Origin: Streptomyces flavofungini
GTDB lineage: Bacteria > Actinomycetota > Actinomycetes > Streptomycetales > Streptomycetaceae
Assembly: GCF_030388665.1 (NCBI RefSeq)
Contig: NZ_CP128846.1
Span: forward strand, 6,646,501-6,710,500
Reading direction: 5' to 3'
DNA length: 64,000 nt
A model generated the notes under the pieces. The model did no database searches. It was not told where the DNA came from and saw nothing but the letters and a program-made list of their open reading frames with translations. Below are positions 1-64,000 of this stretch, in pieces. The position numbers and the translations under genes were made by a program. Each line of letters begins with the position of its first letter. Positions within the stretch are counted from its first letter, which is position 1.

Positions 1-36
1 GTGACTTAACGCATGAGTTCCGCATGGTGAGTCGAT

Positions 37-52
37 GACAGTCGTGACTGTC
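37..52. promoter_or_regulatory. Inverted repeat upstream of ramC
   Basis: GACAGTC and GACTGTC (37-43 and 46-52) form a perfect 7-bp inverted repeat with a 2-base spacer, 55 bases before the ramC start. It could be an operator for RamR or another regulator of the cluster. That role is inferred from position only, and no promoter hexamers were clear. Confidence 0.3.
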
Positions 53-107
53 CGGCCCCCGGGGTGTCCTGGAAGTCTCATCGCGACACAGCGCGGGGAG
101 GGGACCC

Positions 108-2924
108 ATGGACAAGCGGTACGAGGTCTACTGTCTGGCCGACAGACACTTCTACGAGACCCCGGACCGGCTGTCCGCGCCCGAACAGGCCGACACGGTG
201 TACGCGACCGCCCGCCGCCCCGTCCCCGACGGATGGCGCGCCGAGCGCGCCGGCGACTGGCTGACCCTGGTCCCCGTCGACGACGAGGGCACCGTGCTGC
301 CCGCGCCCCAGCAGGGCTGGAAGATCCATGTCTCCGCCACGCGCGCCGACGCCGACGAGGTCGCCGCGGCCGTCTGGGACTACTGCGTGCCGCGCCGGGT
401 GCCGTTCAAGTTCGTGCCGGGACCGGCGCTGCTCCTGCTGCGCAACAGCAAGTACGCGGGCCGCGACAAGAGCGGCAAGTTCGTCACCGTCTACCCCGCG
501 GACGAGCAGCAACTCCACACGGTGCTGCGGGAGTTGGGCAAGATCCTCGACGGCCGTGAGGGGCCCTACGTCCTCACCGATCTGCGCTGGGGCGAGGGCC
601 CGCTGTACGTGCGCTACGGCGCCTTCACGCGCCGCGTGTGCGACGACGGACGCGGCCGGATGGTCCCCGCGATCGAGGACGCCGACGGCCGGCTCGTGCC
701 GGACTCGCGCGAGCCGGCCTTCAAGGTCCCCGCCTGGGTGACCCTGCCCGACTTCCTGAAGCCGCACCTCGACGCCCGTGACGCGACCAACGTCAAGGAC
801 CTCCCGTACCGCCTGGAGAAGGCCCTGCACTTCTCCAACGGCGGTGGCGTGTACGTCGGCACCGACACCCGCGACGGCCGCAAGGTCGTCCTGAAGGAGG
901 GCCGCCCGCACGCGGGCCTCGCCGCCGACGGCGCCGACGCCGTCACCCGCCTCGAACGCGAGAAGGACGCCCTGGAGAAGCTGTCCGGGCTCGGCGTCGC
1001 CCCCGAGGTGCGGGACTGGTTCGAGCTCGGCGGCCACCGCTTCCTCGTCATGGACTTCCTCCAGGGCCGCACCCTCAACTCCTTCTTCGCCGACCGCCAC
1101 CCGCTGTGCGTGCACGAGCCGTCCGCCGAGGACGTCTCCGCGTACACCCGCTGGGCGCTGCGGATCCACGCGCTCGTGGAGGAGGCGGTGGCGGCCGTGC
1201 ACGCGCGCGGCGTCGTCTTCAACGACCTGCACCTGTTCAACATCATGGTCGCGCCCGACGAGCAGTCCGTCTCGCTCCTGGACTTCGAGGCCGCCGCCGG
1301 GGTGGACCAGCCGGGACGGCAGGCCCTCGCGCACCCCGGCTTCGTCGCGCCCGCCGACCGCAGCGGCACCGGCATCGACCGCTACGCCCTGGCCTGCCTG
1401 CGCCTGGCCCTGTTCCTGCCCGTCACCACGCTCCTGGTCATCGACCGCGAGAAGGCGGCGCACCTGGCCGAGGTGATCGCGACCGAGTTCCCCGAAGTGC
1501 CCCGGGAGTTCCTGGACCAGGCGGTCGCGGAGATCACCGGAGCAGCCGGGGACGCCGGGGCGGGCGCCGTCGGGGAGGCGAGGACCACCGCGGAGGCGGA
1601 GGGGGAGGGAGACGCCGAGGGGGAGACGTCCCGGGAGCGCCGGACCGGCTCGGGCCGACGCGTACGGGACTTCGTCGTCGAACCGCGGGACTGGCCCCGC
1701 AGCCGGGACTCCATGACCGCGGCCCTCCTCGCCTCCGCCACACCGGAGCGCGACGACCGGCTCTTCCCCGGCGACGTCGGGCAGTTCGCCGACGGCGGCG
1801 GGCTCGGACTCGCGTACGGCGCGGCCGGGGTCCTGTACGCGCTCGCCGAGACCGGCGCGCAGCGCTACGAGGAGGGCGAGCACTGGCTCCTGAAGCACAC
1901 CGCCCCACCCCCCGCGGGCACCCCGCTCGGCCTGCACGACGGCATCGCGGGCATCGCCCACGTCCTGGACCGCCTCGGCCACCGCACCCGTGCCCTCGAC
2001 CTCGTCGGCCTGGTCCTCGACGAGAACTGGGAGCGGCTCTCCTCCGACCTGTACGGCGGCCTCGCCGGACTCGGCCTCGCCCTGGACGGCCTGGCCCGCA
2101 CCACGGGCGAACGGGACCTCGACGAGCACGCGCTGCGGGCGGCGCGGATCCTGACGAGCCGGATGGTGGCGGCGGAGGCGGCCGCGGCGGCGGGGCCGGG
2201 CACCCAGGCGGGACCGGGCACACCGGCCGGTTCGCGCCGGGCCGGGCTGCTGCGCGGCGCCAGCGGCCCCGCGCTGCTTTTCCTCAGGCTGTACGACCGC
2301 CACGGCGCCCCCGACTTCCTCGACCTGGCCGCCCAGGCCCTGCGCGCGGACCTCGCCCGGTGCGTGCCGCAGCGCGACGGGGGGCTCGCCGTCGACGAGG
2401 GCTGGCGCACCATGCCCTACCTGGGCGACGGCAGCGTCGGCATCGGCATGGTCCTCGACGACTATCTGACCTACCGCCACGACGAGCAGTTCGCCGCGGC
2501 CCGCGCCGACATCCTGACCGCCGCGAGCTCCCGCTTCTGCGCGCACCCCGGGCTCGTCCAGGGCCGCGCGGGAATGATCCTGCACCTGAGCCGCACGCAG
2601 CACGCGCCGGGGGCGGACGACGGCACCGGGCCGGGCACGGACGGCGCGAGCGGGGCGGCCGACGCGACCGCGACCGCCGCCCGCCTCGCCGGCCAGATCG
2701 ACGGCCTCGGCTGGTTCGCCATGCCGTACGAGCGCCACCTCGCCTTCCCCGGCAACCAGTTGCTGCGCCTGTCCATGGACCTGCACACCGGCACCGCGGG
2801 CTGTCTGCTCGCCCTCGGTGCCGCGCTCGACACCGAACGGCCGCCCGGCGCCCGCGCCCACCTGCCGTTCCTGCCGCCCCTGAAGCGGCCCACAGACCGG
2901 CCCCGCCGCACGGCGGGGTCGTGA
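108..2924 (+). CDS. ramC: Class III lanthipeptide synthetase (LanKC), RamC/AmfT type
   Basis: This 938-residue protein has the three-part class III layout. An N-terminal lyase region spans about residues 1-215. A Ser/Thr-kinase-like domain spans about 230-470, with catalytic loop FNDLHLFNIM near 371 and a DFE metal motif near 391. A LanC-like cyclase follows from about 560 to the end. Known enzymes of this family phosphorylate Ser/Thr in the precursor, eliminate phosphate and cyclise onto Cys to make labionin or lanthionine rings. The cyclase lacks the class I zinc Cys-Cys-His set, as expected for class III. An Ala/Glu/Gly-rich linker lies at about 475-525. The ATG follows a GGGGAGGGG ribosome site. 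ramS starts 66 bases downstream, so it is the obvious substrate. Confidence 0.95.
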   Translation: MDKRYEVYCLADRHFYETPDRLSAPEQADTVYATARRPVPDGWRAERAGDWLTLVPVDDEGTVLPAPQQGWKIHVSATRADADEVAAAVWDYCVPRRVPFKFVPGPALLLLRNSKYAGRDKSGKFVTVYPADEQQLHTVLRELGKILDGREGPYVLTDLRWGEGPLYVRYGAFTRRVCDDGRGRMVPAIEDADGRLVPDSREPAFKVPAWVTLPDFLKPHLDARDATNVKDLPYRLEKALHFSNGGGVYVGTDTRDGRKVVLKEGRPHAGLAADGADAVTRLEREKDALEKLSGLGVAPEVRDWFELGGHRFLVMDFLQGRTLNSFFADRHPLCVHEPSAEDVSAYTRWALRIHALVEEAVAAVHARGVVFNDLHLFNIMVAPDEQSVSLLDFEAAAGVDQPGRQALAHPGFVAPADRSGTGIDRYALACLRLALFLPVTTLLVIDREKAAHLAEVIATEFPEVPREFLDQAVAEITGAAGDAGAGAVGEARTTAEAEGEGDAEGETSRERRTGSGRRVRDFVVEPRDWPRSRDSMTAALLASATPERDDRLFPGDVGQFADGGGLGLAYGAAGVLYALAETGAQRYEEGEHWLLKHTAPPPAGTPLGLHDGIAGIAHVLDRLGHRTRALDLVGLVLDENWERLSSDLYGGLAGLGLALDGLARTTGERDLDEHALRAARILTSRMVAAEAAAAAGPGTQAGPGTPAGSRRAGLLRGASGPALLFLRLYDRHGAPDFLDLAAQALRADLARCVPQRDGGLAVDEGWRTMPYLGDGSVGIGMVLDDYLTYRHDEQFAAARADILTAASSRFCAHPGLVQGRAGMILHLSRTQHAPGADDGTGPGTDGASGAADATATAARLAGQIDGLGWFAMPYERHLAFPGNQLLRLSMDLHTGTAGCLLALGAALDTERPPGARAHLPFLPPLKRPTDRPRRTAGS

Positions 2925-2990
2925 AAAACGCACCACCCGCACGGCAAGCACCACCAAACGCACCATGTCCCCAGAGAGAAAGGCACGACG

Positions 2991-3116
2991 ATGGCGCTCC
3001 TCGACCTGCAGAGCATGGAGACCGACGAGATGACCGGTGGCGGCGGCCACGGTGGCGGCAGCCAGGTCAGCCTGCTGCTGTGCGCCAGCCAGGCGAGCGT
3101 CCTGCTTTGTCTGTGA
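2991..3116 (+). CDS. ramS: SapB/AmfS-like class III lanthipeptide precursor
   Basis: A 41-residue peptide starting ATG after an AGAGAGAAAGG site. The leader begins MALLDLQSMETDEM, which matches the conserved LLDLQxM leader of RamS and AmfS that the LanKC enzyme recognises. A Gly-rich stretch (GGGGHGGG) follows, then two Ser-x-x-Ser-x-x-x-Cys ring motifs, SQVSLLLC and SQASVLLC, and a terminal Leu. In the known relatives each such motif closes into one ring, giving an amphiphilic surfactant that lets aerial hyphae break the water surface. Here only one residue (Ala) separates the two ring motifs, against two in SapB and AmfS, and the Gly-rich run before the core is unusual. It lies between ramC and ramA in the standard cluster order. 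Confidence 0.93.
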   Translation: MALLDLQSMETDEMTGGGGHGGGSQVSLLLCASQASVLLCL

Positions 3117-3133
3117 GTTCACGTCAGTGACGG

Positions 3134-3168
3134 GCCCGGGCGGTGCCACCTCGGTGGGCCGCCCGGGC
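3134..3168 (+). terminator. Hairpin between ramS and ramA (probable leaky terminator)
   Basis: A 10-bp perfect GC stem (3134-3143 with 3159-3168) continues inward with CCACC/GGTGG, starting 18 bases after the ramS stop. There is no T-run, which is usual in Streptomyces. It probably lets ramC-ramS transcripts outnumber ramA-ramB transcripts and may protect the ramS 3' end. The role is inferred from position. Confidence 0.6.
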
Positions 3169-3224
3169 TCGACGGCTTCCGAGCCGCCCCGGGCCCGACA
3201 GCTTCCGAGAGGTCCCGCTCCGCC

Positions 3225-5147
3225 ATGCCGACCGTCGAACAGGCCGCACAGCGCCGCCTCTTGACCGAGTCCACCCGGTACAACACGGCACGCTGCCTCG
3301 CCCTGTGCCTGCTCAGCCTCCTGGGAACGGGCGCGGGCCTGCTCCTTCCGCTCGCCATCGGACGCGCCCTCGACGCCGTGATCGCCGGGGACGACGCCAG
3401 CGGCTGGGTGCTCTGGTGCGCCGCCCTCGTCGGCGTCATGGCCGCCCTGGACGCCTGCGAGGAAGTGCTCTCCGCGACCACGGCCGCCCGCACCACCCTG
3501 TGGCTGCGCGGCCGCCTCGTCCGGCACGTCCTCGGCGTCGGACCGCGCGCCACGGCCCGCTTCCCGGCCGGGGACCTGGTGGCCCGCCTCGTCGGCAGCG
3601 CGGCGCAGGCCGGCACCGCGCCCGCCGTGTTCGCCGGGCTCTTCGCGGCCGTCGCCGCACCCGTCGGCGCCGTCGTGGCGCTCGGCCTCATCGACTTCTG
3701 GCTCGCGGCCGTCTTCCTCGGCGGGGCGCCGGTCCTGGTGCTGCTCCTGCGGGCGTTCACCCGGGCCTCGTCGGACTGCGTCGCCCGGTACCAGACCATC
3801 CAGGGCGACATCGCGGGCCGCCTCACCGAGGCGATCGGCGGGGCCAGGACCATCGCCGCCGCGCACACCGAGCGCAAGGAGGCCGCGCGGGTCCTCGCGC
3901 CGCTGCCCGAACTCGCCCGCCAGGGCCTGCGCATGTGGCACGTGCAGGCCCGCTCGCAGGCCCAGGCCGTGGCGCTCGCACCGCTCCTCCAGATCGGCGT
4001 CGTCGCCATGTCCTGCTACCTGATCCTCCACCACCGCCTGTCGGTGGGCGAGTTGCTCGCGGCCGTACGGTACGCGGCGCTCGCCACCGGCGTCGGCGTG
4101 CTGGTCGGCCAGCTCGGCGGCCTGGTGCGGGCCAAGGCCGCCGCGGGCAGGCTCGCCGAGGTCCAGAAGGAACCGGCGACGCGCCACGGCGACGCTCGGC
4201 TCCCGCAGGGCCCCGGAACCTTGGAGCTGCGGGGCGTCACGGCGCGGCGCGGCGGGCGCACCGTGCTCGACGACGTCGACCTGACCGTCCCCGGCGGGCA
4301 CACCGTCGCCGTCGTCGGCCGCTCCGGCGCGGGCAAGTCGCTGCTCGCCGCCCTCGCGGGCCGCCTCGCCGACCCCGACCGGGGGACCGTGCTCCTGGAC
4401 GGCGTACCGCTGCCGGACCTCAGCCGCGCGGAGCTGCGCCGCCACGTCGGCTACGCCTTCGAGCGGCCCGCGCTGCTCGGCGCCACGGTCGAGGACACCA
4501 TCGGCTTCGGCGAGCCCCGGCCGGACCGCGAGAGCGTCCGGCGCGCCGCCGACGCCGCCTGCGCCGACGGGTTCGTGCGCAGCCTGCCCGAGGGCTACGC
4601 CACCGCCTGCGCGGCCGCGCCCCTGTCCGGCGGCGAGGCCCAACGCCTCGGCCTGGCCCGCGCGTTCGCCAGGGGCGGGCGACTCCTGATCCTCGACGAC
4701 GCCCTCTCCAGCCTGGACACGGTCACCGAACACCGCGTCGCGGAGGCCCTGTTGCGCACCACACCGTCCCGTACCCGTCTGATCGTCGCCCACCGCGCCG
4801 CCACCGCGGCCCGCGCGGACGCCGTGGCCTGGCTCGACGGCGGCCGCATCCGCGCCTTCGACGCCCACGAACGACTGTGGCGCCTCCCGGACTACCGAAG
4901 GGCCTTCGAACAGCTCGAAGACGAGGAGGGCGAGGGGGCCAAGGGGGCCAAGGGGGCCAAGGGGGCCGAGGGGTCCGAGGGGTCCGAGGGGGCCGAGGTG
5001 GCTCAGGCGGGCGAAGTGGCCGGAATGGCCGAAGTGGCCGAAGTGGCTGAGAGGGCTCAGGTCGCTGAGGTGGGCGTCGGGGACGTGGGGAGCCAGGGCG
5101 GCGAGCGGGATCTGCGGGGCCGGCGTGGCCGGGAGGGCGGGGCGTGA
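3225..5147 (+). CDS. ramA: Lanthipeptide ABC exporter, fused TMD-NBD half-transporter
   Basis: The 640-residue half-transporter has an N-terminal six-helix membrane domain (about 20-320). A nucleotide-binding domain follows, with Walker A GRSGAGKS near 365, signature LSGGE near 467 and Walker B LLILDDA near 487. By family it pairs with RamB to export the modified RamS peptide. The NBD ends near residue 565, and the last 75 residues are a low-complexity tail of Gly-Ala-Lys, Ser-Glu-Gly and Ala-Glu-Val repeats ending GRRGREGGA. That tail is unlikely to be part of the transport machine. The ATG is preceded by a GAGAGG site. Its stop overlaps the ramB start (GTGA), so the pair is translationally coupled. 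Confidence 0.92.
   Translation: MPTVEQAAQRRLLTESTRYNTARCLALCLLSLLGTGAGLLLPLAIGRALDAVIAGDDASGWVLWCAALVGVMAALDACEEVLSATTAARTTLWLRGRLVRHVLGVGPRATARFPAGDLVARLVGSAAQAGTAPAVFAGLFAAVAAPVGAVVALGLIDFWLAAVFLGGAPVLVLLLRAFTRASSDCVARYQTIQGDIAGRLTEAIGGARTIAAAHTERKEAARVLAPLPELARQGLRMWHVQARSQAQAVALAPLLQIGVVAMSCYLILHHRLSVGELLAAVRYAALATGVGVLVGQLGGLVRAKAAAGRLAEVQKEPATRHGDARLPQGPGTLELRGVTARRGGRTVLDDVDLTVPGGHTVAVVGRSGAGKSLLAALAGRLADPDRGTVLLDGVPLPDLSRAELRRHVGYAFERPALLGATVEDTIGFGEPRPDRESVRRAADAACADGFVRSLPEGYATACAAAPLSGGEAQRLGLARAFARGGRLLILDDALSSLDTVTEHRVAEALLRTTPSRTRLIVAHRAATAARADAVAWLDGGRIRAFDAHERLWRLPDYRRAFEQLEDEEGEGAKGAKGAKGAEGSEGSEGAEVAQAGEVAGMAEVAEVAERAQVAEVGVGDVGSQGGERDLRGRRGREGGA
4934..5006 (+). repeat. 9-bp tandem repeat encoding the RamA tail
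   Basis: GGGGGCCAA units repeat in tandem and then drift to GGGGTCCGAG-like units. The reading frame is kept and encodes Gly-Ala-Lys then Gly-Ser-Glu triplets. This is a slippage-prone minisatellite inside a coding region. Confidence 0.8.
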
Positions 5148-7009
5148 GGCGCACGGGTACGGGCACCTACGCCCGCGGCGTCCGCTTCCTGCGCGAGCGC
5201 CGCTGGGTGGTCGCGCAGATCGGCTTCTGGTCCGTCCTGGAGACCGGCCAGACCTTCCTCACCGGGTACGCCCTGGCGCACGCGCTCGACGACGGGTTCC
5301 TCGCCGGGCGGGGGGCCGTCGGGCTCGGCTGGCTCCTCGCCGCCGCGGGCGGGGTCCTTGTCGCGGCGTACGGCACCGGGCAGGTGTTCCGCGCCGTGGC
5401 CCGGCTCGTCGAGCCGATGCGGGACGCGCTCGTGCGGCACGTCGTGGCGCGCGGCATCGAGGAGGCCGACAGCGCCGCCGTGTCCCGGCTCACCCAGCAG
5501 GTGGAGACCGCGCGGGACACCTTCGCGGGCCTGGTGATGGTGTCGCGGTCCTTCGTGTTCACCGCCGTCGGCGCGTTGATCGGCCTGTCCACACTGGCCC
5601 CACTGCTCGTCCTGGTGGTGGCGCCGCCCCTGGTCGCGGGCGTCGCCCTGTTCGTCCTGACCCTGCGCCCGCTGGCCCGCCGCCAGGAGGACTACCTGGC
5701 CGCCGACGAGGCCATCGCGGCCGAACTGGGCACTGTCTGCCCCGGGTTGAGGGACGTGACCGCCGCGGGCGCCGAGGAGCCGACCGCCGCCGCCGTCGAG
5801 GACCGCCTCACCGCCGAGTACGAGACGTCGCGCACCCTGGCCCGCTGGTCCGTCGTCCGCATCGCCTCCCTCGCGCTCGGCGGCCAGCTCCCCATCGTGC
5901 TGCTGCTGGCCACCGGCCCCTGGCTCCTGTCCCACGGCGTCTCCGCCGGCGAACTCGTCGGCGCCCTCACCTACGTCACCCAGGCCCTCCTTCCGGCCCT
6001 GCACAACCTGGTCCACGGCCTGGGTTCGGCGGGCACGCGCCTCGTGGTGATCCTGCGGAGGCTGGTGCCGGAGGGGACGGGGGAGCCCGGCGGTTCGCTG
6101 CCGCTGCCTGAAGCCGGGGCCGACGCTGGAGCGTCCCTCACCAAGGCCCCCACCGAACCCACCGAACCCATCGACCCCACCGAACCCACCGACCCTGCCA
6201 GGCCCATCGACCCCACCGGACCTACCGGACCCACCGGACCCACTGGCCTCATCGAGCCCGCTGACCCCACCCCGCCCCCCGCCCTCCACCTCACCTCCGT
6301 CACCTTCGCCTACGGCCCGCACGCCGAGCCCGTCATCCGCGACCTGGATCTGGTCCTGCCGCGCGGCGGGCACCTGGCCGTCGTGGGGCCGAGCGGGGTC
6401 GGCAAGTCGACGCTGGCGGGCCTGGTCGCGGGGATGCTGGCGCCGGGGAGCGGCAGCGTGCGGGTGGCCGGGCGGGACGCGCGGGACGGCGGGGCCGTGG
6501 CGCGCCGGGTGCTCATCCCGCAGGAGGCGTACGTGTTCAGCGGCACCCTCGGGGAGAACCTGCGCTACCTGCGGCCGGACCCGGTGGCGGACGCCGAACT
6601 CCTCGACGCCGCGCACACCGTGGGCCTCGGCCCGCTCGCCGAGCGCGTCGGCGGGCTCGGGGCGCGGCTCGACCCGACCGCGCTCTCGGCGGGCGAACGC
6701 CAGCTGATCGCCCTGACCCGCGCCTATGTCGCGCACGCGGAGCTGGCCGTGCTCGACGAGGCCACCTGTCACCTCGACCCGGAGGCGGAGTCCCGGGCCG
6801 AGCGCGCCTTCGCAGCCCGGCCCGGTGGCACCCTCGTCGTCGTCGCGCACCGCATCAGCTCGGCCCGCCGCGCCGACCGCGTCCTGGTCCTCGACGGACC
6901 GCGCACGGACTGCGGACGCCACGGCGAGCTGCTCGAGCGGTCGGAGCTGTACCGCGACCTGGCGGGCAACTGGGACCCGCAGGCCGTGTCGCAGCCGGTC
7001 CTGCCCTGA
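5144..7009 (+). CDS. ramB: Lanthipeptide ABC exporter, second half-transporter
   Basis: The 621-residue partner of RamA starts at a GTG that overlaps the ramA stop. The membrane domain spans about residues 10-320. The NBD has Walker A GPSGVGKS near 415, signature LSAGE near 515 and Walker B LAVLDEAT near 534. Between the two domains lies a roughly 45-residue Pro-Thr linker of PTEP, IDPT and PTGPTGPTG repeats, which resembles a stretched collagen-like spacer and is absent from ordinary exporters. RamA and RamB would form a heterodimer in the cytoplasmic membrane. The gene ends exactly where ramR ends on the other strand, with no space for a terminator between them. Confidence 0.92.
   Translation: MRRTGTGTYARGVRFLRERRWVVAQIGFWSVLETGQTFLTGYALAHALDDGFLAGRGAVGLGWLLAAAGGVLVAAYGTGQVFRAVARLVEPMRDALVRHVVARGIEEADSAAVSRLTQQVETARDTFAGLVMVSRSFVFTAVGALIGLSTLAPLLVLVVAPPLVAGVALFVLTLRPLARRQEDYLAADEAIAAELGTVCPGLRDVTAAGAEEPTAAAVEDRLTAEYETSRTLARWSVVRIASLALGGQLPIVLLLATGPWLLSHGVSAGELVGALTYVTQALLPALHNLVHGLGSAGTRLVVILRRLVPEGTGEPGGSLPLPEAGADAGASLTKAPTEPTEPIDPTEPTDPARPIDPTGPTGPTGPTGLIEPADPTPPPALHLTSVTFAYGPHAEPVIRDLDLVLPRGGHLAVVGPSGVGKSTLAGLVAGMLAPGSGSVRVAGRDARDGGAVARRVLIPQEAYVFSGTLGENLRYLRPDPVADAELLDAAHTVGLGPLAERVGGLGARLDPTALSAGERQLIALTRAYVAHAELAVLDEATCHLDPEAESRAERAFAARPGGTLVVVAHRISSARRADRVLVLDGPRTDCGRHGELLERSELYRDLAGNWDPQAVSQPVLP
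6147..6246 (+). repeat. 9-bp tandem repeat encoding the RamB Pro-Thr linker
   Basis: CCCACCGAA, CCCATCGAC and CCTACCGGA-type 9-bp units repeat about eleven times in frame, giving Pro-Thr/Ile-Glu/Asp/Gly triplets between the membrane and nucleotide-binding domains. Confidence 0.8.
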
Positions 7010-7621
7010 TCACACCCATCCCTCCCCTAAGGAGATCCGGATCGCGTCGACCTTGTTGCGCGCCCCGGTCTTACGCGTGATGGCGGCCATGTAGTTGCGC
7101 ACCGTGCCGATCGACAGATGCAGCCGGTTCGCTATCTCCGCGACGGACGCCCCACCGGCGGCTAACGACAGGACACTCAACTCCCTTTTGGTCAAGGGCA
7201 TCTGAGAGGCCTTCAGGAAGCCGAAGCCGAGCGATTCGTCGACGTAGCGCAGCCCGGACGCCACCTGCCTGATCCCGGTGAGCAGTTGCTCGGGCACGCT
7301 CGCCTTGTCCACGAAGCCGACCGCGCCCGCGTCCAGGGCCCGGCGCAGCAGCCCCGGCCGGTGCGCCGATGCGAGGACGAGCAGCGGGCAGCGGGTGCCC
7401 GAGCCGGTCGCGGTCGTCTTCAGTTCGCCGAGTGGCGCCAGCGCGTACCCGGTCTCGCAGTCGAGGTCGGCGACGCACAGGTCGGGCCGCACCGAGCCGA
7501 GTCGGCGCCGGGCGGCGCCCCATGGCGTGTGGAACACCTCCAAGTCGGGCTCGCGGGCGAGTCGTTCCGCCAGAGCCGATCGCAGCAGACAGGCGTCGTG
7601 CACGAGAAGTACGCGGATCAC
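7010..7621 (-). CDS. ramR: LuxR-family response regulator RamR/AmfR
   Basis: The 203-residue protein starts at a GTG (7621) that sits 6 bases after a GGAGGGG ribosome site. The much longer open frame upstream has no such support. The receiver domain begins VIRVLLVHDACLLR, with a probable phospho-acceptor Asp in VADLDCE. The C-terminal LuxR-type helix-turn-helix contains LTKRELSVLSLAAGG and LHLSIGTVRNYMAAI. RamR and AmfR activate the ramC/amfT promoter in known species, and no sensor kinase is linked here either. The acidic pocket has His-Asp where Asp-Asp is usual, so control by ordinary phosphorylation is uncertain. The gene converges on ramB end to end. Confidence 0.92.
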   Translation of the reverse strand: MIRVLLVHDACLLRSALAERLAREPDLEVFHTPWGAARRRLGSVRPDLCVADLDCETGYALAPLGELKTTATGSGTRCPLLVLASAHRPGLLRRALDAGAVGFVDKASVPEQLLTGIRQVASGLRYVDESLGFGFLKASQMPLTKRELSVLSLAAGGASVAEIANRLHLSIGTVRNYMAAITRKTGARNKVDAIRISLGEGWV

Positions 7622-7783
7622 GTTCTGCCCCTCCAGCACCGTGCTCCTCCAGATTCCGGTTCCGGGCCGCGTCACTCGCCCCTCCTGTCCGAGTCCCACC
7701 CGGACGCCGTCCGAACCGCACCTGGTGCCCCGGTCCCGGCCGTTCGCCGGGGTGCCGAGCGTTGCGCAGACCATTGAAAGACG

Positions 7784-7895
7784 AAGTGCGCCTGTCATGA
7801 ACGCTGAGAATCGGCCAAGGGGATGCCAAGGGGGCGCATATGTCTGCACCAAGTGCGCCCCTCATGCGACAGTCCATCGGCCGGAGGGGCGCACT
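7784..7895. promoter_or_regulatory. Direct and inverted repeats upstream of ramR
   Basis: AAGTGCGCCTGTCATG at 7784-7799 is repeated with two changes at 7851-7866 (AAGTGCGCCCCTCATG). The second copy also pairs with GAGGGGCGCACT at 7884-7895 as a perfect 12-bp inverted repeat. They lie 160-275 bases before the ramR start, in the 330-base gap between ramR and the TetR gene, and look like binding sites for a ramR regulator. No other gene is visible in this gap. Confidence 0.45.
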
Positions 7896-7951
7896 CCGCC
7901 CCTGCGCGAGGTCGCTTCCCCTACGATGCGCGGCGCCGCCGGCGGGCGCGG

Positions 7952-8590
7952 TCAGGCCTCCGGGTCCGGCACCGTGAGGTCGATCAGTCGGCACACCATC
8001 TCGATGTCGATCTTGACCTGGGCGATCGAGGCGCGGCCGGAGAGCCAGGTGATCAGGGCGGAGTGCCAGGTGTGCTCGATGACCCGCACCGCGGAGAGCT
8101 GCGCCGCCGTCGGCTGTCCTTCCAGGCCCATGGCGTCCAGGACGATCGCCGTGGTGAGCCGCGAGACCGTGTCGACCTCCGGGCTCACCGACCGGTCGGC
8201 GAAGGTGAGGGCGCGCACCATGGCGTCCGCGAGGTGCGGCTCGCGCTGGAGGGCGCGGAATGCCCGCATCAGGGTCTCCGCGACCCGCTCCGCCGGGCTC
8301 TCCCCGGCCGGGGGGTGTTTGCGCAGGGTGGTGTGCATGTGCTGGAGCTGGTCCTGCATCGTCGCGACGAGCAGGTGCACCTTCGACGGGAAGTAGCGGT
8401 AGAGCGTGCCGAGTGCGACGCTCGACGACTCCGCCACCTCCCGCATCTGGACCGCGTCGAAGCCGCCCCGGCTCGCCAGCTGGGCGCTCGCGTGCAGGAT
8501 GCGGCGGCGGCGCGCCTCCTGGCGCTCGGTGAGGGGCGGCGACGCCGGATGTGCCGCGCTCGCTCCAGCCGTCTTCGCGTCAGCCGTCAT
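7952..8590 (-). CDS. kstR: TetR-family repressor, KstR-like
   Basis: The 212-residue protein carries a TetR helix-turn-helix at about 22-80. The stretch from GGFDAVQMREVAE to LGTLYRYFPSKVHLLV closely resembles mycobacterial KstR, the repressor of cholesterol-side-chain and ring degradation genes that senses a CoA thioester. The C-terminal half keeps KstR-like features (LADAMVRALTFADRSVSPEVD and HTWHSALITWLSGRAS). A perfect KstR-type box lies 214 bases upstream in the divergent promoter region, and two more occur before beta-oxidation genes at 22.7 and 27.7 kb. The identification rests on remembered family features, and the ligand in this organism is unknown. Confidence 0.8.
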   Translation of the reverse strand: MTADAKTAGASAAHPASPPLTERQEARRRRILHASAQLASRGGFDAVQMREVAESSSVALGTLYRYFPSKVHLLVATMQDQLQHMHTTLRKHPPAGESPAERVAETLMRAFRALQREPHLADAMVRALTFADRSVSPEVDTVSRLTTAIVLDAMGLEGQPTAAQLSAVRVIEHTWHSALITWLSGRASIAQVKIDIEMVCRLIDLTVPDPEA

Positions 8591-8803
8591 AGTCCCGTCG
8601 CCCCGTCAGTCCCGTCAGCGGTGTCCATCGCTTCCGCCCAGTCCCCGTACCGTTCCCGTCCCGTTCCCGTGCATCGGGACCGCACAGCATGGCAGGGCGG
8701 CCGCCGTGGCGCGAATCACCTGATCCGGACCTTCCGGTCCGGCTACCTGCCGGTAGATTCGAGCGGGTCCGGCGATCAAGGGCGATCATGACAGGAACGA
8801 GTC

Positions 8804-8817
8804 TGAAACTTGTTCTA
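8804..8817. promoter_or_regulatory. KstR-type operator box 1
   Basis: TGAAACTTGTTCTA fits the KstR consensus TnnAACnnGTTnnA at every fixed position. It ends 53 bases before the GTG of the glycosyltransferase gene and lies 214 bases from the KstR-like gene. TACATT at 8816-8821 overlaps its right end and could be a -10 element, so binding there would block transcription of the rightward operon. Confidence 0.72.
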
Positions 8818-8870
8818 CATTACCGTCCCGGCGTAATCTCGCGGACAACTGAAGGCAGAAGGGGGCCAGA

Positions 8871-10337
8871 GTGACCGCTGAGGCCATGGAGGCGGGTCCC
8901 CTGCCGGGGCCGGTGCCGGGTGCGACACCGGGCACGACGCCGGACGTGCCCCCGGGCGCGGCCGCCGACGGCGGCCGCCCGCTGCGCATCGCGCTCCTCA
9001 CGTACAAGGGGAACCCGTTCTGCGGCGGTCAGGGCGTCTACGTCCGCCACCTCTCCCGCGAGCTGGTCCGCCTCGGTCACCGCGTCGAGGTCATCGGCGC
9101 GCAGCCCTACCCCGTGCTCGACGAGGGCGAGGACCTGCGCGGCCTCGGCCTGACCGAGCTGCCGAGCCTGGACCTGTACCGCTCGCCGGACCCCTTCCGC
9201 ACGCCGAAGCGGGACGAGTACCGCGACTGGATCGACGCCCTCGAAGTCGCGACGATGTGGACCGGCGGCTTCCCCGAGCCGGTCACCTTCAGCCTGCGCG
9301 CCCGCCGCCACCTGCGCGCCCGGCGCGGCGAGTTCGACGTCGTGCACGACAACCAGACCCTCGGCTACGGCCTCCTCGGCGACCTCGGCGCCCCCCTGGT
9401 GACGACCGTCCACCACCCCATCACCGTCGACCGCCGCCTGGAGCTCGACGCCGCGCCCGACTGGAAGCGTCGCGCCTCGGTCCGCCGCTGGTACGCGTTC
9501 ACACGGATGCAGAAGCGCGTCGCACGGCGGCTTCCGTCGATCCTCACGGTGTCCGGCACCTCGCGCCAGGAGATCGTCGACCACCTCGGCGTCCGGCGCG
9601 ACCGGATCCACGTCGTCCACATCGGCGCCGACACGAACCTCTTCTCGCCCGACCCGGCCGTGCCCGAGGTGCCGGGCCGGATCGTGACGACGTCCAGCGC
9701 CGACGTACCGCTGAAGGGCCTGATCCACCTCGTCGAGGCCCTCGCCAAGGTCCGCACCGAGAACCCCGCCGCGCACCTCGTCGTCGTCGGCAAGCGCGCC
9801 GAGGACGGCCCGGTGGCGCAGGCCATCGAGAAGTACGGCCTCGAAGGCTCCGTGGAGTTCGTCAAGGGCATCACCGACGAGGAGCTCGTCGACCTGGTCC
9901 GCTCGGCCCAGATCGCCTGCGTCCCTTCGCTGTACGAGGGCTTCTCGCTGCCCGCCGCCGAGGCCATGGCGACGGGGACGCCGCTGCTCGCCACGACGGG
10001 CGGGGCGATCCCCGAGGTCGCGGGCCGCGACGGCGACACCTGCCTCGCGGTGCCCCCGGGCGACGCGGGCGCGCTCGCCGCGGGCCTCACCCGGCTCCTC
10101 GGCGACCCGGAGCTGCGGGCGCGGCTCGGCGCCGCGGGCCGGGCCCGGGTCCTCGCCAGGTTCACCTGGGCCCGCGCGGCCCAGGGCACCGCGGAGCTGT
10201 ACCGCGCGGCGATCGACCGCTCCGCGGGCCGGGGCGCCGCCCGCGCGGCGGCCCGCGGCCACGCGCTGCCGACGGCCGGGGCCGCGGCCCGCGGCGAAGT
10301 TGCAGGACCTCAACCCGAAAGCAGGGCCACGTGCTGA
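8871..10337 (+). CDS. Family 4 glycosyltransferase
   Basis: The 488-residue GT-B fold enzyme has an N-terminal acceptor domain that includes the glycine-rich GGQGVYVRHLSREL segment (about 48-65). The C-terminal nucleotide-sugar domain includes the GT4 Glu-x7-Glu motif EGFSLPAAE near residue 362. It should transfer a sugar from a nucleotide donor to a lipid, carotenoid or cell-surface acceptor that cannot be deduced here. The GTG start follows a GAAGGCAGAAGGGGG site. The first 30 residues are Pro/Gly-rich. It is the first gene of a tight three-gene operon behind KstR-type box 1, and it overlaps the next start by 7 bases. Its last 35 residues are Arg/Ala-rich. Confidence 0.88.
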   Translation: MTAEAMEAGPLPGPVPGATPGTTPDVPPGAAADGGRPLRIALLTYKGNPFCGGQGVYVRHLSRELVRLGHRVEVIGAQPYPVLDEGEDLRGLGLTELPSLDLYRSPDPFRTPKRDEYRDWIDALEVATMWTGGFPEPVTFSLRARRHLRARRGEFDVVHDNQTLGYGLLGDLGAPLVTTVHHPITVDRRLELDAAPDWKRRASVRRWYAFTRMQKRVARRLPSILTVSGTSRQEIVDHLGVRRDRIHVVHIGADTNLFSPDPAVPEVPGRIVTTSSADVPLKGLIHLVEALAKVRTENPAAHLVVVGKRAEDGPVAQAIEKYGLEGSVEFVKGITDEELVDLVRSAQIACVPSLYEGFSLPAAEAMATGTPLLATTGGAIPEVAGRDGDTCLAVPPGDAGALAAGLTRLLGDPELRARLGAAGRARVLARFTWARAAQGTAELYRAAIDRSAGRGAARAAARGHALPTAGAAARGEVAGPQPESRATC

Positions 10338-11101
10338 CCGTCGACTTCACCCGCTTCCCGCTCGCCGCGGGGGACCGCGTGCTCGATCTGGGCTGCGGGG
10401 CGGGCCGTCACGCCTTCGAGTGCTACCGGCGCGGCGCCCGGGTGGTCGCCCTCGACCGGAACGCCGAGGAGATCCGCGAGGTCGCCAAGTGGTTCGCGGC
10501 GATGAAGGAGGCGGGGGAGGCCCCGGCGGGCGCGAGTGCCACCGCCATGGAGGGCGACGCCCTCAACCTGCCCTTCCCCGACGAGTCGTTCGACGTCGTG
10601 ATCATCTCCGAGGTGATGGAGCACATCCCGGACGACAAGGGCGTGCTCGCCGAGATGGTCCGGGTCCTCAGGCCCGGCGGCCGGATAGCCGTGACCGTCC
10701 CGCGCTACGGCCCCGAGAAGGTCTGCTGGGCGCTCAGCGACGCCTACCACGAGGTCGAGGGCGGCCACATCCGCATCTACAAGGCGGACGAACTCCTCGC
10801 CAGGATGCGCGAGTCGGGCCTCAAGCCCTACGGCACGCACCACGCGCACGCGCTGCACTCGCCGTACTGGTGGCTGAAGTGCGCGTTCGGAGTCGGCAAG
10901 GACGGTGACGACGCGGCGCTGCCGGTGCGGGCGTACCACAAGCTCCTGGTCTGGGACATCATGAAGAAGCCGCTGGTGACGAAGGTCGCCGAGCAGGCGC
11001 TGAACCCGCTGATCGGCAAGAGCTTCGTGGCGTACGCGACCAAGCCGCACCTGCCCGCCGCCACCCCCGACCCGGCCGCCGACGCGAAGGCCGGGGCGTG
11101 A
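10331..11101 (+). CDS. Class I SAM-dependent methyltransferase
   Basis: The 256-residue protein starts at a GTG inside the end of the glycosyltransferase gene. SAM-binding motif I is VLDLGCGAGRH at about 19-29, the acidic residue of motif II lies in ALDRNAEE, and motif IV/post-I is FDVVIISEVMEHIPD near 95-109, followed by LRPGGRIAVTVPRY. The acceptor is unknown. It resembles UbiE/Methyltransf_11 enzymes that act on small molecules or lipids. Overlap with both neighbours implies coupled translation and a shared substrate or pathway with the glycosyltransferase and the downstream alpha-toroid protein. Confidence 0.88.
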   Translation: MLTVDFTRFPLAAGDRVLDLGCGAGRHAFECYRRGARVVALDRNAEEIREVAKWFAAMKEAGEAPAGASATAMEGDALNLPFPDESFDVVIISEVMEHIPDDKGVLAEMVRVLRPGGRIAVTVPRYGPEKVCWALSDAYHEVEGGHIRIYKADELLARMRESGLKPYGTHHAHALHSPYWWLKCAFGVGKDGDDAALPVRAYHKLLVWDIMKKPLVTKVAEQALNPLIGKSFVAYATKPHLPAATPDPAADAKAGA

Positions 11102-12171
11102 CGATTCCCGAGCGCACCGAACACCTGGTCCTGCCGGGTGTGCTGACGGCCGATCAGGCGACGGCCACGGTCCGCGGCATCCTCGCCGTCCAGCGCGAGG
11201 ACGGCGCCATACCCTGGTTCCGCGGCCACCACCTCGACCCGTGGGACCACACCGAGGCCGCCATGGCCCTGGACGCCGCCGGCGAGCACGCGGCCGCCGC
11301 TCGCGCCTACGAGTGGCTGGCCCGGCACCAGAACCAGGACGGCTCCTGGTACGCGGCGTACGCCGACGGCGACCCCGACGACGTCACCGACCGCGGCCGC
11401 GAGACCAACTTCTGCGCGTACGTGGCCGTGGGCGTCTGGCACCACTACCTGAGCACCGGCGACGAGGCGTTCCTCGACCGCATGTGGCCGGTCGTCGTCG
11501 CGGCCGTCGAGTTCGTCCTCGAACTCCAGCAGCCCGGCGGCCAGATCGGCTGGAAGCGGGACCCCGACGGCACCCCCGTCCCGGACGCCCTGCTCACCGG
11601 CTGCAGCTCCGTCTACCAGGCGCTGCGCTGCGCCCTGGCCCTCGCCGACCTGCGCGACGACCCGCAGCCCGACTGGGAGCTCGCGACCGGCGCCCTCGGC
11701 CACGCCATCCGCCACCACCCCGAGCGCTTCCTCGACAAGGACCGCTACTCCATGGACTGGTACTACCCGGTCCTCGGCGGCGCGGTCACCGGAGCGCAGG
11801 CCAAGTCCCGCATCGAGGACGGCTGGGACCGCTTCGTCGTCCCCGGCCTCGGCGTGCGCTGCGTCCACCCCAACCCGTGGGTGACCGGCGGCGAGAGCGC
11901 CGAACTCGCCCTAGCCCTCTGGGCGATCGGCGAATCGGACCGCGCCCTGGACGTCCTCAGGTCCATCCAGCACCTGCGCGACCCCGAGTCGGGCCTGTAC
12001 TGGACGGGCTACGTCTTCGAGGACGCCGCGATCTGGCCCGTCGAGCTCACCACCTGGACGGCGGGCTCGCTGCTCCTCGCGGTGGCGGCACTCGGCGGCG
12101 ACGAGGCGACGTGCGGGGTGTTCTCGGGGACGGGGCTGCCGCTCGGCCTCGACCCGGACTGCTGCGGCTGA
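11098..12171 (+). CDS. Alpha-toroid protein (annotated elsewhere as prenyltransferase-like), function unknown
   Basis: The 357-residue protein overlaps the methyltransferase stop (GTGA). Repeating helical pairs with Gly-x-x-x-W/D motifs, such as GAIPWFRGHHLDPWDHTEAA, WLARHQNQDGSWYAAY and DPESGLYWTGY, indicate an alpha/alpha toroid like terpene cyclase, prenyltransferase beta or glycosidase barrels. The squalene-cyclase DxDD motif was not found. Conserved acidic and Trp residues line several repeats, so a carbohydrate-active or isoprenoid-related enzyme is equally possible. It is third in the KstR-box operon, and its close coupling suggests that it acts on the same product as the two enzymes before it. 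Confidence 0.75.
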   Translation: MTIPERTEHLVLPGVLTADQATATVRGILAVQREDGAIPWFRGHHLDPWDHTEAAMALDAAGEHAAAARAYEWLARHQNQDGSWYAAYADGDPDDVTDRGRETNFCAYVAVGVWHHYLSTGDEAFLDRMWPVVVAAVEFVLELQQPGGQIGWKRDPDGTPVPDALLTGCSSVYQALRCALALADLRDDPQPDWELATGALGHAIRHHPERFLDKDRYSMDWYYPVLGGAVTGAQAKSRIEDGWDRFVVPGLGVRCVHPNPWVTGGESAELALALWAIGESDRALDVLRSIQHLRDPESGLYWTGYVFEDAAIWPVELTTWTAGSLLLAVAALGGDEATCGVFSGTGLPLGLDPDCCG

Positions 12172-12213
12172 GGTCGCGGGCCCCGTGGGCGGCCCGACAG
12201 GTCGGCGCGGCGC

Positions 12214-12576
12214 TCAGCGCCGCCGCAGCCGCCCCGCGAGGAAGTGCCCCGCGACGAGGTAGACGACGGCCGCGAGGCCGTACCCCGCGACCACACGGGC
12301 CCAGCGCTCGTCGAACGTGAACAGGTCGTGCGACCAGCCCGCCAGCCACCTGGCCGCGTCCTGCACGACCTGCACGAGGTCATTGGCGCGGTTGGCGTCC
12401 GACAGGTCGATCAGGACCCACCGGGCGAGAAGGAAGGCCATCACATCCGCGATGACGACGACCTCCACGGCGTCCGTAGCGCGTCGTTCGTGTACGGGGG
12501 CATGGGGGGGCGGGTACCGGGGGAGGGGTGGCCGCAACCTGTGGGGCCCGCTCCGGTCGGTCGGGGCGGCCGTCAT
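12214..12576 (-). CDS. Small membrane protein, unknown function
   Basis: Up to 120 residues, with a hydrophobic first segment (VVVIADVMAFLLARW), an amphipathic middle (LSDANRANDLVQVVQDAARWL) and a C-terminal transmembrane helix (GYGLAAVVYLVAGHFL) ending in LAGRLRRR. The N-terminal 35 residues are Pro/Arg-rich and may be untranslated. A GTG at Val of VEVVVIADV would give a shorter protein, and no candidate start has a strong ribosome site. It converges on the alpha-toroid gene. No function can be assigned. Confidence 0.6.
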   Translation of the reverse strand: MTAAPTDRSGPHRLRPPLPRYPPPHAPVHERRATDAVEVVVIADVMAFLLARWVLIDLSDANRANDLVQVVQDAARWLAGWSHDLFTFDERWARVVAGYGLAAVVYLVAGHFLAGRLRRR

Positions 12577-12726
12577 GGGGGCCGTGGGGTGCCTGGCGCG
12601 TCGGCTGCGGGGCGCCCGCCGCGTCGGCCGGAGCGCCAGGCACCCCGCTGGCCGCGCCCCGATGGCGGGCCCGGCCGCACCGGGTGAGGCTGGCGGCGGC
12701 CGCCCCCACCCCGCCCGGAGGTCACC

Positions 12727-13254
12727 GTGCCCCGCTCCCTGCTCCGCCCCCTCGTCCCGCTGCTCCTCTGCGCCCTCCTGGCGGGGACGGCTGCGTGCGG
12801 CGGCGACAAGGACTCGGCCGCGAGTCCCACGAGCACGGTCGAACGCCAGAAGCTCGCGAAGACGCGGTTCGTCGCCAACGCGGGGCTCGCCGCCGGGGCG
12901 ACGTACCAGTGGATCGTGAAGCCCTACCGCGCGGGCACCTTCGCCTCCGGCGCCGACGGCCGCCGCTTCGCCCTCATCAAGGCGGGCCTCGCCGGGGCGT
13001 TCACCTACAACCGCCTCAAGGCCGCGCTGCGCAACGCCAAGGGCGACCCGACCCTGGCCAAGGCCGTCGCCCCGCTCACCGCCGGCATCGACGCCCTCAA
13101 GGACCTGCCGTCCAAGCTCCGCAAGGGCGACTCCACGGAGTCCGTGGTCAAGTCCTTCGACGGCGCCATCAACAAGGTGAAGGACGCGGGGAAGGGCGCG
13201 GGGGCCGAGGTGACGGACAAGGTGCCGTCGGCGGGGGAGCTGGCGAAGGGCTGA
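12727..13254 (+). CDS. Probable lipoprotein, unknown function
   Basis: The 175-residue protein has a lipoprotein-type signal: MPRSLLRPLVPLLLCALLAGT followed by AACGG, with the putative lipidated Cys near 23. The residue at -3 is Thr, slightly off the classical lipobox. The mature part is helical and Ala/Lys-rich with no recognised domain (GTFASGADGRRFALIKAGLAGAFTYNRLKAAL and a Lys/Asp-rich end). The GTG start has a GGAGG site 7 bases upstream. It probably sits on the outer face of the membrane. Neighbours give no clue. Confidence 0.72.
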   Translation: MPRSLLRPLVPLLLCALLAGTAACGGDKDSAASPTSTVERQKLAKTRFVANAGLAAGATYQWIVKPYRAGTFASGADGRRFALIKAGLAGAFTYNRLKAALRNAKGDPTLAKAVAPLTAGIDALKDLPSKLRKGDSTESVVKSFDGAINKVKDAGKGAGAEVTDKVPSAGELAKG

Positions 13255-13416
13255 GAGCTGAGGGCTGAGGGCCGGGGGCCATGCGTCGGTCCTGGGCGTG
13301 CCTACCGAGAGGCCCTGTCTTCATGCGCGTACACGGGGCGGATCACCCTGGCGGGAAACCTGCTCGACCCGCACGTTCCATGATCAGTTGAGATACGGCT
13401 TCTCCGCCTTGCTGAA

Positions 13417-13440
13417 GCCGTCAACCCTCGGGTTGACGGC
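13417..13440. terminator. Perfect 10-bp stem-loop before the membrane protein gene
   Basis: GCCGTCAACC and GGTTGACGGC form a perfect 10-bp stem with a CTCG tetraloop, 160 bases after the lipoprotein stop and 68 before the next start. It is either a terminator of the upstream unit or an operator of the downstream one. No T-tract follows. Confidence 0.5.
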
Positions 13441-13507
13441 GTGCTCAACCCGAAGGTCGACTCACGGGCCGACGCCCCGATACGTCCCGCCCGGCAGGAT
13501 CGCAGAC

Positions 13508-14020
13508 ATGACGACCATCGACTACCTGATCTCAGCCGCGCTGATCTGCCTGGTCATCCCGCAGATCCGCGGAACCCGCCAGACGCTGCGCAATGCGCTG
13601 CTGCCGGTAGTGGCCGTGGCCGCTGCTGCCGCGTACTACCTGAAGTCCTTCCCCACCCAGGGGAACGACCTCCGGCTCGATCTCGTCGGCGTGCTCGTCG
13701 GCGGCGTCCTGGGCGTGGCCTGCGGTGCCACCACACGCCTGAGTCGTGACTCGGACGGCGTCGCACTGGCCAAGGCGGGGGCGGCCGCCGCGGTGCTCTG
13801 GATCGCGGGCATGGCATTCCGTGCCGGCTTCGAGATCTGGGCCACCCACACCGGCTCGACGACGGTCGCGCGGTTCAGCCGGGACAACCTGATCACGGGG
13901 TCGGCGGCGTGGACGGCTGCGCTGCTCCTGATGGCCCTCGCCCAGGTCCTGTGCAGGCTCGCCGTGGTCCGTCTCAAGGCCCGTCGAACCACTGCTCGTA
14001 CCGCGTCTGCGCATATCTGA
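13508..14020 (+). CDS. Four-helix membrane protein next to a two-component system
   Basis: The 170-residue integral membrane protein has four or five hydrophobic helices (for example LISAALICLVIPQIRG, LPVVAVAAAAAYYL, LVGVLVGGVLGVACGA and AWTAALLLMALAQVL). The start of the protein resembles DUF1453/CcdC-like membrane proteins, but that is a weak impression. The ATG at 13508 is chosen because the upstream extension is a non-coding-looking Arg/Ser/Thr-rich stretch. It precedes a sensor kinase gene by 116 bases in the same direction and may act as an accessory membrane component of that system. Confidence 0.72.
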   Translation: MTTIDYLISAALICLVIPQIRGTRQTLRNALLPVVAVAAAAAYYLKSFPTQGNDLRLDLVGVLVGGVLGVACGATTRLSRDSDGVALAKAGAAAAVLWIAGMAFRAGFEIWATHTGSTTVARFSRDNLITGSAAWTAALLLMALAQVLCRLAVVRLKARRTTARTASAHI

Positions 14021-14136
14021 ACCCGATGCCGTTCCGTCTTCCTTCGAGCGCCGAGTCCCCCCGTCGGCCCGCGCCCGCCGGGCGGGGGCCGACGTCAAGA
14101 GCGCGGTTGACCGGCCACGTCCCTATCCTTCAGAAC

Positions 14137-15360
14137 ATGACGGACCTCCCGGGTAGCCCGTCCACAGCGGTCAGTCCGCGCATGGCCGCCGCTCTGAGCG
14201 GTGTACGAGAACGCCGCGCGCACCGGGCCCGCCGTCTGCAGCCGGTGCTGTGGGGCATCGTGGTCACCATCGTCGTGCAGTCCCTGTACGCGGAACCGGG
14301 GCCGGGAGTACACGGGGTGCATCTCGCGGTCACCTTGACCCTCGCCGGGTGCGTCCTGCCCCTGGCCGCAGTGGCCGCGGGACGCTGGCAAGTCCTCGGC
14401 CCTCGGAGCTGCACCGCCTTCTGCCTGCTGACCAGTGGCTTCGGGCTCGCCGTGGGGGTCCTGCAGCCCGGCTCGATGTCGGTGCTGCCCCTCTCGGTGG
14501 CCGTGCTCACGGCCTTCCTGGTGCTGAGCCGACAGCACGCCGTTGTTCTCGGGGGCGTCCTCATGAGCGGACTGGTGGCCGCCGCACTCGCCGGGGTGGA
14601 CGGCGGCATCGGTACTCTGCTGAGCCAGCTGCTCTTCTGCGCGGTGCTCGCGCTGATGGCACTCAGCGTGCGTCAGGCGGGCGACAGTGAGGAGCGCGCA
14701 GAACTCCTGCTTGCGCAGTTGGCGGACGCCCGTGAGGCCGAGGCAGAGGCGGTGGCTCTGGCCGAGCGCACCCGCATCGCGCAGGAGCTGCACGACGTAC
14801 TGGCTCAAACCCTCTCCGGACTTGCCGTACAGATACAGGCCGCACGGCGGATGGCCCGGCGGGAGCAGACCGATGAGGACCTGCGGGAGCTACTGGACAG
14901 GGCCGGAAAGCTGGCGAAGGAAGGTCTCGGTGACGCCCGCCGCGCGGTCGGCGCCCTGCGCGGCCGGCAAACGCCCTCGCTGGACCGCCTTCCAGAGCTG
15001 GTGGAGCGCTACCGGGTGGATCTGGAACTCGACGTCCGCCTCTCCGTCACGGGCGCACCTCGGCCCCTGCCGGCAGACGCCGACTGGGCCCTCTACCGCG
15101 GCGCGCAGGAGTCCCTGACCAACGCCGCACGGTACGCGCGCGGCGCCCACATTTCAGTTGCTCTGCGTTACGAACCGACGGGTACGGCACTGACCGTCGA
15201 GGACCGGCGAGATGCCCCGGGGCCGATGCCGTCGCCGCTGGTGGTGGGGTCCGGTCTGGGGCTCACTGGCATGCGTGAGCGTTTCGACGAGGTGGGCGGC
15301 AAGGTCGACGCCGGACCGACCCCAAAAGGTTGGAAAGTAACGATGGAGGTCCCGGCATGA
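14137..15360 (+). CDS. NarL-type sensor histidine kinase
   Basis: The 407-residue kinase has about six N-terminal transmembrane helices between residues 25 and 185, then a HisKA_3 dimerisation domain with ERTRIAQELHDVLAQTLSGL, where the phospho-His is near 219. An HATPase_c domain follows, with an N-box in QESLTNAARYA and a G-box in GSGLGLTGMRERFDEVGG. The long membrane domain without a large external loop suggests sensing at or within the membrane. The stop overlaps the response regulator ATG (ATGA), so the two form one coupled pair. The signal is unknown. Confidence 0.9.
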   Translation: MTDLPGSPSTAVSPRMAAALSGVRERRAHRARRLQPVLWGIVVTIVVQSLYAEPGPGVHGVHLAVTLTLAGCVLPLAAVAAGRWQVLGPRSCTAFCLLTSGFGLAVGVLQPGSMSVLPLSVAVLTAFLVLSRQHAVVLGGVLMSGLVAAALAGVDGGIGTLLSQLLFCAVLALMALSVRQAGDSEERAELLLAQLADAREAEAEAVALAERTRIAQELHDVLAQTLSGLAVQIQAARRMARREQTDEDLRELLDRAGKLAKEGLGDARRAVGALRGRQTPSLDRLPELVERYRVDLELDVRLSVTGAPRPLPADADWALYRGAQESLTNAARYARGAHISVALRYEPTGTALTVEDRRDAPGPMPSPLVVGSGLGLTGMRERFDEVGGKVDAGPTPKGWKVTMEVPA

Positions 15361-16076
15361 CGGCATCCGGAAGCCCCGCCTCTGGTGAACAGATCAGGGT
15401 TCTTGTCGCCGATGATCAGCAGGTTGTCCGCAAAGGGCTCGTCCTGCTGCTCGGAATGCTGGACGGCATCGAGGTGGTCGGAGCCGCCCGCGACGGTGCC
15501 GAGGCGGTGGAGCTGGCTGTACGGCTCCGCCCGGACGTCGTCCTGATGGACCTCACCATGCCGGTACTCGACGGCATGGCGGCCACCGCGCTGTTGCGGG
15601 AGAAGCTGCCGGACAGCGCCGTGCTGGTGCTGACCACGTACGCCGATGACGACTCCATCTTTCCCGCGCTGAGGGCCGGGGCGCGTGGCTACCTGACGAA
15701 GGACGCGGACGACGACGAGGTCGAAGCGGCCATCCTGCGTGTCCACGCCGGCCAGACCTGGCTCGACCCCGTCGTGCAGGCCCGTCTGGTCTCTGCCGTC
15801 CGATCGGGGGAAGCCTCCCCGCCGGCTGAGCCCTGGGTGCAGGGCGCGGAACAAGAGGAGCGCGCCACACCTCCCGACGGACTGACCCCACGGGAGGCCG
15901 AGGTGCTCACCCTCATCGCTCGGGGCCTGTCCAACACGGAGATCTGCGCCCAGCTCGTGGTGAGCCAAGCGACGGTGAAGACACACATCAATCGCATCTT
16001 CGCGAAGATCGGAGCCAAAGACCGCGCCCAGGCCGTGGGCTACGCCTACCGGCACAATCTCGCCGACAGCGACTGA
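15357..16076 (+). CDS. NarL/LuxR-family response regulator
   Basis: The 239-residue regulator has a receiver domain at about 13-130, with an acidic pocket in VLVADDQQ, phospho-acceptor Asp near 65 in VVLMDLTMP and Lys in GYLTKDAD. A linker follows, then a LuxR helix-turn-helix at about 170-235 with LTPREAEVLTLIARGLSNTEI and VSQATVKTHINRI. It is the cognate partner of the overlapping kinase. The pair probably regulates the adjacent membrane protein gene, though no operator was identified. Confidence 0.92.
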   Translation: MTASGSPASGEQIRVLVADDQQVVRKGLVLLLGMLDGIEVVGAARDGAEAVELAVRLRPDVVLMDLTMPVLDGMAATALLREKLPDSAVLVLTTYADDDSIFPALRAGARGYLTKDADDDEVEAAILRVHAGQTWLDPVVQARLVSAVRSGEASPPAEPWVQGAEQEERATPPDGLTPREAEVLTLIARGLSNTEICAQLVVSQATVKTHINRIFAKIGAKDRAQAVGYAYRHNLADSD

Positions 16077-16079
16077 TGG

Positions 16080-16527
16080 ACGGCGGGCGGCGGGGGCACG
16101 CTCTACTACGACCTCGACATGCGCGCGTTCTCGCGTTCGGGAAGAACGACAATCGGGCACCCGGTACGGAGCGCGGGCGAGGGTCGGCGCGCCGGGCGGG
16201 CGACGCCCGGTCCCAGATGTCGCCGCGCGGGTCAAGCCGCTGATCAACCTCCAGGGCATGGCCGCGGACGAACAGGCCGACAGCTGCGTCTCCGACGAGG
16301 GCGAGTCGATCGCGCCTTTTCCCTCGTCCACGCGCACCAGTTCCTGAAGCACCAGGTGGACCACCAGAAGAAGCACGGCGAGCAGCTCAACGCGTACCTG
16401 CGCGATCACGAGGTGCGGGTGCCGACGCCGAACCCGGACCGGACGAAGGCGGACGCCCCGACCTGAACGCCCTGGGGCGGATCATCAACCACGTGGGCGC
16501 CGACACGGCCGCCCGCACCACCCTGAT
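16080..16527 (+). pseudogene. Decayed coding remnant with frameshifts
   Basis: No intact frame crosses this 455-base gap, but three good-codon segments follow one another in different frames. One reads INLQGMAADEQADSCVSDEG (around 16225-16300). One reads FSLVHAHQFLKHQVDHQKKH and onward (from about 16317). One reads PDLNALGRIINHVGADTAAR (from about 16460) and runs into the end of the convergent oxidoreductase gene. At least two single-base shifts would be needed to join them. The original protein is not recognised. Confidence 0.45.
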
Positions 16528-16531
16528 TCGG

Positions 16532-17545
16532 CTACGCGTTCAGCTCCGCGAGCACCCGCAGCGTGTCCGGGTCCCGTGCGAGCACCAGCAGGTCCGTCAC
16601 CGGCCCCTTGCGCCACTCCTGGAGCCTTTCGGCGATCCGCCCGCGCGGCCCGACCAGCGAGATCTCGTCGGCGAACGCGTCCGGCACGGCGAGCACGGCC
16701 TCCTCGCGCCGCCCGGCCAGGAACAGCTCCTGCACCCGCCGCGCCTCCTCCTCGTACCCCATCCGCCCCATCAGTTCGGCGTGGAAGTTACGGGCCGCGT
16801 GCCCCATGCCACCGATGTAGAAGCCGAGCATGGCCTTGACCGGGAGCAGCCCCTCGCGCACGTCGGCGCACACCGTGGCCCGCACGAGCGGCGCCACCAC
16901 GAACCCCGGCCGCAGCCCGTCGCCGAGCGACGCCTCGTACACGTCCGTGCGCGTCGGCGACCAGTACAGCGGCAGCCAGCCGTCCGCGATCCGGGCCGTC
17001 TGCGCGATGTTCCTGGGCCCTTCGGCGCCGAGCAGGACGGGCAGGTCGCCGCGCAGGGGATGGGTGATGGACTTCAGCGGCTTGCCGAGCCCGGTGCCGT
17101 CCTCGCCCGGGTAGGGCAGCGGGTGGAACCGCCCGTCAAGGGCCACGGGGGACTCCCGCCGCAGCACCTGCCGTACGACATCCACGTACTCCCGTGTCGC
17201 GGTGAGCGGCGACTTCGGGAACGGCCGCCCGTACCACCCCTCCACGACCTGCGGTCCCGAGAGCCCGAGCCCGAGCAGCATCCGCCCTCCGGAGAGGTGG
17301 TCGAGGGTGAGGGCGTGCATGGCGGTGGTGGTGGGCGAGCGGGCCGCCATCTGCGCGACGGCCGTGCCGAGCCGGATCCGCGAGGTGTGCGCGGCGATCC
17401 ACGTCAACGGCGTGAACGCGTCCGACCCCCAGGCCTCCGCCGTCCACACCGAGTCGTACCCGAGCCGCTCGGCCTCCTGCGCGAGCGCCAGGTGCCGGGC
17501 CTCGGGGCCGCGGCCCCAGTATCCGAGCGCGAGCCCGAGCCGCAT
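16532..17545 (-). CDS. LLM-class F420-dependent oxidoreductase
   Basis: The 337-residue TIM-barrel protein of the luciferase-like monooxygenase family starts MRLGLALGYWGRGPEARHLALAQEAERLGYDSVWTAE in two typical beta-alpha units. It continues with IRLGTAVAQMAARSP and the family segment DHLSGGRMLLGLGLSGPQVVEGWYG. Actinobacterial members closest to this pattern use F420 (deazaflavin) rather than FMN. The substrate is unknown. The ATG has a GGAGG site 4 bases upstream. It stands alone, 150 bases from the next gene on the same strand, and its 3' end abuts a decayed gene. Confidence 0.88.
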   Translation of the reverse strand: MRLGLALGYWGRGPEARHLALAQEAERLGYDSVWTAEAWGSDAFTPLTWIAAHTSRIRLGTAVAQMAARSPTTTAMHALTLDHLSGGRMLLGLGLSGPQVVEGWYGRPFPKSPLTATREYVDVVRQVLRRESPVALDGRFHPLPYPGEDGTGLGKPLKSITHPLRGDLPVLLGAEGPRNIAQTARIADGWLPLYWSPTRTDVYEASLGDGLRPGFVVAPLVRATVCADVREGLLPVKAMLGFYIGGMGHAARNFHAELMGRMGYEEEARRVQELFLAGRREEAVLAVPDAFADEISLVGPRGRIAERLQEWRKGPVTDLLVLARDPDTLRVLAELNA

Positions 17546-17696
17546 ATGACCTCCAGGGAGCGGACCGAGAGAGCCGGCCAAGTGAGCTGACGGTGCATCA
17601 GATCTGGATCGACTGGAGGAGGGTACGCCAGCGGCCCCCCGCCCGGAAGGGGCGAGGGGCCGCTGAGGTGCTGCGGGAGCGCGCGAGCGCGAGGGC

Positions 17697-18584
17697 TCAG
17701 CCGCGCTGGATTCCCGTGGTGTCCTGCAGGACGCCGCGACGGCCGTCCTGCGTCTGGGCCACCAGGCTCTGGCCGCGCTGCTCCACGGCCAGGTACCAGG
17801 TGCCGGGAGCCAGTTCCGCGATCGGGGTCGGCGAACCGTCCTCGGCGTACAGCGGACGCGGCACCGGCACGGCGAACCAGAACGGGGAGAAGTCCCCGGC
17901 CGGGGCGCCCGCCTGCTGCGCCTGGGCGGGCGGCGGCGTCTGGCCGCCACCCTGCGGCTGGCCGCCGTAGGGCTGTGCCGGGGCGGCGGGCTGGGCGCCG
18001 TACGGCTGGCCCGGCTGACCGCCCTGCGCGCCCGGGTAGCCGTAACCGCCCTGCGGCTGGCCGCCGTAGGGCTGCGGGGCCTTGGGGCCACCGCCGCCCG
18101 CGAGGGGGGCCTTGAGGGCGGGGACGATGTTCGTGGCGACGGCGGCGCCAGCCAGCACGAGGGCGGCGATCAGGCCGAGGATGAGGCCAACGCCCGCATC
18201 GGGGGACTCGGGGCCGCTGCCGTTCTGGCGACCGAGTCCGCCGCCGATCTTGCTGAGCGCATCGAAGAAGAAGCCGAACGACTGGTCCGTGTCGAAGATC
18301 GCGCCGAGCGAGCTCCATGCGGAGGCGATGGCGAAGGCGATGCCGATCTGGCCGAGGTCCAGGCCGACGATCTTGCGCTGCCCGCCCGTGGCACGGCCGA
18401 GAACGATGCACGCGGCGCCGATGATGCCGAGGAGGTACATGCTCATCAGCAGGTTGCCGTTGGCCCAGGCGTTGGGAGCGTCATCGCCTGCGTCGTCAAA
18501 GGTGTCGAGGAACGAGGCGATGAAGAGCAACACCGCTGCTCCGATCACCACGCCGTCGCCTCGAGTGAGGGAGCGGAAATTCAC
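17697..18584 (-). CDS. Membrane protein with Gly/Gln/Pro/Tyr repeats and C-terminal domain
   Basis: The 295-residue protein starts at a GTG and has four transmembrane helices in its first 150 residues. Tandem QPYGGQPQGG / YGYPGAQGGQPG repeats follow at about 170-225, then a compact C-terminal domain (FSPFWFAVPVPRPLYAEDGS to QDGRRGVLQDTTGIQRG). The layout resembles actinobacterial DUF5336/34-kDa-antigen proteins plus a small beta-rich domain that mentions output values (GTWYLAVEQRGQSLVAQTQ). The role is unknown. The Tyr/Gln/Gly repeats are the type found in proteins that self-associate or contact the cell wall. Confidence 0.75.
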   Translation of the reverse strand: MNFRSLTRGDGVVIGAAVLLFIASFLDTFDDAGDDAPNAWANGNLLMSMYLLGIIGAACIVLGRATGGQRKIVGLDLGQIGIAFAIASAWSSLGAIFDTDQSFGFFFDALSKIGGGLGRQNGSGPESPDAGVGLILGLIAALVLAGAAVATNIVPALKAPLAGGGGPKAPQPYGGQPQGGYGYPGAQGGQPGQPYGAQPAAPAQPYGGQPQGGGQTPPPAQAQQAGAPAGDFSPFWFAVPVPRPLYAEDGSPTPIAELAPGTWYLAVEQRGQSLVAQTQDGRRGVLQDTTGIQRG

Positions 18585-18865
18585 TTCAGGGTCCTTCGTC
18601 AGTCGTCTCGTCGGTAGAGGCGTCGCTGTCGCCGTAGTCGCGGTCGTGTCGCGGTGCGCGAAGCGCGGGGGTGGCCCCTCATCGTAGGGAGGACACTATC
18701 CTCCGGTCGGCCGGGATGTCTGCTCGGGATAAAGATCGTCACTCAGTGAAGATCTGCCGGTTGCCGTCCCGTGACGAGACGGCGTCGAACACATCACGAC
18801 ATGGGGCGATAGCCCGGAATCAGCCCCCTTCACGCACCGGAATCGCGCCCGGCACCCGCCTGTGT

Positions 18866-19891
18866 CTACCCGCGCAGGAAGCTCTCGATGCCGTCCGAGA
18901 GGCCCTGGGCCGCCTTCTGCCGCCAGGCGCCGCTCGTCAGCAGGGCCTCGTCCTTCGGGTCGCGCATGTTGCCGCACTCGATGAACACCTTCGGCACCTT
19001 CGAGAGGTTGAGGCCGCCGAGGTCGCCGCGGACGTCGAGGCCGGTGCCGCCCCCGACGTAGTTGGAGGGGGCGCTCTTGGTGGCGTTCAGGAACTTGCCC
19101 GCGATGCGCTCGCCCAGGTCGCGGGACGGCGCGACGATCGCGCTGGTGTCCGCGGCGCCGCCGCGCACCTTCGCGGGCAGGATGACGTGGAAGCCGCGGT
19201 TGCCGACGGCCGAGCCGTCCGCGTGCAGGGAGACCACGGCGTCGGCGCGGGCCTCGTTGCCGATCCGGGCGCGCTCGTCGACGCAGGGTCCGAAGGCGCG
19301 GTCGGCGTCGTGCGTGAAGCGGACCGTGGCACCCTGCCGGTGCAGCAGGTCGCGCAGGCGGTGGGCGAGGTCCAGGGTGAACCGGGCTTCCGTGTAGCCG
19401 CGGTTGGTGGACGTGCCCGTGGTGTCGCACTCCTTGGAGTTCGTCCCGATGTTCACCTGCCGGTTGATCTCGGCGGTGTGCTTGAAGTTCCCCGGGTTGT
19501 GTCCGGGGTCCACCACGACGACCTTGCCCTTGAGGGGGCCGGACGCGGCGGGGCGGCCGCCCGAGCCCTTCGTGGGGTCGGCGGACGGCTTGGGGGCGTC
19601 GGGATTGGATTTCGACGGCTCGGCCGGCTTGCCGGGCTTGTCGGAGTCATCGGGCTTGTCGGTCTTGCTCGCGTCCGCGCTCGGCTTCGAGGGCGAGCCC
19701 TGCTCCGAGCGGCTCGCGGACGGCAGCGTTCTGGCCGGTTTGCCGTCATCGGAGTCGCTCGCGGTGTCCATGAGGAGATACCCGGCGAGCGTGCCGGGCA
19801 CGAGCACGGCGAGGGCGACCGCGAGCGGGCGGCCACCGCGGAAGCGGCGGGGCGGGCGCGGTGGATGACTGTCCGGACCTACGTACGACAC
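18866..19891 (-). CDS. N-acetylmuramoyl-L-alanine amidase (Amidase_3)
   Basis: The 341-residue enzyme has one N-terminal signal-anchor helix (LAVALAVLVPGTLAGYLLM), a 75-residue Ser/Asp/Lys/Pro-rich linker that should cross the cell-wall mesh, and an Amidase_3 domain from about 120. The zinc-site residues appear as His in VVVDPGHNPG, His in VVSLHADGSA and catalytic Glu in VFIECGNMRD. Enzymes of this family cut the amide bond between MurNAc and the stem peptide during septation or wall turnover. Several Cys (KECDTT, GPCVDE, IECGN) could form disulfides outside the cell. The 280 bases between its stop and the repeat protein hold no other gene. Confidence 0.9.
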   Translation of the reverse strand: MSYVGPDSHPPRPPRRFRGGRPLAVALAVLVPGTLAGYLLMDTASDSDDGKPARTLPSASRSEQGSPSKPSADASKTDKPDDSDKPGKPAEPSKSNPDAPKPSADPTKGSGGRPAASGPLKGKVVVVDPGHNPGNFKHTAEINRQVNIGTNSKECDTTGTSTNRGYTEARFTLDLAHRLRDLLHRQGATVRFTHDADRAFGPCVDERARIGNEARADAVVSLHADGSAVGNRGFHVILPAKVRGGAADTSAIVAPSRDLGERIAGKFLNATKSAPSNYVGGGTGLDVRGDLGGLNLSKVPKVFIECGNMRDPKDEALLTSGAWRQKAAQGLSDGIESFLRG

Positions 19892-19901
19892 GGAAGCGAG
19901 C

Positions 19902-20564
19902 CTAGTCCTGCCGCAGGGAGCCCGCGCCGGTTCGGCGCAGGACGCGGAGCGAGTCCGTGGCCGAGATCTCCGTGAATGCCCCGGATTCCAGGGCCCGCAG
20001 ATAGATCCGGTACGGGGCCTGACCGGTCCACTCGTCCACCGGGTCGGGGAACACGTCGTGGATGACGAGCAGTCCGCCCTCCGCGACGTGCGGCGCCCAC
20101 CCCTCGTAGTCCGCGTTCGCGTGCTCGTCCGTGTGGCCGCCGTCGATGAAGACGAGGGCGACCGGGGAGTTCCACACCGCCGCGACCTGCGGGGAACGGC
20201 CCACGACGGCGATGACGTGGTCTTCGAGTCCGGCCCGGTGCAGGGTCCTGCGGAACGTCGGCAGCGTGTCCATGCGGCCGATCTCCGGGTCGACCGTCGC
20301 CGGGTCGTGGTAGTCCCAGCCGGGCTGCTGCTCCTCGCTGCCCCGGTGGTGGTCGACCGTGATCACGCTCACGCCGGCGGCGCGGGCCGCGTCCGCGAGC
20401 AGGATCGTGGAACGGCCGCAGTAGGTGCCGACTTCGAGCAGGGGCAGCCCGAGCGCCGCGGCCTCGGTGGCCGCCGCGTACAGGGCGAGGCCCTCCTTCG
20501 CGGGCATGAAGCCCTTCGCGGCCTCGAAGGCGTCGAGAACGTCGGGACCGGGCTCGGCGGCCAA
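19902..20564 (-). CDS. Class I SAM-dependent methyltransferase (O-methyltransferase-like)
   Basis: A 220-residue protein if it starts at the TTG at 20564, which has a GAGGAGG site 5 bases upstream. A longer frame to 20660 is Arg/Pro-rich and lacks such support. The fold is shown by LLEVGTYCGRSTILLADAAR (SAM motif I), SVITVDHHRGSEEQQ (motif II) and VALVFIDGGHTDEHANADYEGW (metal-type acidic motif), followed by GGLLVIHDVFPD. These features match the methyltransf_24/cephalosporin hydroxylase-like group. The substrate is unknown. It lies 10 bases after the amidase start on the same strand order, so the two may share a transcript. Confidence 0.82.
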   Translation of the reverse strand: MAAEPGPDVLDAFEAAKGFMPAKEGLALYAAATEAAALGLPLLEVGTYCGRSTILLADAARAAGVSVITVDHHRGSEEQQPGWDYHDPATVDPEIGRMDTLPTFRRTLHRAGLEDHVIAVVGRSPQVAAVWNSPVALVFIDGGHTDEHANADYEGWAPHVAEGGLLVIHDVFPDPVDEWTGQAPYRIYLRALESGAFTEISATDSLRVLRRTGAGSLRQD

Positions 20565-20757
20565 GGGTTCCTCCTCGGGGCGGGCGCGTGGAGGCCCGCG
20601 GGGTGCGCGTGGTGAACGGGCCCGCGTGTACGGACGCCCTGGGCGCCCGCTCACGGACATGGGGGCGCCCCATCGTGCACCACACCCCCGTCATGGGGGT
20701 GACGGGGGCGCGGTGGTCCGTGGGGTGGCCGGGTCGGCCCCGGCCGGGGCCTCCCCC

Positions 20758-22527
20758 TCAGGCCAGGACCTCGCTCTCGCCCGGCAGGGCCAGGTCGACC
20801 TCCACCGGCCGCTCCCCGCCGGGGTGCGCGGCGGACGCGGCGTGCGGGGCGTGTCCCGCGGCCGTCGCGGCGAGGACGTAGGGGCCGTCGGCCGGGACCT
20901 CCAGGGCGTAGCGCCCCTCGCCGTCCGTCAGCGCGGCGCCCGCCTGCCTGCCCCGGTGGTCGATCAGCGTGACCTTGGCCCGTGCGACCGGCGCCCCGGA
21001 GGCGGCGAGGACCCGGCCCTGGAAGCCGCCGAGGGCCCGCACGGCCCGCGCGGCCCGTTCGATGCCCGCGTCCTCCTCGCTGCTGGCCCGCAGCTGCGGC
21101 TTCTCCTGGGCGGGCGCGCGCCCCCGTCCCGGCAGGAACAGGGCGAGCAGCAGCCCGATGGCGACGGCGCCGGTGGCGATGAGGAAGGAGGTGCGGAAGC
21201 CCTCCATGGTGGGTATGTCGACCGGCCCCGCGTGGGTCGCGGTGTTGGCGAGCACCATGCCGATGACGGCGCTCGACACGGACGTGCCGATGGACCGCAT
21301 CAGGGTGTTGAGGCCGTTGGCCGCGCCCGTCTCGGACGGGTCGACGGCGCCGATGATGAGGGCGGGAAGCGAGGAGTAGGCGAGGCCGATGCCCGCGCCC
21401 ACGATCACCGAGATGACGATGGTCTGCCAGGCGGCGCTCATCAGGCCGAGGCCCGCTCCGTAGCCGACCGCGATGATCAGCAGGCCGAGGATGAGGGTGA
21501 CCTTCGGGCCGTACTTCGCCGAGAGGCGCGCGTACACCGGAGCGGTGAACATCATCGTCAGGCCGAGCGGTGCCACGCACAGGCCCGCGACGACCATGGA
21601 CTGGCCGAGGCCGTACCCGGTGGACGTGGGCAGTTGGAGGAGCTGGGGCAGGACGAGCGAGATGGCGTAGAAGGCGACGCCGACCATGATCGAGGCGAGG
21701 TTGGTGAGCAGCACCTCGCGGCGGGCGGTGGTGCGCAGGTCCACCAGCGGTGCCTGCAGGCGCAGTTCCATCACGCCCCACAGGAGCAGGACGGCGGCCG
21801 AGGCCCCGAAGAGCCCGAGGGTCAGGCCCGAACTCCAGCCCCAGTCGCTGCCCTTGGTGATGGGCAGCAGGAAGAGCACGAGTCCGGCGGACAGGCCGAG
21901 GGCGCCGGCCACGTCGAAGGTGCCCTCGGCGCGCAGCGGGCTCTCCGGCACCAGGAAGAAGATGAGCAGCATCGCGAGGACGCCGAGGCCCGCGGCCCCG
22001 AAGAACAGCGCGTGCCAGTCGGTGTGCTGGGCGACGAGGGCGGCGGCGGGCAGGGCGAGGCCGCCGCCGACGCCGATGGACGAACTCATCAGGGCCATCG
22101 CGGAGCCGAGCTTCTCGCGCGGCAGCTCGTCGCGCATCAGGCCGATGCCGAGCGGTATCGCGCCCATCGCGAAGCCCTGCAGGGCCCGGCCGACGATCAT
22201 CACGAGCAGGTCGTCGGTGAACGCGCAGACCAGGGAGCCGACGACCATCACGGCGAGGCTGGTGAGCAGCATCCGGCGCTTGCCGAAGAGGTCGCCGAGG
22301 CGGCCCATGATCGGCGTGGAGACGGCGCCCGCGAGCAGGGTCGAGGTCATGACCCAGGTGGCGTTGGAGGGCTCGGTGCCGAGCAGCGTCGGCAGGTCCT
22401 TGATGACGGGGACGAGCAGCGTCTGCATGACGGCGACGACGATGCCCGCGAAGGCGAGGACGGGGACGACACCGCCGGTTCCGCGCGTGGCGCGGTCACC
22501 GCGGGGGTGGGTCGTCGCGTGGGACAT
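20758..22527 (-). CDS. MFS multidrug-type transporter with C-terminal carboxypeptidase-regulatory-like domain
   Basis: The 589-residue protein has about 14 transmembrane helices in residues 20-475, with the MFS motif GRLGDLFGKRRM near 75 and the proton-antiporter region RALQGFAMGAIPLGIGL, which places it near the EmrB/QacA drug-efflux group. After a charged linker, residues 505-589 form a beta-sandwich of the CarboxypepD_reg type (GRVLAASGAPVARAKVTLID and TDGEGRYALEVPADGPYVL). This added domain would sit at the membrane surface, and its role is unknown. The start lies 173 bases from KstR-type box 2 on the divergent side, so it could be co-regulated with the thiolase gene. Confidence 0.88.
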   Translation of the reverse strand: MSHATTHPRGDRATRGTGGVVPVLAFAGIVVAVMQTLLVPVIKDLPTLLGTEPSNATWVMTSTLLAGAVSTPIMGRLGDLFGKRRMLLTSLAVMVVGSLVCAFTDDLLVMIVGRALQGFAMGAIPLGIGLMRDELPREKLGSAMALMSSSIGVGGGLALPAAALVAQHTDWHALFFGAAGLGVLAMLLIFFLVPESPLRAEGTFDVAGALGLSAGLVLFLLPITKGSDWGWSSGLTLGLFGASAAVLLLWGVMELRLQAPLVDLRTTARREVLLTNLASIMVGVAFYAISLVLPQLLQLPTSTGYGLGQSMVVAGLCVAPLGLTMMFTAPVYARLSAKYGPKVTLILGLLIIAVGYGAGLGLMSAAWQTIVISVIVGAGIGLAYSSLPALIIGAVDPSETGAANGLNTLMRSIGTSVSSAVIGMVLANTATHAGPVDIPTMEGFRTSFLIATGAVAIGLLLALFLPGRGRAPAQEKPQLRASSEEDAGIERAARAVRALGGFQGRVLAASGAPVARAKVTLIDHRGRQAGAALTDGEGRYALEVPADGPYVLAATAAGHAPHAASAAHPGGERPVEVDLALPGESEVLA

Positions 22528-22699
22528 GGGCGTGCGGCCTCCGGCAGGAAGAGTGGCGGTGGGTGGGGCACCCGCAGGTATATGCAGGATGAACCTGTAT
22601 CCCTGGGCGACTATTCCGACGGATGTCGAACCAAGGGAAGTCTTGACCCGTCATTGACCGGTTCTGTACGCGAGGAGGGCCGTCGCCCTTCCGGTGAAC

Positions 22700-22713
22700 T
22701 GAAACGTGTTCTA
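22700..22713. promoter_or_regulatory. KstR-type operator box 2
   Basis: TGAAACGTGTTCTA matches TnnAACnnGTTnnA fully. It ends 34 bases before the thiolase GTG, where bound repressor would block the promoter or the initiating polymerase. It is identical to box 1 except at one central spacer base. Confidence 0.75.
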
Positions 22714-22747
22714 GTCTTGCCGCCCGCTCTCGGAAGGAGCCCCAGCG

Positions 22748-23941
22748 GTGCAGAGCTACATCGTCGGCGTCGGCATGACGAAGTTCGAGAAGCCCGAGAC
22801 CCGCGACTGGCAGTACTGGGACATGGCGAAGGAGGCGGGCACCGCCGCGCTCGCCGACGCCCGGATCACCTACGAGCAAGTGGAGCAGGTCGTCGCCGGA
22901 TACTGCTTCCAGGCGTCGACGGCGGGCCAGCGGGCGGCATACGAGCTGGGCCTGACCGGAGTGCCGGTCTACAACGTCAACAACAACTGCGCCACGGGCT
23001 CCACGGCCCTCATGATGGCCCGGCAGTTCGTGGCGGGCGGGCAGAGCGAGTGCGTCCTCGCGCTCGGCTTCGAGAAGATGAAGCGCGGCTCGCTCGGCGG
23101 CGGCAGCGACGGCGACTTCGCGACATCCCCGGTGGCCCGGCACTACGGCGTCATGGCGGCCCGGCACGGCTTCGAGGCCTCGCCGCCCACGGCCCAGCTC
23201 TTCGGCAACGCGGCACGCGAGCACATGGAGCGGTACGGCACCACGCCCGCGCAGCTCGCGGCGGTCGCCGCGAAGAACCACCGGCACTCCGTCAACAACC
23301 CCAACGCCCAGTTCCAGGACGCGTACACGACCGAGGAGATCCTCGCCGCGCGGACCGTGCACGCCCCGCTCACCAAGCTCCAGTGCTCCCCGACGTCGGA
23401 CGGCGCCGCCGCCGTGGTCGTGGCGTCCGAGGCGTTCGTGGACCGGCACGGGCTCGGGGACCGCGCCGTCGAGATCACGGCCCAGGCCATGACGACCGAC
23501 ACCGCGGAGTCCTTCGCCTCCGGCAGCTGCCTCGACGTCGTCGGCACCCCGATGGCCCGCGCGGCCGCCCGCAAGGTGTACGACGCCTCGGGGCTCGGCC
23601 CCGACGACCTCGACGTCATCGAGCTGCACGACTGCTTCTCCGTCAACGAACTCCTCACCTACGAGGCCCTCGGCCTCTGCGAGGAGGGCGAATCCGGCAA
23701 GCTCGTGGAGTCCGGCGCGACGACGTACGGCGGCCGCTGGGTGGTGAACCCCTCCGGCGGCCTCATCTCCAAGGGCCACCCCCTGGGCGCGACCGGCCTG
23801 GCCCAGGCCACCGAACTCAGCTGGCAGCTGCGGGGCGAGGCGGGACCGCGCCAGGTCCCCGGGGCGCGGACGGCACTCGCGCACAACGTCGGCCTCGGCG
23901 GGGCGGCGATGGTGACGCTCCTCACGCGACCGCGGCTGTAG
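22748..23941 (+). CDS. Thiolase-family lipid-transfer protein (SCP-x/Ltp type)
   Basis: The 397-residue thiolase-fold protein starts at a GTG after GGAAGGAG. The nucleophile region is [13 protein letters not shown] near residue 84. The SCP-x signature HDCFSVNE lies near 297, and the C-terminal active-site block [14 protein letters not shown] lies near 336, with a final [11 protein letters not shown]. The SCP-x/Ltp branch, unlike classical FadA thiolases, has His-Asp-Cys-Phe in place of the usual second motif. In actinobacteria it works in sterol or branched-chain acyl-CoA degradation, either as a thiolase or as a retro-aldolase needing a DUF35 partner. No DUF35 gene is adjacent, which favours the thiolase role. 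KstR-type box 2 lies directly upstream. Confidence 0.88.
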
Positions 23942-24087
23942 CGCCCGGGGTGAGACTGCTCACGCGGTGGTGGCCGCGACCGCGGCGGCCGCCCCGCGTT
24001 CGCCGCCCCGCGCAAGGACCTAGGACTCCCGACCCAGACCCCCTGCCCCCTATTTCCGATGTACGGGCCACACGCCCAGCTGTCAGC

Positions 24088-25539
24088 ATGAGGGCCATGC
24101 TCCAGACCCCCGCCGACACCCCGACCTCCCGCATATCGGGTCGCCCCACTCCGCCCACCTGGCTCGTCGTGGCCGCCGCGTGCGCCGGACAGTTCCTCGT
24201 CGTCCTCGACGTGTCCGTCGTGAACGTGGCGCTGCCGTCGATGCGGACCGATCTCGGCCTGAGCGCCACGGGGTTGCAGTGGGTCGTGAACGCGTACTCC
24301 ATCGCGTTCGCCGGGTTCATGCTGCTCGGCGGGCGGGCCGGTGACCTCTTCGGGCGCAAGCGGATGTTCCTGGTGGGCCTCGGGCTCTTCACGCTGGCCT
24401 CGCTCGCGGGCGGGCTCGCCCAGGAGGGCTGGCAACTGCTGCTCGCGCGGGCCGTGCAGGGCCTCGGCGCCGCCGTGCTCGCCCCCTCGACGCTGACGAT
24501 CCTCACCTCCGCCGTGCCGGAGGGGCCCGCCCGGGTGCGGGCCATCGCCACCTGGTCCGCGGTCGGGGCGGGCGGCGGCGCCGCGGGCGGACTCGTCGGC
24601 GGCCTGCTCACCGACGGCCTGTCCTGGCGCTGGACGCTGCTCGTCAACGTGCCCGTCGGCGTCCTCGTCCTCGCCGCCGCGCTGCGCTGGATCAGCGAGA
24701 GCCGCGCGAGCGGCGCGCGCCGCCTCGACCTGCCCGGGGCCGTGCTCGTGACCGGCGGCATCGCCACCCTCGCGTACGGCATCGTGCAGACCGAGGTGGA
24801 GGGCTGGACCGCCGCCGCCACCGTGGTGCCGCTGGCCCTCGGGCTCGCCCTGATCGGCGCCTTCCTCGCCGTCGAGGCCCGCGCCAAGGCGCCCCTGATG
24901 CCGCTCGCGCTGTTCCGGGTGCGGTCCGTGTCGGCCGCCAACGCCACGATGTTCGTCTGCGGCATGGGCATGTTCGCCATGTGGTTCTTCATGACCCTCT
25001 ACGCCCAGAACGTCCTCGGCTACACGCCGCTGGAGGCCGGGCTCGCCCTGATCCCCAGCTCGGTCAGCGTCGTCGTCGGCTCCAAGGTCGCCCCCCGCCT
25101 GATGCGCGTCCTCGGCGCCCGCAGCGTCACGGTCATCGGTGTCCTCGTCGCCGCCGTGGGCTTCCTCTGGCAGTGGCGGGCCCTCGACGCCGACGGGGCG
25201 TACGTCACCTCGATCATGCTCCCCGGCATCCTGATGATGCTCGGCGCCGGACTCGCGGGCACGCCCCTCGCCTCCCTCGCCACGAGCGGCGCCGACCCCG
25301 GCGACGCGGGCCTCGTCGCCGGACTCATCAACACCTCCCGCACCATGGGCGGCTCCCTCGGCCTCGCGGTCCTCTCCACCATCGCCGCGTCCCGCACCGG
25401 CGACCGCCCCGGCACCCACGCCCTGGCCGAGGGCTACGCCCAGGCGTTCCTGTGGGGAGCGGTGTTCCTGACGGCGGCGGTGGTGCTCGTGCTGGTGGCG
25501 ATGCCGAAGCCGGACAGATCGAGCCCGTCCGGCGATTGA
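24088..25539 (+). CDS. MFS drug-efflux transporter (EmrB/QacA family, DHA2)
   Basis: The 483-residue, 14-helix transporter begins its first helix at WLVVAAACAGQFLVVLDVSVVNVALPS, with the DHA2 signature LDVSVVNVALP, and has motif A GGRAGDLFGRKRM near 85. It should export hydrophobic compounds by proton exchange. Two ATG codons compete (24088 and 24097), and neither has a strong ribosome site. The last codons, reading SSPSGD then stop, lie inside the genome-wide intergenic repeat at 25523, so the C-terminus is repeat-derived. It stands between the KstR-box thiolase and a convergent response regulator. Confidence 0.9.
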   Translation: MRAMLQTPADTPTSRISGRPTPPTWLVVAAACAGQFLVVLDVSVVNVALPSMRTDLGLSATGLQWVVNAYSIAFAGFMLLGGRAGDLFGRKRMFLVGLGLFTLASLAGGLAQEGWQLLLARAVQGLGAAVLAPSTLTILTSAVPEGPARVRAIATWSAVGAGGGAAGGLVGGLLTDGLSWRWTLLVNVPVGVLVLAAALRWISESRASGARRLDLPGAVLVTGGIATLAYGIVQTEVEGWTAAATVVPLALGLALIGAFLAVEARAKAPLMPLALFRVRSVSAANATMFVCGMGMFAMWFFMTLYAQNVLGYTPLEAGLALIPSSVSVVVGSKVAPRLMRVLGARSVTVIGVLVAAVGFLWQWRALDADGAYVTSIMLPGILMMLGAGLAGTPLASLATSGADPGDAGLVAGLINTSRTMGGSLGLAVLSTIAASRTGDRPGTHALAEGYAQAFLWGAVFLTAAVVLVLVAMPKPDRSSPSGD

Positions 25540-25592
25540 GGACGAGGCGCGGAGCGCCGACAGCGGGGGTCCCGGGGGCTGCAGCCCCCGGG
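25523..25592 (+). repeat. Streptomyces intergenic repeat plus 22-bp palindrome
   Basis: The repeat core (GCCCGTCCGGCGATTGAGGA followed by CGAGGCGCGGAGCGCCGA) spans 25523-25560. It is followed by a perfect 22-bp palindrome at 25571-25592 centred on GGCTGCAGCC. The convergent MFS and response-regulator genes meet here, so it probably ends transcription from both sides. The MFS stop codon is inside the repeat. Confidence 0.8.
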
Positions 25593-25620
25593 GCAACCCC
25601 GCCCCACGGCGAGGAAGCGC

Positions 25621-26226
25621 CTACAGCCACCCCTCACGCCGAGCGACGCGAACCGCCTCCATCCGATTGCGGCTCCCCGTCTTGCCGATCGCCGCGGAGA
25701 GATAGTTCCGCACCGTCGACTCCGACAGACGCAGCGCCGCCGCGATGTCCGCGACCGTCGCACCGTCGACGGAGGCGTTGAGCACCTCGGCCTCCCGGGC
25801 CGTCAGCGGATTGGGCCCGGCCCCGAGCGCGGCCGCGGCGAGCACCGGGTCGACCACGGTCTCCCCGCGCAGCACGGCGCGAATCGCCTCGGCCAACTCC
25901 TCCACGGGCCCGTCCTTCACGAGGAACCCCGCGGCGCCCGCGTCCATGGCGCGGCGCAGATAGCCGGGCCTGCCGAAGGTGGTGAGGATCAGGACCCGGC
26001 AGTCGGGGACCTCCGTGCGCAGGTCAGCCGCCGCGTCGAGCCCGCTGCGCCCCGGCAGCTCGATGTCGAGCAGGGCCACGTCGGGACGTGCGGTGAGCGC
26101 GGTGTGCACGATGTCGTCGCCCGCCGCGACCTGCGCGACGACCTCGATGTCCTCCTCCATCCCGAGCAGCAGGGCCAGTGCGCCGCGCATCATGCCCTGG
26201 TCCTCGGCGAGCAGGACTCTGATCAT
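25621..26226 (-). CDS. NarL/LuxR-family response regulator (DesR-like)
   Basis: The 201-residue protein starts MIRVLLAEDQGMMRGALALLLGMEEDIEV at the ATG that overlaps the kinase stop (ATGA). The longer open frame upstream is only a shadow of the kinase gene. The phospho-Asp is in VALLDIELPGRSGLD near 53, and the LuxR helix-turn-helix contains LTAREAEVLNASVDGATVADIAAALRLSESTVRNYLSAAI. It resembles DesR, which senses membrane fluidity with DesK in Bacillus, but many actinobacterial pairs share this shape. It may control the adjacent acyl-CoA genes or the MFS pump. Confidence 0.9.
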   Translation of the reverse strand: MIRVLLAEDQGMMRGALALLLGMEEDIEVVAQVAAGDDIVHTALTARPDVALLDIELPGRSGLDAAADLRTEVPDCRVLILTTFGRPGYLRRAMDAGAAGFLVKDGPVEELAEAIRAVLRGETVVDPVLAAAALGAGPNPLTAREAEVLNASVDGATVADIAAALRLSESTVRNYLSAAIGKTGSRNRMEAVRVARREGWL

Positions 26227-27500
26227 CGAACGCGCTCCTCGTGGGCGCCCGCACGCGCGGGCGCCGCGTCGGTGACGTGGCCGGCGGCGGTGGCATCGTG
26301 GTCCTCGGTGACCGGCAGCACCGCCGTGACCCGGAAGCCACCGCGCGGCTCGGGCCCCGACTCCAGTGCGCCGCCCACCGCCGTGAGGCGTTCGGCCAGG
26401 CCCTTCAGCCCGCTGCCGGGCGTGGTCGAGCCTACGCCGCGGCCGTCGTCCGTGATCGTCAGCCGGGTCTGTTCGGAGGTCGCGGCGACCTCGATCTCGC
26501 ACCGGCGGGCCCGCGCGTGCCGTACGACGTTGGTGGCGGCCTCCCGCACCACCCAGCCGAGCAGCGCCTCCGCCCGGGGGCCGAGCGGCGGCCCCGACTG
26601 CCGTACGACCGCCTCGACGCCGGCCGCGTCGAGCAGTTCGCGGGCCCGGTCCAGCTCGGCGGCCAGCGCCGCGTCCCGGTAGCCGGTGACGGCCTCGCGG
26701 ATCTCGGTGAGCGCCTGGCGGCCCACGGACTCGATGTCGGTGATCTGCGCCAGGGCGGCGTCCATGCTCCGCGGGGCGAGGCGGCGCGCGGCCTCCGACT
26801 TCACGACGATCAGCGAGAGCGTGTGGCCGAGCAGGTCGTGCAGGTCGCGGGAGAAGCGCAGCCGCTCCTCGGCCACGGCCCGCCGCGCCAGCTCCTCACG
26901 GGCGGCGCGCAGGTCGCGCACCGCCTCCGACAGGGACAGGATCGCGGCCGTGACCATCGTGGACAGGAACGTGCCGTACGCGATGTTGATGCCGTCCCAG
27001 CCCTCCCGGAACCCGGCGACGGCGCCCGCGAGCGCGCTCAGCGAGAGGGCCACGGGACCGAGGCCGCGGCCCCGCAGGACGGCGCCCACGGCCAGGCCGA
27101 ACAGCGGGAAGTACATCAGCCAGTTGCCGCCGTACCCGGCGGCGAGGCCCACGGTGAGCGCGCCCATCACGACCAGCATGGCCAGCGTCGTGCGCGACTC
27201 CCGGGCCCGCTTGTCGAAGGCGCGGAAGGCCACGCCGATGTAGAGGGAGTTGAAGACGAACAGGCCGATGCCGCCGATCCACGGGTTCGGGGTCTTGCCC
27301 TGGAGGAGGTGCGAGAAGGCGCCGAGGCCCATCAGGAGCCACGGGAGGAGCGCGAAGCCGTTGGGCGGTCCCGACTGCACGAGGGCGTCCTGATCACCCG
27401 CCCGCTTCCGCTCCCGCCAGTCGGCCTTCTGCTCCCGCCAGGAGTCCCGCTGCCCCCGCAGGCCGTGCAGTCGGCAGGTCACCCTGTGCTTCCAGGACAT
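26223..27500 (-). CDS. Sensor histidine kinase (DesK-like, HisKA_3)
   Basis: The 425-residue kinase starts at the ATG at 27500 behind a GGGGAG site. A charged N-terminal segment (RLHGLRGQRDSWREQKADWRERKR) precedes five or six membrane helices at about 55-195. The HisKA_3 domain reads ERLRFSRDLHDLLGHTLSLI with the phospho-His near 239, and the HATPase has VREAATNVVRHARA, TITDDGRGV and GSGLKGLAERL. The DLHDLLGHTLSLIVVKSE block is the DesK pattern. It is divergent from the MaoC gene across a 428-base region holding KstR-type box 3, so both may be affected by that repressor. Confidence 0.9.
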   Translation of the reverse strand: MSWKHRVTCRLHGLRGQRDSWREQKADWRERKRAGDQDALVQSGPPNGFALLPWLLMGLGAFSHLLQGKTPNPWIGGIGLFVFNSLYIGVAFRAFDKRARESRTTLAMLVVMGALTVGLAAGYGGNWLMYFPLFGLAVGAVLRGRGLGPVALSLSALAGAVAGFREGWDGINIAYGTFLSTMVTAAILSLSEAVRDLRAAREELARRAVAEERLRFSRDLHDLLGHTLSLIVVKSEAARRLAPRSMDAALAQITDIESVGRQALTEIREAVTGYRDAALAAELDRARELLDAAGVEAVVRQSGPPLGPRAEALLGWVVREAATNVVRHARARRCEIEVAATSEQTRLTITDDGRGVGSTTPGSGLKGLAERLTAVGGALESGPEPRGGFRVTAVLPVTEDHDATAAGHVTDAAPARAGAHEERVR

Positions 27501-27928
27501 GTCTCGCTCCCCGATCGGGCGGGCCCGCGTCCCCCGCGGTCCCCGTGCCCTCGACAGTACGGAGCGGGGGTGCCGCCGCGGCAGTGAGGTCCGTACCGAG
27601 TCCGCCGGGACAAATGTCACCGCCGGCGGCCCCGGGCGGGCCCGCCCCGCCTTATCTGACGTGACGTCAGCACTCTTCCCAACCGTGGGGCGCTGGGCTA
27701 TACATGGGGCCATCGGCCTAGAACGCGTTCTAGAACGACCGGCGGACCGGTGGACCAGCAGATCGGCGGACCGGCGACCGGGACGCCTTGGCCGCCGCAG
27801 ACGACCTCGGTGCGGCCGACGGTGCGGACGGACGCACCGAGGTCTTCCCCGGAGCACACGGCACCACCGCCCGCACACCGCACGCGCCGCAGGACCGTCA
27901 CCCGCAGCCCGCGAGGAGCCGTCACCCC
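27501..27928. other. Divergent promoter region between kinase and MaoC genes
   Basis: These 428 bases contain KstR-type box 3 and a TGACGTCA palindrome at 27662-27669. An open frame from 27788 runs into the MaoC gene, but its Arg/His/Thr-rich translation before 27929 looks non-coding. No other gene was seen. The 197 bases between the box and the MaoC start allow a long leader. Confidence 0.6.
27719..27732. promoter_or_regulatory. KstR-type operator box 3
   Basis: TAGAACGCGTTCTA matches TnnAACnnGTTnnA and is the core of a perfect 16-bp palindrome (CTAGAACGCGTTCTAG at 27718-27733). It stands upstream of the MaoC / alcohol dehydrogenase / reductase gene set and 218 bases from the divergent sensor kinase start. 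Confidence 0.75.
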
Positions 27929-28801
27929 ATGCCCATCGATGCCGCGCAGGCCCTGGCCGCGAAGCCCCGCAGCGCCGAGATCACCTGGGACCACAAGGAC
28001 ATCCAGCTCTACCACCTGGGCCTCGGCGCGGGCGCCAACCCGGACCTCGCCGACCCCGCGACCGACCCCGACGAGCTCCGCTACACCCTGGAGTCCCGGC
28101 TGCACGTCCTGCCCAGCTTCGCCACCGTGGCGGGCGCGGGCATGGGCATGATGGGCGGCCTCGCCGCACCCGGCATCGACGTGGACCTCGCCGCCGTGCT
28201 GCACGGCGGCCAGAGCGTCGAACTGCACCGCCCGATCCCCGTCAAGGGCCGGGCCACCACGAGCTCCAAGGTCGCCGCCGTCTACGACAAGGGCAAGGCG
28301 GCCGTCCTCGTGCTGCGCTCCGAGGCCGCGGACGACGAGGGCCCGCTGTGGACCAGCGACGCGCAGATCTTCGTGCGCGGCGAGGGCGGGTTCGGCGGCG
28401 AGCGCGGCCCGTCCGGCAGCCCCGAGGCGCCGGAGGGCCCCTTCGACCACGTCGTCGAACGCCCGGTCCGCCCCGACCAGGCCCTGCTCTACCGCCTGTC
28501 CGGCGACTGGAACCCGCTGCACGCCGACCCCGAGTTCGCGAAGCTCGCCGGTTTCGACCGGCCGATCCTGCACGGCCTGTGCACGTACGGCATGACGCTC
28601 AAGGCCGTCGTCGACACCGTCCTCGGCGGCGACGTGAGCCGGGTACGGGCCTATCGCACGCGCTTCGCCGGGGTCGTCCTGCCCGGCGAGACGCTGCGCA
28701 TCGGCATGTGGGAGTCGGAGAGCCGGGTGCGGGTCGCCGTCACGGTCGTCGAACGGCAGGACGCGCCGGTCCTCACGGACACGGTCGTGGAGCTGAACTG
28801 A
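27929..28801 (+). CDS. MaoC-family (R)-specific enoyl-CoA hydratase
   Basis: The 290-residue double-hotdog protein has the hydratase-2 active-site motif SGDWNPLHADPEFAKLAGF at about 190-208, with catalytic Asp and His, followed by RPILHGLCTYG. This two-domain form corresponds to the hydratase part of peroxisomal multifunctional enzyme 2 (HSD17B4) and to actinobacterial hydratases of sterol side-chain oxidation. It should hydrate 2-trans-enoyl-CoA to (3R)-hydroxyacyl-CoA. The ATG at 27929 follows a GAGGAG site. It leads a same-strand trio with an alcohol dehydrogenase and an (R)-specific reductase, downstream of KstR-type box 3. Confidence 0.9.
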   Translation: MPIDAAQALAAKPRSAEITWDHKDIQLYHLGLGAGANPDLADPATDPDELRYTLESRLHVLPSFATVAGAGMGMMGGLAAPGIDVDLAAVLHGGQSVELHRPIPVKGRATTSSKVAAVYDKGKAAVLVLRSEAADDEGPLWTSDAQIFVRGEGGFGGERGPSGSPEAPEGPFDHVVERPVRPDQALLYRLSGDWNPLHADPEFAKLAGFDRPILHGLCTYGMTLKAVVDTVLGGDVSRVRAYRTRFAGVVLPGETLRIGMWESESRVRVAVTVVERQDAPVLTDTVVELN

Positions 28802-28891
28802 CGGGCGGAGCCGGACCGCTGACGGGTGGAGCCGAACTGACGTCACGTACCGGCGGTCACGCGCCGCCGGGATGAGAGGAGCCGCACAGCC

Positions 28892-29974
28892 ATGCGCGCA
28901 GCCGTACTGCACGAGACAGGCCAGGACAAGCTCGATGTGCTCGACGACGTCGAGGCGGTGGGCTTCGGCCCGGGCAGGGCCAGGATCCGGGTGCGGGCCA
29001 CCGGCCTGTGCCACTCCGACGTGTCCGCCATGAACGGCGTGCTGCCGCAGCCCGCGCCGTTCGTCCCCGGCCACGAGGGCGCGGGCGAGGTCCTGGAGGT
29101 CGGCGACGGCGTCGGCAACGTCAAACCGGGCGACCGGGTCCTGGTGTGCTGGCTCCCGGCGTGCGGGCAGTGCCCGGCGTGCCGCCGCGGCCAGACCCAG
29201 CTGTGCCTGGCCGGTTTCATGAACGCCGGAACCCCCAACTTCCGCCGTTCCGGGGACCGCTCGGACGTCTTCGGCTTCGCGGGCACGGGCACCTTCGCCG
29301 AGGAGATCGTCGTCGACGCGTCCTGCGCCGTGCCCATACCGGACGACGTGCCCTTCGACATCGCCGCGCTCATCGGCTGCGGCGTCACGACGGGGCTCGG
29401 CGCCGCCATCAACACCGCCGACGTGGCGGCCGGTTCGTCCGTCGCCGTCATCGGCTGCGGCGGCGTCGGCGTCTCCGCGATCCAGGGCGCGCGGCTCAAG
29501 GGCGCCGCGGAGATCATCGCCGTCGACCCGGTCGCGTCCCGGCGCGAGGCCGCGCTCCGCTTCGGCGCGACCCAGGCCGTCGCCCCCGACGAACTGTCCG
29601 ACGCCCGCCAGCGCGTGACCGCGGGCGAGGGCTTCGACTACGTCTTCGAGGTCGTCGGCAAGTCCGCGACGACCCGCACCGCGTACGAGATGACCCGGCG
29701 CGGCGGCACCCTCTGCGTCGTCGGCGCGGGCGCCATGGACGACCAGGTGCAGTTCAACATGTTCGAGCTGTTCTTCGACGAGAAGCGGATCCTGCCCTCG
29801 CTGTACGGCGGCGGGGACGTGCTCCGGTCGTACGAGCGGGCCATCGCCCTGTGGCGCGCGGGGCGCGTCGACCTGGAGGGGATGATCACGCACCGGGTGC
29901 GCCTGGCCGAGATCAACGAGGCGCTGGAGCAGATGCGGTCGGGGACGGCGCTGCGGACGTGCATCGAGATCTGA
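28892..29974 (+). CDS. Zinc-dependent alcohol dehydrogenase (MDR superfamily)
   Basis: The 360-residue enzyme has catalytic zinc ligands in TGLCHSDVSAMNG (Cys near 39) and PGHEGAGEV. A structural zinc loop follows, with CGQCPACRRGQTQLC at about 94-108. The Rossmann segment VAVIGCGGVGVSAIQGA binds NAD, followed by IIAVDP. It resembles class III / NDMA-type long-chain alcohol dehydrogenases. It probably oxidises an alcohol in the acyl-CoA pathway encoded around it. GAGAGGAG precedes the ATG. The 90-base spacer before it contains a second TGACGTCA palindrome (28838-28845). Confidence 0.9.
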   Translation: MRAAVLHETGQDKLDVLDDVEAVGFGPGRARIRVRATGLCHSDVSAMNGVLPQPAPFVPGHEGAGEVLEVGDGVGNVKPGDRVLVCWLPACGQCPACRRGQTQLCLAGFMNAGTPNFRRSGDRSDVFGFAGTGTFAEEIVVDASCAVPIPDDVPFDIAALIGCGVTTGLGAAINTADVAAGSSVAVIGCGGVGVSAIQGARLKGAAEIIAVDPVASRREAALRFGATQAVAPDELSDARQRVTAGEGFDYVFEVVGKSATTRTAYEMTRRGGTLCVVGAGAMDDQVQFNMFELFFDEKRILPSLYGGGDVLRSYERAIALWRAGRVDLEGMITHRVRLAEINEALEQMRSGTALRTCIEI

Positions 29975-30029
29975 GGCGTGCGTCGGCGGGAGCGGTCCGT
30001 GAAGTCAGGTGAGAGGAGCACGTACCCGT

Positions 30030-30971
30030 ATGTCACTGCCACTTGAAGGTCTCGCCGCCGTCGTCACCGGGGCGGGCCGCGGGCTCGGCCGGGCCGAGGC
30101 GCTGGAACTCGCCCGGCTCGGCGCGAGCGTCGTCGTCAACGACTTCGGGCAGCCGGGCCGCGACGGCTCCGGCGAGGCGTCGGCCGCGCCCGCCGAGGAG
30201 GTCGCGGCACAGATCCGGGAGTCCGGCGGGAAGGCCGTGGCCCACACCGGGGACGTCGCCGACCTGCAACAGGCACGCGCCCTCGTCGAGTCGGCCGTCG
30301 ACACGTACGGCAAACTCGACATCCTGGTCAACAACGCGGGCATCCTGCGGGACCGGATGATCTTCTCCATGTCGGAGGACGAGTGGGACTCGGTGATCCG
30401 CGTCCACCTCAAGGGTCACTTCAACACCATCCGGTTCGCCTCCGCCCACTGGCGCGAGCGCTCCAAGGAGGCCGGTGGGCCCGTGTACGGGCGCATCGTC
30501 AACACCTCGTCCGAGGCGTTCCTCGCCGGGTCCGCCGGGCAGCCCAACTACGCGGCGGCCAAGGGCGGGATCGTGGGGCTCACGACCTCCACGGCCCTTG
30601 CTCTCGCCAAGTACGGCGTCACCACCAACGCCATCTGTCCGCGGGCGCGGACCCGGATGACCTCAGACGTCTTCGCCGGGTTCGCCGAGCCCGGGGAGGG
30701 GGAGCTGGATCCGTTGGCGCCGGAGCATGTCGCTCCGCTGGTGGGGTATCTGGCTTCGCCCGCTGCGCGGCGGGTCAACGGGCAGGTGCTCGTCGTCCAC
30801 GGCGGGATGGTCGCCGTCGTCGAACGGCCGCGGGTCGCGGCGCAGTTCGACTCCGCCGGCGGGGTGTTCGGCTTCGCCGAGCTGGACGAGGCGCTCTCGC
30901 CGTACTTCGCCTCCCGGCCGGAGGGGGAGACGTTCGGGGCGGCGGAGGTGCTGGGGTTGCGGCGGGGGTGA
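30030..30971 (+). CDS. Short-chain dehydrogenase, 17-beta-HSD4/(3R)-hydroxyacyl-CoA dehydrogenase type
   Basis: The 313-residue SDR has the cofactor motif VTGAGRGLGRA at about 13-23, NNAG near 103, catalytic Ser in NTSSEAF and Tyr/Lys in NYAAAKGG near 175. The long C-terminus and the segment VVNDFGQPGRDGSG match the dehydrogenase unit of multifunctional enzyme 2, which oxidises (3R)-hydroxyacyl-CoA with NAD. With the MaoC hydratase two genes upstream it provides the two MFE-2 activities as separate proteins, and the SCP-x thiolase at 22.7 kb could finish the cycle. A GAGAGGAG site supports the ATG at 30030. It ends against an intergenic repeat. Confidence 0.9.
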   Translation: MSLPLEGLAAVVTGAGRGLGRAEALELARLGASVVVNDFGQPGRDGSGEASAAPAEEVAAQIRESGGKAVAHTGDVADLQQARALVESAVDTYGKLDILVNNAGILRDRMIFSMSEDEWDSVIRVHLKGHFNTIRFASAHWRERSKEAGGPVYGRIVNTSSEAFLAGSAGQPNYAAAKGGIVGLTTSTALALAKYGVTTNAICPRARTRMTSDVFAGFAEPGEGELDPLAPEHVAPLVGYLASPAARRVNGQVLVVHGGMVAVVERPRVAAQFDSAGGVFGFAELDEALSPYFASRPEGETFGAAEVLGLRRG

Positions 30972-30975
30972 GGTG

Positions 30976-31190
30976 GGGCCCTGCGGGGCTTTCCCCGATC
31001 CCGCCCCTTCCCGAAACCGGGGGCTGCCGCCCCCGGACCCCCGCTGATCGGCGCTTCGCGCCTCGTCCTCAATCGCCGGACGGGCCAGAACCAGCCAGCC
31101 CGTCCGGCGATTGAGGAGGGGGGTCTGGGGCGGAGCCCCCACGCGGCGGAGCCGCACATTGACGCAGCCGGGAAGGGGCGGGACCGGGGA
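30976..31190. repeat. Head-to-head intergenic repeats forming a 20-bp-stem terminator
   Basis: One repeat copy lies in minus orientation (31046-31085, with its GC-rich companion from about 30976). A second copy lies in plus orientation (31098 to about 31190). Their ends form a perfect 20-bp inverted repeat, 31066-31085 with 31098-31117, separated by 12 bases. A smaller hairpin, CCGGGGGCTGCCGCCCCCGG, lies near 31017-31036. It separates the convergent SDR gene and minus-strand genes. Confidence 0.8.
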
Positions 31191-31210
31191 GCCCCCGGCG
31201 AGGCCCCGCC

Positions 31211-31402
31211 TCAGCCCCTGCCCGCCTCCCGGCGATGCCGCCCCCGAGGCGCGGTCTCCTCATCGTGCTCGGCCACCGGCCCCCGATGCCGCCCGGCCCC
31301 GCCGACCTCCGCGCTCCCGGAGAGCGAGACCCCCTCCCGAGGATCCACAACGCCCTCCTGCCGCGGCTCGGCAGCCACCTTCTCGGTCTTCATCAAACTC
31401 AC
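31211..31402 (-). CDS. Possible small hydrophilic protein, unknown
   Basis: A 63-residue reading frame starting at a GTG, MSLMKTEKVAAEPRQEGVV, continues with charged Gly/Arg/His-rich sequence ending RGRHRREAGRG. No membrane segment or domain is seen. The only ribosome-site candidate is weak (CTACGGG). It lies 35 bases after the Pro-rich protein gene on the same strand. It might be a real small gene or a chance frame, and the codon pattern is not decisive. Confidence 0.35.
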   Translation of the reverse strand: MSLMKTEKVAAEPRQEGVVDPREGVSLSGSAEVGGAGRHRGPVAEHDEETAPRGRHRREAGRG

Positions 31403-31437
31403 CCCGTAGCAAAGATCGTTCGTACAGCCGGGCGAGT

Positions 31438-33132
31438 CTAACCGCCCACCCCCCGCCCGCCGAGAGGCGCCTGCTGCAACGGCACGGGCCGAGCCGCCCG
31501 CACACCCCCGACCACCCCCGTGACCTGCTCGGACGCCTCACTGTCCGGCTGCGGGGCGGGCACCGGCGAGGGCACCTGGACCCGGGCCATGCCGCAGGGG
31601 ACGGTCCCCGTGACGTAGGGCAACTCAAGGACCCCGTCACGGGTGCACCGTCCGGAGCCGGACAACCACCCCTCGGGCGCGGTGAGTTGGTGGACCCGCC
31701 GCTCGGAGGGGCGCCAACCGCACAGCCGGGGCGAGGAGTCGCCGGACCCGTCGTCCACCCGGAGGGCCACCGTGCAGCTCTCCGGCATGAGCACCTGCCC
31801 GGGCTGGATCGCGAACGGCGTCACCGCCCGGCCGGGCATCCGCAGGCATTCGGGGAAGCGCACGGGCCGGGTGCTGCCGAGGACGCCCCAGCCGAGGCGG
31901 GTCTCGCCGGGCGCGTCGGAGCGGATGAGGAGCAGCCCGCTGTCGGCGTCGGCGAGGAGCAGCCGGTCGTCGCTGTCGGCGGCGATCTGGAGCAGGGGGG
32001 TGACCTCGCCGCCCCGTTCCAGATCGACGGCCACCGTCTTGGTGGGGCCGTCCAGTTCGCGGTCGAGGGCCAGCATGCGGTTGGTGCGGTCGAGCCAGAC
32101 GCCGCCGGTGCAGCGGCCGGGGATCTCGGCGAGGTGCTCGGGCCCGAAGGAGCCGCCGGCGACCATCCACACGGCGGTGGAGCGGGCCCCGACGGCGAGG
32201 GCGTAGGCGTAGGCGCCGCGCGGGGCGGGCGGCAGCAGCGTCAGGTCGGCGCCCTCGCACTCCACGCCGCCGAGCGCGACCTCGCCGGTGCTCGGCCCGG
32301 TGGGGTACAGCAGGGAGAAGAGGTGCCGCCCGGCCGCGCGCCGGTGGACGAGCACCCGCCCGTCGGCCATCGGCAGCACCCGCGTACCGGGTTCCTCGGG
32401 CTGGTGCGAGGGCAGCGGCACCGCGTACGGCTCGGCGGTGTCCAGCGTCCACCGCTCCGGGAACCAGCACCCGCCGCGATGTGCGAGCCGGGCCGCGTAG
32501 GCGCCGTCGGCGGTGATGGCGGGGGGTGGGGGGCTGAGGGCGGGTGCGGGCGCGGGGGTCCGGCCGGGGGTGGCTGGTGGGCCCGGGGCGGCAGGGGGAG
32601 CGGGGGCGCTTGCCGCACCGGAGGGTGCCGGGCCGCGCTTCGCCCGCCCGGCACCCTCGCTCCGCGACGGCGCCGACGCCTCGGAGCCAGGGGCGGGCTC
32701 TGCCGGTACCGGTGCTGATCCGGGGGCGGGGGCGGGGCCGGGGCCGGGGGGCTGGACGACGGGGCCGGGGGCCTGTGTTCGGACAGGCACCTGGACCGAG
32801 GTCAGCCCCGTCACGCAAGCCGGGCCCGAAGCCGGGGCCCACGCGGGCGCCGAGCCCGGGACCGGCGTCGGAGCCGGACCTGACGCGGGAGCCGGACCTG
32901 ACGCCGGGCCCGGAATCGACGCCGGACCCGGACCCGGAATCGACGCCGGACCCGGACCCGACGTCGATGCGGGGCCCGGGGCAGGGCCCGGTGTCGGAGC
33001 CGGACCCGGACCCGCCACCGGAGCGGACGCCGCCTCCGCCCCGGCCGTGCGCTCTGGTCGGATTCCGGCCGCGCCCCCGCTCCCCGGCAGGGCGGACGGC
33101 ATGGGTGAGGGCTCGGCCACAGGGGCTGTCAT
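31438..33132 (-). CDS. Pro/Ala/Gly-rich N-terminus with beta-propeller-like C-terminal domain, unknown
   Basis: The 564-residue protein has a first 220 residues dominated by Pro-Gly-Pro-Ala repeats (GPGPASIPGPGPASIPGPAS and similar). The remaining 340 residues form a repeat-poor globular domain with WFPERWTLDTAEPYAVPLP, DGRVLVHRRAAGRHLFSLLYP, VWLDRTNRMLALDRELDGPT and DDRLLLADADSGLLLIR, the strand pattern of a beta-propeller or similar all-beta fold. No signal peptide is evident. The true start could lie later, because the repeat region has strong composition bias. The ATG at 33132 is the first in frame. Function is not recognised. Confidence 0.65.
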   Translation of the reverse strand: MTAPVAEPSPMPSALPGSGGAAGIRPERTAGAEAASAPVAGPGPAPTPGPAPGPASTSGPGPASIPGPGPASIPGPASGPAPASGPAPTPVPGSAPAWAPASGPACVTGLTSVQVPVRTQAPGPVVQPPGPGPAPAPGSAPVPAEPAPGSEASAPSRSEGAGRAKRGPAPSGAASAPAPPAAPGPPATPGRTPAPAPALSPPPPAITADGAYAARLAHRGGCWFPERWTLDTAEPYAVPLPSHQPEEPGTRVLPMADGRVLVHRRAAGRHLFSLLYPTGPSTGEVALGGVECEGADLTLLPPAPRGAYAYALAVGARSTAVWMVAGGSFGPEHLAEIPGRCTGGVWLDRTNRMLALDRELDGPTKTVAVDLERGGEVTPLLQIAADSDDRLLLADADSGLLLIRSDAPGETRLGWGVLGSTRPVRFPECLRMPGRAVTPFAIQPGQVLMPESCTVALRVDDGSGDSSPRLCGWRPSERRVHQLTAPEGWLSGSGRCTRDGVLELPYVTGTVPCGMARVQVPSPVPAPQPDSEASEQVTGVVGGVRAARPVPLQQAPLGGRGVGG

Positions 33133-33273
33133 CTGGGGTCACCTCCGTCCGCGACGCTAGTTTTCGCACGCTCTGGCGTGGCAGACGAGCCCCCCGGCTT
33201 CACGCGTACGTGTGGCGAAGTGACGATTCGCCTGAGAGGGAGGGGGCGACTGTGCTGGCTGGAAAACGGCGCT

Positions 33274-33292
33274 TATGGTTAGGCGAACCTAA
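33274..33292. promoter_or_regulatory. Iron box (DmdR/IdeR type operator)
   Basis: TATGGTTAGGCGAACCTAA matches 16 of 19 positions of the actinobacterial iron box TTAGGTTAGGCTAACCTAA. It lies 115 bases before the siderophore-binding protein gene. Iron-loaded DmdR should repress there and release the gene when iron is scarce. Confidence 0.85.
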
Positions 33293-33406
33293 GTTCTCCC
33301 GGACGGGATCCGTGTGCGGACCCACGCCCGGATCCGAGCCGGAGCCCGGTGCCGCTCGCCCCTCCCGGGGACGGACGGCACCCCCCGTACAGCCCCTGGA
33401 GCACCG

Positions 33407-34456
33407 ATGTCCCCACGCCACCTGCCTCACCGCCCCCACAGAGGAGCTGCCGCCGTCGCGCTCGCCGTCGTCGGTGCGCTCGCCCTGTCCGCCTGCGGGT
33501 CGGGCGACGACGGCTCCGGCAAGTCCGACCGTGGCTCCGGCAGCAAGGCCGTCGCGCAGGGCGGCGACGACTTCGCCAAGGCGGCCGAGAAGACGGCGAA
33601 GATGGGCACGGGCGCCAAGCCGGGCCAGTTCCCGCGCACCATCGAGCACGCGCTGGGCAAGACGGAGCTGAAGCGGGCGCCGAAGCGGGTCGTGGTCCTG
33701 GACGTCGGCGAGCTGGACAACGTCGTGTCCCTCGGTGTGAAGCCCGTCGGCTACGCCCCCACCGAGGGCGACGACGGCATCCCCTCGTACCTGAAGAAGG
33801 ACGCGGGCAGCCCGAAGAACGTCGGCACGATCAACGCGCTCAACCTGGAGGCGATCGCGAACCTCAAGCCCGACCTGATCCTCGGCAGCGAGCTGCGCGC
33901 CGCCAAGCTCTACCCGCAGCTCGCCAAGATCGCCCCGACCGTCTTCTCCGTGCGCCCCGGCTTCACCTGGAAGGAGAACTACCTCCTCAACGCCGCCGCG
34001 CTCGACAGGACCGCCGCCGCCGAGGCCAAGCTGGGCGCGTACGAGAAGAAGGCCAAGGCCCTGGACAAGGACCTCGGCGCCGACAAGCCCACCGTCACGA
34101 TGCTGCGCTACATGCCCGACCGCATCCGGCTCTACGCCAAGGCGTCGTTCGTCGGCACCATCCTCCAGGACGCCGGCCTGCCGCGGCCCAAGAACCAGCA
34201 GGTCAACGACCTCGCCGTGGAGATCAGCCCGGAGAAGATCGACGAGGCCGACGCCGACTGGATCTTCACCGGCGTCTACGGCGACGCCAAGAAGACCGGC
34301 CGCTCCGGCGCCGAGAAGAACCCGCTGTGGAAGAAGCTCGACGCGGTCGGGAACGGCCGGGCCAAGGACGTCCCTGACGAGACCTGGTACCTGGGCCTCG
34401 GTGTGACGGCGGCGGACAAGGTCCTCGACGACCTCCGCGGCCACCTCGTCAAGTAG
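33407..34456 (+). CDS. Iron-siderophore ABC transporter substrate-binding lipoprotein
   Basis: The 349-residue lipoprotein has the signal AAAVALAVVGALALSACGSG (lipobox LSAC, Cys near 28). A class III (FecB-like) binding fold follows, with RVVVLDVGELDNVVSLGVKPVGYAP, the helix backbone after LNLEAIANLKPDLILGSE, and a C-terminal lobe ending GLGVTAADKVLDDLRGHLVK. It should capture ferric siderophore at the outer membrane face and pass it to a permease. No permease or ATPase gene is nearby, so the partner must be encoded elsewhere. Its promoter carries the iron box at 33274. The ATG has a GGAG site. Confidence 0.92.
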   Translation: MSPRHLPHRPHRGAAAVALAVVGALALSACGSGDDGSGKSDRGSGSKAVAQGGDDFAKAAEKTAKMGTGAKPGQFPRTIEHALGKTELKRAPKRVVVLDVGELDNVVSLGVKPVGYAPTEGDDGIPSYLKKDAGSPKNVGTINALNLEAIANLKPDLILGSELRAAKLYPQLAKIAPTVFSVRPGFTWKENYLLNAAALDRTAAAEAKLGAYEKKAKALDKDLGADKPTVTMLRYMPDRIRLYAKASFVGTILQDAGLPRPKNQQVNDLAVEISPEKIDEADADWIFTGVYGDAKKTGRSGAEKNPLWKKLDAVGNGRAKDVPDETWYLGLGVTAADKVLDDLRGHLVK

Positions 34457-34547
34457 CCCGACGAAACGTACGTAGCCCCTTGTCACGGCACTTCAGCTGT
34501 ACGTGACCCATGGCCTGCGGGGCGCGGCGGGAAGGTAGCCTTTCCCC

Positions 34548-35441
34548 GTGCCCCGTCTGTCTGAAGTCATCGCCGCTCTCGACGCCCTGTGGCCCGCGGA
34601 GCGGGCCGAGCAGTGGGACGCCGTCGGCACCGTGTGCGGTGATCCCGAGGCCGAGGTCTCGCGGGTCCTGTTCGCCGTCGACCCCGTCCGGGAGATCGCC
34701 GACGAGGCGGTACGCCTCGGCGCGGACCTGCTGGTCACGCACCACCCGCTGTACCTGCGGGGTACGACGACGGTCGCGGCCTCGACGTTCAAGGGCCGCG
34801 TCGTGCACGACCTGATCAAGCACGACGTCGCCCTGCACGTCGCCCACACGAACGCCGACTCCGCCGACCCGGGGGTGAGCGACGCCCTCGCGGGCGCCCT
34901 CGGCCTGCGCGTCGTGGGGCCGCTCGTGCCGGACCCGTCGGACGCCGCCGGACGCCGCGGCCTCGGCCGGGTCTGCGAGCTCGAACACCCGCTGCCGCTC
35001 GCCGAGTTCGCCGAGCTGGCCGCCGCCCGCCTGCCCGCCACCGCGCAGGGCGTCCGAGTCGCGGGGGACCCCGGGCAGACCGTCCGCAGGGTCGCTGTCA
35101 GCGGCGGCTCCGGCGACAGCCTCTTCGACGCCGTGCGGGCCGCGGGCGTGGACGCCTTCCTCACCGCCGACCTGCGCCACCACCCGGTGTCGGAGGCCCG
35201 CGCACAGGCGCCGCTCGCGCTGCTCGACGCCGCGCACTGGGCCACCGAGTGGCCGTGGTGCGAGCTGGCCGCGGCGCAGCTCGACGAGATCTCCGACCGG
35301 CACGGCTGGGGACTGCGCGTCCACGTGTCGAAGACCGTCACCGACCCCTGGACCGCCCACGCGGCGTCGTCCACCACCACCCTCGCAGCGAGCGCTACGC
35401 GCGCGCCTTCCGACCCCGATCCCCTTGGAGCCCCCAACTGA
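34548..35441 (+). CDS. Nif3-like dinuclear metal-center protein
   Basis: The 297-residue protein of the Nif3/YbgI/DUF34 family starts at a GTG. The conserved LLVTHHPLYLRG gives metal-binding His residues near 65, AHTNADSADPGVSDALA supplies further ligands near 105, and DAFLTADLRHHPVSEA lies near 205. Family members form hexameric toroids with a two-metal site. Proposed roles include GTP cyclohydrolase I-like chemistry, but the cellular role is unsettled. It leads a coupled unit with the zinc-ribbon coiled-coil protein and RNase H-phosphatase, an arrangement common in actinobacteria. Confidence 0.92.
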   Translation: MPRLSEVIAALDALWPAERAEQWDAVGTVCGDPEAEVSRVLFAVDPVREIADEAVRLGADLLVTHHPLYLRGTTTVAASTFKGRVVHDLIKHDVALHVAHTNADSADPGVSDALAGALGLRVVGPLVPDPSDAAGRRGLGRVCELEHPLPLAEFAELAAARLPATAQGVRVAGDPGQTVRRVAVSGGSGDSLFDAVRAAGVDAFLTADLRHHPVSEARAQAPLALLDAAHWATEWPWCELAAAQLDEISDRHGWGLRVHVSKTVTDPWTAHAASSTTTLAASATRAPSDPDPLGAPN

Positions 35442-36181
35442 ACGCCGCGCCCGCCGACCAGATCCGCCTTCTCGACCTCCAGGACCTGGACGTACGCCTC
35501 GCGCAGCTCGCGCACAAGCGCGCCTCGCTGCCCGAGCACGCCGAGATCGAGTCCCTGACGAAGGACCTCACGCAACTGCGCGACCTGCTCGTCGCCGCGA
35601 CGACGGAGGAGAGCGACTGCGCCCGCGAGCAGACCAAGGCCGAGCAGGACGTGGACCAGGTGCGCCAGCGCGCCGCCCGCGACCAGAAGCGCCTGGACTC
35701 CGGTGCGATCAGCTCCCCGAAGGACCTGGAGAACCTCCAGAAGGAGATCGCCTCCCTCGCCAAGCGCCAGGGTGACCTGGAGGACGTCGTCCTGGAGGTC
35801 ATGGAGCGCCGTGAGTCCGCGCAGGAGCGCGTGAGCGAGCTGACCGAGCGCGTCGGCTCGATCCAGTCGAAGATCGACGACGCGACGGGCCGCCGGGACG
35901 CCGCCACCGGCGAGTTCGACCGCGAGGCCGCGAACGTCACCAAGGAGCGCGAGGTCGTCGCCGGGTCCGTCCCCGCCGACCTGCTCGCCCTCTACGACAA
36001 GGTGCGCGCGAAGCAGGGCGGCATCGGCGCCGCCAAGCTCCACCAGCGGCGTTGCGAGGGCTGCCGCCTGGAGCTCGACATCACCGAGGTGAACGACATC
36101 AAGGCGGCGTCGCCCGACAAGGTCGTGCGCTGCGAGAACTGCAGCCGCATCCTGGTGCGCACCGCCGAGTCCGGCCTGTAA
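35438..36181 (+). CDS. Coiled-coil protein with C4-type zinc ribbon
   Basis: The 247-residue protein has residues 5-190 as an extended antiparallel coiled coil (LTKDLTQLRDLL and LENLQKEIASLAKRQ). A C-terminal zinc ribbon has two Cys-x2-Cys knuckles, RCEGCRLEL and RCENCSRIL. No ATG, GTG or TTG is available in frame for about 190 bases upstream. The likely start is the CTG at 35438, which overlaps the Nif3 stop (CTGA) and has GGAG 8 bases upstream. Translation from a CTG would be rare but is supported by the family N-terminus beginning at this point. A nucleic-acid or ribosome-linked role is often suggested, but none is proven. Confidence 0.85.
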   Translation: MNAAPADQIRLLDLQDLDVRLAQLAHKRASLPEHAEIESLTKDLTQLRDLLVAATTEESDCAREQTKAEQDVDQVRQRAARDQKRLDSGAISSPKDLENLQKEIASLAKRQGDLEDVVLEVMERRESAQERVSELTERVGSIQSKIDDATGRRDAATGEFDREAANVTKEREVVAGSVPADLLALYDKVRAKQGGIGAAKLHQRRCEGCRLELDITEVNDIKAASPDKVVRCENCSRILVRTAESGL

Positions 36182-36193
36182 GGGGCGGGCGCG

Positions 36194-37636
36194 GTGCGGG
36201 AGTTCATCGTCGAGGCCGACGGCGGCTCCCGGGGCAACCCGGGACCCGCGGGCTACGGCGCGGTCGTCATCGACGCGGAGTCCGGGGAGACCCTGGCCGA
36301 GGCCGCGGAGTACATCGGCGTCGCGACGAACAACGTCGCCGAGTACAAGGGCCTGGTCGCCGGCCTCAAGGCGGCCCACGCGCTCGACCCGGAGGCGAGC
36401 GTGCACGTGCGCATGGACTCCAAGCTTGTCGTCGAGCAGATGTCGGGCCGCTGGAAGATCAAGCACCCCGACATGAAGCCCCTCGCCGCCGAGGCCGCGC
36501 GGGTGCTCCCCGGGGACCGGGTGACGTACGAGTGGATCCCGCGCGAGAAGAACAAGCACGCCGACCGGCTCGCCAACGAGGCCATGGACGCGGGCAAGCG
36601 CGGCGAGCAGTGGTCGCCGTCGGCGTCGACGGCCGAGCTCGACCGGCCCGCGCGCACGGCCGGCGCCACCGCGCCCGCCGGGCCGCCCGGGGACGCGGCC
36701 GCGGGCGCGGCGAAGGCGCGGGCCGCGCTGGCGGGAGCCTCCGCCGGGCGCGGTACGGGGGCCGGGGGCGGCGGCGAGGCCGGGTTCACGGCGAGTGCGC
36801 TCGGTGCCTCGGCCACGGTGGCCCGGGGCGGCGGTGCGGACGTGACCGAGACGGCCGGGGCGGCCGAGGTGGCCGACGTGCGGGCCGCCCGGTCCGTGGC
36901 CGCCGGTGGCGGTGACGGTGCCGCACTCGGGAGTACGACGGGTGGGGGCGCCGTCGCGGCGGACGCACCCGGTACGGCGGTTCCGCCCGTCGGCTGGGCC
37001 GCGCCCGCCGACCTGGGCGCCCCCGCCACCTTCGTCCTGCTGCGGCACGGCGAGACCCCGCTGACGCCCCAGAAGCGCTTCTCCGGCAGCGGCGGGAGCA
37101 ACCCCTCCCTCTCCGACGTCGGCCGGGAGCAGGCCGTCCGCGTCGCCGCCGCGCTCGCCGCGCGCGGCACCGTCCAGGCCGTCGTCTCCTCACCGCTCCT
37201 GCGCTGCCAGGAGACCGCCCGTACCGTCGCCGCCCGGCTCGGCCTCGACGTGCACCTCGAAGAAGGCCTGCGCGAGACGGACTTCGGGGACTGGGAGGGG
37301 CTGACCTTCGCGGAGGTGCGCGAGCGGCAGCCCGACGAGCTGACCGCGTGGCTGGCATCGCCGGACGTCGCGCCGCCGGGCGGCGAGTCGTTCGCCGAGG
37401 TCACGACCCGCGTCGAGGCCGCCCGCGAGCGCCTCCTCGCCGCGTACGCGGGCCGCACCGTGCTGCTCGTCACGCACGTCACGCCCATCAAGACCCTCGT
37501 CCGGCTCGCCCTCGGCGCGCCGCCCGAGTCCCTGTTCCGGATGGAACTGTCGGCGGCCTCGCTGTCGGCGGTGGCGTACTACGGCGACGGCAACGCGAGC
37601 CTGCGGCTGCTGAACGACACGGGGCATCTGCGCTGA
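36194..37636 (+). CDS. Bifunctional RNase H / acid phosphatase (histidine phosphatase domain)
   Basis: The 480-residue fusion begins with an RNase H type I domain at residues 1-135. Its acidic residues lie in FIVEADGGSRGNPGPAGYG, NNVAEYKGL and VRMDSKLVVEQ, with VTYEWIPREKNKHADRLANEA. A 140-residue Ala/Gly-rich linker follows. The histidine phosphatase domain begins with FVLLRHGETPLT near 277 (catalytic RHG) and later has the second His in LLVTHVTPIK. Mycobacterial homologues show RNase H and alpha-ribazole phosphatase-type activities. The linker is far longer than needed and compositionally biased. The GTG starts 12 bases after the zinc-ribbon gene. Confidence 0.93.
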   Translation: MREFIVEADGGSRGNPGPAGYGAVVIDAESGETLAEAAEYIGVATNNVAEYKGLVAGLKAAHALDPEASVHVRMDSKLVVEQMSGRWKIKHPDMKPLAAEAARVLPGDRVTYEWIPREKNKHADRLANEAMDAGKRGEQWSPSASTAELDRPARTAGATAPAGPPGDAAAGAAKARAALAGASAGRGTGAGGGGEAGFTASALGASATVARGGGADVTETAGAAEVADVRAARSVAAGGGDGAALGSTTGGGAVAADAPGTAVPPVGWAAPADLGAPATFVLLRHGETPLTPQKRFSGSGGSNPSLSDVGREQAVRVAAALAARGTVQAVVSSPLLRCQETARTVAARLGLDVHLEEGLRETDFGDWEGLTFAEVRERQPDELTAWLASPDVAPPGGESFAEVTTRVEAARERLLAAYAGRTVLLVTHVTPIKTLVRLALGAPPESLFRMELSAASLSAVAYYGDGNASLRLLNDTGHLR

Positions 37637-37791
37637 GGCAGGCGGTGGGGCGGGACGGCTGCGCGCGCTCGCGCGGCCGGGCCGACCCCGTCCGCTCCGG
37701 GCCGCCCCCGTCCGCTCCGGAGCCGCGCCCCGTCCGCTGTTGTATGCGTCCGAGCCGTGCCCGGTCCGCCGCCGCGCGCTCGTACGCGGCC

Positions 37792-38427
37792 TCAGCGCAG
37801 GGCCGCCGCCTCGCGGGCCAGGGACTCCACCCGTGTCCAGTCCTTCGCCGCCACCGCGTCCGCCGGGAGCATCCAACTGCCGCCCACGCAGCCCACGTTC
37901 CGCAACGCCAGGTAGGCCGGGGCGGACGCCGCAGTGATGCCGCCCGTCGGGCAGAAGCGGGCCTGGGGGAGCGGGCCCCCGAGGGACTTCAGATACGGCG
38001 TCCCGCCCGCCGCCTCCGCCGGGAAGAACTTCATCTCCTCGACGCCGCGCTCAAGGAGCGCCACGACCTCCGACGTCGTCGAGACGCCCGGCAGGAACGG
38101 CAGCCCCGACGCCGCCATCGCGTCGAGCAGCGTCGGCGTCCAGCCCGGGCTCACCAGGAAACGGGCGCCCGCGTCGGCCGCGGCCGTGACGTTCGCCGCC
38201 GAGACGATCGTCCCCGCGCCGACCACCGCGTCCGGGACGCCGGCCGCGATGGCCCGGATCGCGTCCAGGGCGACGGGCGTCCGCAGGGTCACCTCGATCG
38301 CCGGGAGGCCGCCCGCGACCAGGGCTCGCGCCAGGGGAAGCGCGTCCGCGGGGTCGTCGATGACGACTACGGGGATGACCGGGGCGAGGTCCAGCACGGA
38401 GGCCTTGGCGGCGGCAGCGGGGTTCAT
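37792..38427 (-). CDS. eda: KDPG aldolase (2-dehydro-3-deoxyphosphogluconate aldolase)
   Basis: The 211-residue class I aldolase is a TIM barrel. Its features are VIPVVVIDDPADALPLARALVAGG, the catalytic Glu in AIEVTLRTPVAL near 45, the glycine-rich VVGAGTIVSAA and the Schiff-base Lys in EMKFFPAEAAGG near 137, followed by PTGGITAASAP. It cleaves KDPG to pyruvate and glyceraldehyde-3-phosphate, serving Entner-Doudoroff or sugar-acid use. No edd or kinase gene is adjacent. The ATG start has only a weak ribosome site. The 155 bases between it and the RNase H gene carry short CCCGTCCGCTCCGG repeats but no gene. Confidence 0.92.
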   Translation of the reverse strand: MNPAAAAKASVLDLAPVIPVVVIDDPADALPLARALVAGGLPAIEVTLRTPVALDAIRAIAAGVPDAVVGAGTIVSAANVTAAADAGARFLVSPGWTPTLLDAMAASGLPFLPGVSTTSEVVALLERGVEEMKFFPAEAAGGTPYLKSLGGPLPQARFCPTGGITAASAPAYLALRNVGCVGGSWMLPADAVAAKDWTRVESLAREAAALR

Positions 38428-38508
38428 GAGGTCATCGTGCCCCCGGGTACGCGCCCTGCGCAAAGCCCGTTGCGCACGCCGCAACGCGCCCCGGGGTCGC
38501 CCCCGCAA

Positions 38509-38830
38509 TCGGCGCTCCGCGCCTCGTCCTCAAACGCCGGACGGGCTCTCTCCCACCCACCAGCCCCCGCAATCACCTCGACCGGGGCCGTCCGCACTGC
38601 CTGCCCGGAACACCTTCAGTCCGCGACGCCGCATCCGACTCGGCCCGCAGCACCCCAGCCCGCCCCGGGGCACTTCCAGCCTGCCCCGGGGCCACCTTTC
38701 CAGCTCCGGTGATCGAGGACGAGGCGCGGAGCGCCGATTCGAGGGAGGACCCTCCCACTCGCCACGGGACACCCACCCCCGGGGCCCGGGGCGAAGCCCC
38801 GGTTTCGGGAAAGGGGTGGGACTGGGGCGC
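38509..38830. repeat. Paired intergenic repeats between eda and yaaA
   Basis: A minus-orientation copy (38509-38546, ATCGGCGCTCCGCGCCTCGT then CCTCAAACGCCGGACGGGCT) faces a plus-orientation copy (38705-38739). It is followed by the companion element with GGGGCGAAGCCCC and TTTCGGGAAAGGGG near 38785-38825. Between them lie degenerate CAGCCYGCCCCGGGGCA units (about 38655-38695). The 430-base gap has no gene and probably provides termination. Confidence 0.75.
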
Positions 38831-38857
38831 CCCCGGCAGGGCAACCGGCCCGCACCC

Positions 38858-39658
38858 TCAATGAATCTCCCGCACCACCACATCCAGCCCCCAGGCCCGC
38901 CCCGCCCGCGAGGGCGCCTCCGCCTCCACGACGTACCCGAGGTCCCGCAGCGCGACGACGAGCTCGGCGGGGGAGCCGGGAGAGATCCCCGCGGCGAGCA
39001 GAGCCCGCACGATCCTCCCCTTCGTGGCCTTGTTGAAGTGGGAGACGACGGACCGCCGCTCCACCCCGTCGACGACCTGCGCGTGCAGCACGCGCACCGT
39101 GGCGGTGCGCCCGGCCACCTCCCCCTTGGGCTTCCACGCGGAGGCGTACGCGGCGGACCGCAGGTCGAGGACGAGCCCGTCCCCCGCGGCGGCGGGCAGC
39201 ACGTCCGCCATGGGCCCGCGCCAGTACGCGCCGAGCGCCCCGAGCCCGGGCAGCTTGACGCCCATGGAGCAGCGGTAGGAAGGGATCCGGTCGGTGACGC
39301 CGACGGCCCCCCAGAGGCCGGAGAAGACGAGGAGGGAGCGCGCGGCACGCCGCTTGGCGGCGGCGTCGAGGGAGGCGAGGTCGAGGGCGTCGTAGAGGAC
39401 GCCGGTGTAGATCTCCCCGGCGGGCCGCGCCCCGGCGGTCCGCAGCTCGGCGTTCTTGGCGACCTCCCCGCGAAGCCCCTCACTGAGCCCGAGCACGGCC
39501 CGCGCCTTGTCCTCGTCGGCCGCGCACAGCTCGACGAGCTCGTCGAGGACGGCGGCGCGCGCGTCGGCGAGCCCGGGCAGGGACAGCGACTCCGGCTTCA
39601 GCGGCGCCCCCCGTCCGGACGGGGCCTTGCCTTCGGACGGCGGCAACAGGACGAGCAC
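38858..39658 (-). CDS. yaaA: Peroxide stress protein YaaA (DUF328)
   Basis: The 266-residue protein begins MLVLLPPSEGKAPSGRGAPL, the conserved N-terminal block of the YaaA/DUF328 family. It also has YTGVLYDALDLASLD, LLVFSGLWGAVGVTDRIPSYR and SHFNKATKGRIVRAL. E. coli YaaA lowers free iron during hydrogen peroxide stress, and the fold binds DNA. It starts at a GTG. No redox regulator is adjacent. Confidence 0.92.
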   Translation of the reverse strand: MLVLLPPSEGKAPSGRGAPLKPESLSLPGLADARAAVLDELVELCAADEDKARAVLGLSEGLRGEVAKNAELRTAGARPAGEIYTGVLYDALDLASLDAAAKRRAARSLLVFSGLWGAVGVTDRIPSYRCSMGVKLPGLGALGAYWRGPMADVLPAAAGDGLVLDLRSAAYASAWKPKGEVAGRTATVRVLHAQVVDGVERRSVVSHFNKATKGRIVRALLAAGISPGSPAELVVALRDLGYVVEAEAPSRAGRAWGLDVVVREIH

Positions 39659-39783
39659 GATCGCTTCTCCGTTTTCGTTTCGGCCGGGTACGGGTCGTCG
39701 CCGGCCGGGGTGCGTTCAGGGGGTGCGGCCCCCGCGAAAGCGTACGGGGTGCCGACCCCCCGCCCCCGCCATACGCTCGGTGC

Positions 39784-41253
39784 ATGCCCCGCCGCCACCT
39801 GCATGTGACCGGCGCAGCCGAGGCTCCGCTGCGGGCCGCGCTGCGCGACCTGCGCGCCGAGCTCGGCGTACCGGAGACGTTCCCGGCCGACGTGCTCGCG
39901 GAGGCCGAGCGCGCCGCGGCGGCCCCCCGCCTCCCGGACGAGGACGCGACCGGCGTCCCCTTCTTCACCGTCGACCCGCCGACGTCCGTGGACCTGGACC
40001 AGGCGATGCACCTGTCGCGGCGGCGGAGCGGCGGCTACCGGGTGCGGTACGCGATCGCGGACGTGGCCGCCTACGTCACCCCCGGCGGACCGCTGGACGC
40101 ACAGGCGCACCACCGCGTCACCACCCTCTACTTCCCCGACGGGAAGGTCCCCCTGCACCCCACCCCGCTCAGCGAGGGCGCGGCCAGCCTGCTCCCCGAC
40201 CAGACCTGCCCGGCCGTCCTGTGGACCCTCGACCTGGACGCGGGCGGCCGCACCGAACGGACCGACGTACGCCGCGCCCTGGTCCGCAGCCGCGCCAAAC
40301 TCGACTACGAGGGCGTGCAGCGCGCCATCGACGCGGGCACCGCCGAGGAGCCGCTCGCGCTGCTCGCCGAGGTGGGACGGCTGCGCGAGCAACTGGAGGT
40401 CGAGCGCGGCGGCATCTCCCTGAACGTGCCCGAGCAGGAGATCACCGAGAAGGACGGCACGTACGAACTCGGCTTCCGCGCCCCGCTGCCCGCCGACGGC
40501 TGGAACGCCCAGATCTCCCTGCTCACCGGCATGGCCGCCGCCGACCTCATGATCGCCTCCGGCGCCGGCGTGCTGCGCACCCTGCCGCTCGCCCCCGACG
40601 GCGCCGTCGCCCGCCTGCGCCACACCGCGAAGGCCCTCGGCGTCGACTGGCCGCACCACGTCCCGTACGCCCGCCTCGTCCGCTCCCTCGACCCGCGCGA
40701 CCCGCGTCACGCGGCGTTCCTGCAGGAGTGCACGACGCTGCTCCGCGGCGCCGGGTACACGGTGTTCAGCGGCGGCGAGGTGCCGGAGCTGACGACGCAC
40801 GCGGCGGTGGCCGCCCCGTACGCGCACTGCACCGCACCCCTGCGCCGCCTCGTCGACCGCTACGCCGCCGAGCTCTGCCTCGCCGCGTGCGCGGGCGCCG
40901 GGCCGCCGGACTGGGTGCTCGCCGCCCTGCCCGAGCTGCCCCGGGAGATGGCCGAGGGCACGCGGCGCGCCAACTCCGTGGAGCGCGGCAGCGTGGACAT
41001 CGTCGAGGCGGCCCTCCTGAAGGACCGGGTGGGCGAGGTGTTCGACGGGGTGGTGGTCGACGTGAAGGAGCGTGAACCGACCGTGGGGACCGTGCAGTTG
41101 GCGGAGCCCGCGGTCGTCGCCCGGATCGAGGCCGGGCCGGGCGGGGCGGGTGGCGCTGACGGGCAGCGCGGGCTGCCGCTGGGGGAGCGGCTGCGGGTGC
41201 GGCTCACACAGGCCGATCCGGGGCGGGCGGCGGTGCTGTTCACTCCGGCGTGA
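39784..41253 (+). CDS. RNB-domain 3'-5' exoribonuclease (RNase II/R family, short form)
   Basis: The 489-residue protein has an RNB catalytic core. The magnesium-binding acidic cluster lies in FFTVDPPTSVDLDQAMHL near 60-76. It continues with YRVRYAIADVAAYV, TTLYFPDGKVPLHP and a C-terminal S1-like segment (GEVFDGVVVDVKEREPTVGTVQL). It lacks the full N-terminal cold-shock domains of RNase R, as in many actinobacterial members. It should degrade RNA processively from the 3' end. Its last 14 bases overlap the end of the convergent membrane protein gene. Confidence 0.92.
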   Translation: MPRRHLHVTGAAEAPLRAALRDLRAELGVPETFPADVLAEAERAAAAPRLPDEDATGVPFFTVDPPTSVDLDQAMHLSRRRSGGYRVRYAIADVAAYVTPGGPLDAQAHHRVTTLYFPDGKVPLHPTPLSEGAASLLPDQTCPAVLWTLDLDAGGRTERTDVRRALVRSRAKLDYEGVQRAIDAGTAEEPLALLAEVGRLREQLEVERGGISLNVPEQEITEKDGTYELGFRAPLPADGWNAQISLLTGMAAADLMIASGAGVLRTLPLAPDGAVARLRHTAKALGVDWPHHVPYARLVRSLDPRDPRHAAFLQECTTLLRGAGYTVFSGGEVPELTTHAAVAAPYAHCTAPLRRLVDRYAAELCLAACAGAGPPDWVLAALPELPREMAEGTRRANSVERGSVDIVEAALLKDRVGEVFDGVVVDVKEREPTVGTVQLAEPAVVARIEAGPGGAGGADGQRGLPLGERLRVRLTQADPGRAAVLFTPA

Positions 41254-41944
41254 GGGGGTGCGGCGCGGTGTCGTCCGTGGCCGTGCGGGGGCCCGGGGCG
41301 GCGCCTGACGTGCGGGGGTCCGGTGCGGTGTCCGCGGCGGCGGGCCGCGTGAGCGCGTCGACCAGGGCGCGCGGGTCGTCGGCGTGCAGCCGCACTACGC
41401 GGGCCTCGCCGGGCAGCCCCAGCGGTCGTACGAAGGCGACGGGCCTGGCGAGTTCGACGGTGACGGTGGTCTGGTTGCCGACGGCGACGTCGAGGGTGCC
41501 GTCCTCGTGCGCCTGGACGGTGCGCCCCTCGGGGTAGCGCCGCTCCACCCGTACCCGCGCGATGTCGGCCGCCGCGATCCGCAGATCGAGGAACTGCCCG
41601 TACCGCACCCGCAACGACCCGTCCGCGCCCACCACATGAGGCCGCGTCACGGACGCCGCGTGCAGCGCGAGGATCTGCAGGACCGTGTAGACGTCCACGA
41701 ACAGCAGCGCCGAGTGCACGAGCGGCCACGGCACGATGAGCGCCAGGACGACGGTCTCCACCACCGCCACGAACGCGAAGCCGAAGAGCATCGCGGTCTG
41801 CGGCCCGGTGTACGCGGCCGGGCGCGCCCCCGCCCCGAGCCCGTGCCGCCGCCGCGCCACCCACAGGGCGAGGCTGTGGAACCCCCGCAGCTCGTGCACG
41901 GTGAGCCGCCGCACGACCCGGACCAGGCGCTTCACGGCGTCCAC
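41240..41944 (-). CDS. Membrane protein with PH-like C-terminal domain, unknown
   Basis: The 234-residue protein starts at a GTG. Two hydrophobic segments (TAMLFGFAFVAVVETVVLALIVPW and LVHSALLFVDVYTVLQILALHAASV) precede a beta-rich cytoplasmic domain (GSLRVRYGQFLDLRIAAADIARVRVERRY and VVRLHADDPRALVDALTRP) that resembles the bacterial PH-like domains of small membrane proteins. The start lies 13 bases inside the upstream MerR gene, so translation is coupled. It may be the target or partner of that regulator. The C-terminus is Ala/Pro-rich. Confidence 0.78.
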   Translation of the reverse strand: MDAVKRLVRVVRRLTVHELRGFHSLALWVARRRHGLGAGARPAAYTGPQTAMLFGFAFVAVVETVVLALIVPWPLVHSALLFVDVYTVLQILALHAASVTRPHVVGADGSLRVRYGQFLDLRIAAADIARVRVERRYPEGRTVQAHEDGTLDVAVGNQTTVTVELARPVAFVRPLGLPGEARVVRLHADDPRALVDALTRPAAADTAPDPRTSGAAPGPRTATDDTAPHPLTPE

Positions 41945-42744
41945 CCCGTCCGGTCGCCGAGGTGCCTCAGCATGACGCGCACGGCGGCGGCCTGGGCGGG
42001 CGCGAAGTCGTCGAGGAAGGCCTCCCCGAAGGCGTCGCCGTGCGCGGGCCGCCCCGCGCCCTCCCCGCCTTCCGGGCCCTCGCCCTCCCGGGTGAGGGCG
42101 GCGAGGAAGTCCTCCGGGACGACGGCCGCGAGATCCCGGCCGAGCGGCTCGACCCGGGGGTCGTCCGGCGGGGCGTCGGCGAGTTCGTCGAGGCGGGCGT
42201 ACAACGCGCGCATGCGGGCGGCGAGTTCGGTGTCGTCGGCGAGCCGGCGCAGGGCGCCGTAGACGACGTCACGGCGGGCCGGGTCGAGGGTGGCGTCGAA
42301 GAGGGCCAGGTGTTCGAGGTCCTTGGCGGCGGTGGGCGACCCGGCAGCGGCGGGCCCGAACCGCCCGAACAGCTCCGCGAGCCCCGCCGAGACCGGCCCT
42401 TCCCCGGTCAGGAGCCCCTCGTCGGCCAGCCGCAGCAACTCGGCGAGCCGGGCCCGCCGCGCCTTGATGTCCGCCTCCTGCCTGGCCAGGTCGTCGTCCA
42501 GCTCGGCGAGCACCTCGGTGAGCTCGCGCCCCGCGTCGTCCGCGAGCACGTCCCGCACCTCGTCGAGGCCGAGCCCCAGCTCGGTGAGCCGTTTGACGCG
42601 GGCGAGCACGATGGCCTCGCGGAGCCCGTAGTCCCGGTAGCCGTTGGGCCGCCGCGCGGGCTCGGGCAGCAGCCCGAGGTGGTGGTAGTGCCTGATGGCG
42701 CGCGTCGTGAGCCCGACGGCGGCGGCGATCTCTCCGATGCGCAT
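41932..42744 (-). CDS. MerR-family transcriptional regulator
   Basis: The 270-residue protein has an N-terminal winged helix (MRIGEIAAAVGLTTRAIRHYHHLGLL through GYRDYGLREAIVLARVKRLTELGLGLDEV). A coiled-coil dimer helix follows (LAELDDDLARQEADIKARRARLAELL). A helical C-terminal region of about 150 residues lacks Cys, so this is not a metal-binding member. It resembles TipA/BmrR-like sensors of organic compounds. It shares a 193-base divergent promoter region with the AraC-type gene and is coupled to the membrane protein gene downstream. Confidence 0.9.
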   Translation of the reverse strand: MRIGEIAAAVGLTTRAIRHYHHLGLLPEPARRPNGYRDYGLREAIVLARVKRLTELGLGLDEVRDVLADDAGRELTEVLAELDDDLARQEADIKARRARLAELLRLADEGLLTGEGPVSAGLAELFGRFGPAAAGSPTAAKDLEHLALFDATLDPARRDVVYGALRRLADDTELAARMRALYARLDELADAPPDDPRVEPLGRDLAAVVPEDFLAALTREGEGPEGGEGAGRPAHGDAFGEAFLDDFAPAQAAAVRVMLRHLGDRTGWTP

Positions 42745-42937
42745 GCCCTCAGTAGAAACGTTGACGCTGCGGCAAGGTCAAGCGGACACGGGTGGGGGCA
42801 CCGGCACGGGTGAGGTGAGCGGACCCGGCGGGCGGACCCGGCGCGCGGGGGCATGAAACGCGGGCGGGCGAGCGTTCAACGAGAGCGAGACGAACTGCCG
42901 TGGGCGCGTACCCAGGCCAGGCACGGAAGAGGGGCCC

Positions 42938-43849
42938 ATGGAGGAGAACCGCACCGACCCGCCGCACGGCACCTCGCCCGGCGAGCGCGCCCTGTGGACC
43001 CGGGCCGCCCTGGGCGGCGGCACCGCCCTCGACCTCCTGACCGCCCGCTTCGACCGCCACCGCTACGCGCCCCACGCCCACGAGGAGTTCACCGTGGGCG
43101 TCTGCGTCGGCGGCACCGAGATCATCGACTACCGGGGCGGCCGCCTCGACATAGGCCCCGGCTCCATCGTCGTCCTGGCCCCCGGCGAACCGCACACCGG
43201 CCGCCCCGGCACCGGCGGCGGCTACGCGTACCGCTCGATGTACCCCTCCCCGGACCTGTTCGCCGACGGCGCCCGCACCACGCCGCACTTCCGCGACGCG
43301 GTCCTCGACGACCCCCGGCTCGCGGCGGCGCTGCGGGCCGCCCACACCGGCCTGAGCGCGGCCGCCCGGACCCCGGGCCCGCGGGACCGGCTCGCCACGC
43401 TCACCGCCGAGAGCCGCCTGACCGGCCTGTTCACCGCCCTGGCCGACCGCTACGGCAGCACACGCCCCGCGCCCGACCCGGCCGCCCCCGTCCCCGGCGC
43501 GACCACCATCGCCCTCGCCGTCCGCGACCGCCTCGCCGACGAGGTCCTCACGCCCCCCACCCTCGCCCAACTCGCCGCGGAACTGGACCTGTCCCGCTAC
43601 CAACTGCTCCGCGCCTTCCGTACGACGATGGGGATGCCCCCGTACGCCTGGCTGGCGCAGCACCGCGTCACCCGGGCCCGCGCGCTCCTGGAGAGCGGAC
43701 TGCGCCCGGCGGCGGTGGCGGGCCGGGTGGGCTTCGCCGACCAGGCGCATCTGACGCGCTGGTTCCGGCGGGTGGTCGGGGTGACGCCGGCGGCGTACCG
43801 GAAGAGCGTGCGGGCGGGGGAGCGTGCGGGTGAGGCCGCCCGGGAGTAG
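42938..43849 (+). CDS. AraC-family transcriptional regulator with cupin sensor
   Basis: The 303-residue protein has an N-terminal AraC-binding cupin (RYAPHAHEEFTVGVCVGG, IGPGSIVVLAPGEPHTG) that should bind a small ligand. Two helix-turn-helix motifs lie at about 205-295 (LAAELDLSRYQLLRAFRTTMGMPP and AAVAGRVGFADQAHLTRWFRR, closing VVGVTPAAYRKS). Members with this architecture often control an adjacent exporter. Here the DMT-family gene begins 74 bases downstream on the same strand, a likely target. GAGGGG precedes the ATG. Confidence 0.92.
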   Translation: MEENRTDPPHGTSPGERALWTRAALGGGTALDLLTARFDRHRYAPHAHEEFTVGVCVGGTEIIDYRGGRLDIGPGSIVVLAPGEPHTGRPGTGGGYAYRSMYPSPDLFADGARTTPHFRDAVLDDPRLAAALRAAHTGLSAAARTPGPRDRLATLTAESRLTGLFTALADRYGSTRPAPDPAAPVPGATTIALAVRDRLADEVLTPPTLAQLAAELDLSRYQLLRAFRTTMGMPPYAWLAQHRVTRARALLESGLRPAAVAGRVGFADQAHLTRWFRRVVGVTPAAYRKSVRAGERAGEAARE

Positions 43850-43923
43850 TCGAGGCCGGGATCGAGGCCGGGGCCGCAACAACGTTCAAGACACGGCCCT
43901 CCCCCCTGTCCGAAACTCCCCCC

Positions 43924-44907
43924 ATGACCGCACGAGGCTGGCTTCTCTTCTCTCTCATGGGCGTCCTGTGGGGCATCCCGTACCTCATGATCAAAGTGGC
44001 GGTGGACAGCGATCTGACACCGTCGATGGTGGTGTTCACGCGCTGTGCGCTGGGCGCCGCGCTCCTGCTCCCCTTCGCAATACGCCAGGGCGGCATGCCC
44101 GCCGTGCTGCGCACGCACTGGCGTCCGATGCTGGTCTTCGCCTGCGTGGAGATCCTCGGCCCGTGGTGGACCCTGACGGACGCGGAACGCCACCTCTCCA
44201 GCTCCACGGCGGGCCTCCTCATCGCCGCGGTCCCGATCATCGGGGCGCTCCTGGCCCGCTTCTTCGGCGACACGGAACGCCTGGGCCCGCGCCGGGTGAC
44301 GGGTCTGGCGCTCGGCTTCGCCGGGGTCGCGGTGCTCACGGTCCCGCACCTGACGGGAGGCGACGCCTGGTCCCTGACGGAGGTCCTGCTCACGGCCCTC
44401 GGCTACGCCATCGCCCCCTTGATCGTGGCCCGCCACCTCAAGGACGTACCGACCCTGCAACTCATCGCGCCCTGCCTGACCCTGGCCGCCCTGGTCTACG
44501 CCCCCGCGGCCGCGGTGACCTGGCCCGACACCCTCCCGGACGGAAAGACCCTGGCGGCACTCGCGGGCCTGGGCGTCATCTGCACGGCCCTCGCCTTCAT
44601 CGTCTTCCTCGAACTGATCCGCGAGGCGGGCCCGACGCGGGCGGTGGTCTTCACCTACATCAACCCCGCCGTCGCCGCCGCCGCGGGCTTCGCCTTCCTC
44701 TCCGAATCCCTCACCGCGACCTTCGCCGCCGCCTTCACCCTGATCCTCGCCGGCTCCTTCCTGGCCACGGCCGCCACCGGCGCCCGGCCCGCGCCCCGAC
44801 GGGTACCATGGTCGACACGGCAGACGAGCCGGGCGGACGGCCGCGTGGAGGTCCTGGTGGACCTTCCCGAGGAACGTCCGGGCTCCACAGGGCAAGGTGG
44901 TGGCTAA
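43924..44907 (+). CDS. EamA/DMT-superfamily transporter whose 3' end overlaps rnpB
   Basis: The 327-residue protein has ten membrane helices, beginning GWLLFSLMGVLWGIPYLMIKV, in two EamA repeats. The last is AFTLILAGSFLATAATG near residue 285. It is probably an exporter of amino-acid-like metabolites. The remaining 40 residues (ARPAPRRVPWSTRQTSRADG and onward) lie over the promoter and first 90 bases of the RNase P RNA gene, and their sequence is dictated by that RNA. The stop appears only inside rnpB, so the tail probably arose by loss of an earlier stop codon. Confidence 0.88.
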   Translation: MTARGWLLFSLMGVLWGIPYLMIKVAVDSDLTPSMVVFTRCALGAALLLPFAIRQGGMPAVLRTHWRPMLVFACVEILGPWWTLTDAERHLSSSTAGLLIAAVPIIGALLARFFGDTERLGPRRVTGLALGFAGVAVLTVPHLTGGDAWSLTEVLLTALGYAIAPLIVARHLKDVPTLQLIAPCLTLAALVYAPAAAVTWPDTLPDGKTLAALAGLGVICTALAFIVFLELIREAGPTRAVVFTYINPAVAAAAGFAFLSESLTATFAAAFTLILAGSFLATAATGARPAPRRVPWSTRQTSRADGRVEVLVDLPEERPGSTGQGGG

Positions 44908-45231
44908 CGGCCACCCGGGGTGACCCGCGGGACAGTGCCACAGAGAACAGACCGCCGGGGACCTCGGTCCTCGGTAAGGGTGAAACGGTGGTGTAAGAGA
45001 CCACCAGCGCCTGAGGTGACTCAGGCGGCTAGGTAAACCCCACCTGGAGCAAGGTCAAAAGGAGCGCCGTGAAACGCGCTCTGCGCGGACGACCGAGGGC
45101 TGCCCGCCCGAGTCCGCGGGTAGACCGCACGAGGCCTGCGGCAACGCAGGCCCTAGATGGATGGCCGTCTCCCCGGCCGCCGCGAGGCGACCGGGCGACA
45201 GAACCCGGCGTACAGCCCGACTCGTCTGCCG
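44818..45231 (+). ncRNA. rnpB: RNase P RNA, bacterial type A
   Basis: The outer helix P1 is formed by CGGCAGACGAG (44818-44828) and CTCGTCTGCCG (45221-45231). The conserved core reads GGACCTTCCCGAGGAACGTC then GGGCTCCACAGGGCA near the 5' side. ACAGAGAACAGACC-type P4/J sequences and GGTAAGGGTGAAACGG follow, then GTAAACCCCACC. The 3' part has the CR IV/P4-like ACAGAACCCGGCGTACAG. This RNA is the catalytic subunit that matures tRNA 5' ends. TACCAT at 44804-44809 is a plausible -10 element inside the upstream exporter gene. Ends are set from helix P1 and may shift by a few bases. Confidence 0.96.
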
Positions 45232-45244
45232 GTCGGCTGAGGAA

Positions 45245-45283
45245 AGGGCCCCTGCCCAGGCGTTTCGCCCGGGCGGGGGCCCT
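45245..45283 (+). terminator. rnpB terminator
   Basis: An 18-bp stem, 45245-45262 with 45266-45283 (AGGGCCCC at its base, TTT loop), contains a few G-T pairs and starts 14 bases after the rnpB 3' end. It is a strong factor-independent-type hairpin, with TTCTCG following. Confidence 0.85.
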
Positions 45284-45284
45284 T

Positions 45285-45718
45285 CTCGTCGCACCGCCAC
45301 CCAGCCCGGGCGGAGTCTCCGGCTTCTTCGTGGGGGGGGGGGAGGCTTTGGGAGGAGGGTGACCGGAGTCTGCGGCGGCTGTCCGACGGTCACAGTCGCA
45401 TTCCGGCCGCTGCCCGGAATTCGGGGTGCTGGGGCCTGTGACCTGTTGGGACAGAGAAGTTCCGGGACGTGGATGTCCGGGGGTGAGGCCTTCGGTCAAC
45501 TGCGCAGTCGGCCGACCGCGACGGCTCCGAACCGGCCTGACGCATCCGTTCTGTCTCGGCGGGCCCTGATGTCTGTCTCGGCAGGCGCTGATGCGGTCAG
45601 GTGCTGACCTGGTCAGGCGTTGATGCGGTTCTCGGTCACTTGTTCCCGATTCGACTTTCCGGTCCGTCTCGGGGGACGGGCGTGCCCACAATGGCGTTCA
45701 CCGGCAGGAGGTGCCGCC
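45285..45718. other. Gene-free interval after rnpB
   Basis: No convincing coding frame was seen. It contains an uninterrupted run of 11 G (45332-45342) and loosely repeated TGTCTCGGCnGG / CTGATGCGGT units around 45550-45635. The promoter of the downstream gene must lie here. Confidence 0.55.
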
Positions 45719-45760
45719 GTGTGGAGTCGTCGTGGAGCCAGCTCACCCCCGAGGAGCGTC

Positions 45761-46504
45761 GTGCGCGAGCTTGTCTATCTGTCCGACCGGAAGTTGCGGC
45801 AGTTCATGCCGGACAGGCCCCGGCGCCTGGTCCGTGGCGGGTGGCAGGTGACCACTCCGGTGGGCGGTGTGGGGCTCGATCCGGAGGTGCCGGACGCCGA
45901 GCGGGAGCGTGGGGAGCGGCTGCGGCGGATCGTGCGGCATGTGTCGGCCGCCGCGGGGTGGTTCGCGGAACCGGGGCTCAGGGCCGGGAGCTGGGTGCAG
46001 TTCGAGGCGCCGCTGAACTTCCGCGCGCTGCGGGGTGCGGCGCCGGGGATGGTGCTGTTCGTCGATCCGCCGCGGGGCGTGGAGGGGTACGAGACCGGGG
46101 GCGCCGTGCGGCTGCTCCTGCACGGGTCCGTGGAGCATCTGGCGGGCGGCCGCGTGCCGGTCGTCGCCGAGCCGCCCGCCCTGTCGGAGACGGTGCACCA
46201 CGCGGGCGGGTGGGACTGCAGCGGTGGCGACTGGGTCGAACTCCTCACGACCCAGGCTTCGGTGCTCCTCGGCTCCCTCACCAGTCAGCCCGACGCCACC
46301 AGTGAGGACGAAGCCCAGGAGCCCGTCAGCCCGGTGACCCTCCTCGAAGGCACCCGGCAGCTCCTGGCCGCCCTCGACCGGCAGCTGCCCGTGGAGACGG
46401 CCGCGTGGATGCGGGGGTACGCCCGTGTCACCGCGGCCCTCGAGTGCGGCGACGTGCGGTACGTCGTCGCGACTCCGTTGTACGTGGAGTACGTCGCCGA
46501 GTAG
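45761..46504 (+). CDS. SAVMC3_10250-like protein, unknown function
   Basis: A 247-residue protein if it starts at the GTG at 45761 (VRELVYLSDRKLRQFMPDRP, with GAGGAG close upstream). A GTG at 45719 with AGGAGG 7 bases before it would add 14 residues. The opening ELVYLSDRKLRQF recalls a Streptomyces family of unknown function known as SAVMC3_10250. It has no signal peptide or membrane helix. The body contains WVQFEAPLNFRALRGAAPGMVLFVDPPRG and LLHGSVEHLAGG, and the end is DVRYVVATPLYVEYVAE. No catalytic motif is recognised. Confidence 0.8.
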   Translation: MRELVYLSDRKLRQFMPDRPRRLVRGGWQVTTPVGGVGLDPEVPDAERERGERLRRIVRHVSAAAGWFAEPGLRAGSWVQFEAPLNFRALRGAAPGMVLFVDPPRGVEGYETGGAVRLLLHGSVEHLAGGRVPVVAEPPALSETVHHAGGWDCSGGDWVELLTTQASVLLGSLTSQPDATSEDEAQEPVSPVTLLEGTRQLLAALDRQLPVETAAWMRGYARVTAALECGDVRYVVATPLYVEYVAE

Positions 46505-46556
46505 CGCAGGTGGGTACGTCGTCCGGCGTCGGGCCGACGCCGCACACCCGTCCGCC

Positions 46557-47441
46557 TCAGATCAGCGGCGGGCGCCCCAGCCGCGTCATCCGCCACACCG
46601 TCGCCCACCGCATCGGCTTCCGTTCGCCCCCGGACGTGCGGCAGCCCTCGACGAAGCCGCCCGCCCAGGCCTTCAGGCCGCCGAGGGAGCGGGTGCGGGC
46701 CACGGTCAGGAGCGTCCAGACGGTCAGGTAGAGGGGGATGAGGGGGAGGGGCAGGCGGCGGCGGGCGAGCCAGACGCGGTTGCGGGCCGTCATGCGGTGG
46801 TAGACGGCGTGCCGGGCGGGGGACGTCTTCGGGTGCTGGAGCAGCAGCGAGGGTTCGTACAGGACCTTCCAGTCCGCGTCGAGCGCGCGCCAGGCCAGGT
46901 CCGTCTCCTCGTGTGTGAAGAAGAAGTCCGCGGGCCAGTCGCCGGTCTCCGCCAGCATCTCCATCGAGAAGGCGTGCGCGCCGCCGAGGAAGGACGTGAC
47001 GAGGCCGCCGCGCATCGGGTCCTTGGCGCGCAGCCGCGGTACGTGGCGGCGCTGCGTCTCGCCGTGCTCGTCGGCGATGCGGAAGCCGACGATGCCGAGC
47101 CGCGGGTCCTCGGCGAACAGGCGCTGGACCGTGCGGAAGACGTCCGGGTCGACGAGCAGGCCGTCGTCGTCCAGCTCGATCGCCACGTCCACGTCGCCGA
47201 ACTCGCGCAGGCGGCGCAGGGCGACGTTGCGGCCGCCGGGGCAGCCCAGGTTCTCGTCGAGCTCGATCGTCGTGACCTCGCCGGGGTAGGCGGGGAAGTC
47301 CGGCAGCGGGGTGCCGTTGCCGACGATGACCAGGCGGGTCGGCGCGACGTCCTGCTTGGCCACGGCCGCGAGCAGGGCGTCGACGTCCTTCGGGCGGTTG
47401 CCCATGGTCACGATGGCCACACCCAGGCGCGGTTCGGACAA
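46557..47441 (-). CDS. Family 2 glycosyltransferase
   Basis: The 294-residue protein starts at a TTG behind TGGAGG. The GT-A fold begins LGVAIVTMGNRPKDVDALLAAVAKQ and contains VVIVGN-like and IELDENLGCPGGRNVALRRL segments. The DxD metal motif lies in VAIELDDDGLLVDPDVF near 90, and the acceptor region has DFFFTHEETDLAWRAL. A hydrophobic helix (LIPLYLTVWTLLTV) near the end may attach it to the membrane. It probably adds sugar to a cell-surface polymer. Donor and acceptor are unknown. It is a single gene. Confidence 0.9.
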   Translation of the reverse strand: MSEPRLGVAIVTMGNRPKDVDALLAAVAKQDVAPTRLVIVGNGTPLPDFPAYPGEVTTIELDENLGCPGGRNVALRRLREFGDVDVAIELDDDGLLVDPDVFRTVQRLFAEDPRLGIVGFRIADEHGETQRRHVPRLRAKDPMRGGLVTSFLGGAHAFSMEMLAETGDWPADFFFTHEETDLAWRALDADWKVLYEPSLLLQHPKTSPARHAVYHRMTARNRVWLARRRLPLPLIPLYLTVWTLLTVARTRSLGGLKAWAGGFVEGCRTSGGERKPMRWATVWRMTRLGRPPLI

Positions 47442-47845
47442 GGCGGGCCTCCAGGGCGGGTCGGGCCGGGGCGCGCGGGTCGGTCCCGGGGCCGGCGCAC
47501 GAGTGGTGCGGCGGCGCGGTCATATGGTCTGACGTTCGCGATGGTAGCCGTTCACTGATGCGTTTCATCCGGGACGTGGCTCGTTCATGTCAGGGGATGT
47601 GGCGGGGTTCACCCCGGCGGCGTCGCGGGCATGGCCAGAATTGGCCGTGACATGTCAAAAATCATGAGGATGTGTCTTGTTCTCTCAAGGGTCCTGTGCC
47701 TCAATGACCCCAACCCAAATCGCTGACTGACCGTCAGTACTGGCGGGCGCGTCGCCCCTCGGGCAAGCGGGCGGCGGGCAGCCGGGCACCGGTGGCCGTC
47801 GGCGAGGCAGGCACCCCACACTCCCCCCATTGAAGGCAGGCCCCC
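47442..47845. other. Gene-free divergent promoter region
   Basis: These 404 bases lie between the GT2 gene and the secreted protein gene. They contain a TGACATGTCA palindrome (47648-47657) and ACTGACCGTCAGT (around 47725-47737), both possible operators. No reading frame with convincing codon use was seen. Confidence 0.5.
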
Positions 47846-48313
47846 ATGAGGCATGGCAGATTCGTCCTCGGTTCGGCCGTCGGCGCCGGCGCGCTCGCCG
47901 TGAGCGCCCTGGTCCTCGCCCCGACCGCGGGCGCGGTGGAGCCGCAGGAGGCGACCATCGGCTTCGAGTGCGGTTCGTTCGGCTCGGGTTCGGCGACGCT
48001 CAAGGCGACGCAGAACGGCACCGCGGCCACCATCGAGGTGTCGACGTCGGCGATCACCGCGCCGATCGACGTCGGCGCCGGTGCGGTCAACTCCACGCTC
48101 ACGCTCACCAAGAACGGCTCCGGCACCACGACGTTCAGCGGCAACTCCAACCCGGCGATACCCGCGGGCAGCCCCGTCTCCACCGGCCCCCTCGCCGGCA
48201 CCGTCGCCGCGGGCGACAGCCTGGAGGCCGCCTCCCTGAAGATCGTCGTCTTCGGCATCACGGTGAACTGCACCGCCACATCGGCGCAGTCACCGGGCCC
48301 GTTCAAGTTCTGA
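47846..48313 (+). CDS. Secreted beta-rich protein, unknown
   Basis: The 155-residue protein has a signal peptide (FVLGSAVGAGALAVSALVLAPTAGA, cut near residue 30). The mature 125 residues are Thr/Ser/Gly-rich with alternating strand pattern (ATIEVSTSAITAPIDVGAGAV and STLTLTKNGSGTTTFSG) and contain two Cys (GFECGSF, VNCTAT) that could form one disulfide. It looks like a small extracellular beta-sandwich. No enzymatic motif is present. A clear hairpin terminator follows at 48358. Confidence 0.8.
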   Translation: MRHGRFVLGSAVGAGALAVSALVLAPTAGAVEPQEATIGFECGSFGSGSATLKATQNGTAATIEVSTSAITAPIDVGAGAVNSTLTLTKNGSGTTTFSGNSNPAIPAGSPVSTGPLAGTVAAGDSLEAASLKIVVFGITVNCTATSAQSPGPFKF

Positions 48314-48357
48314 TCAAGTCCCGGCCCGGGTCCCGGGCGCTTACGTACGGTGTCGAG

Positions 48358-48390
48358 GGTGTCGCGGTCCGGACGGCGGACCGCGACACC
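48358..48390 (+). terminator. Terminator of the secreted protein gene
   Basis: A perfect 13-bp stem, GGTGTCGCGGTCC (48358-48370) with GGACCGCGACACC (48378-48390), has a 7-base loop and is followed by TTT. It lies 45 bases after the stop codon. Confidence 0.85.
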
Positions 48391-48410
48391 TTTCCGCGTG
48401 GCGGCCTGGA

Positions 48411-48502
48411 GGCCGCGCCCCGCACCGGGAACCGGCTCCGCACCGGAGGCCGCGCCCCGCACCGGGAACCGGCTCCGCGCCGGGAACCGGCTCCGCCCCG
48501 GA
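48411..48502 (+). repeat. Short tandem repeat, about 37-bp units
   Basis: GGCCGCGCCCCGCACCGGGA followed by ACCGGCTCCGCACCGGA repeats at 48411 and 48448, and the last part repeats once more from 48484. It is non-coding and ends 46 bases before the phosphotransferase start. Confidence 0.75.
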
Positions 48503-48548
48503 CGAAATCGCGTTGCCGCCCCACCCCCGGCCGCCTACCGTCCCGATC

Positions 48549-49472
48549 ATGCTGCCCCCCGTGGACACCGACGAGGAGTGGGACGCCGTCGTCCCCGACG
48601 AAGCCGTCATGCGGCCCGCCGTCGAGGACCTGAGCGCCCGGCTCGGCCTCGCGGGCGCGCCCCTCGCGCGCTACGGCGAGGGCTCGCAGCCCGTGTACGC
48701 GGTGGGGGAGCGCCACGTCCTCAAGCTCTTCCCCGGCGCCGCGGCGGACGACGGCGCCACCGAGGCCCGGGTACTCGGCCACGTGCAAGGGCAACTCCCC
48801 GTCCCCACCCCGGAGTTGTACGACTTCGGGGCGTACGTCAACGGGTGGAGCTACGTCCTGATGTCCCGCCTCCCCGGCGAGGGCCTGCACCTCGCCTGGC
48901 CCCGGATCCCGGCGGCCGACCGGGAGCGCGTCGTGGCGCGGGCGGGCGAGGCGCTCGCCGCGCTGCACGCGCTCGGGCACGCGCCGCTCGCCGATGTCCT
49001 CGGGCCGGGCGACTGGCGGGAGTTCACCGCCCGGCAGCGCGCGGGCGCCCCCGACCGGCAGCGCGGGTGCGGGCTCCCGGAGAGCTGGGCCGAGCAGATC
49101 CCCGCCTTCCTGGACGCCGTCCCGCTGCCCGCCGCGCCCCGGACGGCGCTGCTGCACACGGAGTTCATGCGCCAGCACCTCCTTGTGGACCCGGACGACG
49201 GCCACCGCCTCACCGGCCTGTTCGACTTCGAACCCGCGATGATCGGCGACCCCGCCTACGACTTCGTGGGCGTCGGCCTCTTCGTCACGCGCGCGGAACC
49301 CCGGCTGCTCGCCCGGTTCATGGCCGCGTACGGCCGCACCTTCGAGCCGCGCCTGCTCCTCGCGTACACCCTGCTGCACGTGTACAGCAATCTGCCCTGG
49401 TACCTGCGCGAACTGCCCGCGCCGCCCGAACCGACGCTCGACGCGCTGGCCGAGGCGTGGTTCGGGCACTGA
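48549..49472 (+). CDS. Phosphotransferase of the APH/kinase-like fold
   Basis: The 307-residue protein has ATP-lobe segments YAVGERHVLKLFPG (the conserved Lys) and ARVLGHV, with hinge YVLMSRLPG. The catalytic loop reads LLHTEFMRQHLLVD near 200, and the metal motif is GLFDFEPAMIGDPAYD near 225. The usual HGD/HND loop Asp is replaced by Glu (HTEF), a pattern found in some APH-fold families of unknown substrate. It may therefore phosphorylate a small molecule slowly or not at all. It has no resistance-gene context. Confidence 0.82.
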   Translation: MLPPVDTDEEWDAVVPDEAVMRPAVEDLSARLGLAGAPLARYGEGSQPVYAVGERHVLKLFPGAAADDGATEARVLGHVQGQLPVPTPELYDFGAYVNGWSYVLMSRLPGEGLHLAWPRIPAADRERVVARAGEALAALHALGHAPLADVLGPGDWREFTARQRAGAPDRQRGCGLPESWAEQIPAFLDAVPLPAAPRTALLHTEFMRQHLLVDPDDGHRLTGLFDFEPAMIGDPAYDFVGVGLFVTRAEPRLLARFMAAYGRTFEPRLLLAYTLLHVYSNLPWYLRELPAPPEPTLDALAEAWFGH

Positions 49473-49493
49473 ACCCCGCGCCGGGTGCGCCGC

Positions 49494-50369
49494 TCAGTGC
49501 GCGGCCACCGGGACCAGGGTGAGGTACGCGAAACCCAGCAGCCGGCGATATCCGCGCAGGAAGGTGGCGCGGTGCCGGTCGGCGCGCTCGCGCAGCTCCG
49601 CGGCCCGCGGGTGGCCGGGGTGCGCGGCCAGCCACTCCTCGGTGTCGGCGAGATACGCGGACTCGAACTCCTCCCACTCCTCCTCGCCCGCCGTCTCCAC
49701 CCACAGCGGGCGGAACCCGGCGGCGACCGCCGCTTCGGCCAGGCCGCCCAGGTCGAGATGCTCGTCGGCGCGGGCGTCCGGCCACAGCGCGGCGAGGTCC
49801 GCGGCCGTGGGCGTGCGCTGCCAGAAGCTCTCGCCGAGCACGACTCGTCCGCCCGGCGCGACCAGGCCGCGCAGGGCGCGCAGGGCGTCGGCGGTGTACG
49901 GGGGCGGGGTGTCGGCCGGACACAGGGCATGCGCCGAGCCGAGGCACAGGACGACGTCGGCGGGGCCGCGCGCGGTGTCCGTGGCCGACTCCGCGGCGAA
50001 CTCGACCCGTGCGCCGAGCCCGCGCGCCCGTGCGGAGGCGCGGCCCCGCGCCAGGTCCTCGTCGTTGAGGTCGACGCCGACGCCCGTGGCCCCGGGGGCC
50101 GCCTGCAGGACACGCAGCAGCATCTCGCCCCAGCCGCAGCCGAGGTCGAGGACGCTGCCGCCACCGGCACGCACCAGCGGCTCGGCGGCCCGCCGGACGA
50201 CGCGGTCGGCGCGCGCCTGGGACAGGGGGCCGTGGAAGGCGAGGCGGGTGAGGCGGGGCGGGGCGGCGTCGGGGTCGGTGACGTGGGAGCCGGTGGTGTC
50301 GGTGTCCGGGGCGGTGCCGGTGGGGCCGGCTGTGGTGGTGCCCGTGTTCGCGCTGGTCCTTGAGTTCAT
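49494..50369 (-). CDS. Class I SAM-dependent methyltransferase
   Basis: The 291-residue protein has motif I SVLDLGCGWGEMLLRVL near 72, motif II GVGVDLNDEDLARGRA, post-motif ADVVLCLGSAHALCP and LVAPGGRVVLGESFWQRTP. The C-terminal cap (EEEWEEFESAYLADTEEWL) closes the site. The first 35 residues are Thr/Asp-rich and disordered-looking, and no alternative start with a ribosome site was found. The substrate is unknown. It lies end-to-start with the MazG-like gene on the same strand, 19 bases away. Confidence 0.85.
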   Translation of the reverse strand: MNSRTSANTGTTTAGPTGTAPDTDTTGSHVTDPDAAPPRLTRLAFHGPLSQARADRVVRRAAEPLVRAGGGSVLDLGCGWGEMLLRVLQAAPGATGVGVDLNDEDLARGRASARARGLGARVEFAAESATDTARGPADVVLCLGSAHALCPADTPPPYTADALRALRGLVAPGGRVVLGESFWQRTPTAADLAALWPDARADEHLDLGGLAEAAVAAGFRPLWVETAGEEEWEEFESAYLADTEEWLAAHPGHPRAAELRERADRHRATFLRGYRRLLGFAYLTLVPVAAH

Positions 50370-50388
50370 GGCGGGTGACGCTAACCCG

Positions 50389-50871
50389 TCAGGTGCCGGG
50401 GCGCTCCTGGATTTCGGGCTCGGGGCGTACGGCAGCGGCGGGAGCGGGCTCCGGTGAGTGGGGTGAGTGGGGCGAGTGGGGTGACGACGTGGCCGCCGCC
50501 GACGTGGCCACCGCCGACGTGGCCGCCGACGGCGTGGAGCGGGCCGCGACCGTCCGCAGCCGGGCGGCGAGCGCGCGCTCCGGGTCCGGGGTGAGGGTGC
50601 GCAGGGCCACGAGGGCCGTGATGACCACGTCGCACAGCTCCGACTCCACGTCGTCCCAGGTGTGCGTGGTGCCCTTGCGCGGGTTCTGCCCGGTGGCGCC
50701 GACGACGGCCTGCGCCACCTCGCCGACCTCCTCCGACAGCTTCAGCATCCGAAGGAGCAGGGTCTCGCGGGCGGGGTGCCTGGTGTGGGACTCCAGCCAG
50801 CCGTGCAGATCGTCGACGGTCTCCCACAGGTCGGGTGCGGTCAGGGGCGGCGCGGGCGTCGGGTCGGACAT
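50389..50871 (-). CDS. MazG-like nucleotide pyrophosphohydrolase
   Basis: The 160-residue protein starts at the ATG at 50871. The helical MazG-like core at 20-110 holds the magnesium-binding acidic residues in LLRMLKLSEEVGEVAQAVVG (Glu-Glu-x-x-Glu) and WDDVESELCDVVITAL (Glu-x-x-x-Asp). Enzymes of this type hydrolyse NTPs or dNTPs to monophosphates. The last 50 residues are a low-complexity tail of SAVATSAAATSS and SPHSPHSPHSP repeats, encoded by short tandem DNA repeats and unlikely to be catalytic. Confidence 0.85.
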   Translation of the reverse strand: MSDPTPAPPLTAPDLWETVDDLHGWLESHTRHPARETLLLRMLKLSEEVGEVAQAVVGATGQNPRKGTTHTWDDVESELCDVVITALVALRTLTPDPERALAARLRTVAARSTPSAATSAVATSAAATSSPHSPHSPHSPEPAPAAAVRPEPEIQERPGT

Positions 50872-50948
50872 GGGGTGCAGCCTGCCACGGTCACAGGGGC
50901 GGGGGTTCCCGGGTGGCGGGGCGGCGGGCCCGGTGCGAGCGTGGGCGC

Positions 50949-51272
50949 ATGAGCATTCAGACAAACCGCCTCAGCGACCCCACGGTCCGGGCCTTCGTCA
51001 CCGCGGTGAACTCCCACGACCAGGCCGCCTTCCAGGCCCTGCTCACGCCCGGCGCGACCATGTCCGACGACGGCTCCGACCGGGACATCGCCGAGTGGAC
51101 CGACCGGGAGATCTTCTCCTCCAACGGCCACATGGACGTCGAGTCGGAGGCGGACGGCGGGCGCGCGCTCGTGGTCAGCTACCGCAACGACACTTGGGGC
51201 GAGATGCGCACGAAGTGGCAGTTCACGGTGGAGGGTGGGAAGGTGTCCCGGTTCGAGACGGGCCAGGCCTGA
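50949..51272 (+). CDS. NTF2/SnoaL-like small protein
   Basis: The 107-residue protein has the cone-fold pattern of the NTF2-like superfamily. An N-terminal helix (DPTVRAFVTAVNSHDQAAFQALL) is followed by TPGATMSDDGSDRDIAEWTDREIFSSNG and paired strands (ALVVSYRNDTWGEMRTKWQFTVEGGKVSRFETGQA). Such proteins bind or isomerise small molecules, but no catalytic dyad is obvious. It is divergent from the MazG-like gene with a 77-base spacer. Confidence 0.82.
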   Translation: MSIQTNRLSDPTVRAFVTAVNSHDQAAFQALLTPGATMSDDGSDRDIAEWTDREIFSSNGHMDVESEADGGRALVVSYRNDTWGEMRTKWQFTVEGGKVSRFETGQA

Positions 51273-51298
51273 CGCCGGTCCGCCGGAGGACCGCCGCT

Positions 51299-51323
51299 CC
51301 GGGGCGCGCGCGGTGCGCCCCGG
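51299..51323. terminator. Bidirectional hairpin between convergent genes
   Basis: CCGGGGCGC (51299-51307) pairs with GCGCCCCGG (51315-51323) in the 66-base gap between the NTF2-like and PhzF-like genes. Confidence 0.65.
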
Positions 51324-51338
51324 GGCCCTCTGCGTCCC

Positions 51339-52223
51339 TCACTCCGGGATGCGCACCGCCGTCCCCGACACCCGCACCCGCGCGTCCCCGTCCCGCAGCG
51401 TCACCGTGAGCAGCCCGGGGCGCCCCATGTCCGCGCCCTGGTGGAGGGTCAGTTCGGCGGTGGCGGGGACCAGGCCCAGTTCGCGGGCGTACGCGCCGAA
51501 GGCGGCCGCCGCCGCGCCCGTCGCCGGGTCCTCGACGACGCCGCCGACCGGGAACGGGTCGCGGGCGTGGAAGACCGTCGCGCTCTGGCGCCACACCAGC
51601 TGGACGGTCGTCAGGTCGAGCCGGACCATCAGGGCCTTCAGCCGGTCGAAGTCGTAGTCGAGGTCGGCGAGGCGGGCGCGCGTCGCGGCGGCGAGGACCA
51701 GGTGGCGGGCGCCCGCGAAGGCGATGCGGGGCGGCAGGCCGGGGTCGAGTTCGTCGGCGCGCCAGCCGAGCGCGGCGAGCGCCTCCTCGACGTCGGCCGC
51801 CGCGGCCTCCTCTATGTGCGGCTCCACGCTGGTCAGGGTCGCCCGCAGCGCGCCGTCGGACTCGGTGACGCGCACCGGCACGGCTCCGACGCGGGTGGCG
51901 AACACCAGGTCACCCGGACCGTCGCGCTCCGCGAGGGCGACCGACGTCGCGACGGTGGCGTGCCCGCAGAAGGGGACCTCGGCCTGCGGGCTGAAGTAGC
52001 GCACGGTGAAGGAGCGGGTCCCGTCGTCGGGCACGGCCGGGCCGGGGGTGAGGAACGCCGTCTCGCTGTAGCCGAGTTCGGCGGCGACGGCGAGCATGGC
52101 CGCGTCGTCCATGCCGCGTGCGTCGAGGACGACACCGGCGGGGTTGCCGCCCGCGGGATCGGTGGCGAAGGCGGTGTAACGCAGCACGTCAGGGCGGTCC
52201 GGGGTGGGTTCACTGTTGCTCAT
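51339..52223 (-). CDS. PhzF-family isomerase/epimerase
   Basis: A 294-residue protein from the ATG at 52223. Paired PhzF/DapF-like lobes are marked by RYTAFATDPAGGNPAGVVLDA and LGYSETAFLTP, with the catalytic Glu in YSETAF near 60. It also has FFSPQAEVPFCGHATVATSVAL-type sequence (here RYFSPQAEVPFCGHATVA) and EDPATGAAAAAFGAY near 240. Family enzymes isomerise trans-2,3-dihydro-3-hydroxyanthranilate or related substrates, but many stand-alone members have unknown substrates. No phenazine genes are nearby. A longer frame to 52280 lacks a ribosome site. Confidence 0.88.
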   Translation of the reverse strand: MSNSEPTPDRPDVLRYTAFATDPAGGNPAGVVLDARGMDDAAMLAVAAELGYSETAFLTPGPAVPDDGTRSFTVRYFSPQAEVPFCGHATVATSVALAERDGPGDLVFATRVGAVPVRVTESDGALRATLTSVEPHIEEAAAADVEEALAALGWRADELDPGLPPRIAFAGARHLVLAAATRARLADLDYDFDRLKALMVRLDLTTVQLVWRQSATVFHARDPFPVGGVVEDPATGAAAAAFGAYARELGLVPATAELTLHQGADMGRPGLLTVTLRDGDARVRVSGTAVRIPE

Positions 52224-52230
52224 GCCGGAC

Positions 52231-52278
52231 GACAACCGCCGCGCGGCCGGGTCCATTCCCGGTCGCGCGGCGGCTGTC
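52231..52278 (-). terminator. Terminator after the lamin-tail protein gene
   Basis: A 21-bp stem with two G-T pairs (52231-52251 with 52258-52278) and a 6-base loop lies just after the stop of the gene at 52291 and before the PhzF start on the same strand. Confidence 0.8.
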
Positions 52279-52290
52279 ACCTCGTGTTTC

Positions 52291-52755
52291 TCAGTGGCAG
52301 TTCTTGGTCCCGCGGTCCCGGGTCGTCCAGGAGCAGGAGTCGAGCTGCGCGCCGCTCGGCTTGAGCAGCCGGGCCTTGTCGCTGGTGTTGTTCCACACGT
52401 ACGAGCCCCGGCCCCAGTAGCGCACGCCCGAGGCGTTGGTGCCCTTGCCGGTGCGGACCTTCACGGTCTTGCCCGCGCCGATCTTGTAGCTGCCGAAGGT
52501 GTACGTGAAGCCGGTGTTGTCCTTCAGCTTGTAGCCCTTGAGCTGGATGGTGCTGCGGGTGTTGTTGTGGATGTTCACCCACTCCGCGTTGAGGGAGCTG
52601 TTGGAGCCGGTGTCACGGCCCGGGCTGTCGTACTGGATGTAGCCGAGGTGCAGGCCGCCCTGGTGGGGCGCGGCGGTCGCGGGCGCGGCGACGAGCAGCG
52701 GGGCCGTGACGGCGGTGGCGGCGAGGACGGCGGTGGCCATCGAACGTATGCGCAA
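52291..52755 (-). CDS. Secreted lamin-tail-domain protein
   Basis: The 154-residue protein starts at a TTG with GGAG upstream. A signal peptide (MATAVLAATAVTAPLLVAAPATAA) ends near 28. The mature domain is a lamin-tail (LTD) Ig-like fold: LNAEWVNIHNNTRSTIQLKGYKLKDNTGFTYTFGSYKIGAGKTVKVRTGKG in strand order, then YWGRGSYVWNNTSDKARLLKPSG, ending with a Cys pair (DSCSW and KNC). In Streptomyces such short LTD proteins are secreted and their role is not established. Confidence 0.88.
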   Translation of the reverse strand: MRIRSMATAVLAATAVTAPLLVAAPATAAPHQGGLHLGYIQYDSPGRDTGSNSSLNAEWVNIHNNTRSTIQLKGYKLKDNTGFTYTFGSYKIGAGKTVKVRTGKGTNASGVRYWGRGSYVWNNTSDKARLLKPSGAQLDSCSWTTRDRGTKNCH

Positions 52756-52926
52756 CGTGTGCTCCGTATGTGAAGTTCCCGTGGAGAGCAGTGAGCTTAG
52801 TCCGTCGTTCTACGACATCGGAGGCCGCTCCGGGCATATGACTGGAACTCAGCCCTCGTCGCCGTACTGCAATCGGCCCGGCCCGGCCTACGCACGGCCC
52901 GCGCCGCACGTCCGGGGAACGCGTCG

Positions 52927-53700
52927 TCAGCCGCGGCCGACGTACGGCATCGTCGTGGCCAGCACCGTCGCGAACTGCACGTTCGCCTCCAGCGGCAGCT
53001 CCGCCATGTGCCGCACGGTGCGGGCCACGTCCGCCGCGTCCATCACCGGTTCCACCGCGAGCTGCCCGTTGGCCTGGAGGATCCCCGAGCGCATGCGGTC
53101 GGTCATGTCGGTGGCGGCGTTGCCGATGTCGATCTGTCCGACGGCGATGCAGTACGGGCGCCCGTCCAGGGACAGGGACTTGGTCAGGCCGGTCAGCGCG
53201 TGCTTCGTGGTGGTGTACGCGACGGAGTGCGGGCGCGGGACGTGCGCGGAGATCGAGCCGTTGTTGATGATGCGGCCACCCTGCGGCCGCTGCTCCCGCA
53301 ACTGCCGGAACGCCGCCTGGGCGCACAGGAACGCGCCGTTGAGGTTGGTGTCGACGACCTGGCGCCACTCGGCGTAGTCGAGGTCCTCGACGGGCGTACC
53401 GCGGGGGCCGAACGTACCGGCGTTGTTGAAGAGCAGGTCGAGGCGGCCGAAGCGGTCGGCCGTGGCGGCGAAGAGGGCCGCCACGTCGTCGGGGGACGTG
53501 ACGTCCGTGCGCAGGCACAGGGTGCGGGCGGCGGGGACGGCGGCCAGGTCCGCGGTCTCGCGCAGGGTCTCCTCGCGGCGGCCCGCGAGCGCCACCGACC
53601 AGCCCGCGCCGAGGAGTTCGAGGGCGACGGCGCGGCCGATGCCGGAGCCCGCCCCGGTGACCACGGCGTTCTTCGACGGTGTCGTTGGCTCAGCGTTCAT
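52927..53700 (-). CDS. Short-chain dehydrogenase/reductase
   Basis: The 257-residue SDR has the cofactor motif [17 protein letters not shown] near 14, NNAG near 95, catalytic Ser in [12 protein letters not shown] and Tyr-x3-Lys in [11 protein letters not shown] near 158. An Arg in LAGRREE suggests preference for NADP. The substrate is unknown. It is a single gene whose start lies 133 bases from the divergent phosphatase gene. Confidence 0.92.
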
Positions 53701-53833
53701 GGCCCCGCAGCGTACGGGAGGGTCCGCCACTCGGACCTCATCTGCCCGCCATATGGCTGTTGTGTACGTGACAGACGGGTGTCGTCCCCGACCACTCCAA
53801 TGCATCTTGCAACCATCTCCAGGGGAGGGGCAC

Positions 53834-55462
53834 ATGACACCCGTAGGACAGCACGCACCCGAACTCCGCGCCGCCGCACGCCACTTGGGACGCCGTCGGT
53901 TCCTCACCGGCACCGGCGCGGCCGCCGCCCTGGCCTTCGCCACCAACCTGCCCACCGCCGGTGTCGCGGGCGCCGCCGAGATGGACGCCGCCCGCGTCCC
54001 CGCCGACCCCTTCACCCTCGGCGTGGCCTCCGGCGACCCGCAGCCGAACTCCGTGCTCCTGTGGACCCGGCTCGCCCCCGAGCCCTTCGAGCAGAACGGC
54101 GGCCTGCCCGCCCGGCGCATGACCGTCCAGTGGGAGCTGGCCCGTGACCCGCGCTTCCGGCGCGTCGTCAGACGCGGCACGGCCCCCGCGCACCCGGAGT
54201 TCAACCACTCCGTCCACGTCCAGGCCGACCACCTCGACGCCGACCGGACGTACTACTTCCGCTTCCGTGCCGGGAAGTGGCTCAGCGAGACCGGCCGCAC
54301 CCGCACCGCACCGCCCGCCTCCAGCCGGGCCGGACTCACCCTCGCCGCCGTCTCCTGCCAGGCCTACCGCGACGGCTACTTCACCGCGTACAGACACCTC
54401 GCGGAGGACGATGTCGACGTCGTCTTCCACCTCGGCGACTACCTCTACGAGTACGCCGTGAACTCCGTCGGCGGCGCCCGCAAGTACACCGACCGCGTGC
54501 TGCCCGACGTCTTCAACCGCGAGACGCAGACCCTCGACGACTACCGCCGCCGGTACGCGCTCTACAAGTCCGACCCCGACCTGCGCGCCGCGCACGCCGC
54601 CCACCCCTTCGTCGTCACCTGGGACGACCACGAGGTCGAGAACAACTACGCCGACGACATCGACGAGAACGGCAACCCGCCCGAGGAGTTCCTGCTGCGC
54701 CGCGCCTCCGCGTACCGCGCGTACTGGGAGAACCAGCCGCTGCGCCGCCCGCAGCGGCCCACCGGCTCCGACATGCGGCTCTACCGCCGCCTCGGCTGGG
54801 GCCGCCTCGCCCAGTTCGACATCCTCGACACCCGCCAGTACCGCTCCGACCAGGCCTACGGCGACAAGGCGCACGTGCCCGGGCCCGAGTCCCTCGACCC
54901 CAAGCGCACCATCACCGGCGCCAGCCAGGAGCGGTGGCTCGTCGACGGGTGGCGCCGCTCGCGCGCCGTCTGGAACGTCGTCCCGCAGCAGGTCGTCTTC
55001 TCCCAGCGCAAGCTCGACCTGAACCCCGCCGCCAAGGTCAGCATGGACGCCTGGGACGGCTACGCCGCCTCGCGCGAGCGGGTGCTCGCCGGGGCCGAGT
55101 CCGCCGGTGTCGACAACCTCATGGTGCTCACCGGGGACGTGCACGTCGGGTACGCCTTCGACATCAAGGAGGACTTCGACGACCCCTCGTCCGACGTCGT
55201 CGGGACCGAGATCGTCGCCACCTCCATCGCCAGCGGCAAGGACGGTGCCGAGCGGCCCGCCAACTGGGAGACGTACCTGAAGGCCAACCCGCACCTGAAG
55301 TTCTACAACGGGCGCCGCGGCTATGTGACCGTCGCTCTCGACCGGCGGCAGGCCCGGGCCGACTTCAAGACCGTGTCGGCGGTCACCACTCCGGGGGCGC
55401 CGATCACCACGGCGGCCTCGTTCGTGGTGGAGGCGGGCTCGCCGGGGCTGAAGCCCGCCTGA
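53834..55462 (+). CDS. phoD: Alkaline phosphatase/phosphodiesterase PhoD, Tat-exported
   Basis: The 542-residue protein has the twin-arginine signal [20 protein letters not shown], with processing near 47. A fibronectin-like N-terminal PhoD domain includes [21 protein letters not shown]. The metallophosphatase domain contains [32 protein letters not shown] (metal Asp), [14 protein letters not shown] near 268 and [12 protein letters not shown] near 433. PhoD enzymes release phosphate from phosphoesters and teichoic acid-like polymers outside the cell. No clear PHO box was found in the 133-base upstream region. GGGGAGGGG precedes the ATG. Confidence 0.94.
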
Positions 55463-55492
55463 TCCACCGGACCGGGGAGGTCTCCGGCCGGG

Positions 55493-56497
55493 CTAGGCCC
55501 CGGCCGGCGGCCACGCGTCGCCCCAGGCCGCGTCCCGGGCCTCGCGGTACAGCGCCCCGTGCCGCTTCGTCACCGTCTCCCGGCGCAGCGCACCCCCCGC
55601 GTCGCACAGGTCGAGCAGGACCAGCCCCTTGCGGATCTGCGGCTTGCGGACGACACGGCCGGGCGAGGGGTCGGCCGCGACGGCGGCGGGGCGGACGGCG
55701 GCGACGTAGGAGAACTTCTCGTCCTCGTACGCGAGGGAGCCGCCCTTGACCTGCCGGTGCAGGGAGGAGCGGGCGACGCGGACGGAGAAGTGGCACCAGT
55801 CCTCACCGGGCACGATGGGGCAGGCGTCGCTGTGGGGGCAGGGCGCGGCGACCCGGAACCCGGCGCCGAGCAGCCGCTCGCGGGCGGCGAGGACACGGGC
55901 GTACCCGTCGGGTGTGCCGGGTTCCACGACGACGACGGCGTCCGTTGCGGCAGCGGCGGCGGCGTCGACGACGGCGGCACGGTCCTCGCCGGTCAGCTCA
56001 CCGAGGACGTAGGAGACGGTGACGAGGGCGGCGGGCGGTACGTCGAGGGCGGCGCCGATGCGGGCGCGCTGCCACCGGGCGGGGGCCAGCTCCGGGTTGG
56101 CGGCGGCGATCTCCCGGCCGAGCGCGAGGGCGGGCTCGGCCCAGTCGAGGACGGTGACGGGCCGCTCACCGGGCCAGGTCGCGTTGACGGCCCAGGTGGC
56201 GGCGCCGGTGCCGCCACCGATGTCGGTGTGCCCGGCGGGGCTCCAGTCGGCGGGCACGGCGGCGGCGAGCGCGTCGAGGGCGGAGCGGGCGGCTTCGAAG
56301 GTCGCGGGCATGCGGTACGCGGCGTAGGCGCTGACGTCGGCGCGGTCCCGCAGGACGGGCGCGCCCGTGGGGGTGGCGCCCCGGTAGTTCGCGATCAGCC
56401 GGTCCACGGCCTGGGCGGCAGCCTTGGGAGGCAGGTCCTCCAGGAGGCCCGCGAGGGCGGTACGGAGGGTCTCTGCGGGGGAAGCTTGGTCGCGCAC
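55493..56497 (-). CDS. Rsm22-like small ribosomal subunit methyltransferase-family protein
   Basis: The 334-residue protein has a degenerate Rossmann methyltransferase core (DIGGGTGAATWAVNATWPGE, VTVLDWAEPALALGREI, LVTVSYVLGELTG). The Cys-rich signature CPHSDACPIVPGEDWCHF near 215 is the likely iron-sulfur site of the Rsm22/METTL17 family, which assists small-subunit assembly. It ends with a basic C-terminus (RKPQIRKGLVLLDLCD, TKRHGALYREARDAAWGD). It starts at a GTG. It lies 9 bases before the serine hydrolase gene end, on the same strand. Confidence 0.88.
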   Translation of the reverse strand: MRDQASPAETLRTALAGLLEDLPPKAAAQAVDRLIANYRGATPTGAPVLRDRADVSAYAAYRMPATFEAARSALDALAAAVPADWSPAGHTDIGGGTGAATWAVNATWPGERPVTVLDWAEPALALGREIAAANPELAPARWQRARIGAALDVPPAALVTVSYVLGELTGEDRAAVVDAAAAAATDAVVVVEPGTPDGYARVLAARERLLGAGFRVAAPCPHSDACPIVPGEDWCHFSVRVARSSLHRQVKGGSLAYEDEKFSYVAAVRPAAVAADPSPGRVVRKPQIRKGLVLLDLCDAGGALRRETVTKRHGALYREARDAAWGDAWPPAGA

Positions 56498-56506
56498 CCC
56501 GTGAGT

Positions 56507-57691
56507 TTAGTGGCCCGCGGGGCCGGAGGGCCGCCGGGCGGTCCCGGGTGACGGCCCGGCCGCCACCGCCCGCGCCAGCGTCGTGGCCGCGCGGACCCGG
56601 GGGCCGTTGTCCGGGGGCTGCCGCCGGGGGTGGACGGTGTTGGCGAGGAGCACGAGGAACGTGTCCGTGGCGGGGTCCAGGACGAGGGACGTCCCCGTGA
56701 AGCCGGTGTGTCCGGCCGCGCCCCGGCCCGCCAGCTCCCCCATGAACCACGCCTGGTCCACGCCGAAGCCGAGGCCGGGTGCGGTCAGCATCAGGCGGAC
56801 GTGGTCGGGGCCGAGGATCCGGGCGGTGCCGTACGCACCGCCGTTCAGCAGGGTCCGGCACAGCACGGCCAGGTCGCGGGCGGTGCCGAAGAGCCCGGCG
56901 TGCCCGGCGACGCCCCCGAGCGCCCACGCGTTCTCGTCGTGCACCTCGCCCCGCAGCATCCCCCGGTCCGCCTTGGCCCAGGGCCGCCGCTGGTCCTCGG
57001 TCGCGGCGGCGCCGGGGCACGGCCCGAACCCGGTGGCGGTCATGCCGAGCGGCCGGGTGATCCCGTCCCGGATCAGCAGGTCGAGGCAGCGGCCCGTGAC
57101 CCGCTGCAGGACCTGCTGGAGGAGCAGCATGTTCAGGTCCGAGTAGGCGTACGCGCCCACCTCGCCGGACGGCACCTCGGCCCACAGCGCCCGCAGCCGC
57201 GCCCGCACGTCGGGCAGTTCGTACAGCGGGAGTTCGGGCCGCAGCCCCGAGGTGTGCGTGAGCAGCTGCCGCACCGTGACGCCGTGCGCGGCGGCCCCCG
57301 TGCACTCCGGTGCGTACCGGGCGACCGGCGCGTCGAGGGCGAGGGCGCCGCGCTCCAGCTGCTGGACGGCGGCGACGGTGGTGCAGAGCTTGGTGAGGGA
57401 GGCGAGGTCGAAGGGGGTGCCGACGCGCATGGGGACGCGGTCGGCGGGGGGCAGGTCGACGGGGGTGGTGTCGGTGCTCCCGCCCGGCGCGGTGCTTCCG
57501 CCCGATCCGGCGTACCGCACGGCCCACCCCGTCGCCTCCTCCACCGCGATCACCGAGCCGCGCCCGGCGAGGACGACGGCACCGGCGCACCACGGGTGGG
57601 GCCCCTCGGGCAGGGCCCGTACGTCGTGGACGAGCCGGCGCAGTTCGTCCGGGTCGAGTCCGGCGCTCTCCGGGGAGCCGGGACGGAGCAC
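56507..57691 (-). CDS. Serine hydrolase, class C beta-lactamase/DD-peptidase fold
   Basis: About 394 residues. The Ser-x-x-Lys motif is in FDLASLTKLCTTVAA near 105. A second motif AYAYSDLNMLLL supplies Tyr, with Ser-Asp in place of the usual Ala-Asn. The third motif is GHTGFTGTSLVLD (His-Thr-Gly). Supporting family segments are LLTHTSGL and ENAWALGGVAGHAGLFGTA. It probably hydrolyses an ester or peptide. No signal peptide is evident. The start is uncertain: GTG at 57691, or a CTG overlapping the stop of the upstream MFS gene (CTGA at 57703-57706), as neither has a clear ribosome site. Confidence 0.85.
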   Translation of the reverse strand: MLRPGSPESAGLDPDELRRLVHDVRALPEGPHPWCAGAVVLAGRGSVIAVEEATGWAVRYAGSGGSTAPGGSTDTTPVDLPPADRVPMRVGTPFDLASLTKLCTTVAAVQQLERGALALDAPVARYAPECTGAAAHGVTVRQLLTHTSGLRPELPLYELPDVRARLRALWAEVPSGEVGAYAYSDLNMLLLQQVLQRVTGRCLDLLIRDGITRPLGMTATGFGPCPGAAATEDQRRPWAKADRGMLRGEVHDENAWALGGVAGHAGLFGTARDLAVLCRTLLNGGAYGTARILGPDHVRLMLTAPGLGFGVDQAWFMGELAGRGAAGHTGFTGTSLVLDPATDTFLVLLANTVHPRRQPPDNGPRVRAATTLARAVAAGPSPGTARRPSGPAGH

Positions 57692-57702
57692 CGGCGAGGC
57701 GG

Positions 57703-59133
57703 TCAGTGGTCCGGCTTCCGGGGCGGGGGCACGGCTCCGGTCCCTTCCCCCGCCACTGACGGCGTGCCGCCCTCCACCGGTGAGGGGGTGCCCGGCGCCG
57801 CCTCCGACGGAGTGCCCGTGCCCGGCCCCGTCAGCCGCGCGTTCTGACTCTGCTGCCACGGGCGGCACAGTCCCACGAAGCAGGCGACGGCCGCCAGCGC
57901 GCACGACAGCTGGACGACGGCCATCGGCACGGCTGTCCGCTCGCCCGCGATGCCGACCAGGGGCGAGGCGATCGCGCCGATGAGGAAGGACGACGTACCG
58001 AGCAGCGCGGACGCGGAACCGGCGGCGTGCCGGGTGCGCATCAGGGCGAGGGCGTTGGTGTTGGGCATGGCCAGACCCATCGCCGACATCAGCACGAACA
58101 GGCCGACGGCGACCGGGGCGAGCCCGACGTCGCCGAAGACGCCGCTGGTCATCAGGAGCAGCGCGGTCGCCGCGAGCGTGATGACCGCGAGCCCGAAGCC
58201 GAGGGCCTTGTCGAGGCTGACGCGGCCCACGAGCAGCTTGCCGTTGATCTGGCCGACGACGATCAGGCCGACCGAGTTCACGCCGAAGAGCAGGCTGAAC
58301 GTCTGCGGCGACGCGCCGTAGATCTCCTGGATCACGAACGGCGACGCCGAGATGTACGCGAACAGCGCGGCGAAGGCGAAGCCGCCCGCGACCATGTAGC
58401 CCGCGAACACGCGGTCCGCGAGCAGTCCGCGCATCGTGCGCAGCGCCTCGACGGTGCCGCCGTCGTGGCGGTCCGCCGGTGCCAGGGTCTCCGGCAGGCA
58501 GCGCCACACGAGGGCGGTCAGCGCGATCCCGATGACCGTCAGGACGACGAAGATGCCGCGCCAGTCCGTCAGGCGCAGGACCTGGCCGCCGATCAGCGGC
58601 GCGACGATCGGGGCGACACCGGAGATCAGCATGAGCGTGGAGAAGAACTTGGCCATCTCCACTCCGTCGTAGAGGTCGCGGACCACCGCCCGCGCGATCA
58701 CGATCGCCGCGGCGCCCGCGAGGCCCTGCAGGAGGCGGAAGGCGATGAGGAGTTCGGCGGTGGGGGCGAGCGCGCAGATCGCGGTGGCCAGGATGTAGAC
58801 GAGGAGGCCCACGAGGAGGGGGCGGCGGCGGCCCCACTTGTCGCTCATCGGGCCGACGACGAGTTGGCCGAGGGCCATGCCGGTGAGGCAGGCCGTGAGG
58901 GTCAGCTGGATCGTGGCGGCGGGGGCGTGCAGGGCGTCCGTGACCTCAGGCAGGGCCGGGAGGTACATGTCCATGGACAGCGGGGGCATGGCGGTGAGGC
59001 CGCCGAGGATCAGGGTGACCAGGGCGCCTGTGGCCACGCGGAGGGCGGCGGGGTCCTTGGCTCCTGCGGGCCCCGCCGCCCCCGGTATCCGTCCCTCGGT
59101 CTGTCTCTCCGCCGCCTGCCCGCGCTTCGGCAT
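57703..59133 (-). CDS. MFS drug-resistance transporter, Bcr/CflA family
   Basis: The 476-residue, 12-helix transporter has the Bcr/CflA signature SMDMYLPALPEVTDAL near 55, motif A GPMSDKWGRRRPLL near 98 and RLLQGLAGAAAIVIARAVVRDLYDG near 138. It should export drugs such as bicyclomycin- or chloramphenicol-like compounds by proton exchange. The C-terminal 50 residues are a Gly/Thr/Pro-rich tail. GGGAGGGG precedes the ATG. It is first in a two-gene unit with the serine hydrolase, which could modify or bind the same compound class. Confidence 0.92.
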   Translation of the reverse strand: MPKRGQAAERQTEGRIPGAAGPAGAKDPAALRVATGALVTLILGGLTAMPPLSMDMYLPALPEVTDALHAPAATIQLTLTACLTGMALGQLVVGPMSDKWGRRRPLLVGLLVYILATAICALAPTAELLIAFRLLQGLAGAAAIVIARAVVRDLYDGVEMAKFFSTLMLISGVAPIVAPLIGGQVLRLTDWRGIFVVLTVIGIALTALVWRCLPETLAPADRHDGGTVEALRTMRGLLADRVFAGYMVAGGFAFAALFAYISASPFVIQEIYGASPQTFSLLFGVNSVGLIVVGQINGKLLVGRVSLDKALGFGLAVITLAATALLLMTSGVFGDVGLAPVAVGLFVLMSAMGLAMPNTNALALMRTRHAAGSASALLGTSSFLIGAIASPLVGIAGERTAVPMAVVQLSCALAAVACFVGLCRPWQQSQNARLTGPGTGTPSEAAPGTPSPVEGGTPSVAGEGTGAVPPPRKPDH

Positions 59134-59226
59134 CGCGCCCCTCCCTGGTAGTTGGTAGTGCCCTCTATCGTCTCAGGGCGCAACCCATGCTCTTGTCTCG
59201 CGTGGGCGCGTTCTGGGACGGGGGTG

Positions 59227-59752
59227 CCCCCCGCTTCCCGGCCCCCCGCTTCCCGGCCCCCCGCTTCCCGGCGCTCCGCGCCTCGTCCTCAGACGTCGGA
59301 CGGGCTGTCTCCCACCCGCCCGCCCGGACTTGCACCGGCGTGCCCGACGGCCCGGCACCCTCAGCCCCGCCGGGGTCGCCCCCGGATCGCGCTGCGCGCT
59401 CGTCCTCAAGCGCCGGACGGGCTGTCTCCCACCCGCCCGCCCAGCCTTCTCCCGGGCCTGCCCGACAGCCCGGCACCTCAGCCCCGCCCGGGTTGCCCCC
59501 GCTGTCGGCGCTCCGCGCCTCGTCCTCAAGCGCCGGACTGGCTTTCTCCCGCCCGCCCGGACTTGGACGGGCTGGGCGACAGCTCGGCACCTTCGTCCCG
59601 CGCGGGTGTGTCTTCTGCCCGCCCCGCCGGGCACTCTCAGCCCGCTCGCAGTTCGTTTCAGCTCGCCTCGGGGAAGTTTCAGCCTGTCGTGGGGGTCCCC
59701 CCTGCTCCTTAAGAGCTTGGGGGAGTTTGAGGACGAGGCGCGGAGCGCCGAT
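59227..59752. repeat. Cluster of intergenic repeats, three direct and one inverted
   Basis: The 780-base gap between the MFS pump and the glycosidase gene has no gene. It holds three imperfect tandem units about 118 bases apart, each with GCGCTCCGCGCCTCGTCCTC then an arm ending CGGACGGGCT (59270-59306, 59386-59423, 59505-59543). One opposite copy lies at 59729-59752. A 15-bp unit GCCCCCCGCTTCCCG repeats three times at 59227-59270. The companion element GGGGCGGAGCCCCGGTTTCG follows near 59803. Open frames crossing it are repeat artefacts. Confidence 0.8.
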
Positions 59753-59913
59753 ATCGGGGGCGTCCCCGGCCCACTTGGAGGGGAGGCTTGCCCCCCGGGG
59801 TCCAGGGGCGGAGCCCCGGTTTCGGGAAGGGGCGGGATTGGGGAGCACCCGGCAGGGCCCCGCACCCTGCCACCTCTTAGAAGCCTCTTAACCCCACCCA
59901 CTATCCAATCCCC

Positions 59914-61851
59914 ATGCCCGCCAAGCGAACCCTCGCCCTCGCCCTGGCCGTCGCGACGGCCGCCACCCTCACCACCGCGGCCGCCCCCGGAGCGGCCCCC
60001 GCCCCCCGAGTGACCCTCGCCGTGCGCGGCGGCACAGCGCTCATCGACCCCGCGACCCTCGCGGTCAGCGCCCGCACGGACGACGGCCGCACCCACCGCC
60101 TGACGGCCCCCGCGGCCACGCGGCTCGGCCGCCCCGGGCCCGTGCGCCGCGCGGGCGAGGGCGGGACGCGGTGGAGCTACCCGGAGAGGGGGCTGACGGC
60201 CACCGCGTACACGGACCACGGCCGCCTGGCCCTCACCCTCACCGCCGACCGGGACACCCGGCTCGACTGGCCCGTGACGGGGGCGAGGGGAAGTCTCCAA
60301 CTCCCGCGCGGGGAGGGCCTGGACATCCCCACGGCCGACCCGTTCTGGACCTCCGGCGAGCAGCAGCTCACGGGCACCACGGCCGACGTGAGCGCGGACC
60401 TGACCCTGCCCCTGTGGGGGTACTCGGCGGGACGGCACGGCGTCAGCTATCTGATACCGACGGATATCGGGACGGAGCTCACGTTCGGCAAGGGCCCTGA
60501 CGGCCACCTGCGGACCACCGCGGCCCACACCTTCGACAAGGGCGAAGGGACCCGCGCGTACACCGTCACCTTCGCCCTCACCGACGGCACCCCCGTGGCC
60601 CCGGCCGCCGACTACCGCGCGTACCTCTCCGAACGCGGCCGCCTCGGCAGCCTGAAGGAGAAGATCCGCCGCAACCCGGCGACGAAGCGGCTCCTCGGCG
60701 CCTCGCACGCGTACGTGTGGGGCGAGGCCCGCACCCCGGCGGGCATCCGGCGGCTGCGCGCCCTCGGCGTGGACGGCATGTGGCTCGGCTACGACGCCGG
60801 GCCCGACCCGATGGGGAAGGCGGCCGTCGCGGCGGCGAAGAAGGCGGGGTACCTCGTCGGCCCGTACGACACGTTCGCCAACGGGCAGGACCCGAAGACC
60901 GCCGACAGCCCCACGTCGGTATGGCCCGGCACCGTCTACCCGGACTTCTGCGTCCGCGACGCCGACGGCAGCCCCCGCACCGGATTCGGCGGCCGCGGCT
61001 GCTACTTGAGCTCGGCGGCCTTCGAGCGCGCCGAGCCCACCCGGCACCTCCTCGCGCACCGCACCCGCGCGATGGTGCGCAACGGAGCCGACAGCTACTT
61101 CCTGGACGTCGACGCCACCGGTGAGCTGTTCCGCGATCACGCGGCCGCGCACCCGATGACGAAGTCCGGCGACCGCGCCCACCGCCTCGCCCGGATGCGC
61201 CGCATCGCCGCCTCCGGCCTGGTGCTCGGCTCCGAGTCGGCCCAGGCCTGGGCCAACGAGGCGGTCGCCTTCGACCACGGCAGCGCCACCCCCGTCGCCG
61301 ACGGGCTGTGGGCCCTGCAGAAGGACCGGGAGAAGTGGGGCGGCTACTACCCGGAGGGCGCCCCCGGCATCTTCTTCAAGCCGGTCCGGCTCCCGGCCTC
61401 GCTCTCCAAGGCCATGTACGACCCGCGCTACCGCGTCCCGTTGTACGGGACAGCCCTGCACGGGGCGACCGTGAGCGCCGAGCGCTGGGAGCTGTCGTAC
61501 GAGAAGCTGCCCGCCGAGAAGACCCGCCGCGCGCTGCTCGCGATGCTCTACGACCGGCCGCTCAACCACGTCCTCGACGGGCCGACGCTCGCCCGGCACG
61601 GGCGTCAGATCGCGGCGCTGCAGAAGTACTTCGCGCCGCTGCACCGGGCCGCCGGGACCGAACGCCTCACGTCCTTCCGGTTCCTGAGCGAGGACCGGCA
61701 GGTCCAGCGGACGGTCTTCGGCGACGGCAGGCTGACGGTCACCGCGAACTTCGGCACGGCGGCCCGCGACGGGCTGCCCGGCGGGTGCGTGGACGCCCGG
61801 CTGCGCGGAGACGACCGGCCGCGGCGCCTCTGTCCGGGCGACCTCCGCTGA
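59914..61851 (+). CDS. Secreted glycoside-hydrolase-like protein
   Basis: The 645-residue protein has a signal peptide (LALALAVATAATLTTAAAPGAA). An N-terminal beta domain runs to about 230, then a TIM-barrel-like region begins with KRLLGASHAYVWGEARTPAG. Candidate catalytic acids are Asp in DSYFLDVDATGELF near 405 and Glu in LVLGSESAQAWANEAVAFDHG near 450. The layout resembles GH101/GH129-type or DUF5696-like endo-acting glycosidases, but the family is not certain. It should act on extracellular polysaccharide or glycoprotein. No ribosome site is visible before the ATG, so the mRNA may be leaderless or the true start a little later. Confidence 0.8.
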   Translation: MPAKRTLALALAVATAATLTTAAAPGAAPAPRVTLAVRGGTALIDPATLAVSARTDDGRTHRLTAPAATRLGRPGPVRRAGEGGTRWSYPERGLTATAYTDHGRLALTLTADRDTRLDWPVTGARGSLQLPRGEGLDIPTADPFWTSGEQQLTGTTADVSADLTLPLWGYSAGRHGVSYLIPTDIGTELTFGKGPDGHLRTTAAHTFDKGEGTRAYTVTFALTDGTPVAPAADYRAYLSERGRLGSLKEKIRRNPATKRLLGASHAYVWGEARTPAGIRRLRALGVDGMWLGYDAGPDPMGKAAVAAAKKAGYLVGPYDTFANGQDPKTADSPTSVWPGTVYPDFCVRDADGSPRTGFGGRGCYLSSAAFERAEPTRHLLAHRTRAMVRNGADSYFLDVDATGELFRDHAAAHPMTKSGDRAHRLARMRRIAASGLVLGSESAQAWANEAVAFDHGSATPVADGLWALQKDREKWGGYYPEGAPGIFFKPVRLPASLSKAMYDPRYRVPLYGTALHGATVSAERWELSYEKLPAEKTRRALLAMLYDRPLNHVLDGPTLARHGRQIAALQKYFAPLHRAAGTERLTSFRFLSEDRQVQRTVFGDGRLTVTANFGTAARDGLPGGCVDARLRGDDRPRRLCPGDLR

Positions 61852-61901
61852 CGCACGGGCCCACACGGGGGCCGACGCGCGCCCGGCCTGGAGACGCGAG
61901 A

Positions 61902-61930
61902 GGTGCGGGCGGTCCGTGACCGCCCGCACC
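61902..61930. terminator. Bidirectional terminator
   Basis: A perfect 13-bp stem, GGTGCGGGCGGTC (61902-61914) with GACCGCCCGCACC (61918-61930), has a CGT loop and lies between the convergent glycosidase and dimethylargininase genes. TTGCTCGT follows on the plus strand. Confidence 0.85.
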
Positions 61931-61955
61931 TTGCTCGTGCCATGGGTGCCGTGCG

Positions 61956-62783
61956 CTACGCGGCGCGCAGCTCCTGCGTGCAGCACTTCACGCTGCCGCC
62001 GCCCTTGAGCAGTTCGCCCAGGTCCATGCCGATCGGCTCGTAGCCCCGCTCGCGCAGCGGCTCGAAGAGGCCGACGGCGGCCTGCGGGAGCAGCACGTGC
62101 AGGCCGTCGGAGACCGCGTTCAGGCCGAGGGCGAGGGCGTCCTCCTCCGTGGCGATCAGCGCGTCCGGGAACAGCCGGCGCAGGACCGCCTGGCTGCCGG
62201 GCGAGAACGCGCCGGGGTAGTACATGACGTCGTCCGTGGCGTCGTCGAGGACCGCGAGCGCCGTGTCCAGGTGGTAGTAGCGCGGGTCGATGAGGTCCAG
62301 GCCGATCACCGGGCGGCCGAAGACCTCCTGGGCCTCGCCGTGCGAGAGCGGGCTGGCCCTGAAGCCCCGGCCCGCGAGGACGTAGCCGGAGGTGACGGCG
62401 AAGTCGCCCTCGCCCTCGTTGATGTGGGTCGGCTCCTGGATCTCGGTGAAGCCGTTGGCCCGGAACCACTCCAGGTGCGCGGCCGCCTCGGGCTGCCGCT
62501 CGGGGTGGACGAAGCTCGCGCCCAGGACGCGGCCGTCGACGACGGTCGCGCCGTTCGCAGCGAAGACCATGTCCGGCAGGTCCGGGTGCGGCGTCAGCTC
62601 CTCGACGGTGTGGCCGAGCGAGCGGTAGCGGTCGCGCAGAATCTCCCACTGGGCGACGGCGAGCGGGACGTCGACGGGTTTGGTGGGGTCCATCCAGGGA
62701 TTGATGGAGTACGTGACCTTGAAGTGTGCGGGTGCGCACATCAGGTAGCGCCGGGGTGTGGCGCGCCGGGCGACTCGATGCAA
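61956..62783 (-). CDS. ddaH: Dimethylargininase (DDAH)-type amidinotransferase-superfamily enzyme
   Basis: The 275-residue beta/alpha propeller hydrolase starts at a TTG behind GAGGAG. Substrate and catalytic residues are seen in MCAPAHFKVTYSINPWMDP, DMVFAANGATVVDG, the Glu-Gly-Asp of NEGEGDFA, His in DPRYYHLDTALAVLDD near 175 and nucleophile Cys in GGGSVKCCTQELRAA near 268. Family enzymes hydrolyse N-omega-methylated arginines to citrulline and methylamines, and bacterial relatives may use arginine or ornithine chemistry. The leader forms a long hairpin that masks the ribosome site. It stands alone and converges on the glycosidase gene. Confidence 0.92.
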   Translation of the reverse strand: MHRVARRATPRRYLMCAPAHFKVTYSINPWMDPTKPVDVPLAVAQWEILRDRYRSLGHTVEELTPHPDLPDMVFAANGATVVDGRVLGASFVHPERQPEAAAHLEWFRANGFTEIQEPTHINEGEGDFAVTSGYVLAGRGFRASPLSHGEAQEVFGRPVIGLDLIDPRYYHLDTALAVLDDATDDVMYYPGAFSPGSQAVLRRLFPDALIATEEDALALGLNAVSDGLHVLLPQAAVGLFEPLRERGYEPIGMDLGELLKGGGSVKCCTQELRAA

Positions 62784-62846
62784 CGAAGGCTCCTCACGGA
62801 CCGCAGGGGCTGTTGCTGCCCATGGTGCGGTCTGAGGAGCCTTCGT
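62783..62846 (-). promoter_or_regulatory. Leader hairpin masking the ddaH ribosome-binding site
   Basis: ACGAAGGCTCCTCA (62783-62796) and TGAGGAGCCTTCGT (62833-62846) pair perfectly over 14 bp. The stem continues as GACCGCA (62799-62805) with TGCGGTC (62826-62832) after a 2-base bulge, around a 20-base loop. In the minus-strand mRNA the GAGGAG site and the first base of the TTG start are inside the stem. It could be a translational switch, or a palindromic operator if it acts as DNA. Confidence 0.7.
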
Positions 62847-62980
62847 GCAGCGGTCTGAGCCCTATCTGCTGCGATCTGGGTGGGTATTTGCTCATGAACC
62901 GGGTGCTTTTGGGGCTCTGAGTTGTATTTCGACCGGTGCTCGCGAGGGCGTGGGCCGCCCGCGGGGCGGGTGCTCGGCCC

Positions 62981-63160
62981 TCATGACGCGTTCTTCGCCG
63001 CCCGGCCTTCCTGGAGCCTGCGCAGCAGTTCGCGCTTCTGCTCCTGCGGGCTGAGGCCGCCGCCGACCCGTTCGGAGCCGCGGCCGCCGCGCAGCGCCTT
63101 GCGGGAGAGGTTGGTGCGCGTACCGCCGACGCCGAGCATTCCGGATCCGCCTCGTGACAT
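62981..63160 (-). CDS. DUF6243-type small protein
   Basis: This 59-residue gene is too short for ordinary ORF cut-offs. The ATG at 63160 follows TGGAGG by 6 bases. The protein starts MSRGGSGMLGVGGTRTNLSR, continues KALRGGRGSERVGGGLSPQE and ends in a basic helix, QKRELLRRLQEGRAAKNAS. This matches a conserved small actinobacterial family I recall as DUF6243. It is basic and Gly-rich and might bind nucleic acid, but no function is known. It is divergent from the TetR gene across three palindromic operators, so it is a likely target of that repressor. Confidence 0.85.
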   Translation of the reverse strand: MSRGGSGMLGVGGTRTNLSRKALRGGRGSERVGGGLSPQEQKRELLRRLQEGRAAKNAS

Positions 63161-63194
63161 GTCGTACCTCCAGGAGAGAGTTGCGGACGAGTGG

Positions 63195-63294
63195 CGAGAC
63201 GTATCGTCTCGTCTTGGGTCGAGCTTAAGCGAGACGTGCCGTCTTGTCGAGTGGTTTTACTTGGGGTCGGGACGCTGGTGAGACGCTGCGTCTC
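63195..63294. promoter_or_regulatory. Three GAGACG-N3-CGTCTC operators
   Basis: CGAGACG-TAT-CGTCTCG occurs at 63195-63211, CGAGACG-TGC-CGTCTTG at 63230-63246 (one mismatch) and GAGACG-CTG-CGTCTC at 63280-63294 (with the flanking T changed). All lie in the 157-base gap between the DUF6243-type gene and the TetR gene. The last ends 24 bases before the TetR ATG, as expected for autorepression. Confidence 0.82.
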
Positions 63295-63317
63295 GTGGCG
63301 CTGCTACATTCGTTGTC

Positions 63318-63950
63318 ATGGCTCAGAAAACCGCCCCTGACTCCACGCGCCGCAGCGAGCGCTCCCGCCGCGCGATCTACGAGGCCGCCCTCTCCCTGGT
63401 CGGCGAGGTCGGCTACGGCAAGATGACGATCGAGGCCATCGCCGCTCGCGCCGGCGTCGGCAAGCAGACCATCTACCGCTGGTGGCCCTCCAAGAGCGCC
63501 GTCCTCCTCGACGCCTTCCTCGACCTGTCCGAGCAGGCCTCGGCCGAACTGAGCGCGAAGGCGGGACTCGACGAGGTCGCGACCGCCATCCCCGACACCG
63601 GGGACCTGGAGGCCGACCTCAAGTACGTCCTGCGCGCCACCGTCGACGAGATGACCAACCCCAAGTTCGACGCCCCGGCCCGCGCCCTGGCCGCCGAGGG
63701 CGTCGTCAACGAGGCGCTCGGCGCCGAATTCGTCGAGAAACTGCTCGAACCCCAGCTCCAGCTCTACGTCGACCGGCTGCGCGCCGCCCAGGAGCGCGGC
63801 CAGGTCGCCCCGCACGTCGACCCGCGCATCGCCCTCGAACTCTGGACCGGCCCGCTCGCCCAGCGCTGGCTCCAGCGCACCGCCCCACTCGGCTACGAGT
63901 ACACCGACACCCTCGTCGAGTACGCCCTGTACGGCATCGCGCCGCGCTGA
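63318..63950 (+). CDS. TetR-family transcriptional regulator
   Basis: The 210-residue repressor has an N-terminal helix-turn-helix at about 15-65 (IYEAALSLVGEVGYGKMTIEAIAARAGVGKQTIYRWWPSKSAVLLDAF) and a TetR_C_11-like ligand domain (LRATVDEMTNPKFDAPARALAAEG, QLYVDRLRAAQERGQVAPHVD, LWTGPLAQRWLQRTAPL). The recognition helix segment GVGKQTIYRWWPSK is typical of the subgroup that binds short GC-rich palindromes. It probably represses itself and the divergent small gene through the three GAGACG-N3-CGTCTC sites. The ligand is unknown. The last 50 bases of the window hold no feature. Confidence 0.93.
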   Translation: MAQKTAPDSTRRSERSRRAIYEAALSLVGEVGYGKMTIEAIAARAGVGKQTIYRWWPSKSAVLLDAFLDLSEQASAELSAKAGLDEVATAIPDTGDLEADLKYVLRATVDEMTNPKFDAPARALAAEGVVNEALGAEFVEKLLEPQLQLYVDRLRAAQERGQVAPHVDPRIALELWTGPLAQRWLQRTAPLGYEYTDTLVEYALYGIAPR

Positions 63951-64000
63951 GCCGCCGCGGACGGCGCCCCGGCCCGCTCCGCCTTCGCCCGGTTCCTGAC

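Follow-up and report, generated by a model that had tools for sequence, protein, structure and literature searches.

A KstR-type switch is present in most sampled Streptomyces genomes, where it appears to co-control the breakdown of bulky CoA-linked lipids and the genes for methylmannose polysaccharide (MMP). In Streptomyces flavofungini the gene content and the arrangement of predicted operators suggest that a repressor of the KstR family, released by a bulky acyl-CoA, very probably governs both MMP synthesis and a beta-oxidation cycle of the MFE-2/SCPx type. The analysis started from the window, by which we mean the whole stretch of 64,000 nucleotides, and was extended to the rest of the genome and to related genomes.

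Predicted operators in the window

Three 14-mers that an earlier note had described as KstR-type boxes are present at 8804, 22700 and 27719, all fitting TnnAACnnGTTnnA; they are intergenic and each stands upstream of a start codon, in keeping with the promoter placement claimed for them. Box 1 (8804..8817, plus strand; TGAAACTTGTTCTA) lies between kstR and manT, 67 bp before manT (GTG 8871) and 214 bp before kstR, distances here running from the first base of the box to the downstream start codon. Its final TA opens a TANNNT hexamer resembling a -10 element, and TANNNT is found in all 73 TRRAACTTGTTCTA boxes of Streptomyces kstR/manT loci. Box 2 (22700..22713, plus strand; TGAAACGTGTTCTA) is 48 bp before an SCP-x gene (GTG 22748), and box 3 (27719..27732, plus strand; TAGAACGCGTTCTA) is 210 bp before a MaoC gene (ATG 27929), downstream of a -10-like TATACAT; at MaoC loci TATAC stands upstream of 28 box matches. 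The letters of box 2 are those of the Mycobacterium tuberculosis Rv1894c/Rv1895 and Rv3545c/Rv3546 boxes, which were positive by EMSA, and those of box 3 are the MSMEG_5932/5933 box, positive by RT-qPCR (PMC1995591). A fourth match to TnnAACnnGTTnnA, at 29753 (TTCAACATGTTCGA), which the earlier note does not list, is intragenic, within the alcohol dehydrogenase gene at 28892-29974.

Genes behind the boxes

The operon behind box 1 had been taken for an undescribed glycosyl/methyl/toroid operon; it is not undescribed, and matches to ManT, MmpH and MeT1 structures identify it as the MMP cluster. It begins on the plus strand with manT (8871..10337), for the alpha-(1,4)-mannosyltransferase of MMP synthesis (GT4; PDB 7qsg, E 5.2e-129, next best 2.3e-22), and continues with a putative meT3 (10331..11101, plus strand), whose start, a GTG overlapping the manT stop, was picked by eye, and with mmpH (11098..12171, plus strand), for the MMP endomannosidase (PDB 7qsj, MmpH, E 6.6e-118, next best 0.014), the toroid protein of the earlier note. 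The putative 3-O-methyltransferase MeT3 matches a generic profile (Methyltransf_11, E 7e-24) and is named by position, a gene of this kind being placed between manT and mmpH in all 40 fetched non-Streptomyces MMP loci. A probable MMP 1-O-methyltransferase gene, meT1 (19902..20660, minus strand), matches PDB 6g7d (E 6.5e-70), which we take to be MeT1 from a PNAS 2019 paper and from the description of the cluster in PMC9883506. The meT1 gene is 98 bp downstream of a gene (20758..22527, minus strand) for an MFS transporter that carries a CarboxypepD_reg domain at its C-terminus; this gene is divergent from SCP-x and is a possible second target of box 2, as the divergent sensor kinase of the earlier note may be of box 3.

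The other two boxes precede catabolic genes on the plus strand. Behind box 2 is an SCP-x type thiolase (lipid-transfer protein; 22748..23941; NF006102, 624 bits against a cut-off of 436). Box 3 is followed by a MaoC-type enoyl-CoA hydratase with the architecture of MFE-2 hydratase-2 (27929..28801; PF01575, E 5e-32; PF22622, E 5e-21), a zinc alcohol dehydrogenase (ADH; 28892..29974; PF08240/PF00107) and a short-chain dehydrogenase (SDR) of the 3-hydroxyacyl-CoA dehydrogenase type (30009..30971; NF005862, 486 bits against a cut-off of 414), which matches PDB 7lg9 (E 5e-89) and also MFE-2 (2et6) and 17beta-HSD4 (1zbq). In the 30 best-matching loci of the genus ADH comes after MaoC without exception, and the SDR is present in 29 of the 30 MaoC loci.

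The set had been called a local regulon, a description that no longer holds, as more boxes lie elsewhere in the same genome, before two acyl-CoA dehydrogenase genes (4572288 and 8481954), and a box with one mismatch precedes an MBL hydrolase gene that lies just outside the window on its left side. ChsE4-like (PDB 4x28_A, E 1e-133) and ChsE5-like (4x28_D, E 2e-46) acyl-CoA dehydrogenases are repeatedly found behind boxes, and so in other strains is a FadE34-like dehydrogenase that precedes SCP-x. Further genomic matches were judged not functional, either because they fall inside script-called genes (9013583, 3585084, 7511482, 1346502 and 7553103) or for want of a convincing target (C3:16970 and 7731198). 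Among ten named genomes, boxes at L117, L119, L124 and L212 have no sensible downstream gene.

Proposed mechanism

The boxes are predicted operators of the repressor encoded at 7952-8590. A repressor dimer would cover the -10 region of the manT and SCP-x promoters and, elsewhere, of the acyl-CoA dehydrogenase promoters, excluding RNA polymerase; at MaoC it would sit just downstream of the -10 element and likewise stop the polymerase. The repressor may be freed by the CoA thioester of an acid that is bulky, branched or alicyclic, and its release would turn on one beta-oxidation cycle of the MFE-2/SCPx type, comprising ChsE4- and ChsE5-like acyl-CoA dehydrogenases (in most relatives also a FadE34-like one), MaoC hydratase, SDR and SCP-x thiolase, along with the MBL hydrolase and ADH. 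It would also switch on synthesis of MMP, a cytoplasmic polymer for which a role in sequestering fatty acyl-CoAs has been proposed (in the Introduction of PMC9883506, which in the part available to us also reports a related MMP in Streptomyces griseus), with the result that acyl-CoA load and acyl-CoA carrier would go up together.

A search of the literature available to us found nothing joining KstR with methylmannose. With an MMP operon and a defined beta-oxidation cycle behind the same KstR-type operator in a tractable genus, the function of MMP becomes testable, which offers a handle on what this polymer is for. The scheme also suggests what a KstR-family protein may do in bacteria of which most are reported to lack steroid pathways, and names likely targets for a regulator that, as SCO2319, receives one sentence in one paper of the literature available to us.

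The question of sterol catabolism

The earlier note linked these genes to lipid or sterol catabolism, and a catabolic theme of lipid or sterol type is indeed evident. The 3-ketosteroid dehydrogenase (KstD) model NF009479 (PRK12845.1), which we take to represent the 3-ketosteroid delta1-dehydrogenase family, finds nothing better than E 4e-6 in this genome and passes its cut-off in none of the 61 sampled genomes of the genus, 17 of which have strong matches below it. Full sterol catabolism is unlikely and was rejected, as there is no recognisable KstD in this genome and, in the part of their survey available to us, Bergstrand et al. report 55 of 57 Streptomyces genomes to be without a steroid pathway (PMC4810484).

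These observations also weigh on a narrower alternative, which we consider unlikely although it is the best of those entertained, namely that the repressor does belong to the KstR family but its regulon serves catabolism of the side chains of environmental sterols or bile acids, control of MMP being a by-product of autoregulation by a kstR gene that happens to lie beside manT. The relatives of ChsE4/ChsE5 and FadE34, SCP-x and the MFE-2-type enzymes would suit such a pathway, being steroid side-chain enzymes in mycobacteria, and the kstR/manT box could act for kstR alone. Besides the scarcity of KstD and of steroid pathways, what speaks against it is that box 1 is close and oriented to manT, with its TANNNT, rather than to the more distant kstR, and that in family f17 boxes also occur before meT1 with no adjoining kstR (L292, L297 and L301). 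We favour joint control of MMP synthesis and beta-oxidation.

The repressor

The KstR-like TetR gene that had been noticed beside the first box (7952..8590, minus strand) is supported by Pfam, PDB and NCBIfam profile matches. Its product of 212 amino acids has PF17925 (TetR_C_20) and PF00440 (TetR_N), both above gathering, and matches PDB KstR chains with E values of 5e-41 to 5e-40. Against the NCBIfam KstR equivalog NF033703 it scores 200 bits, below the cut-off of 280, and for this reason we call it KstR-like, or of the KstR family, and not KstR; that cut-off is passed in only 23 of 296 genomes of the class, all of the mycobacteria-like family f4. The product is 42-48% identical to f4 KstR, closer than to a second f4 homologue (31-35% identity), which was set aside as the true counterpart and near whose copies no strict box occurs in seven fetched stretches. 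The Streptomyces, f26 and f17 rows each form one branch of a tree, from which we draw no root or proof of orthology since it is midpoint-rooted and carries a long-branch warning, the second f4 copies being placed within f4 KstR with a branch length of 2.64. S. coelicolor SCO2319 has been mentioned as a possible KstR orthologue, with 32% identity and no synteny (PMC1995591), and we infer that it is the orthologue of the gene described here.

TetR half-sites can resemble one another and the homologue search gave 41 TetR-like matches in the genome, so that another TetR protein might read the boxes while the 7952-8590 product has different operators. This is very improbable, and was rejected, given that the protein is the sole close KstR homologue in the 9.36-Mb genome, the next match reaching 36.8 bits at 30% identity. 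Its recognition helix is near-identical to that of KstR, the helix-turn-helix being identical to those of three f4 KstRs at 34-36 of 51 positions; seven other TetRs of the same genome reach 17-24 of 48-51, and an eighth gave an alignment of just 21 residues. The strict box adjoins the orthologue in 77 of 80 named Streptomyces kstR/manT loci and is absent in three. Finally, of 61 genomes sampled from the genus, 57 have the repressor, and in these the stricter pattern TRRAACNNGTTCTA, counted on both strands with perfect palindromes counted twice, gives 250 matches against 45 for the control, whereas the four genomes without it show no excess (two matches and two in the control).

Conservation of the boxes

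Four matches to TnnAACnnGTTnnA in the window compare with 0.05 expected from dinucleotide shuffles, none of 100 shuffles reaching four. The genome scan that the earlier note had called for revealed the extra boxes described above and gave 23 places where the reversed control gave 13, which shows the loose pattern alone to be only weakly selective; that the three boxes are mere chance matches in promoter-like DNA can nevertheless be dismissed as next to impossible, given this rarity per window, the enrichment over reversed controls and the keeping of exact 14-mers across the genus.

The 80 kstR/manT loci together hold 118 box matches against one for the reversed control, and as a positive control the KstR box was found at kstR in all 23 f4 loci. 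The MaoC box is kept in 29 of the 30 best-matching genus loci (our own included), the thirtieth differing by a first-letter mismatch. A box lies directly upstream of SCP-x in six of 27 orthologue loci; 20 of the other 21 were fetched further upstream, and 19 of these show one at a distance of 2.2-3.5 kb upstream of SCP-x. In 18 of the 19 the box can be seen to precede the gene for a large acyl-CoA dehydrogenase, and this dehydrogenase has a homologue in the gene that diverges from kstR at 22 of the 23 f4 loci. The repressor was found in 25 of 28 Streptomyces that have mmpH; a good manT box is still present in one of the three without it and is missing from the other two, so loss of the box is not strict. 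Co-occurrence with the repressor is not significant for SCP-x (27/57 versus 0/4, p=0.12), and for MaoC it is 50/57 versus 0/4 (p=6e-4), the MaoC query having been two bases out of frame, which reduces sensitivity, makes 50 of 61 genomes a lower bound and weakens the test.

Outside Streptomyces (f1), a KstR homologue is divergent to manT in the nine loci fetched from the unrelated family f26, with a AGGAACACGTTYCA-like box between them (core 7 or 8 of 8). A box lies within 500 bp of manT or meT1 in four of 11 MMP loci of f17, in none of 18 of f4 and in none of 11 of other families. Control of MMP may conceivably be an old, perhaps the original, duty of the KstR family, KstR being a sensor of acyl-CoA load that sets an acyl-CoA-holding polysaccharide and the matching beta-oxidation, with sterol regulation a later specialization. 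We offer this with considerable doubt: it is suggested by the box shared by repressor and manT in Streptomyces and part of f26 and by the manT/meT1 boxes in part of f17, while the f4 genomes, where alone repressors exceed the KstR cut-off, are without a box at the MMP cluster.

Comparison with known systems

The closest parallel is the mycobacterial KstR (Rv3574/MSMEG_6042) regulon (PMC1995591), which has in common with the present one the repressor family, a 14-bp palindrome, several identical boxes, the overlap with the -10 region, and targets of the FadE34, ChsE4/ChsE5 and thiolase types. The two differ in that mycobacterial kstR is divergent from fadE34 whereas the repressor gene here is divergent from manT, the FadE34 homologue of relatives lying behind a separate box and not beside the repressor; here, moreover, an MMP operon and an MBL hydrolase stand behind boxes, there is no recognizable KstD and the repressor is below the equivalog cut-off. 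The MMP cluster as described in the part of PMC9883506 available to us shares the order manT, pmeT3, mmpH, with strong matches to the solved ManT, MmpH and MeT1 chains, while meT1 here is 7.7 kb off on the other strand; that part mentions no regulator, whereas here the operon lies behind a KstR-type box.

The catabolic genes also recall the peroxisome. Peroxisomal beta-oxidation through MFE-2 and SCPx handles branched and bile-acid CoA esters, and the likeness extends to the MaoC protein with the N-terminal domain of MFE-2 hydratase-2, the MFE-2-like SDR and the SCP-x thiolase; in the bacterium these are separate genes, and FAD acyl-CoA dehydrogenases take the place of the oxidase.

The repressor and its boxes

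The 212-aa TetR protein encoded at 7952-8590 (-), with TetR_N and TetR_C_20 domains, retrieves five KstR-like sequences from the PDB at E 5e-41 to 5e-40 (next match 8e-9), and is the sole close KstR homologue in its own genome (446 bits vs 36.8 for the next). It is 42-48% identical to KstRs of the mycobacteria-like family f4, and its helix-turn-helix matches three of them at 34-36 of 51 positions; seven other TetR proteins of the genome reach a helix-turn-helix identity of only 17-24 of 48-51. Its closest named relatives are from Streptomyces (S. alboflavus, 99%). Its KstR model score (200 bits) falls under the cut-off of 280, and we assign it, by sequence, to the KstR family rather than to KstR itself.

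The earlier note had placed KstR-type boxes at 8804, 22700 and 27719. All three positions are correct: box 1 lies between kstR and manT, box 2 before SCP-x and box 3 before MaoC. The pattern given in the note matches four times in the window against 0.05 expected, with one further match (28508) when one mismatch is allowed. The fourth match, TTCAACATGTTCGA at 29753-29766, lies within the ADH gene and is probably a coding coincidence. Across the 9.36 Mb genome (73.8% G+C), of which the window is C1:6646501-6710500, this loose pattern occurs at 23 places vs 13 for its reversed control, and the argument therefore rests on conservation and a stricter form; in ten named genomes TRRAACNNGTTCTA gives 52 matches vs 9 for the control (palindromes counted twice).

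Boxes also accompany the repressor, which is present in 57 of 61 sampled genomes of the genus at E <=1e-30, and in 25 of the 28 Streptomyces of the class sample. Those 57 genomes hold 250 matches vs 45 control matches and the four others 2 vs 2, an excess with Mann-Whitney p 0.001, uncorrected for phylogeny. MaoC was found in 50/57 genomes with the repressor vs 0/4 without (p 6e-4, with a query that was out of frame), and SCP-x at >=600 bits in 27/57 vs 0/4 (p 0.12). Among the three Streptomyces of the class sample that lack the repressor, G231 still has TGAAACTTGTTCCA before manT, and the core motif was not found there in G267 and G302.

The methylmannose polysaccharide cluster

Box 1 stands before an operon whose products match ManT (8871-10337; 7qsg, E 5e-129) and MmpH (11098-12171; 7qsj, E 7e-118), with a methyltransferase gene in the meT3 position (10331-11101); 19902-20660 (-) matches MeT1 (chain 6g7d, E 6.5e-70). 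The PDB titles 7qsg a D-inositol 3-phosphate glycosyltransferase, whereas PMC9883506 presents it as the structure of ManT. The operon, with its putative meT3, and meT1 together correspond to the methylmannose polysaccharide (MMP) cluster described by Maranha et al. (2023; PMC9883506), where a related MMP is mentioned for S. griseus.

In 80 named loci with repressors 85-99% identical, 77 have a box in the 600 bp preceding the repressor gene, mostly as the exact 14-mer, and there are 118 matches in total vs 1 for the reversed control. The same loci carry manT (80/80), meT3 (77/80), mmpH (78/80) and meT1 (49/80, where contig ends and the 10-kb flanks restrict the count). Each of the 73 boxes with the form TRRAACTTGTTCTA leads into a -10-like TANNNT hexamer.

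The stretch separating mmpH from meT1 (12172-19901) contains a small ORF (12727-13254; found in 53/80 loci), a sensor kinase and response regulator (13909-16076) and an Rv3717-like amidase (18866-19891). meT1 closely follows, on the same strand, an MFS transporter gene (20758-22527) whose product carries a fused CarboxypepD_reg domain at its C terminus (residues 503-579); this transporter may belong to the MMP set.

Oxidation genes under boxes

MaoC (27929-28801; MaoC_dehydratas and MFE-2 hydratase-2 N-terminal domains) is the first gene of a MaoC-ADH-SDR set. In 30 fetched loci ADH is always next, SDR is present in 29, and 29 conserve the box, the remaining locus having GAGAACACGTTCTA; a TATAC element lies upstream of this box (28 box matches).

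For SCP-x, the box is directly upstream in 6/27 orthologue loci. Twenty of the 21 others were fetched further upstream, and in 19 of these a box appears 2.2-3.5 kb ahead of SCP-x, visibly preceding a large acyl-CoA dehydrogenase gene in 18 (in L226 the ORF script chose another frame). No box was found in the fetched stretch of locus L223; its genome has one about 1.2 kb beyond. A 710-aa example of the dehydrogenase has two dehydrogenase halves, shares 35-46% identity with the gene transcribed divergently from kstR in 22/23 f4 loci (the other being a short contig stretch), and is thus FadE34-like. The window has no such gene, and SCP-x lies directly under box 2.

Elsewhere in the genome, boxes at 4572288 and 8481954 each precede a different acyl-CoA dehydrogenase gene, and their equivalents in named genomes, which likewise lie under boxes, best match 4x28_D (E 2e-46) and 4x28_A (E 1e-133) in the PDB; 4x28 is ChsE5/ChsE4, which oxidises the cholesterol side chain. 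The ChsE4-like gene (L028:5083-9569, the 8481954 region) is followed by a sulfotransferase and then an MPAB/Lcp-type rubber oxygenase-like protein, possible further regulon members. An MBL hydrolase (NF053820) is a third candidate target that recurs: of 24 loci in which a box follows the repressor gene, 21 show its N-terminal sequence in the script-picked ORF. The source genome's copy (Strvi_7410 family; L213, genome 6642609-6643634, -) is located 2.9 kb to the left of the window, its promoter overlain by CGAAACAAGTTCTA, a box with one mismatch, and window genes at 108-7009 separate it from the repressor gene.

Distribution beyond Streptomyces

MmpH is present (E <=0.001) in 148/296 class genomes (11 weak), including 28/28 Streptomyces, and 40/40 fetched MMP loci outside the genus have manT, meT3 and mmpH together (meT1 inside the stretch in 34/40). 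In family f26, 10 of the 24 genomes with MmpH have a KstR-family match of >=200 bits, which in nine genomes lies a few kb from mmpH; in these nine loci, chosen for that proximity, the repressor is always divergent from manT, and the gap holds a AGGAACACGTTYCA-like palindrome in eight and AGAAACTCGTTTCA in L416, with 7 or 8 of 8 core letters. Among the f17 MMP loci fetched, 5/11 include a KstR-family gene in the stretch and 4/11 have a strict box ahead of manT or meT1; within 500 bp of these genes no strict box was found in 18 f4 loci or 11 loci of other families. The repressor-MMP link therefore appears, from these sequences, old or repeated, but not universal. In the f26 locus L328 (G323) the KstR-family gene is divergent from a FadE34-like gene instead of manT, with TAGAACGTGTTTCA.

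Proposed mechanism and comparison with mycobacterial KstR

From box position and mycobacterial precedent, a repressor dimer would occlude the -10 region, and, by analogy with the family, an acyl-CoA would release it. The enzymes predicted to be co-regulated would form a complete MFE-2/SCPx-type cycle. Since MMP has been proposed to sequester fatty acyl-CoAs (PMC9883506), we infer that acyl-CoA load would raise both oxidation capacity and the holding polymer. A link of KstR to MMP was not found in the open-licence library searched. Complete sterol breakdown is argued against by the lack of a recognisable KstD in a model search of this genome and by the report that 55/57 Streptomyces are without steroid pathways (PMC4810484), an argument tempered by strong sub-cut-off KstD matches in 17/61 genus genomes.

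The mycobacterial motif sits upstream of the -10 element, overlapping it in part (Kendall et al., 2007; PMC1995591). Box 1, TGAAACTTGTTCTA, is absent from the tables of that paper. Box 2 is letter-identical to TGAAACGTGTTCTA, reported there at Rv1894c/Rv1895 and Rv3545c/Rv3546 (EMSA positive), box 3 to TAGAACGCGTTCTA at MSMEG_5932/5933 (RT-qPCR positive), and the site at 4572288 is the same as TAGAACGTGTTCTA at kstR/fadE34 (EMSA positive).
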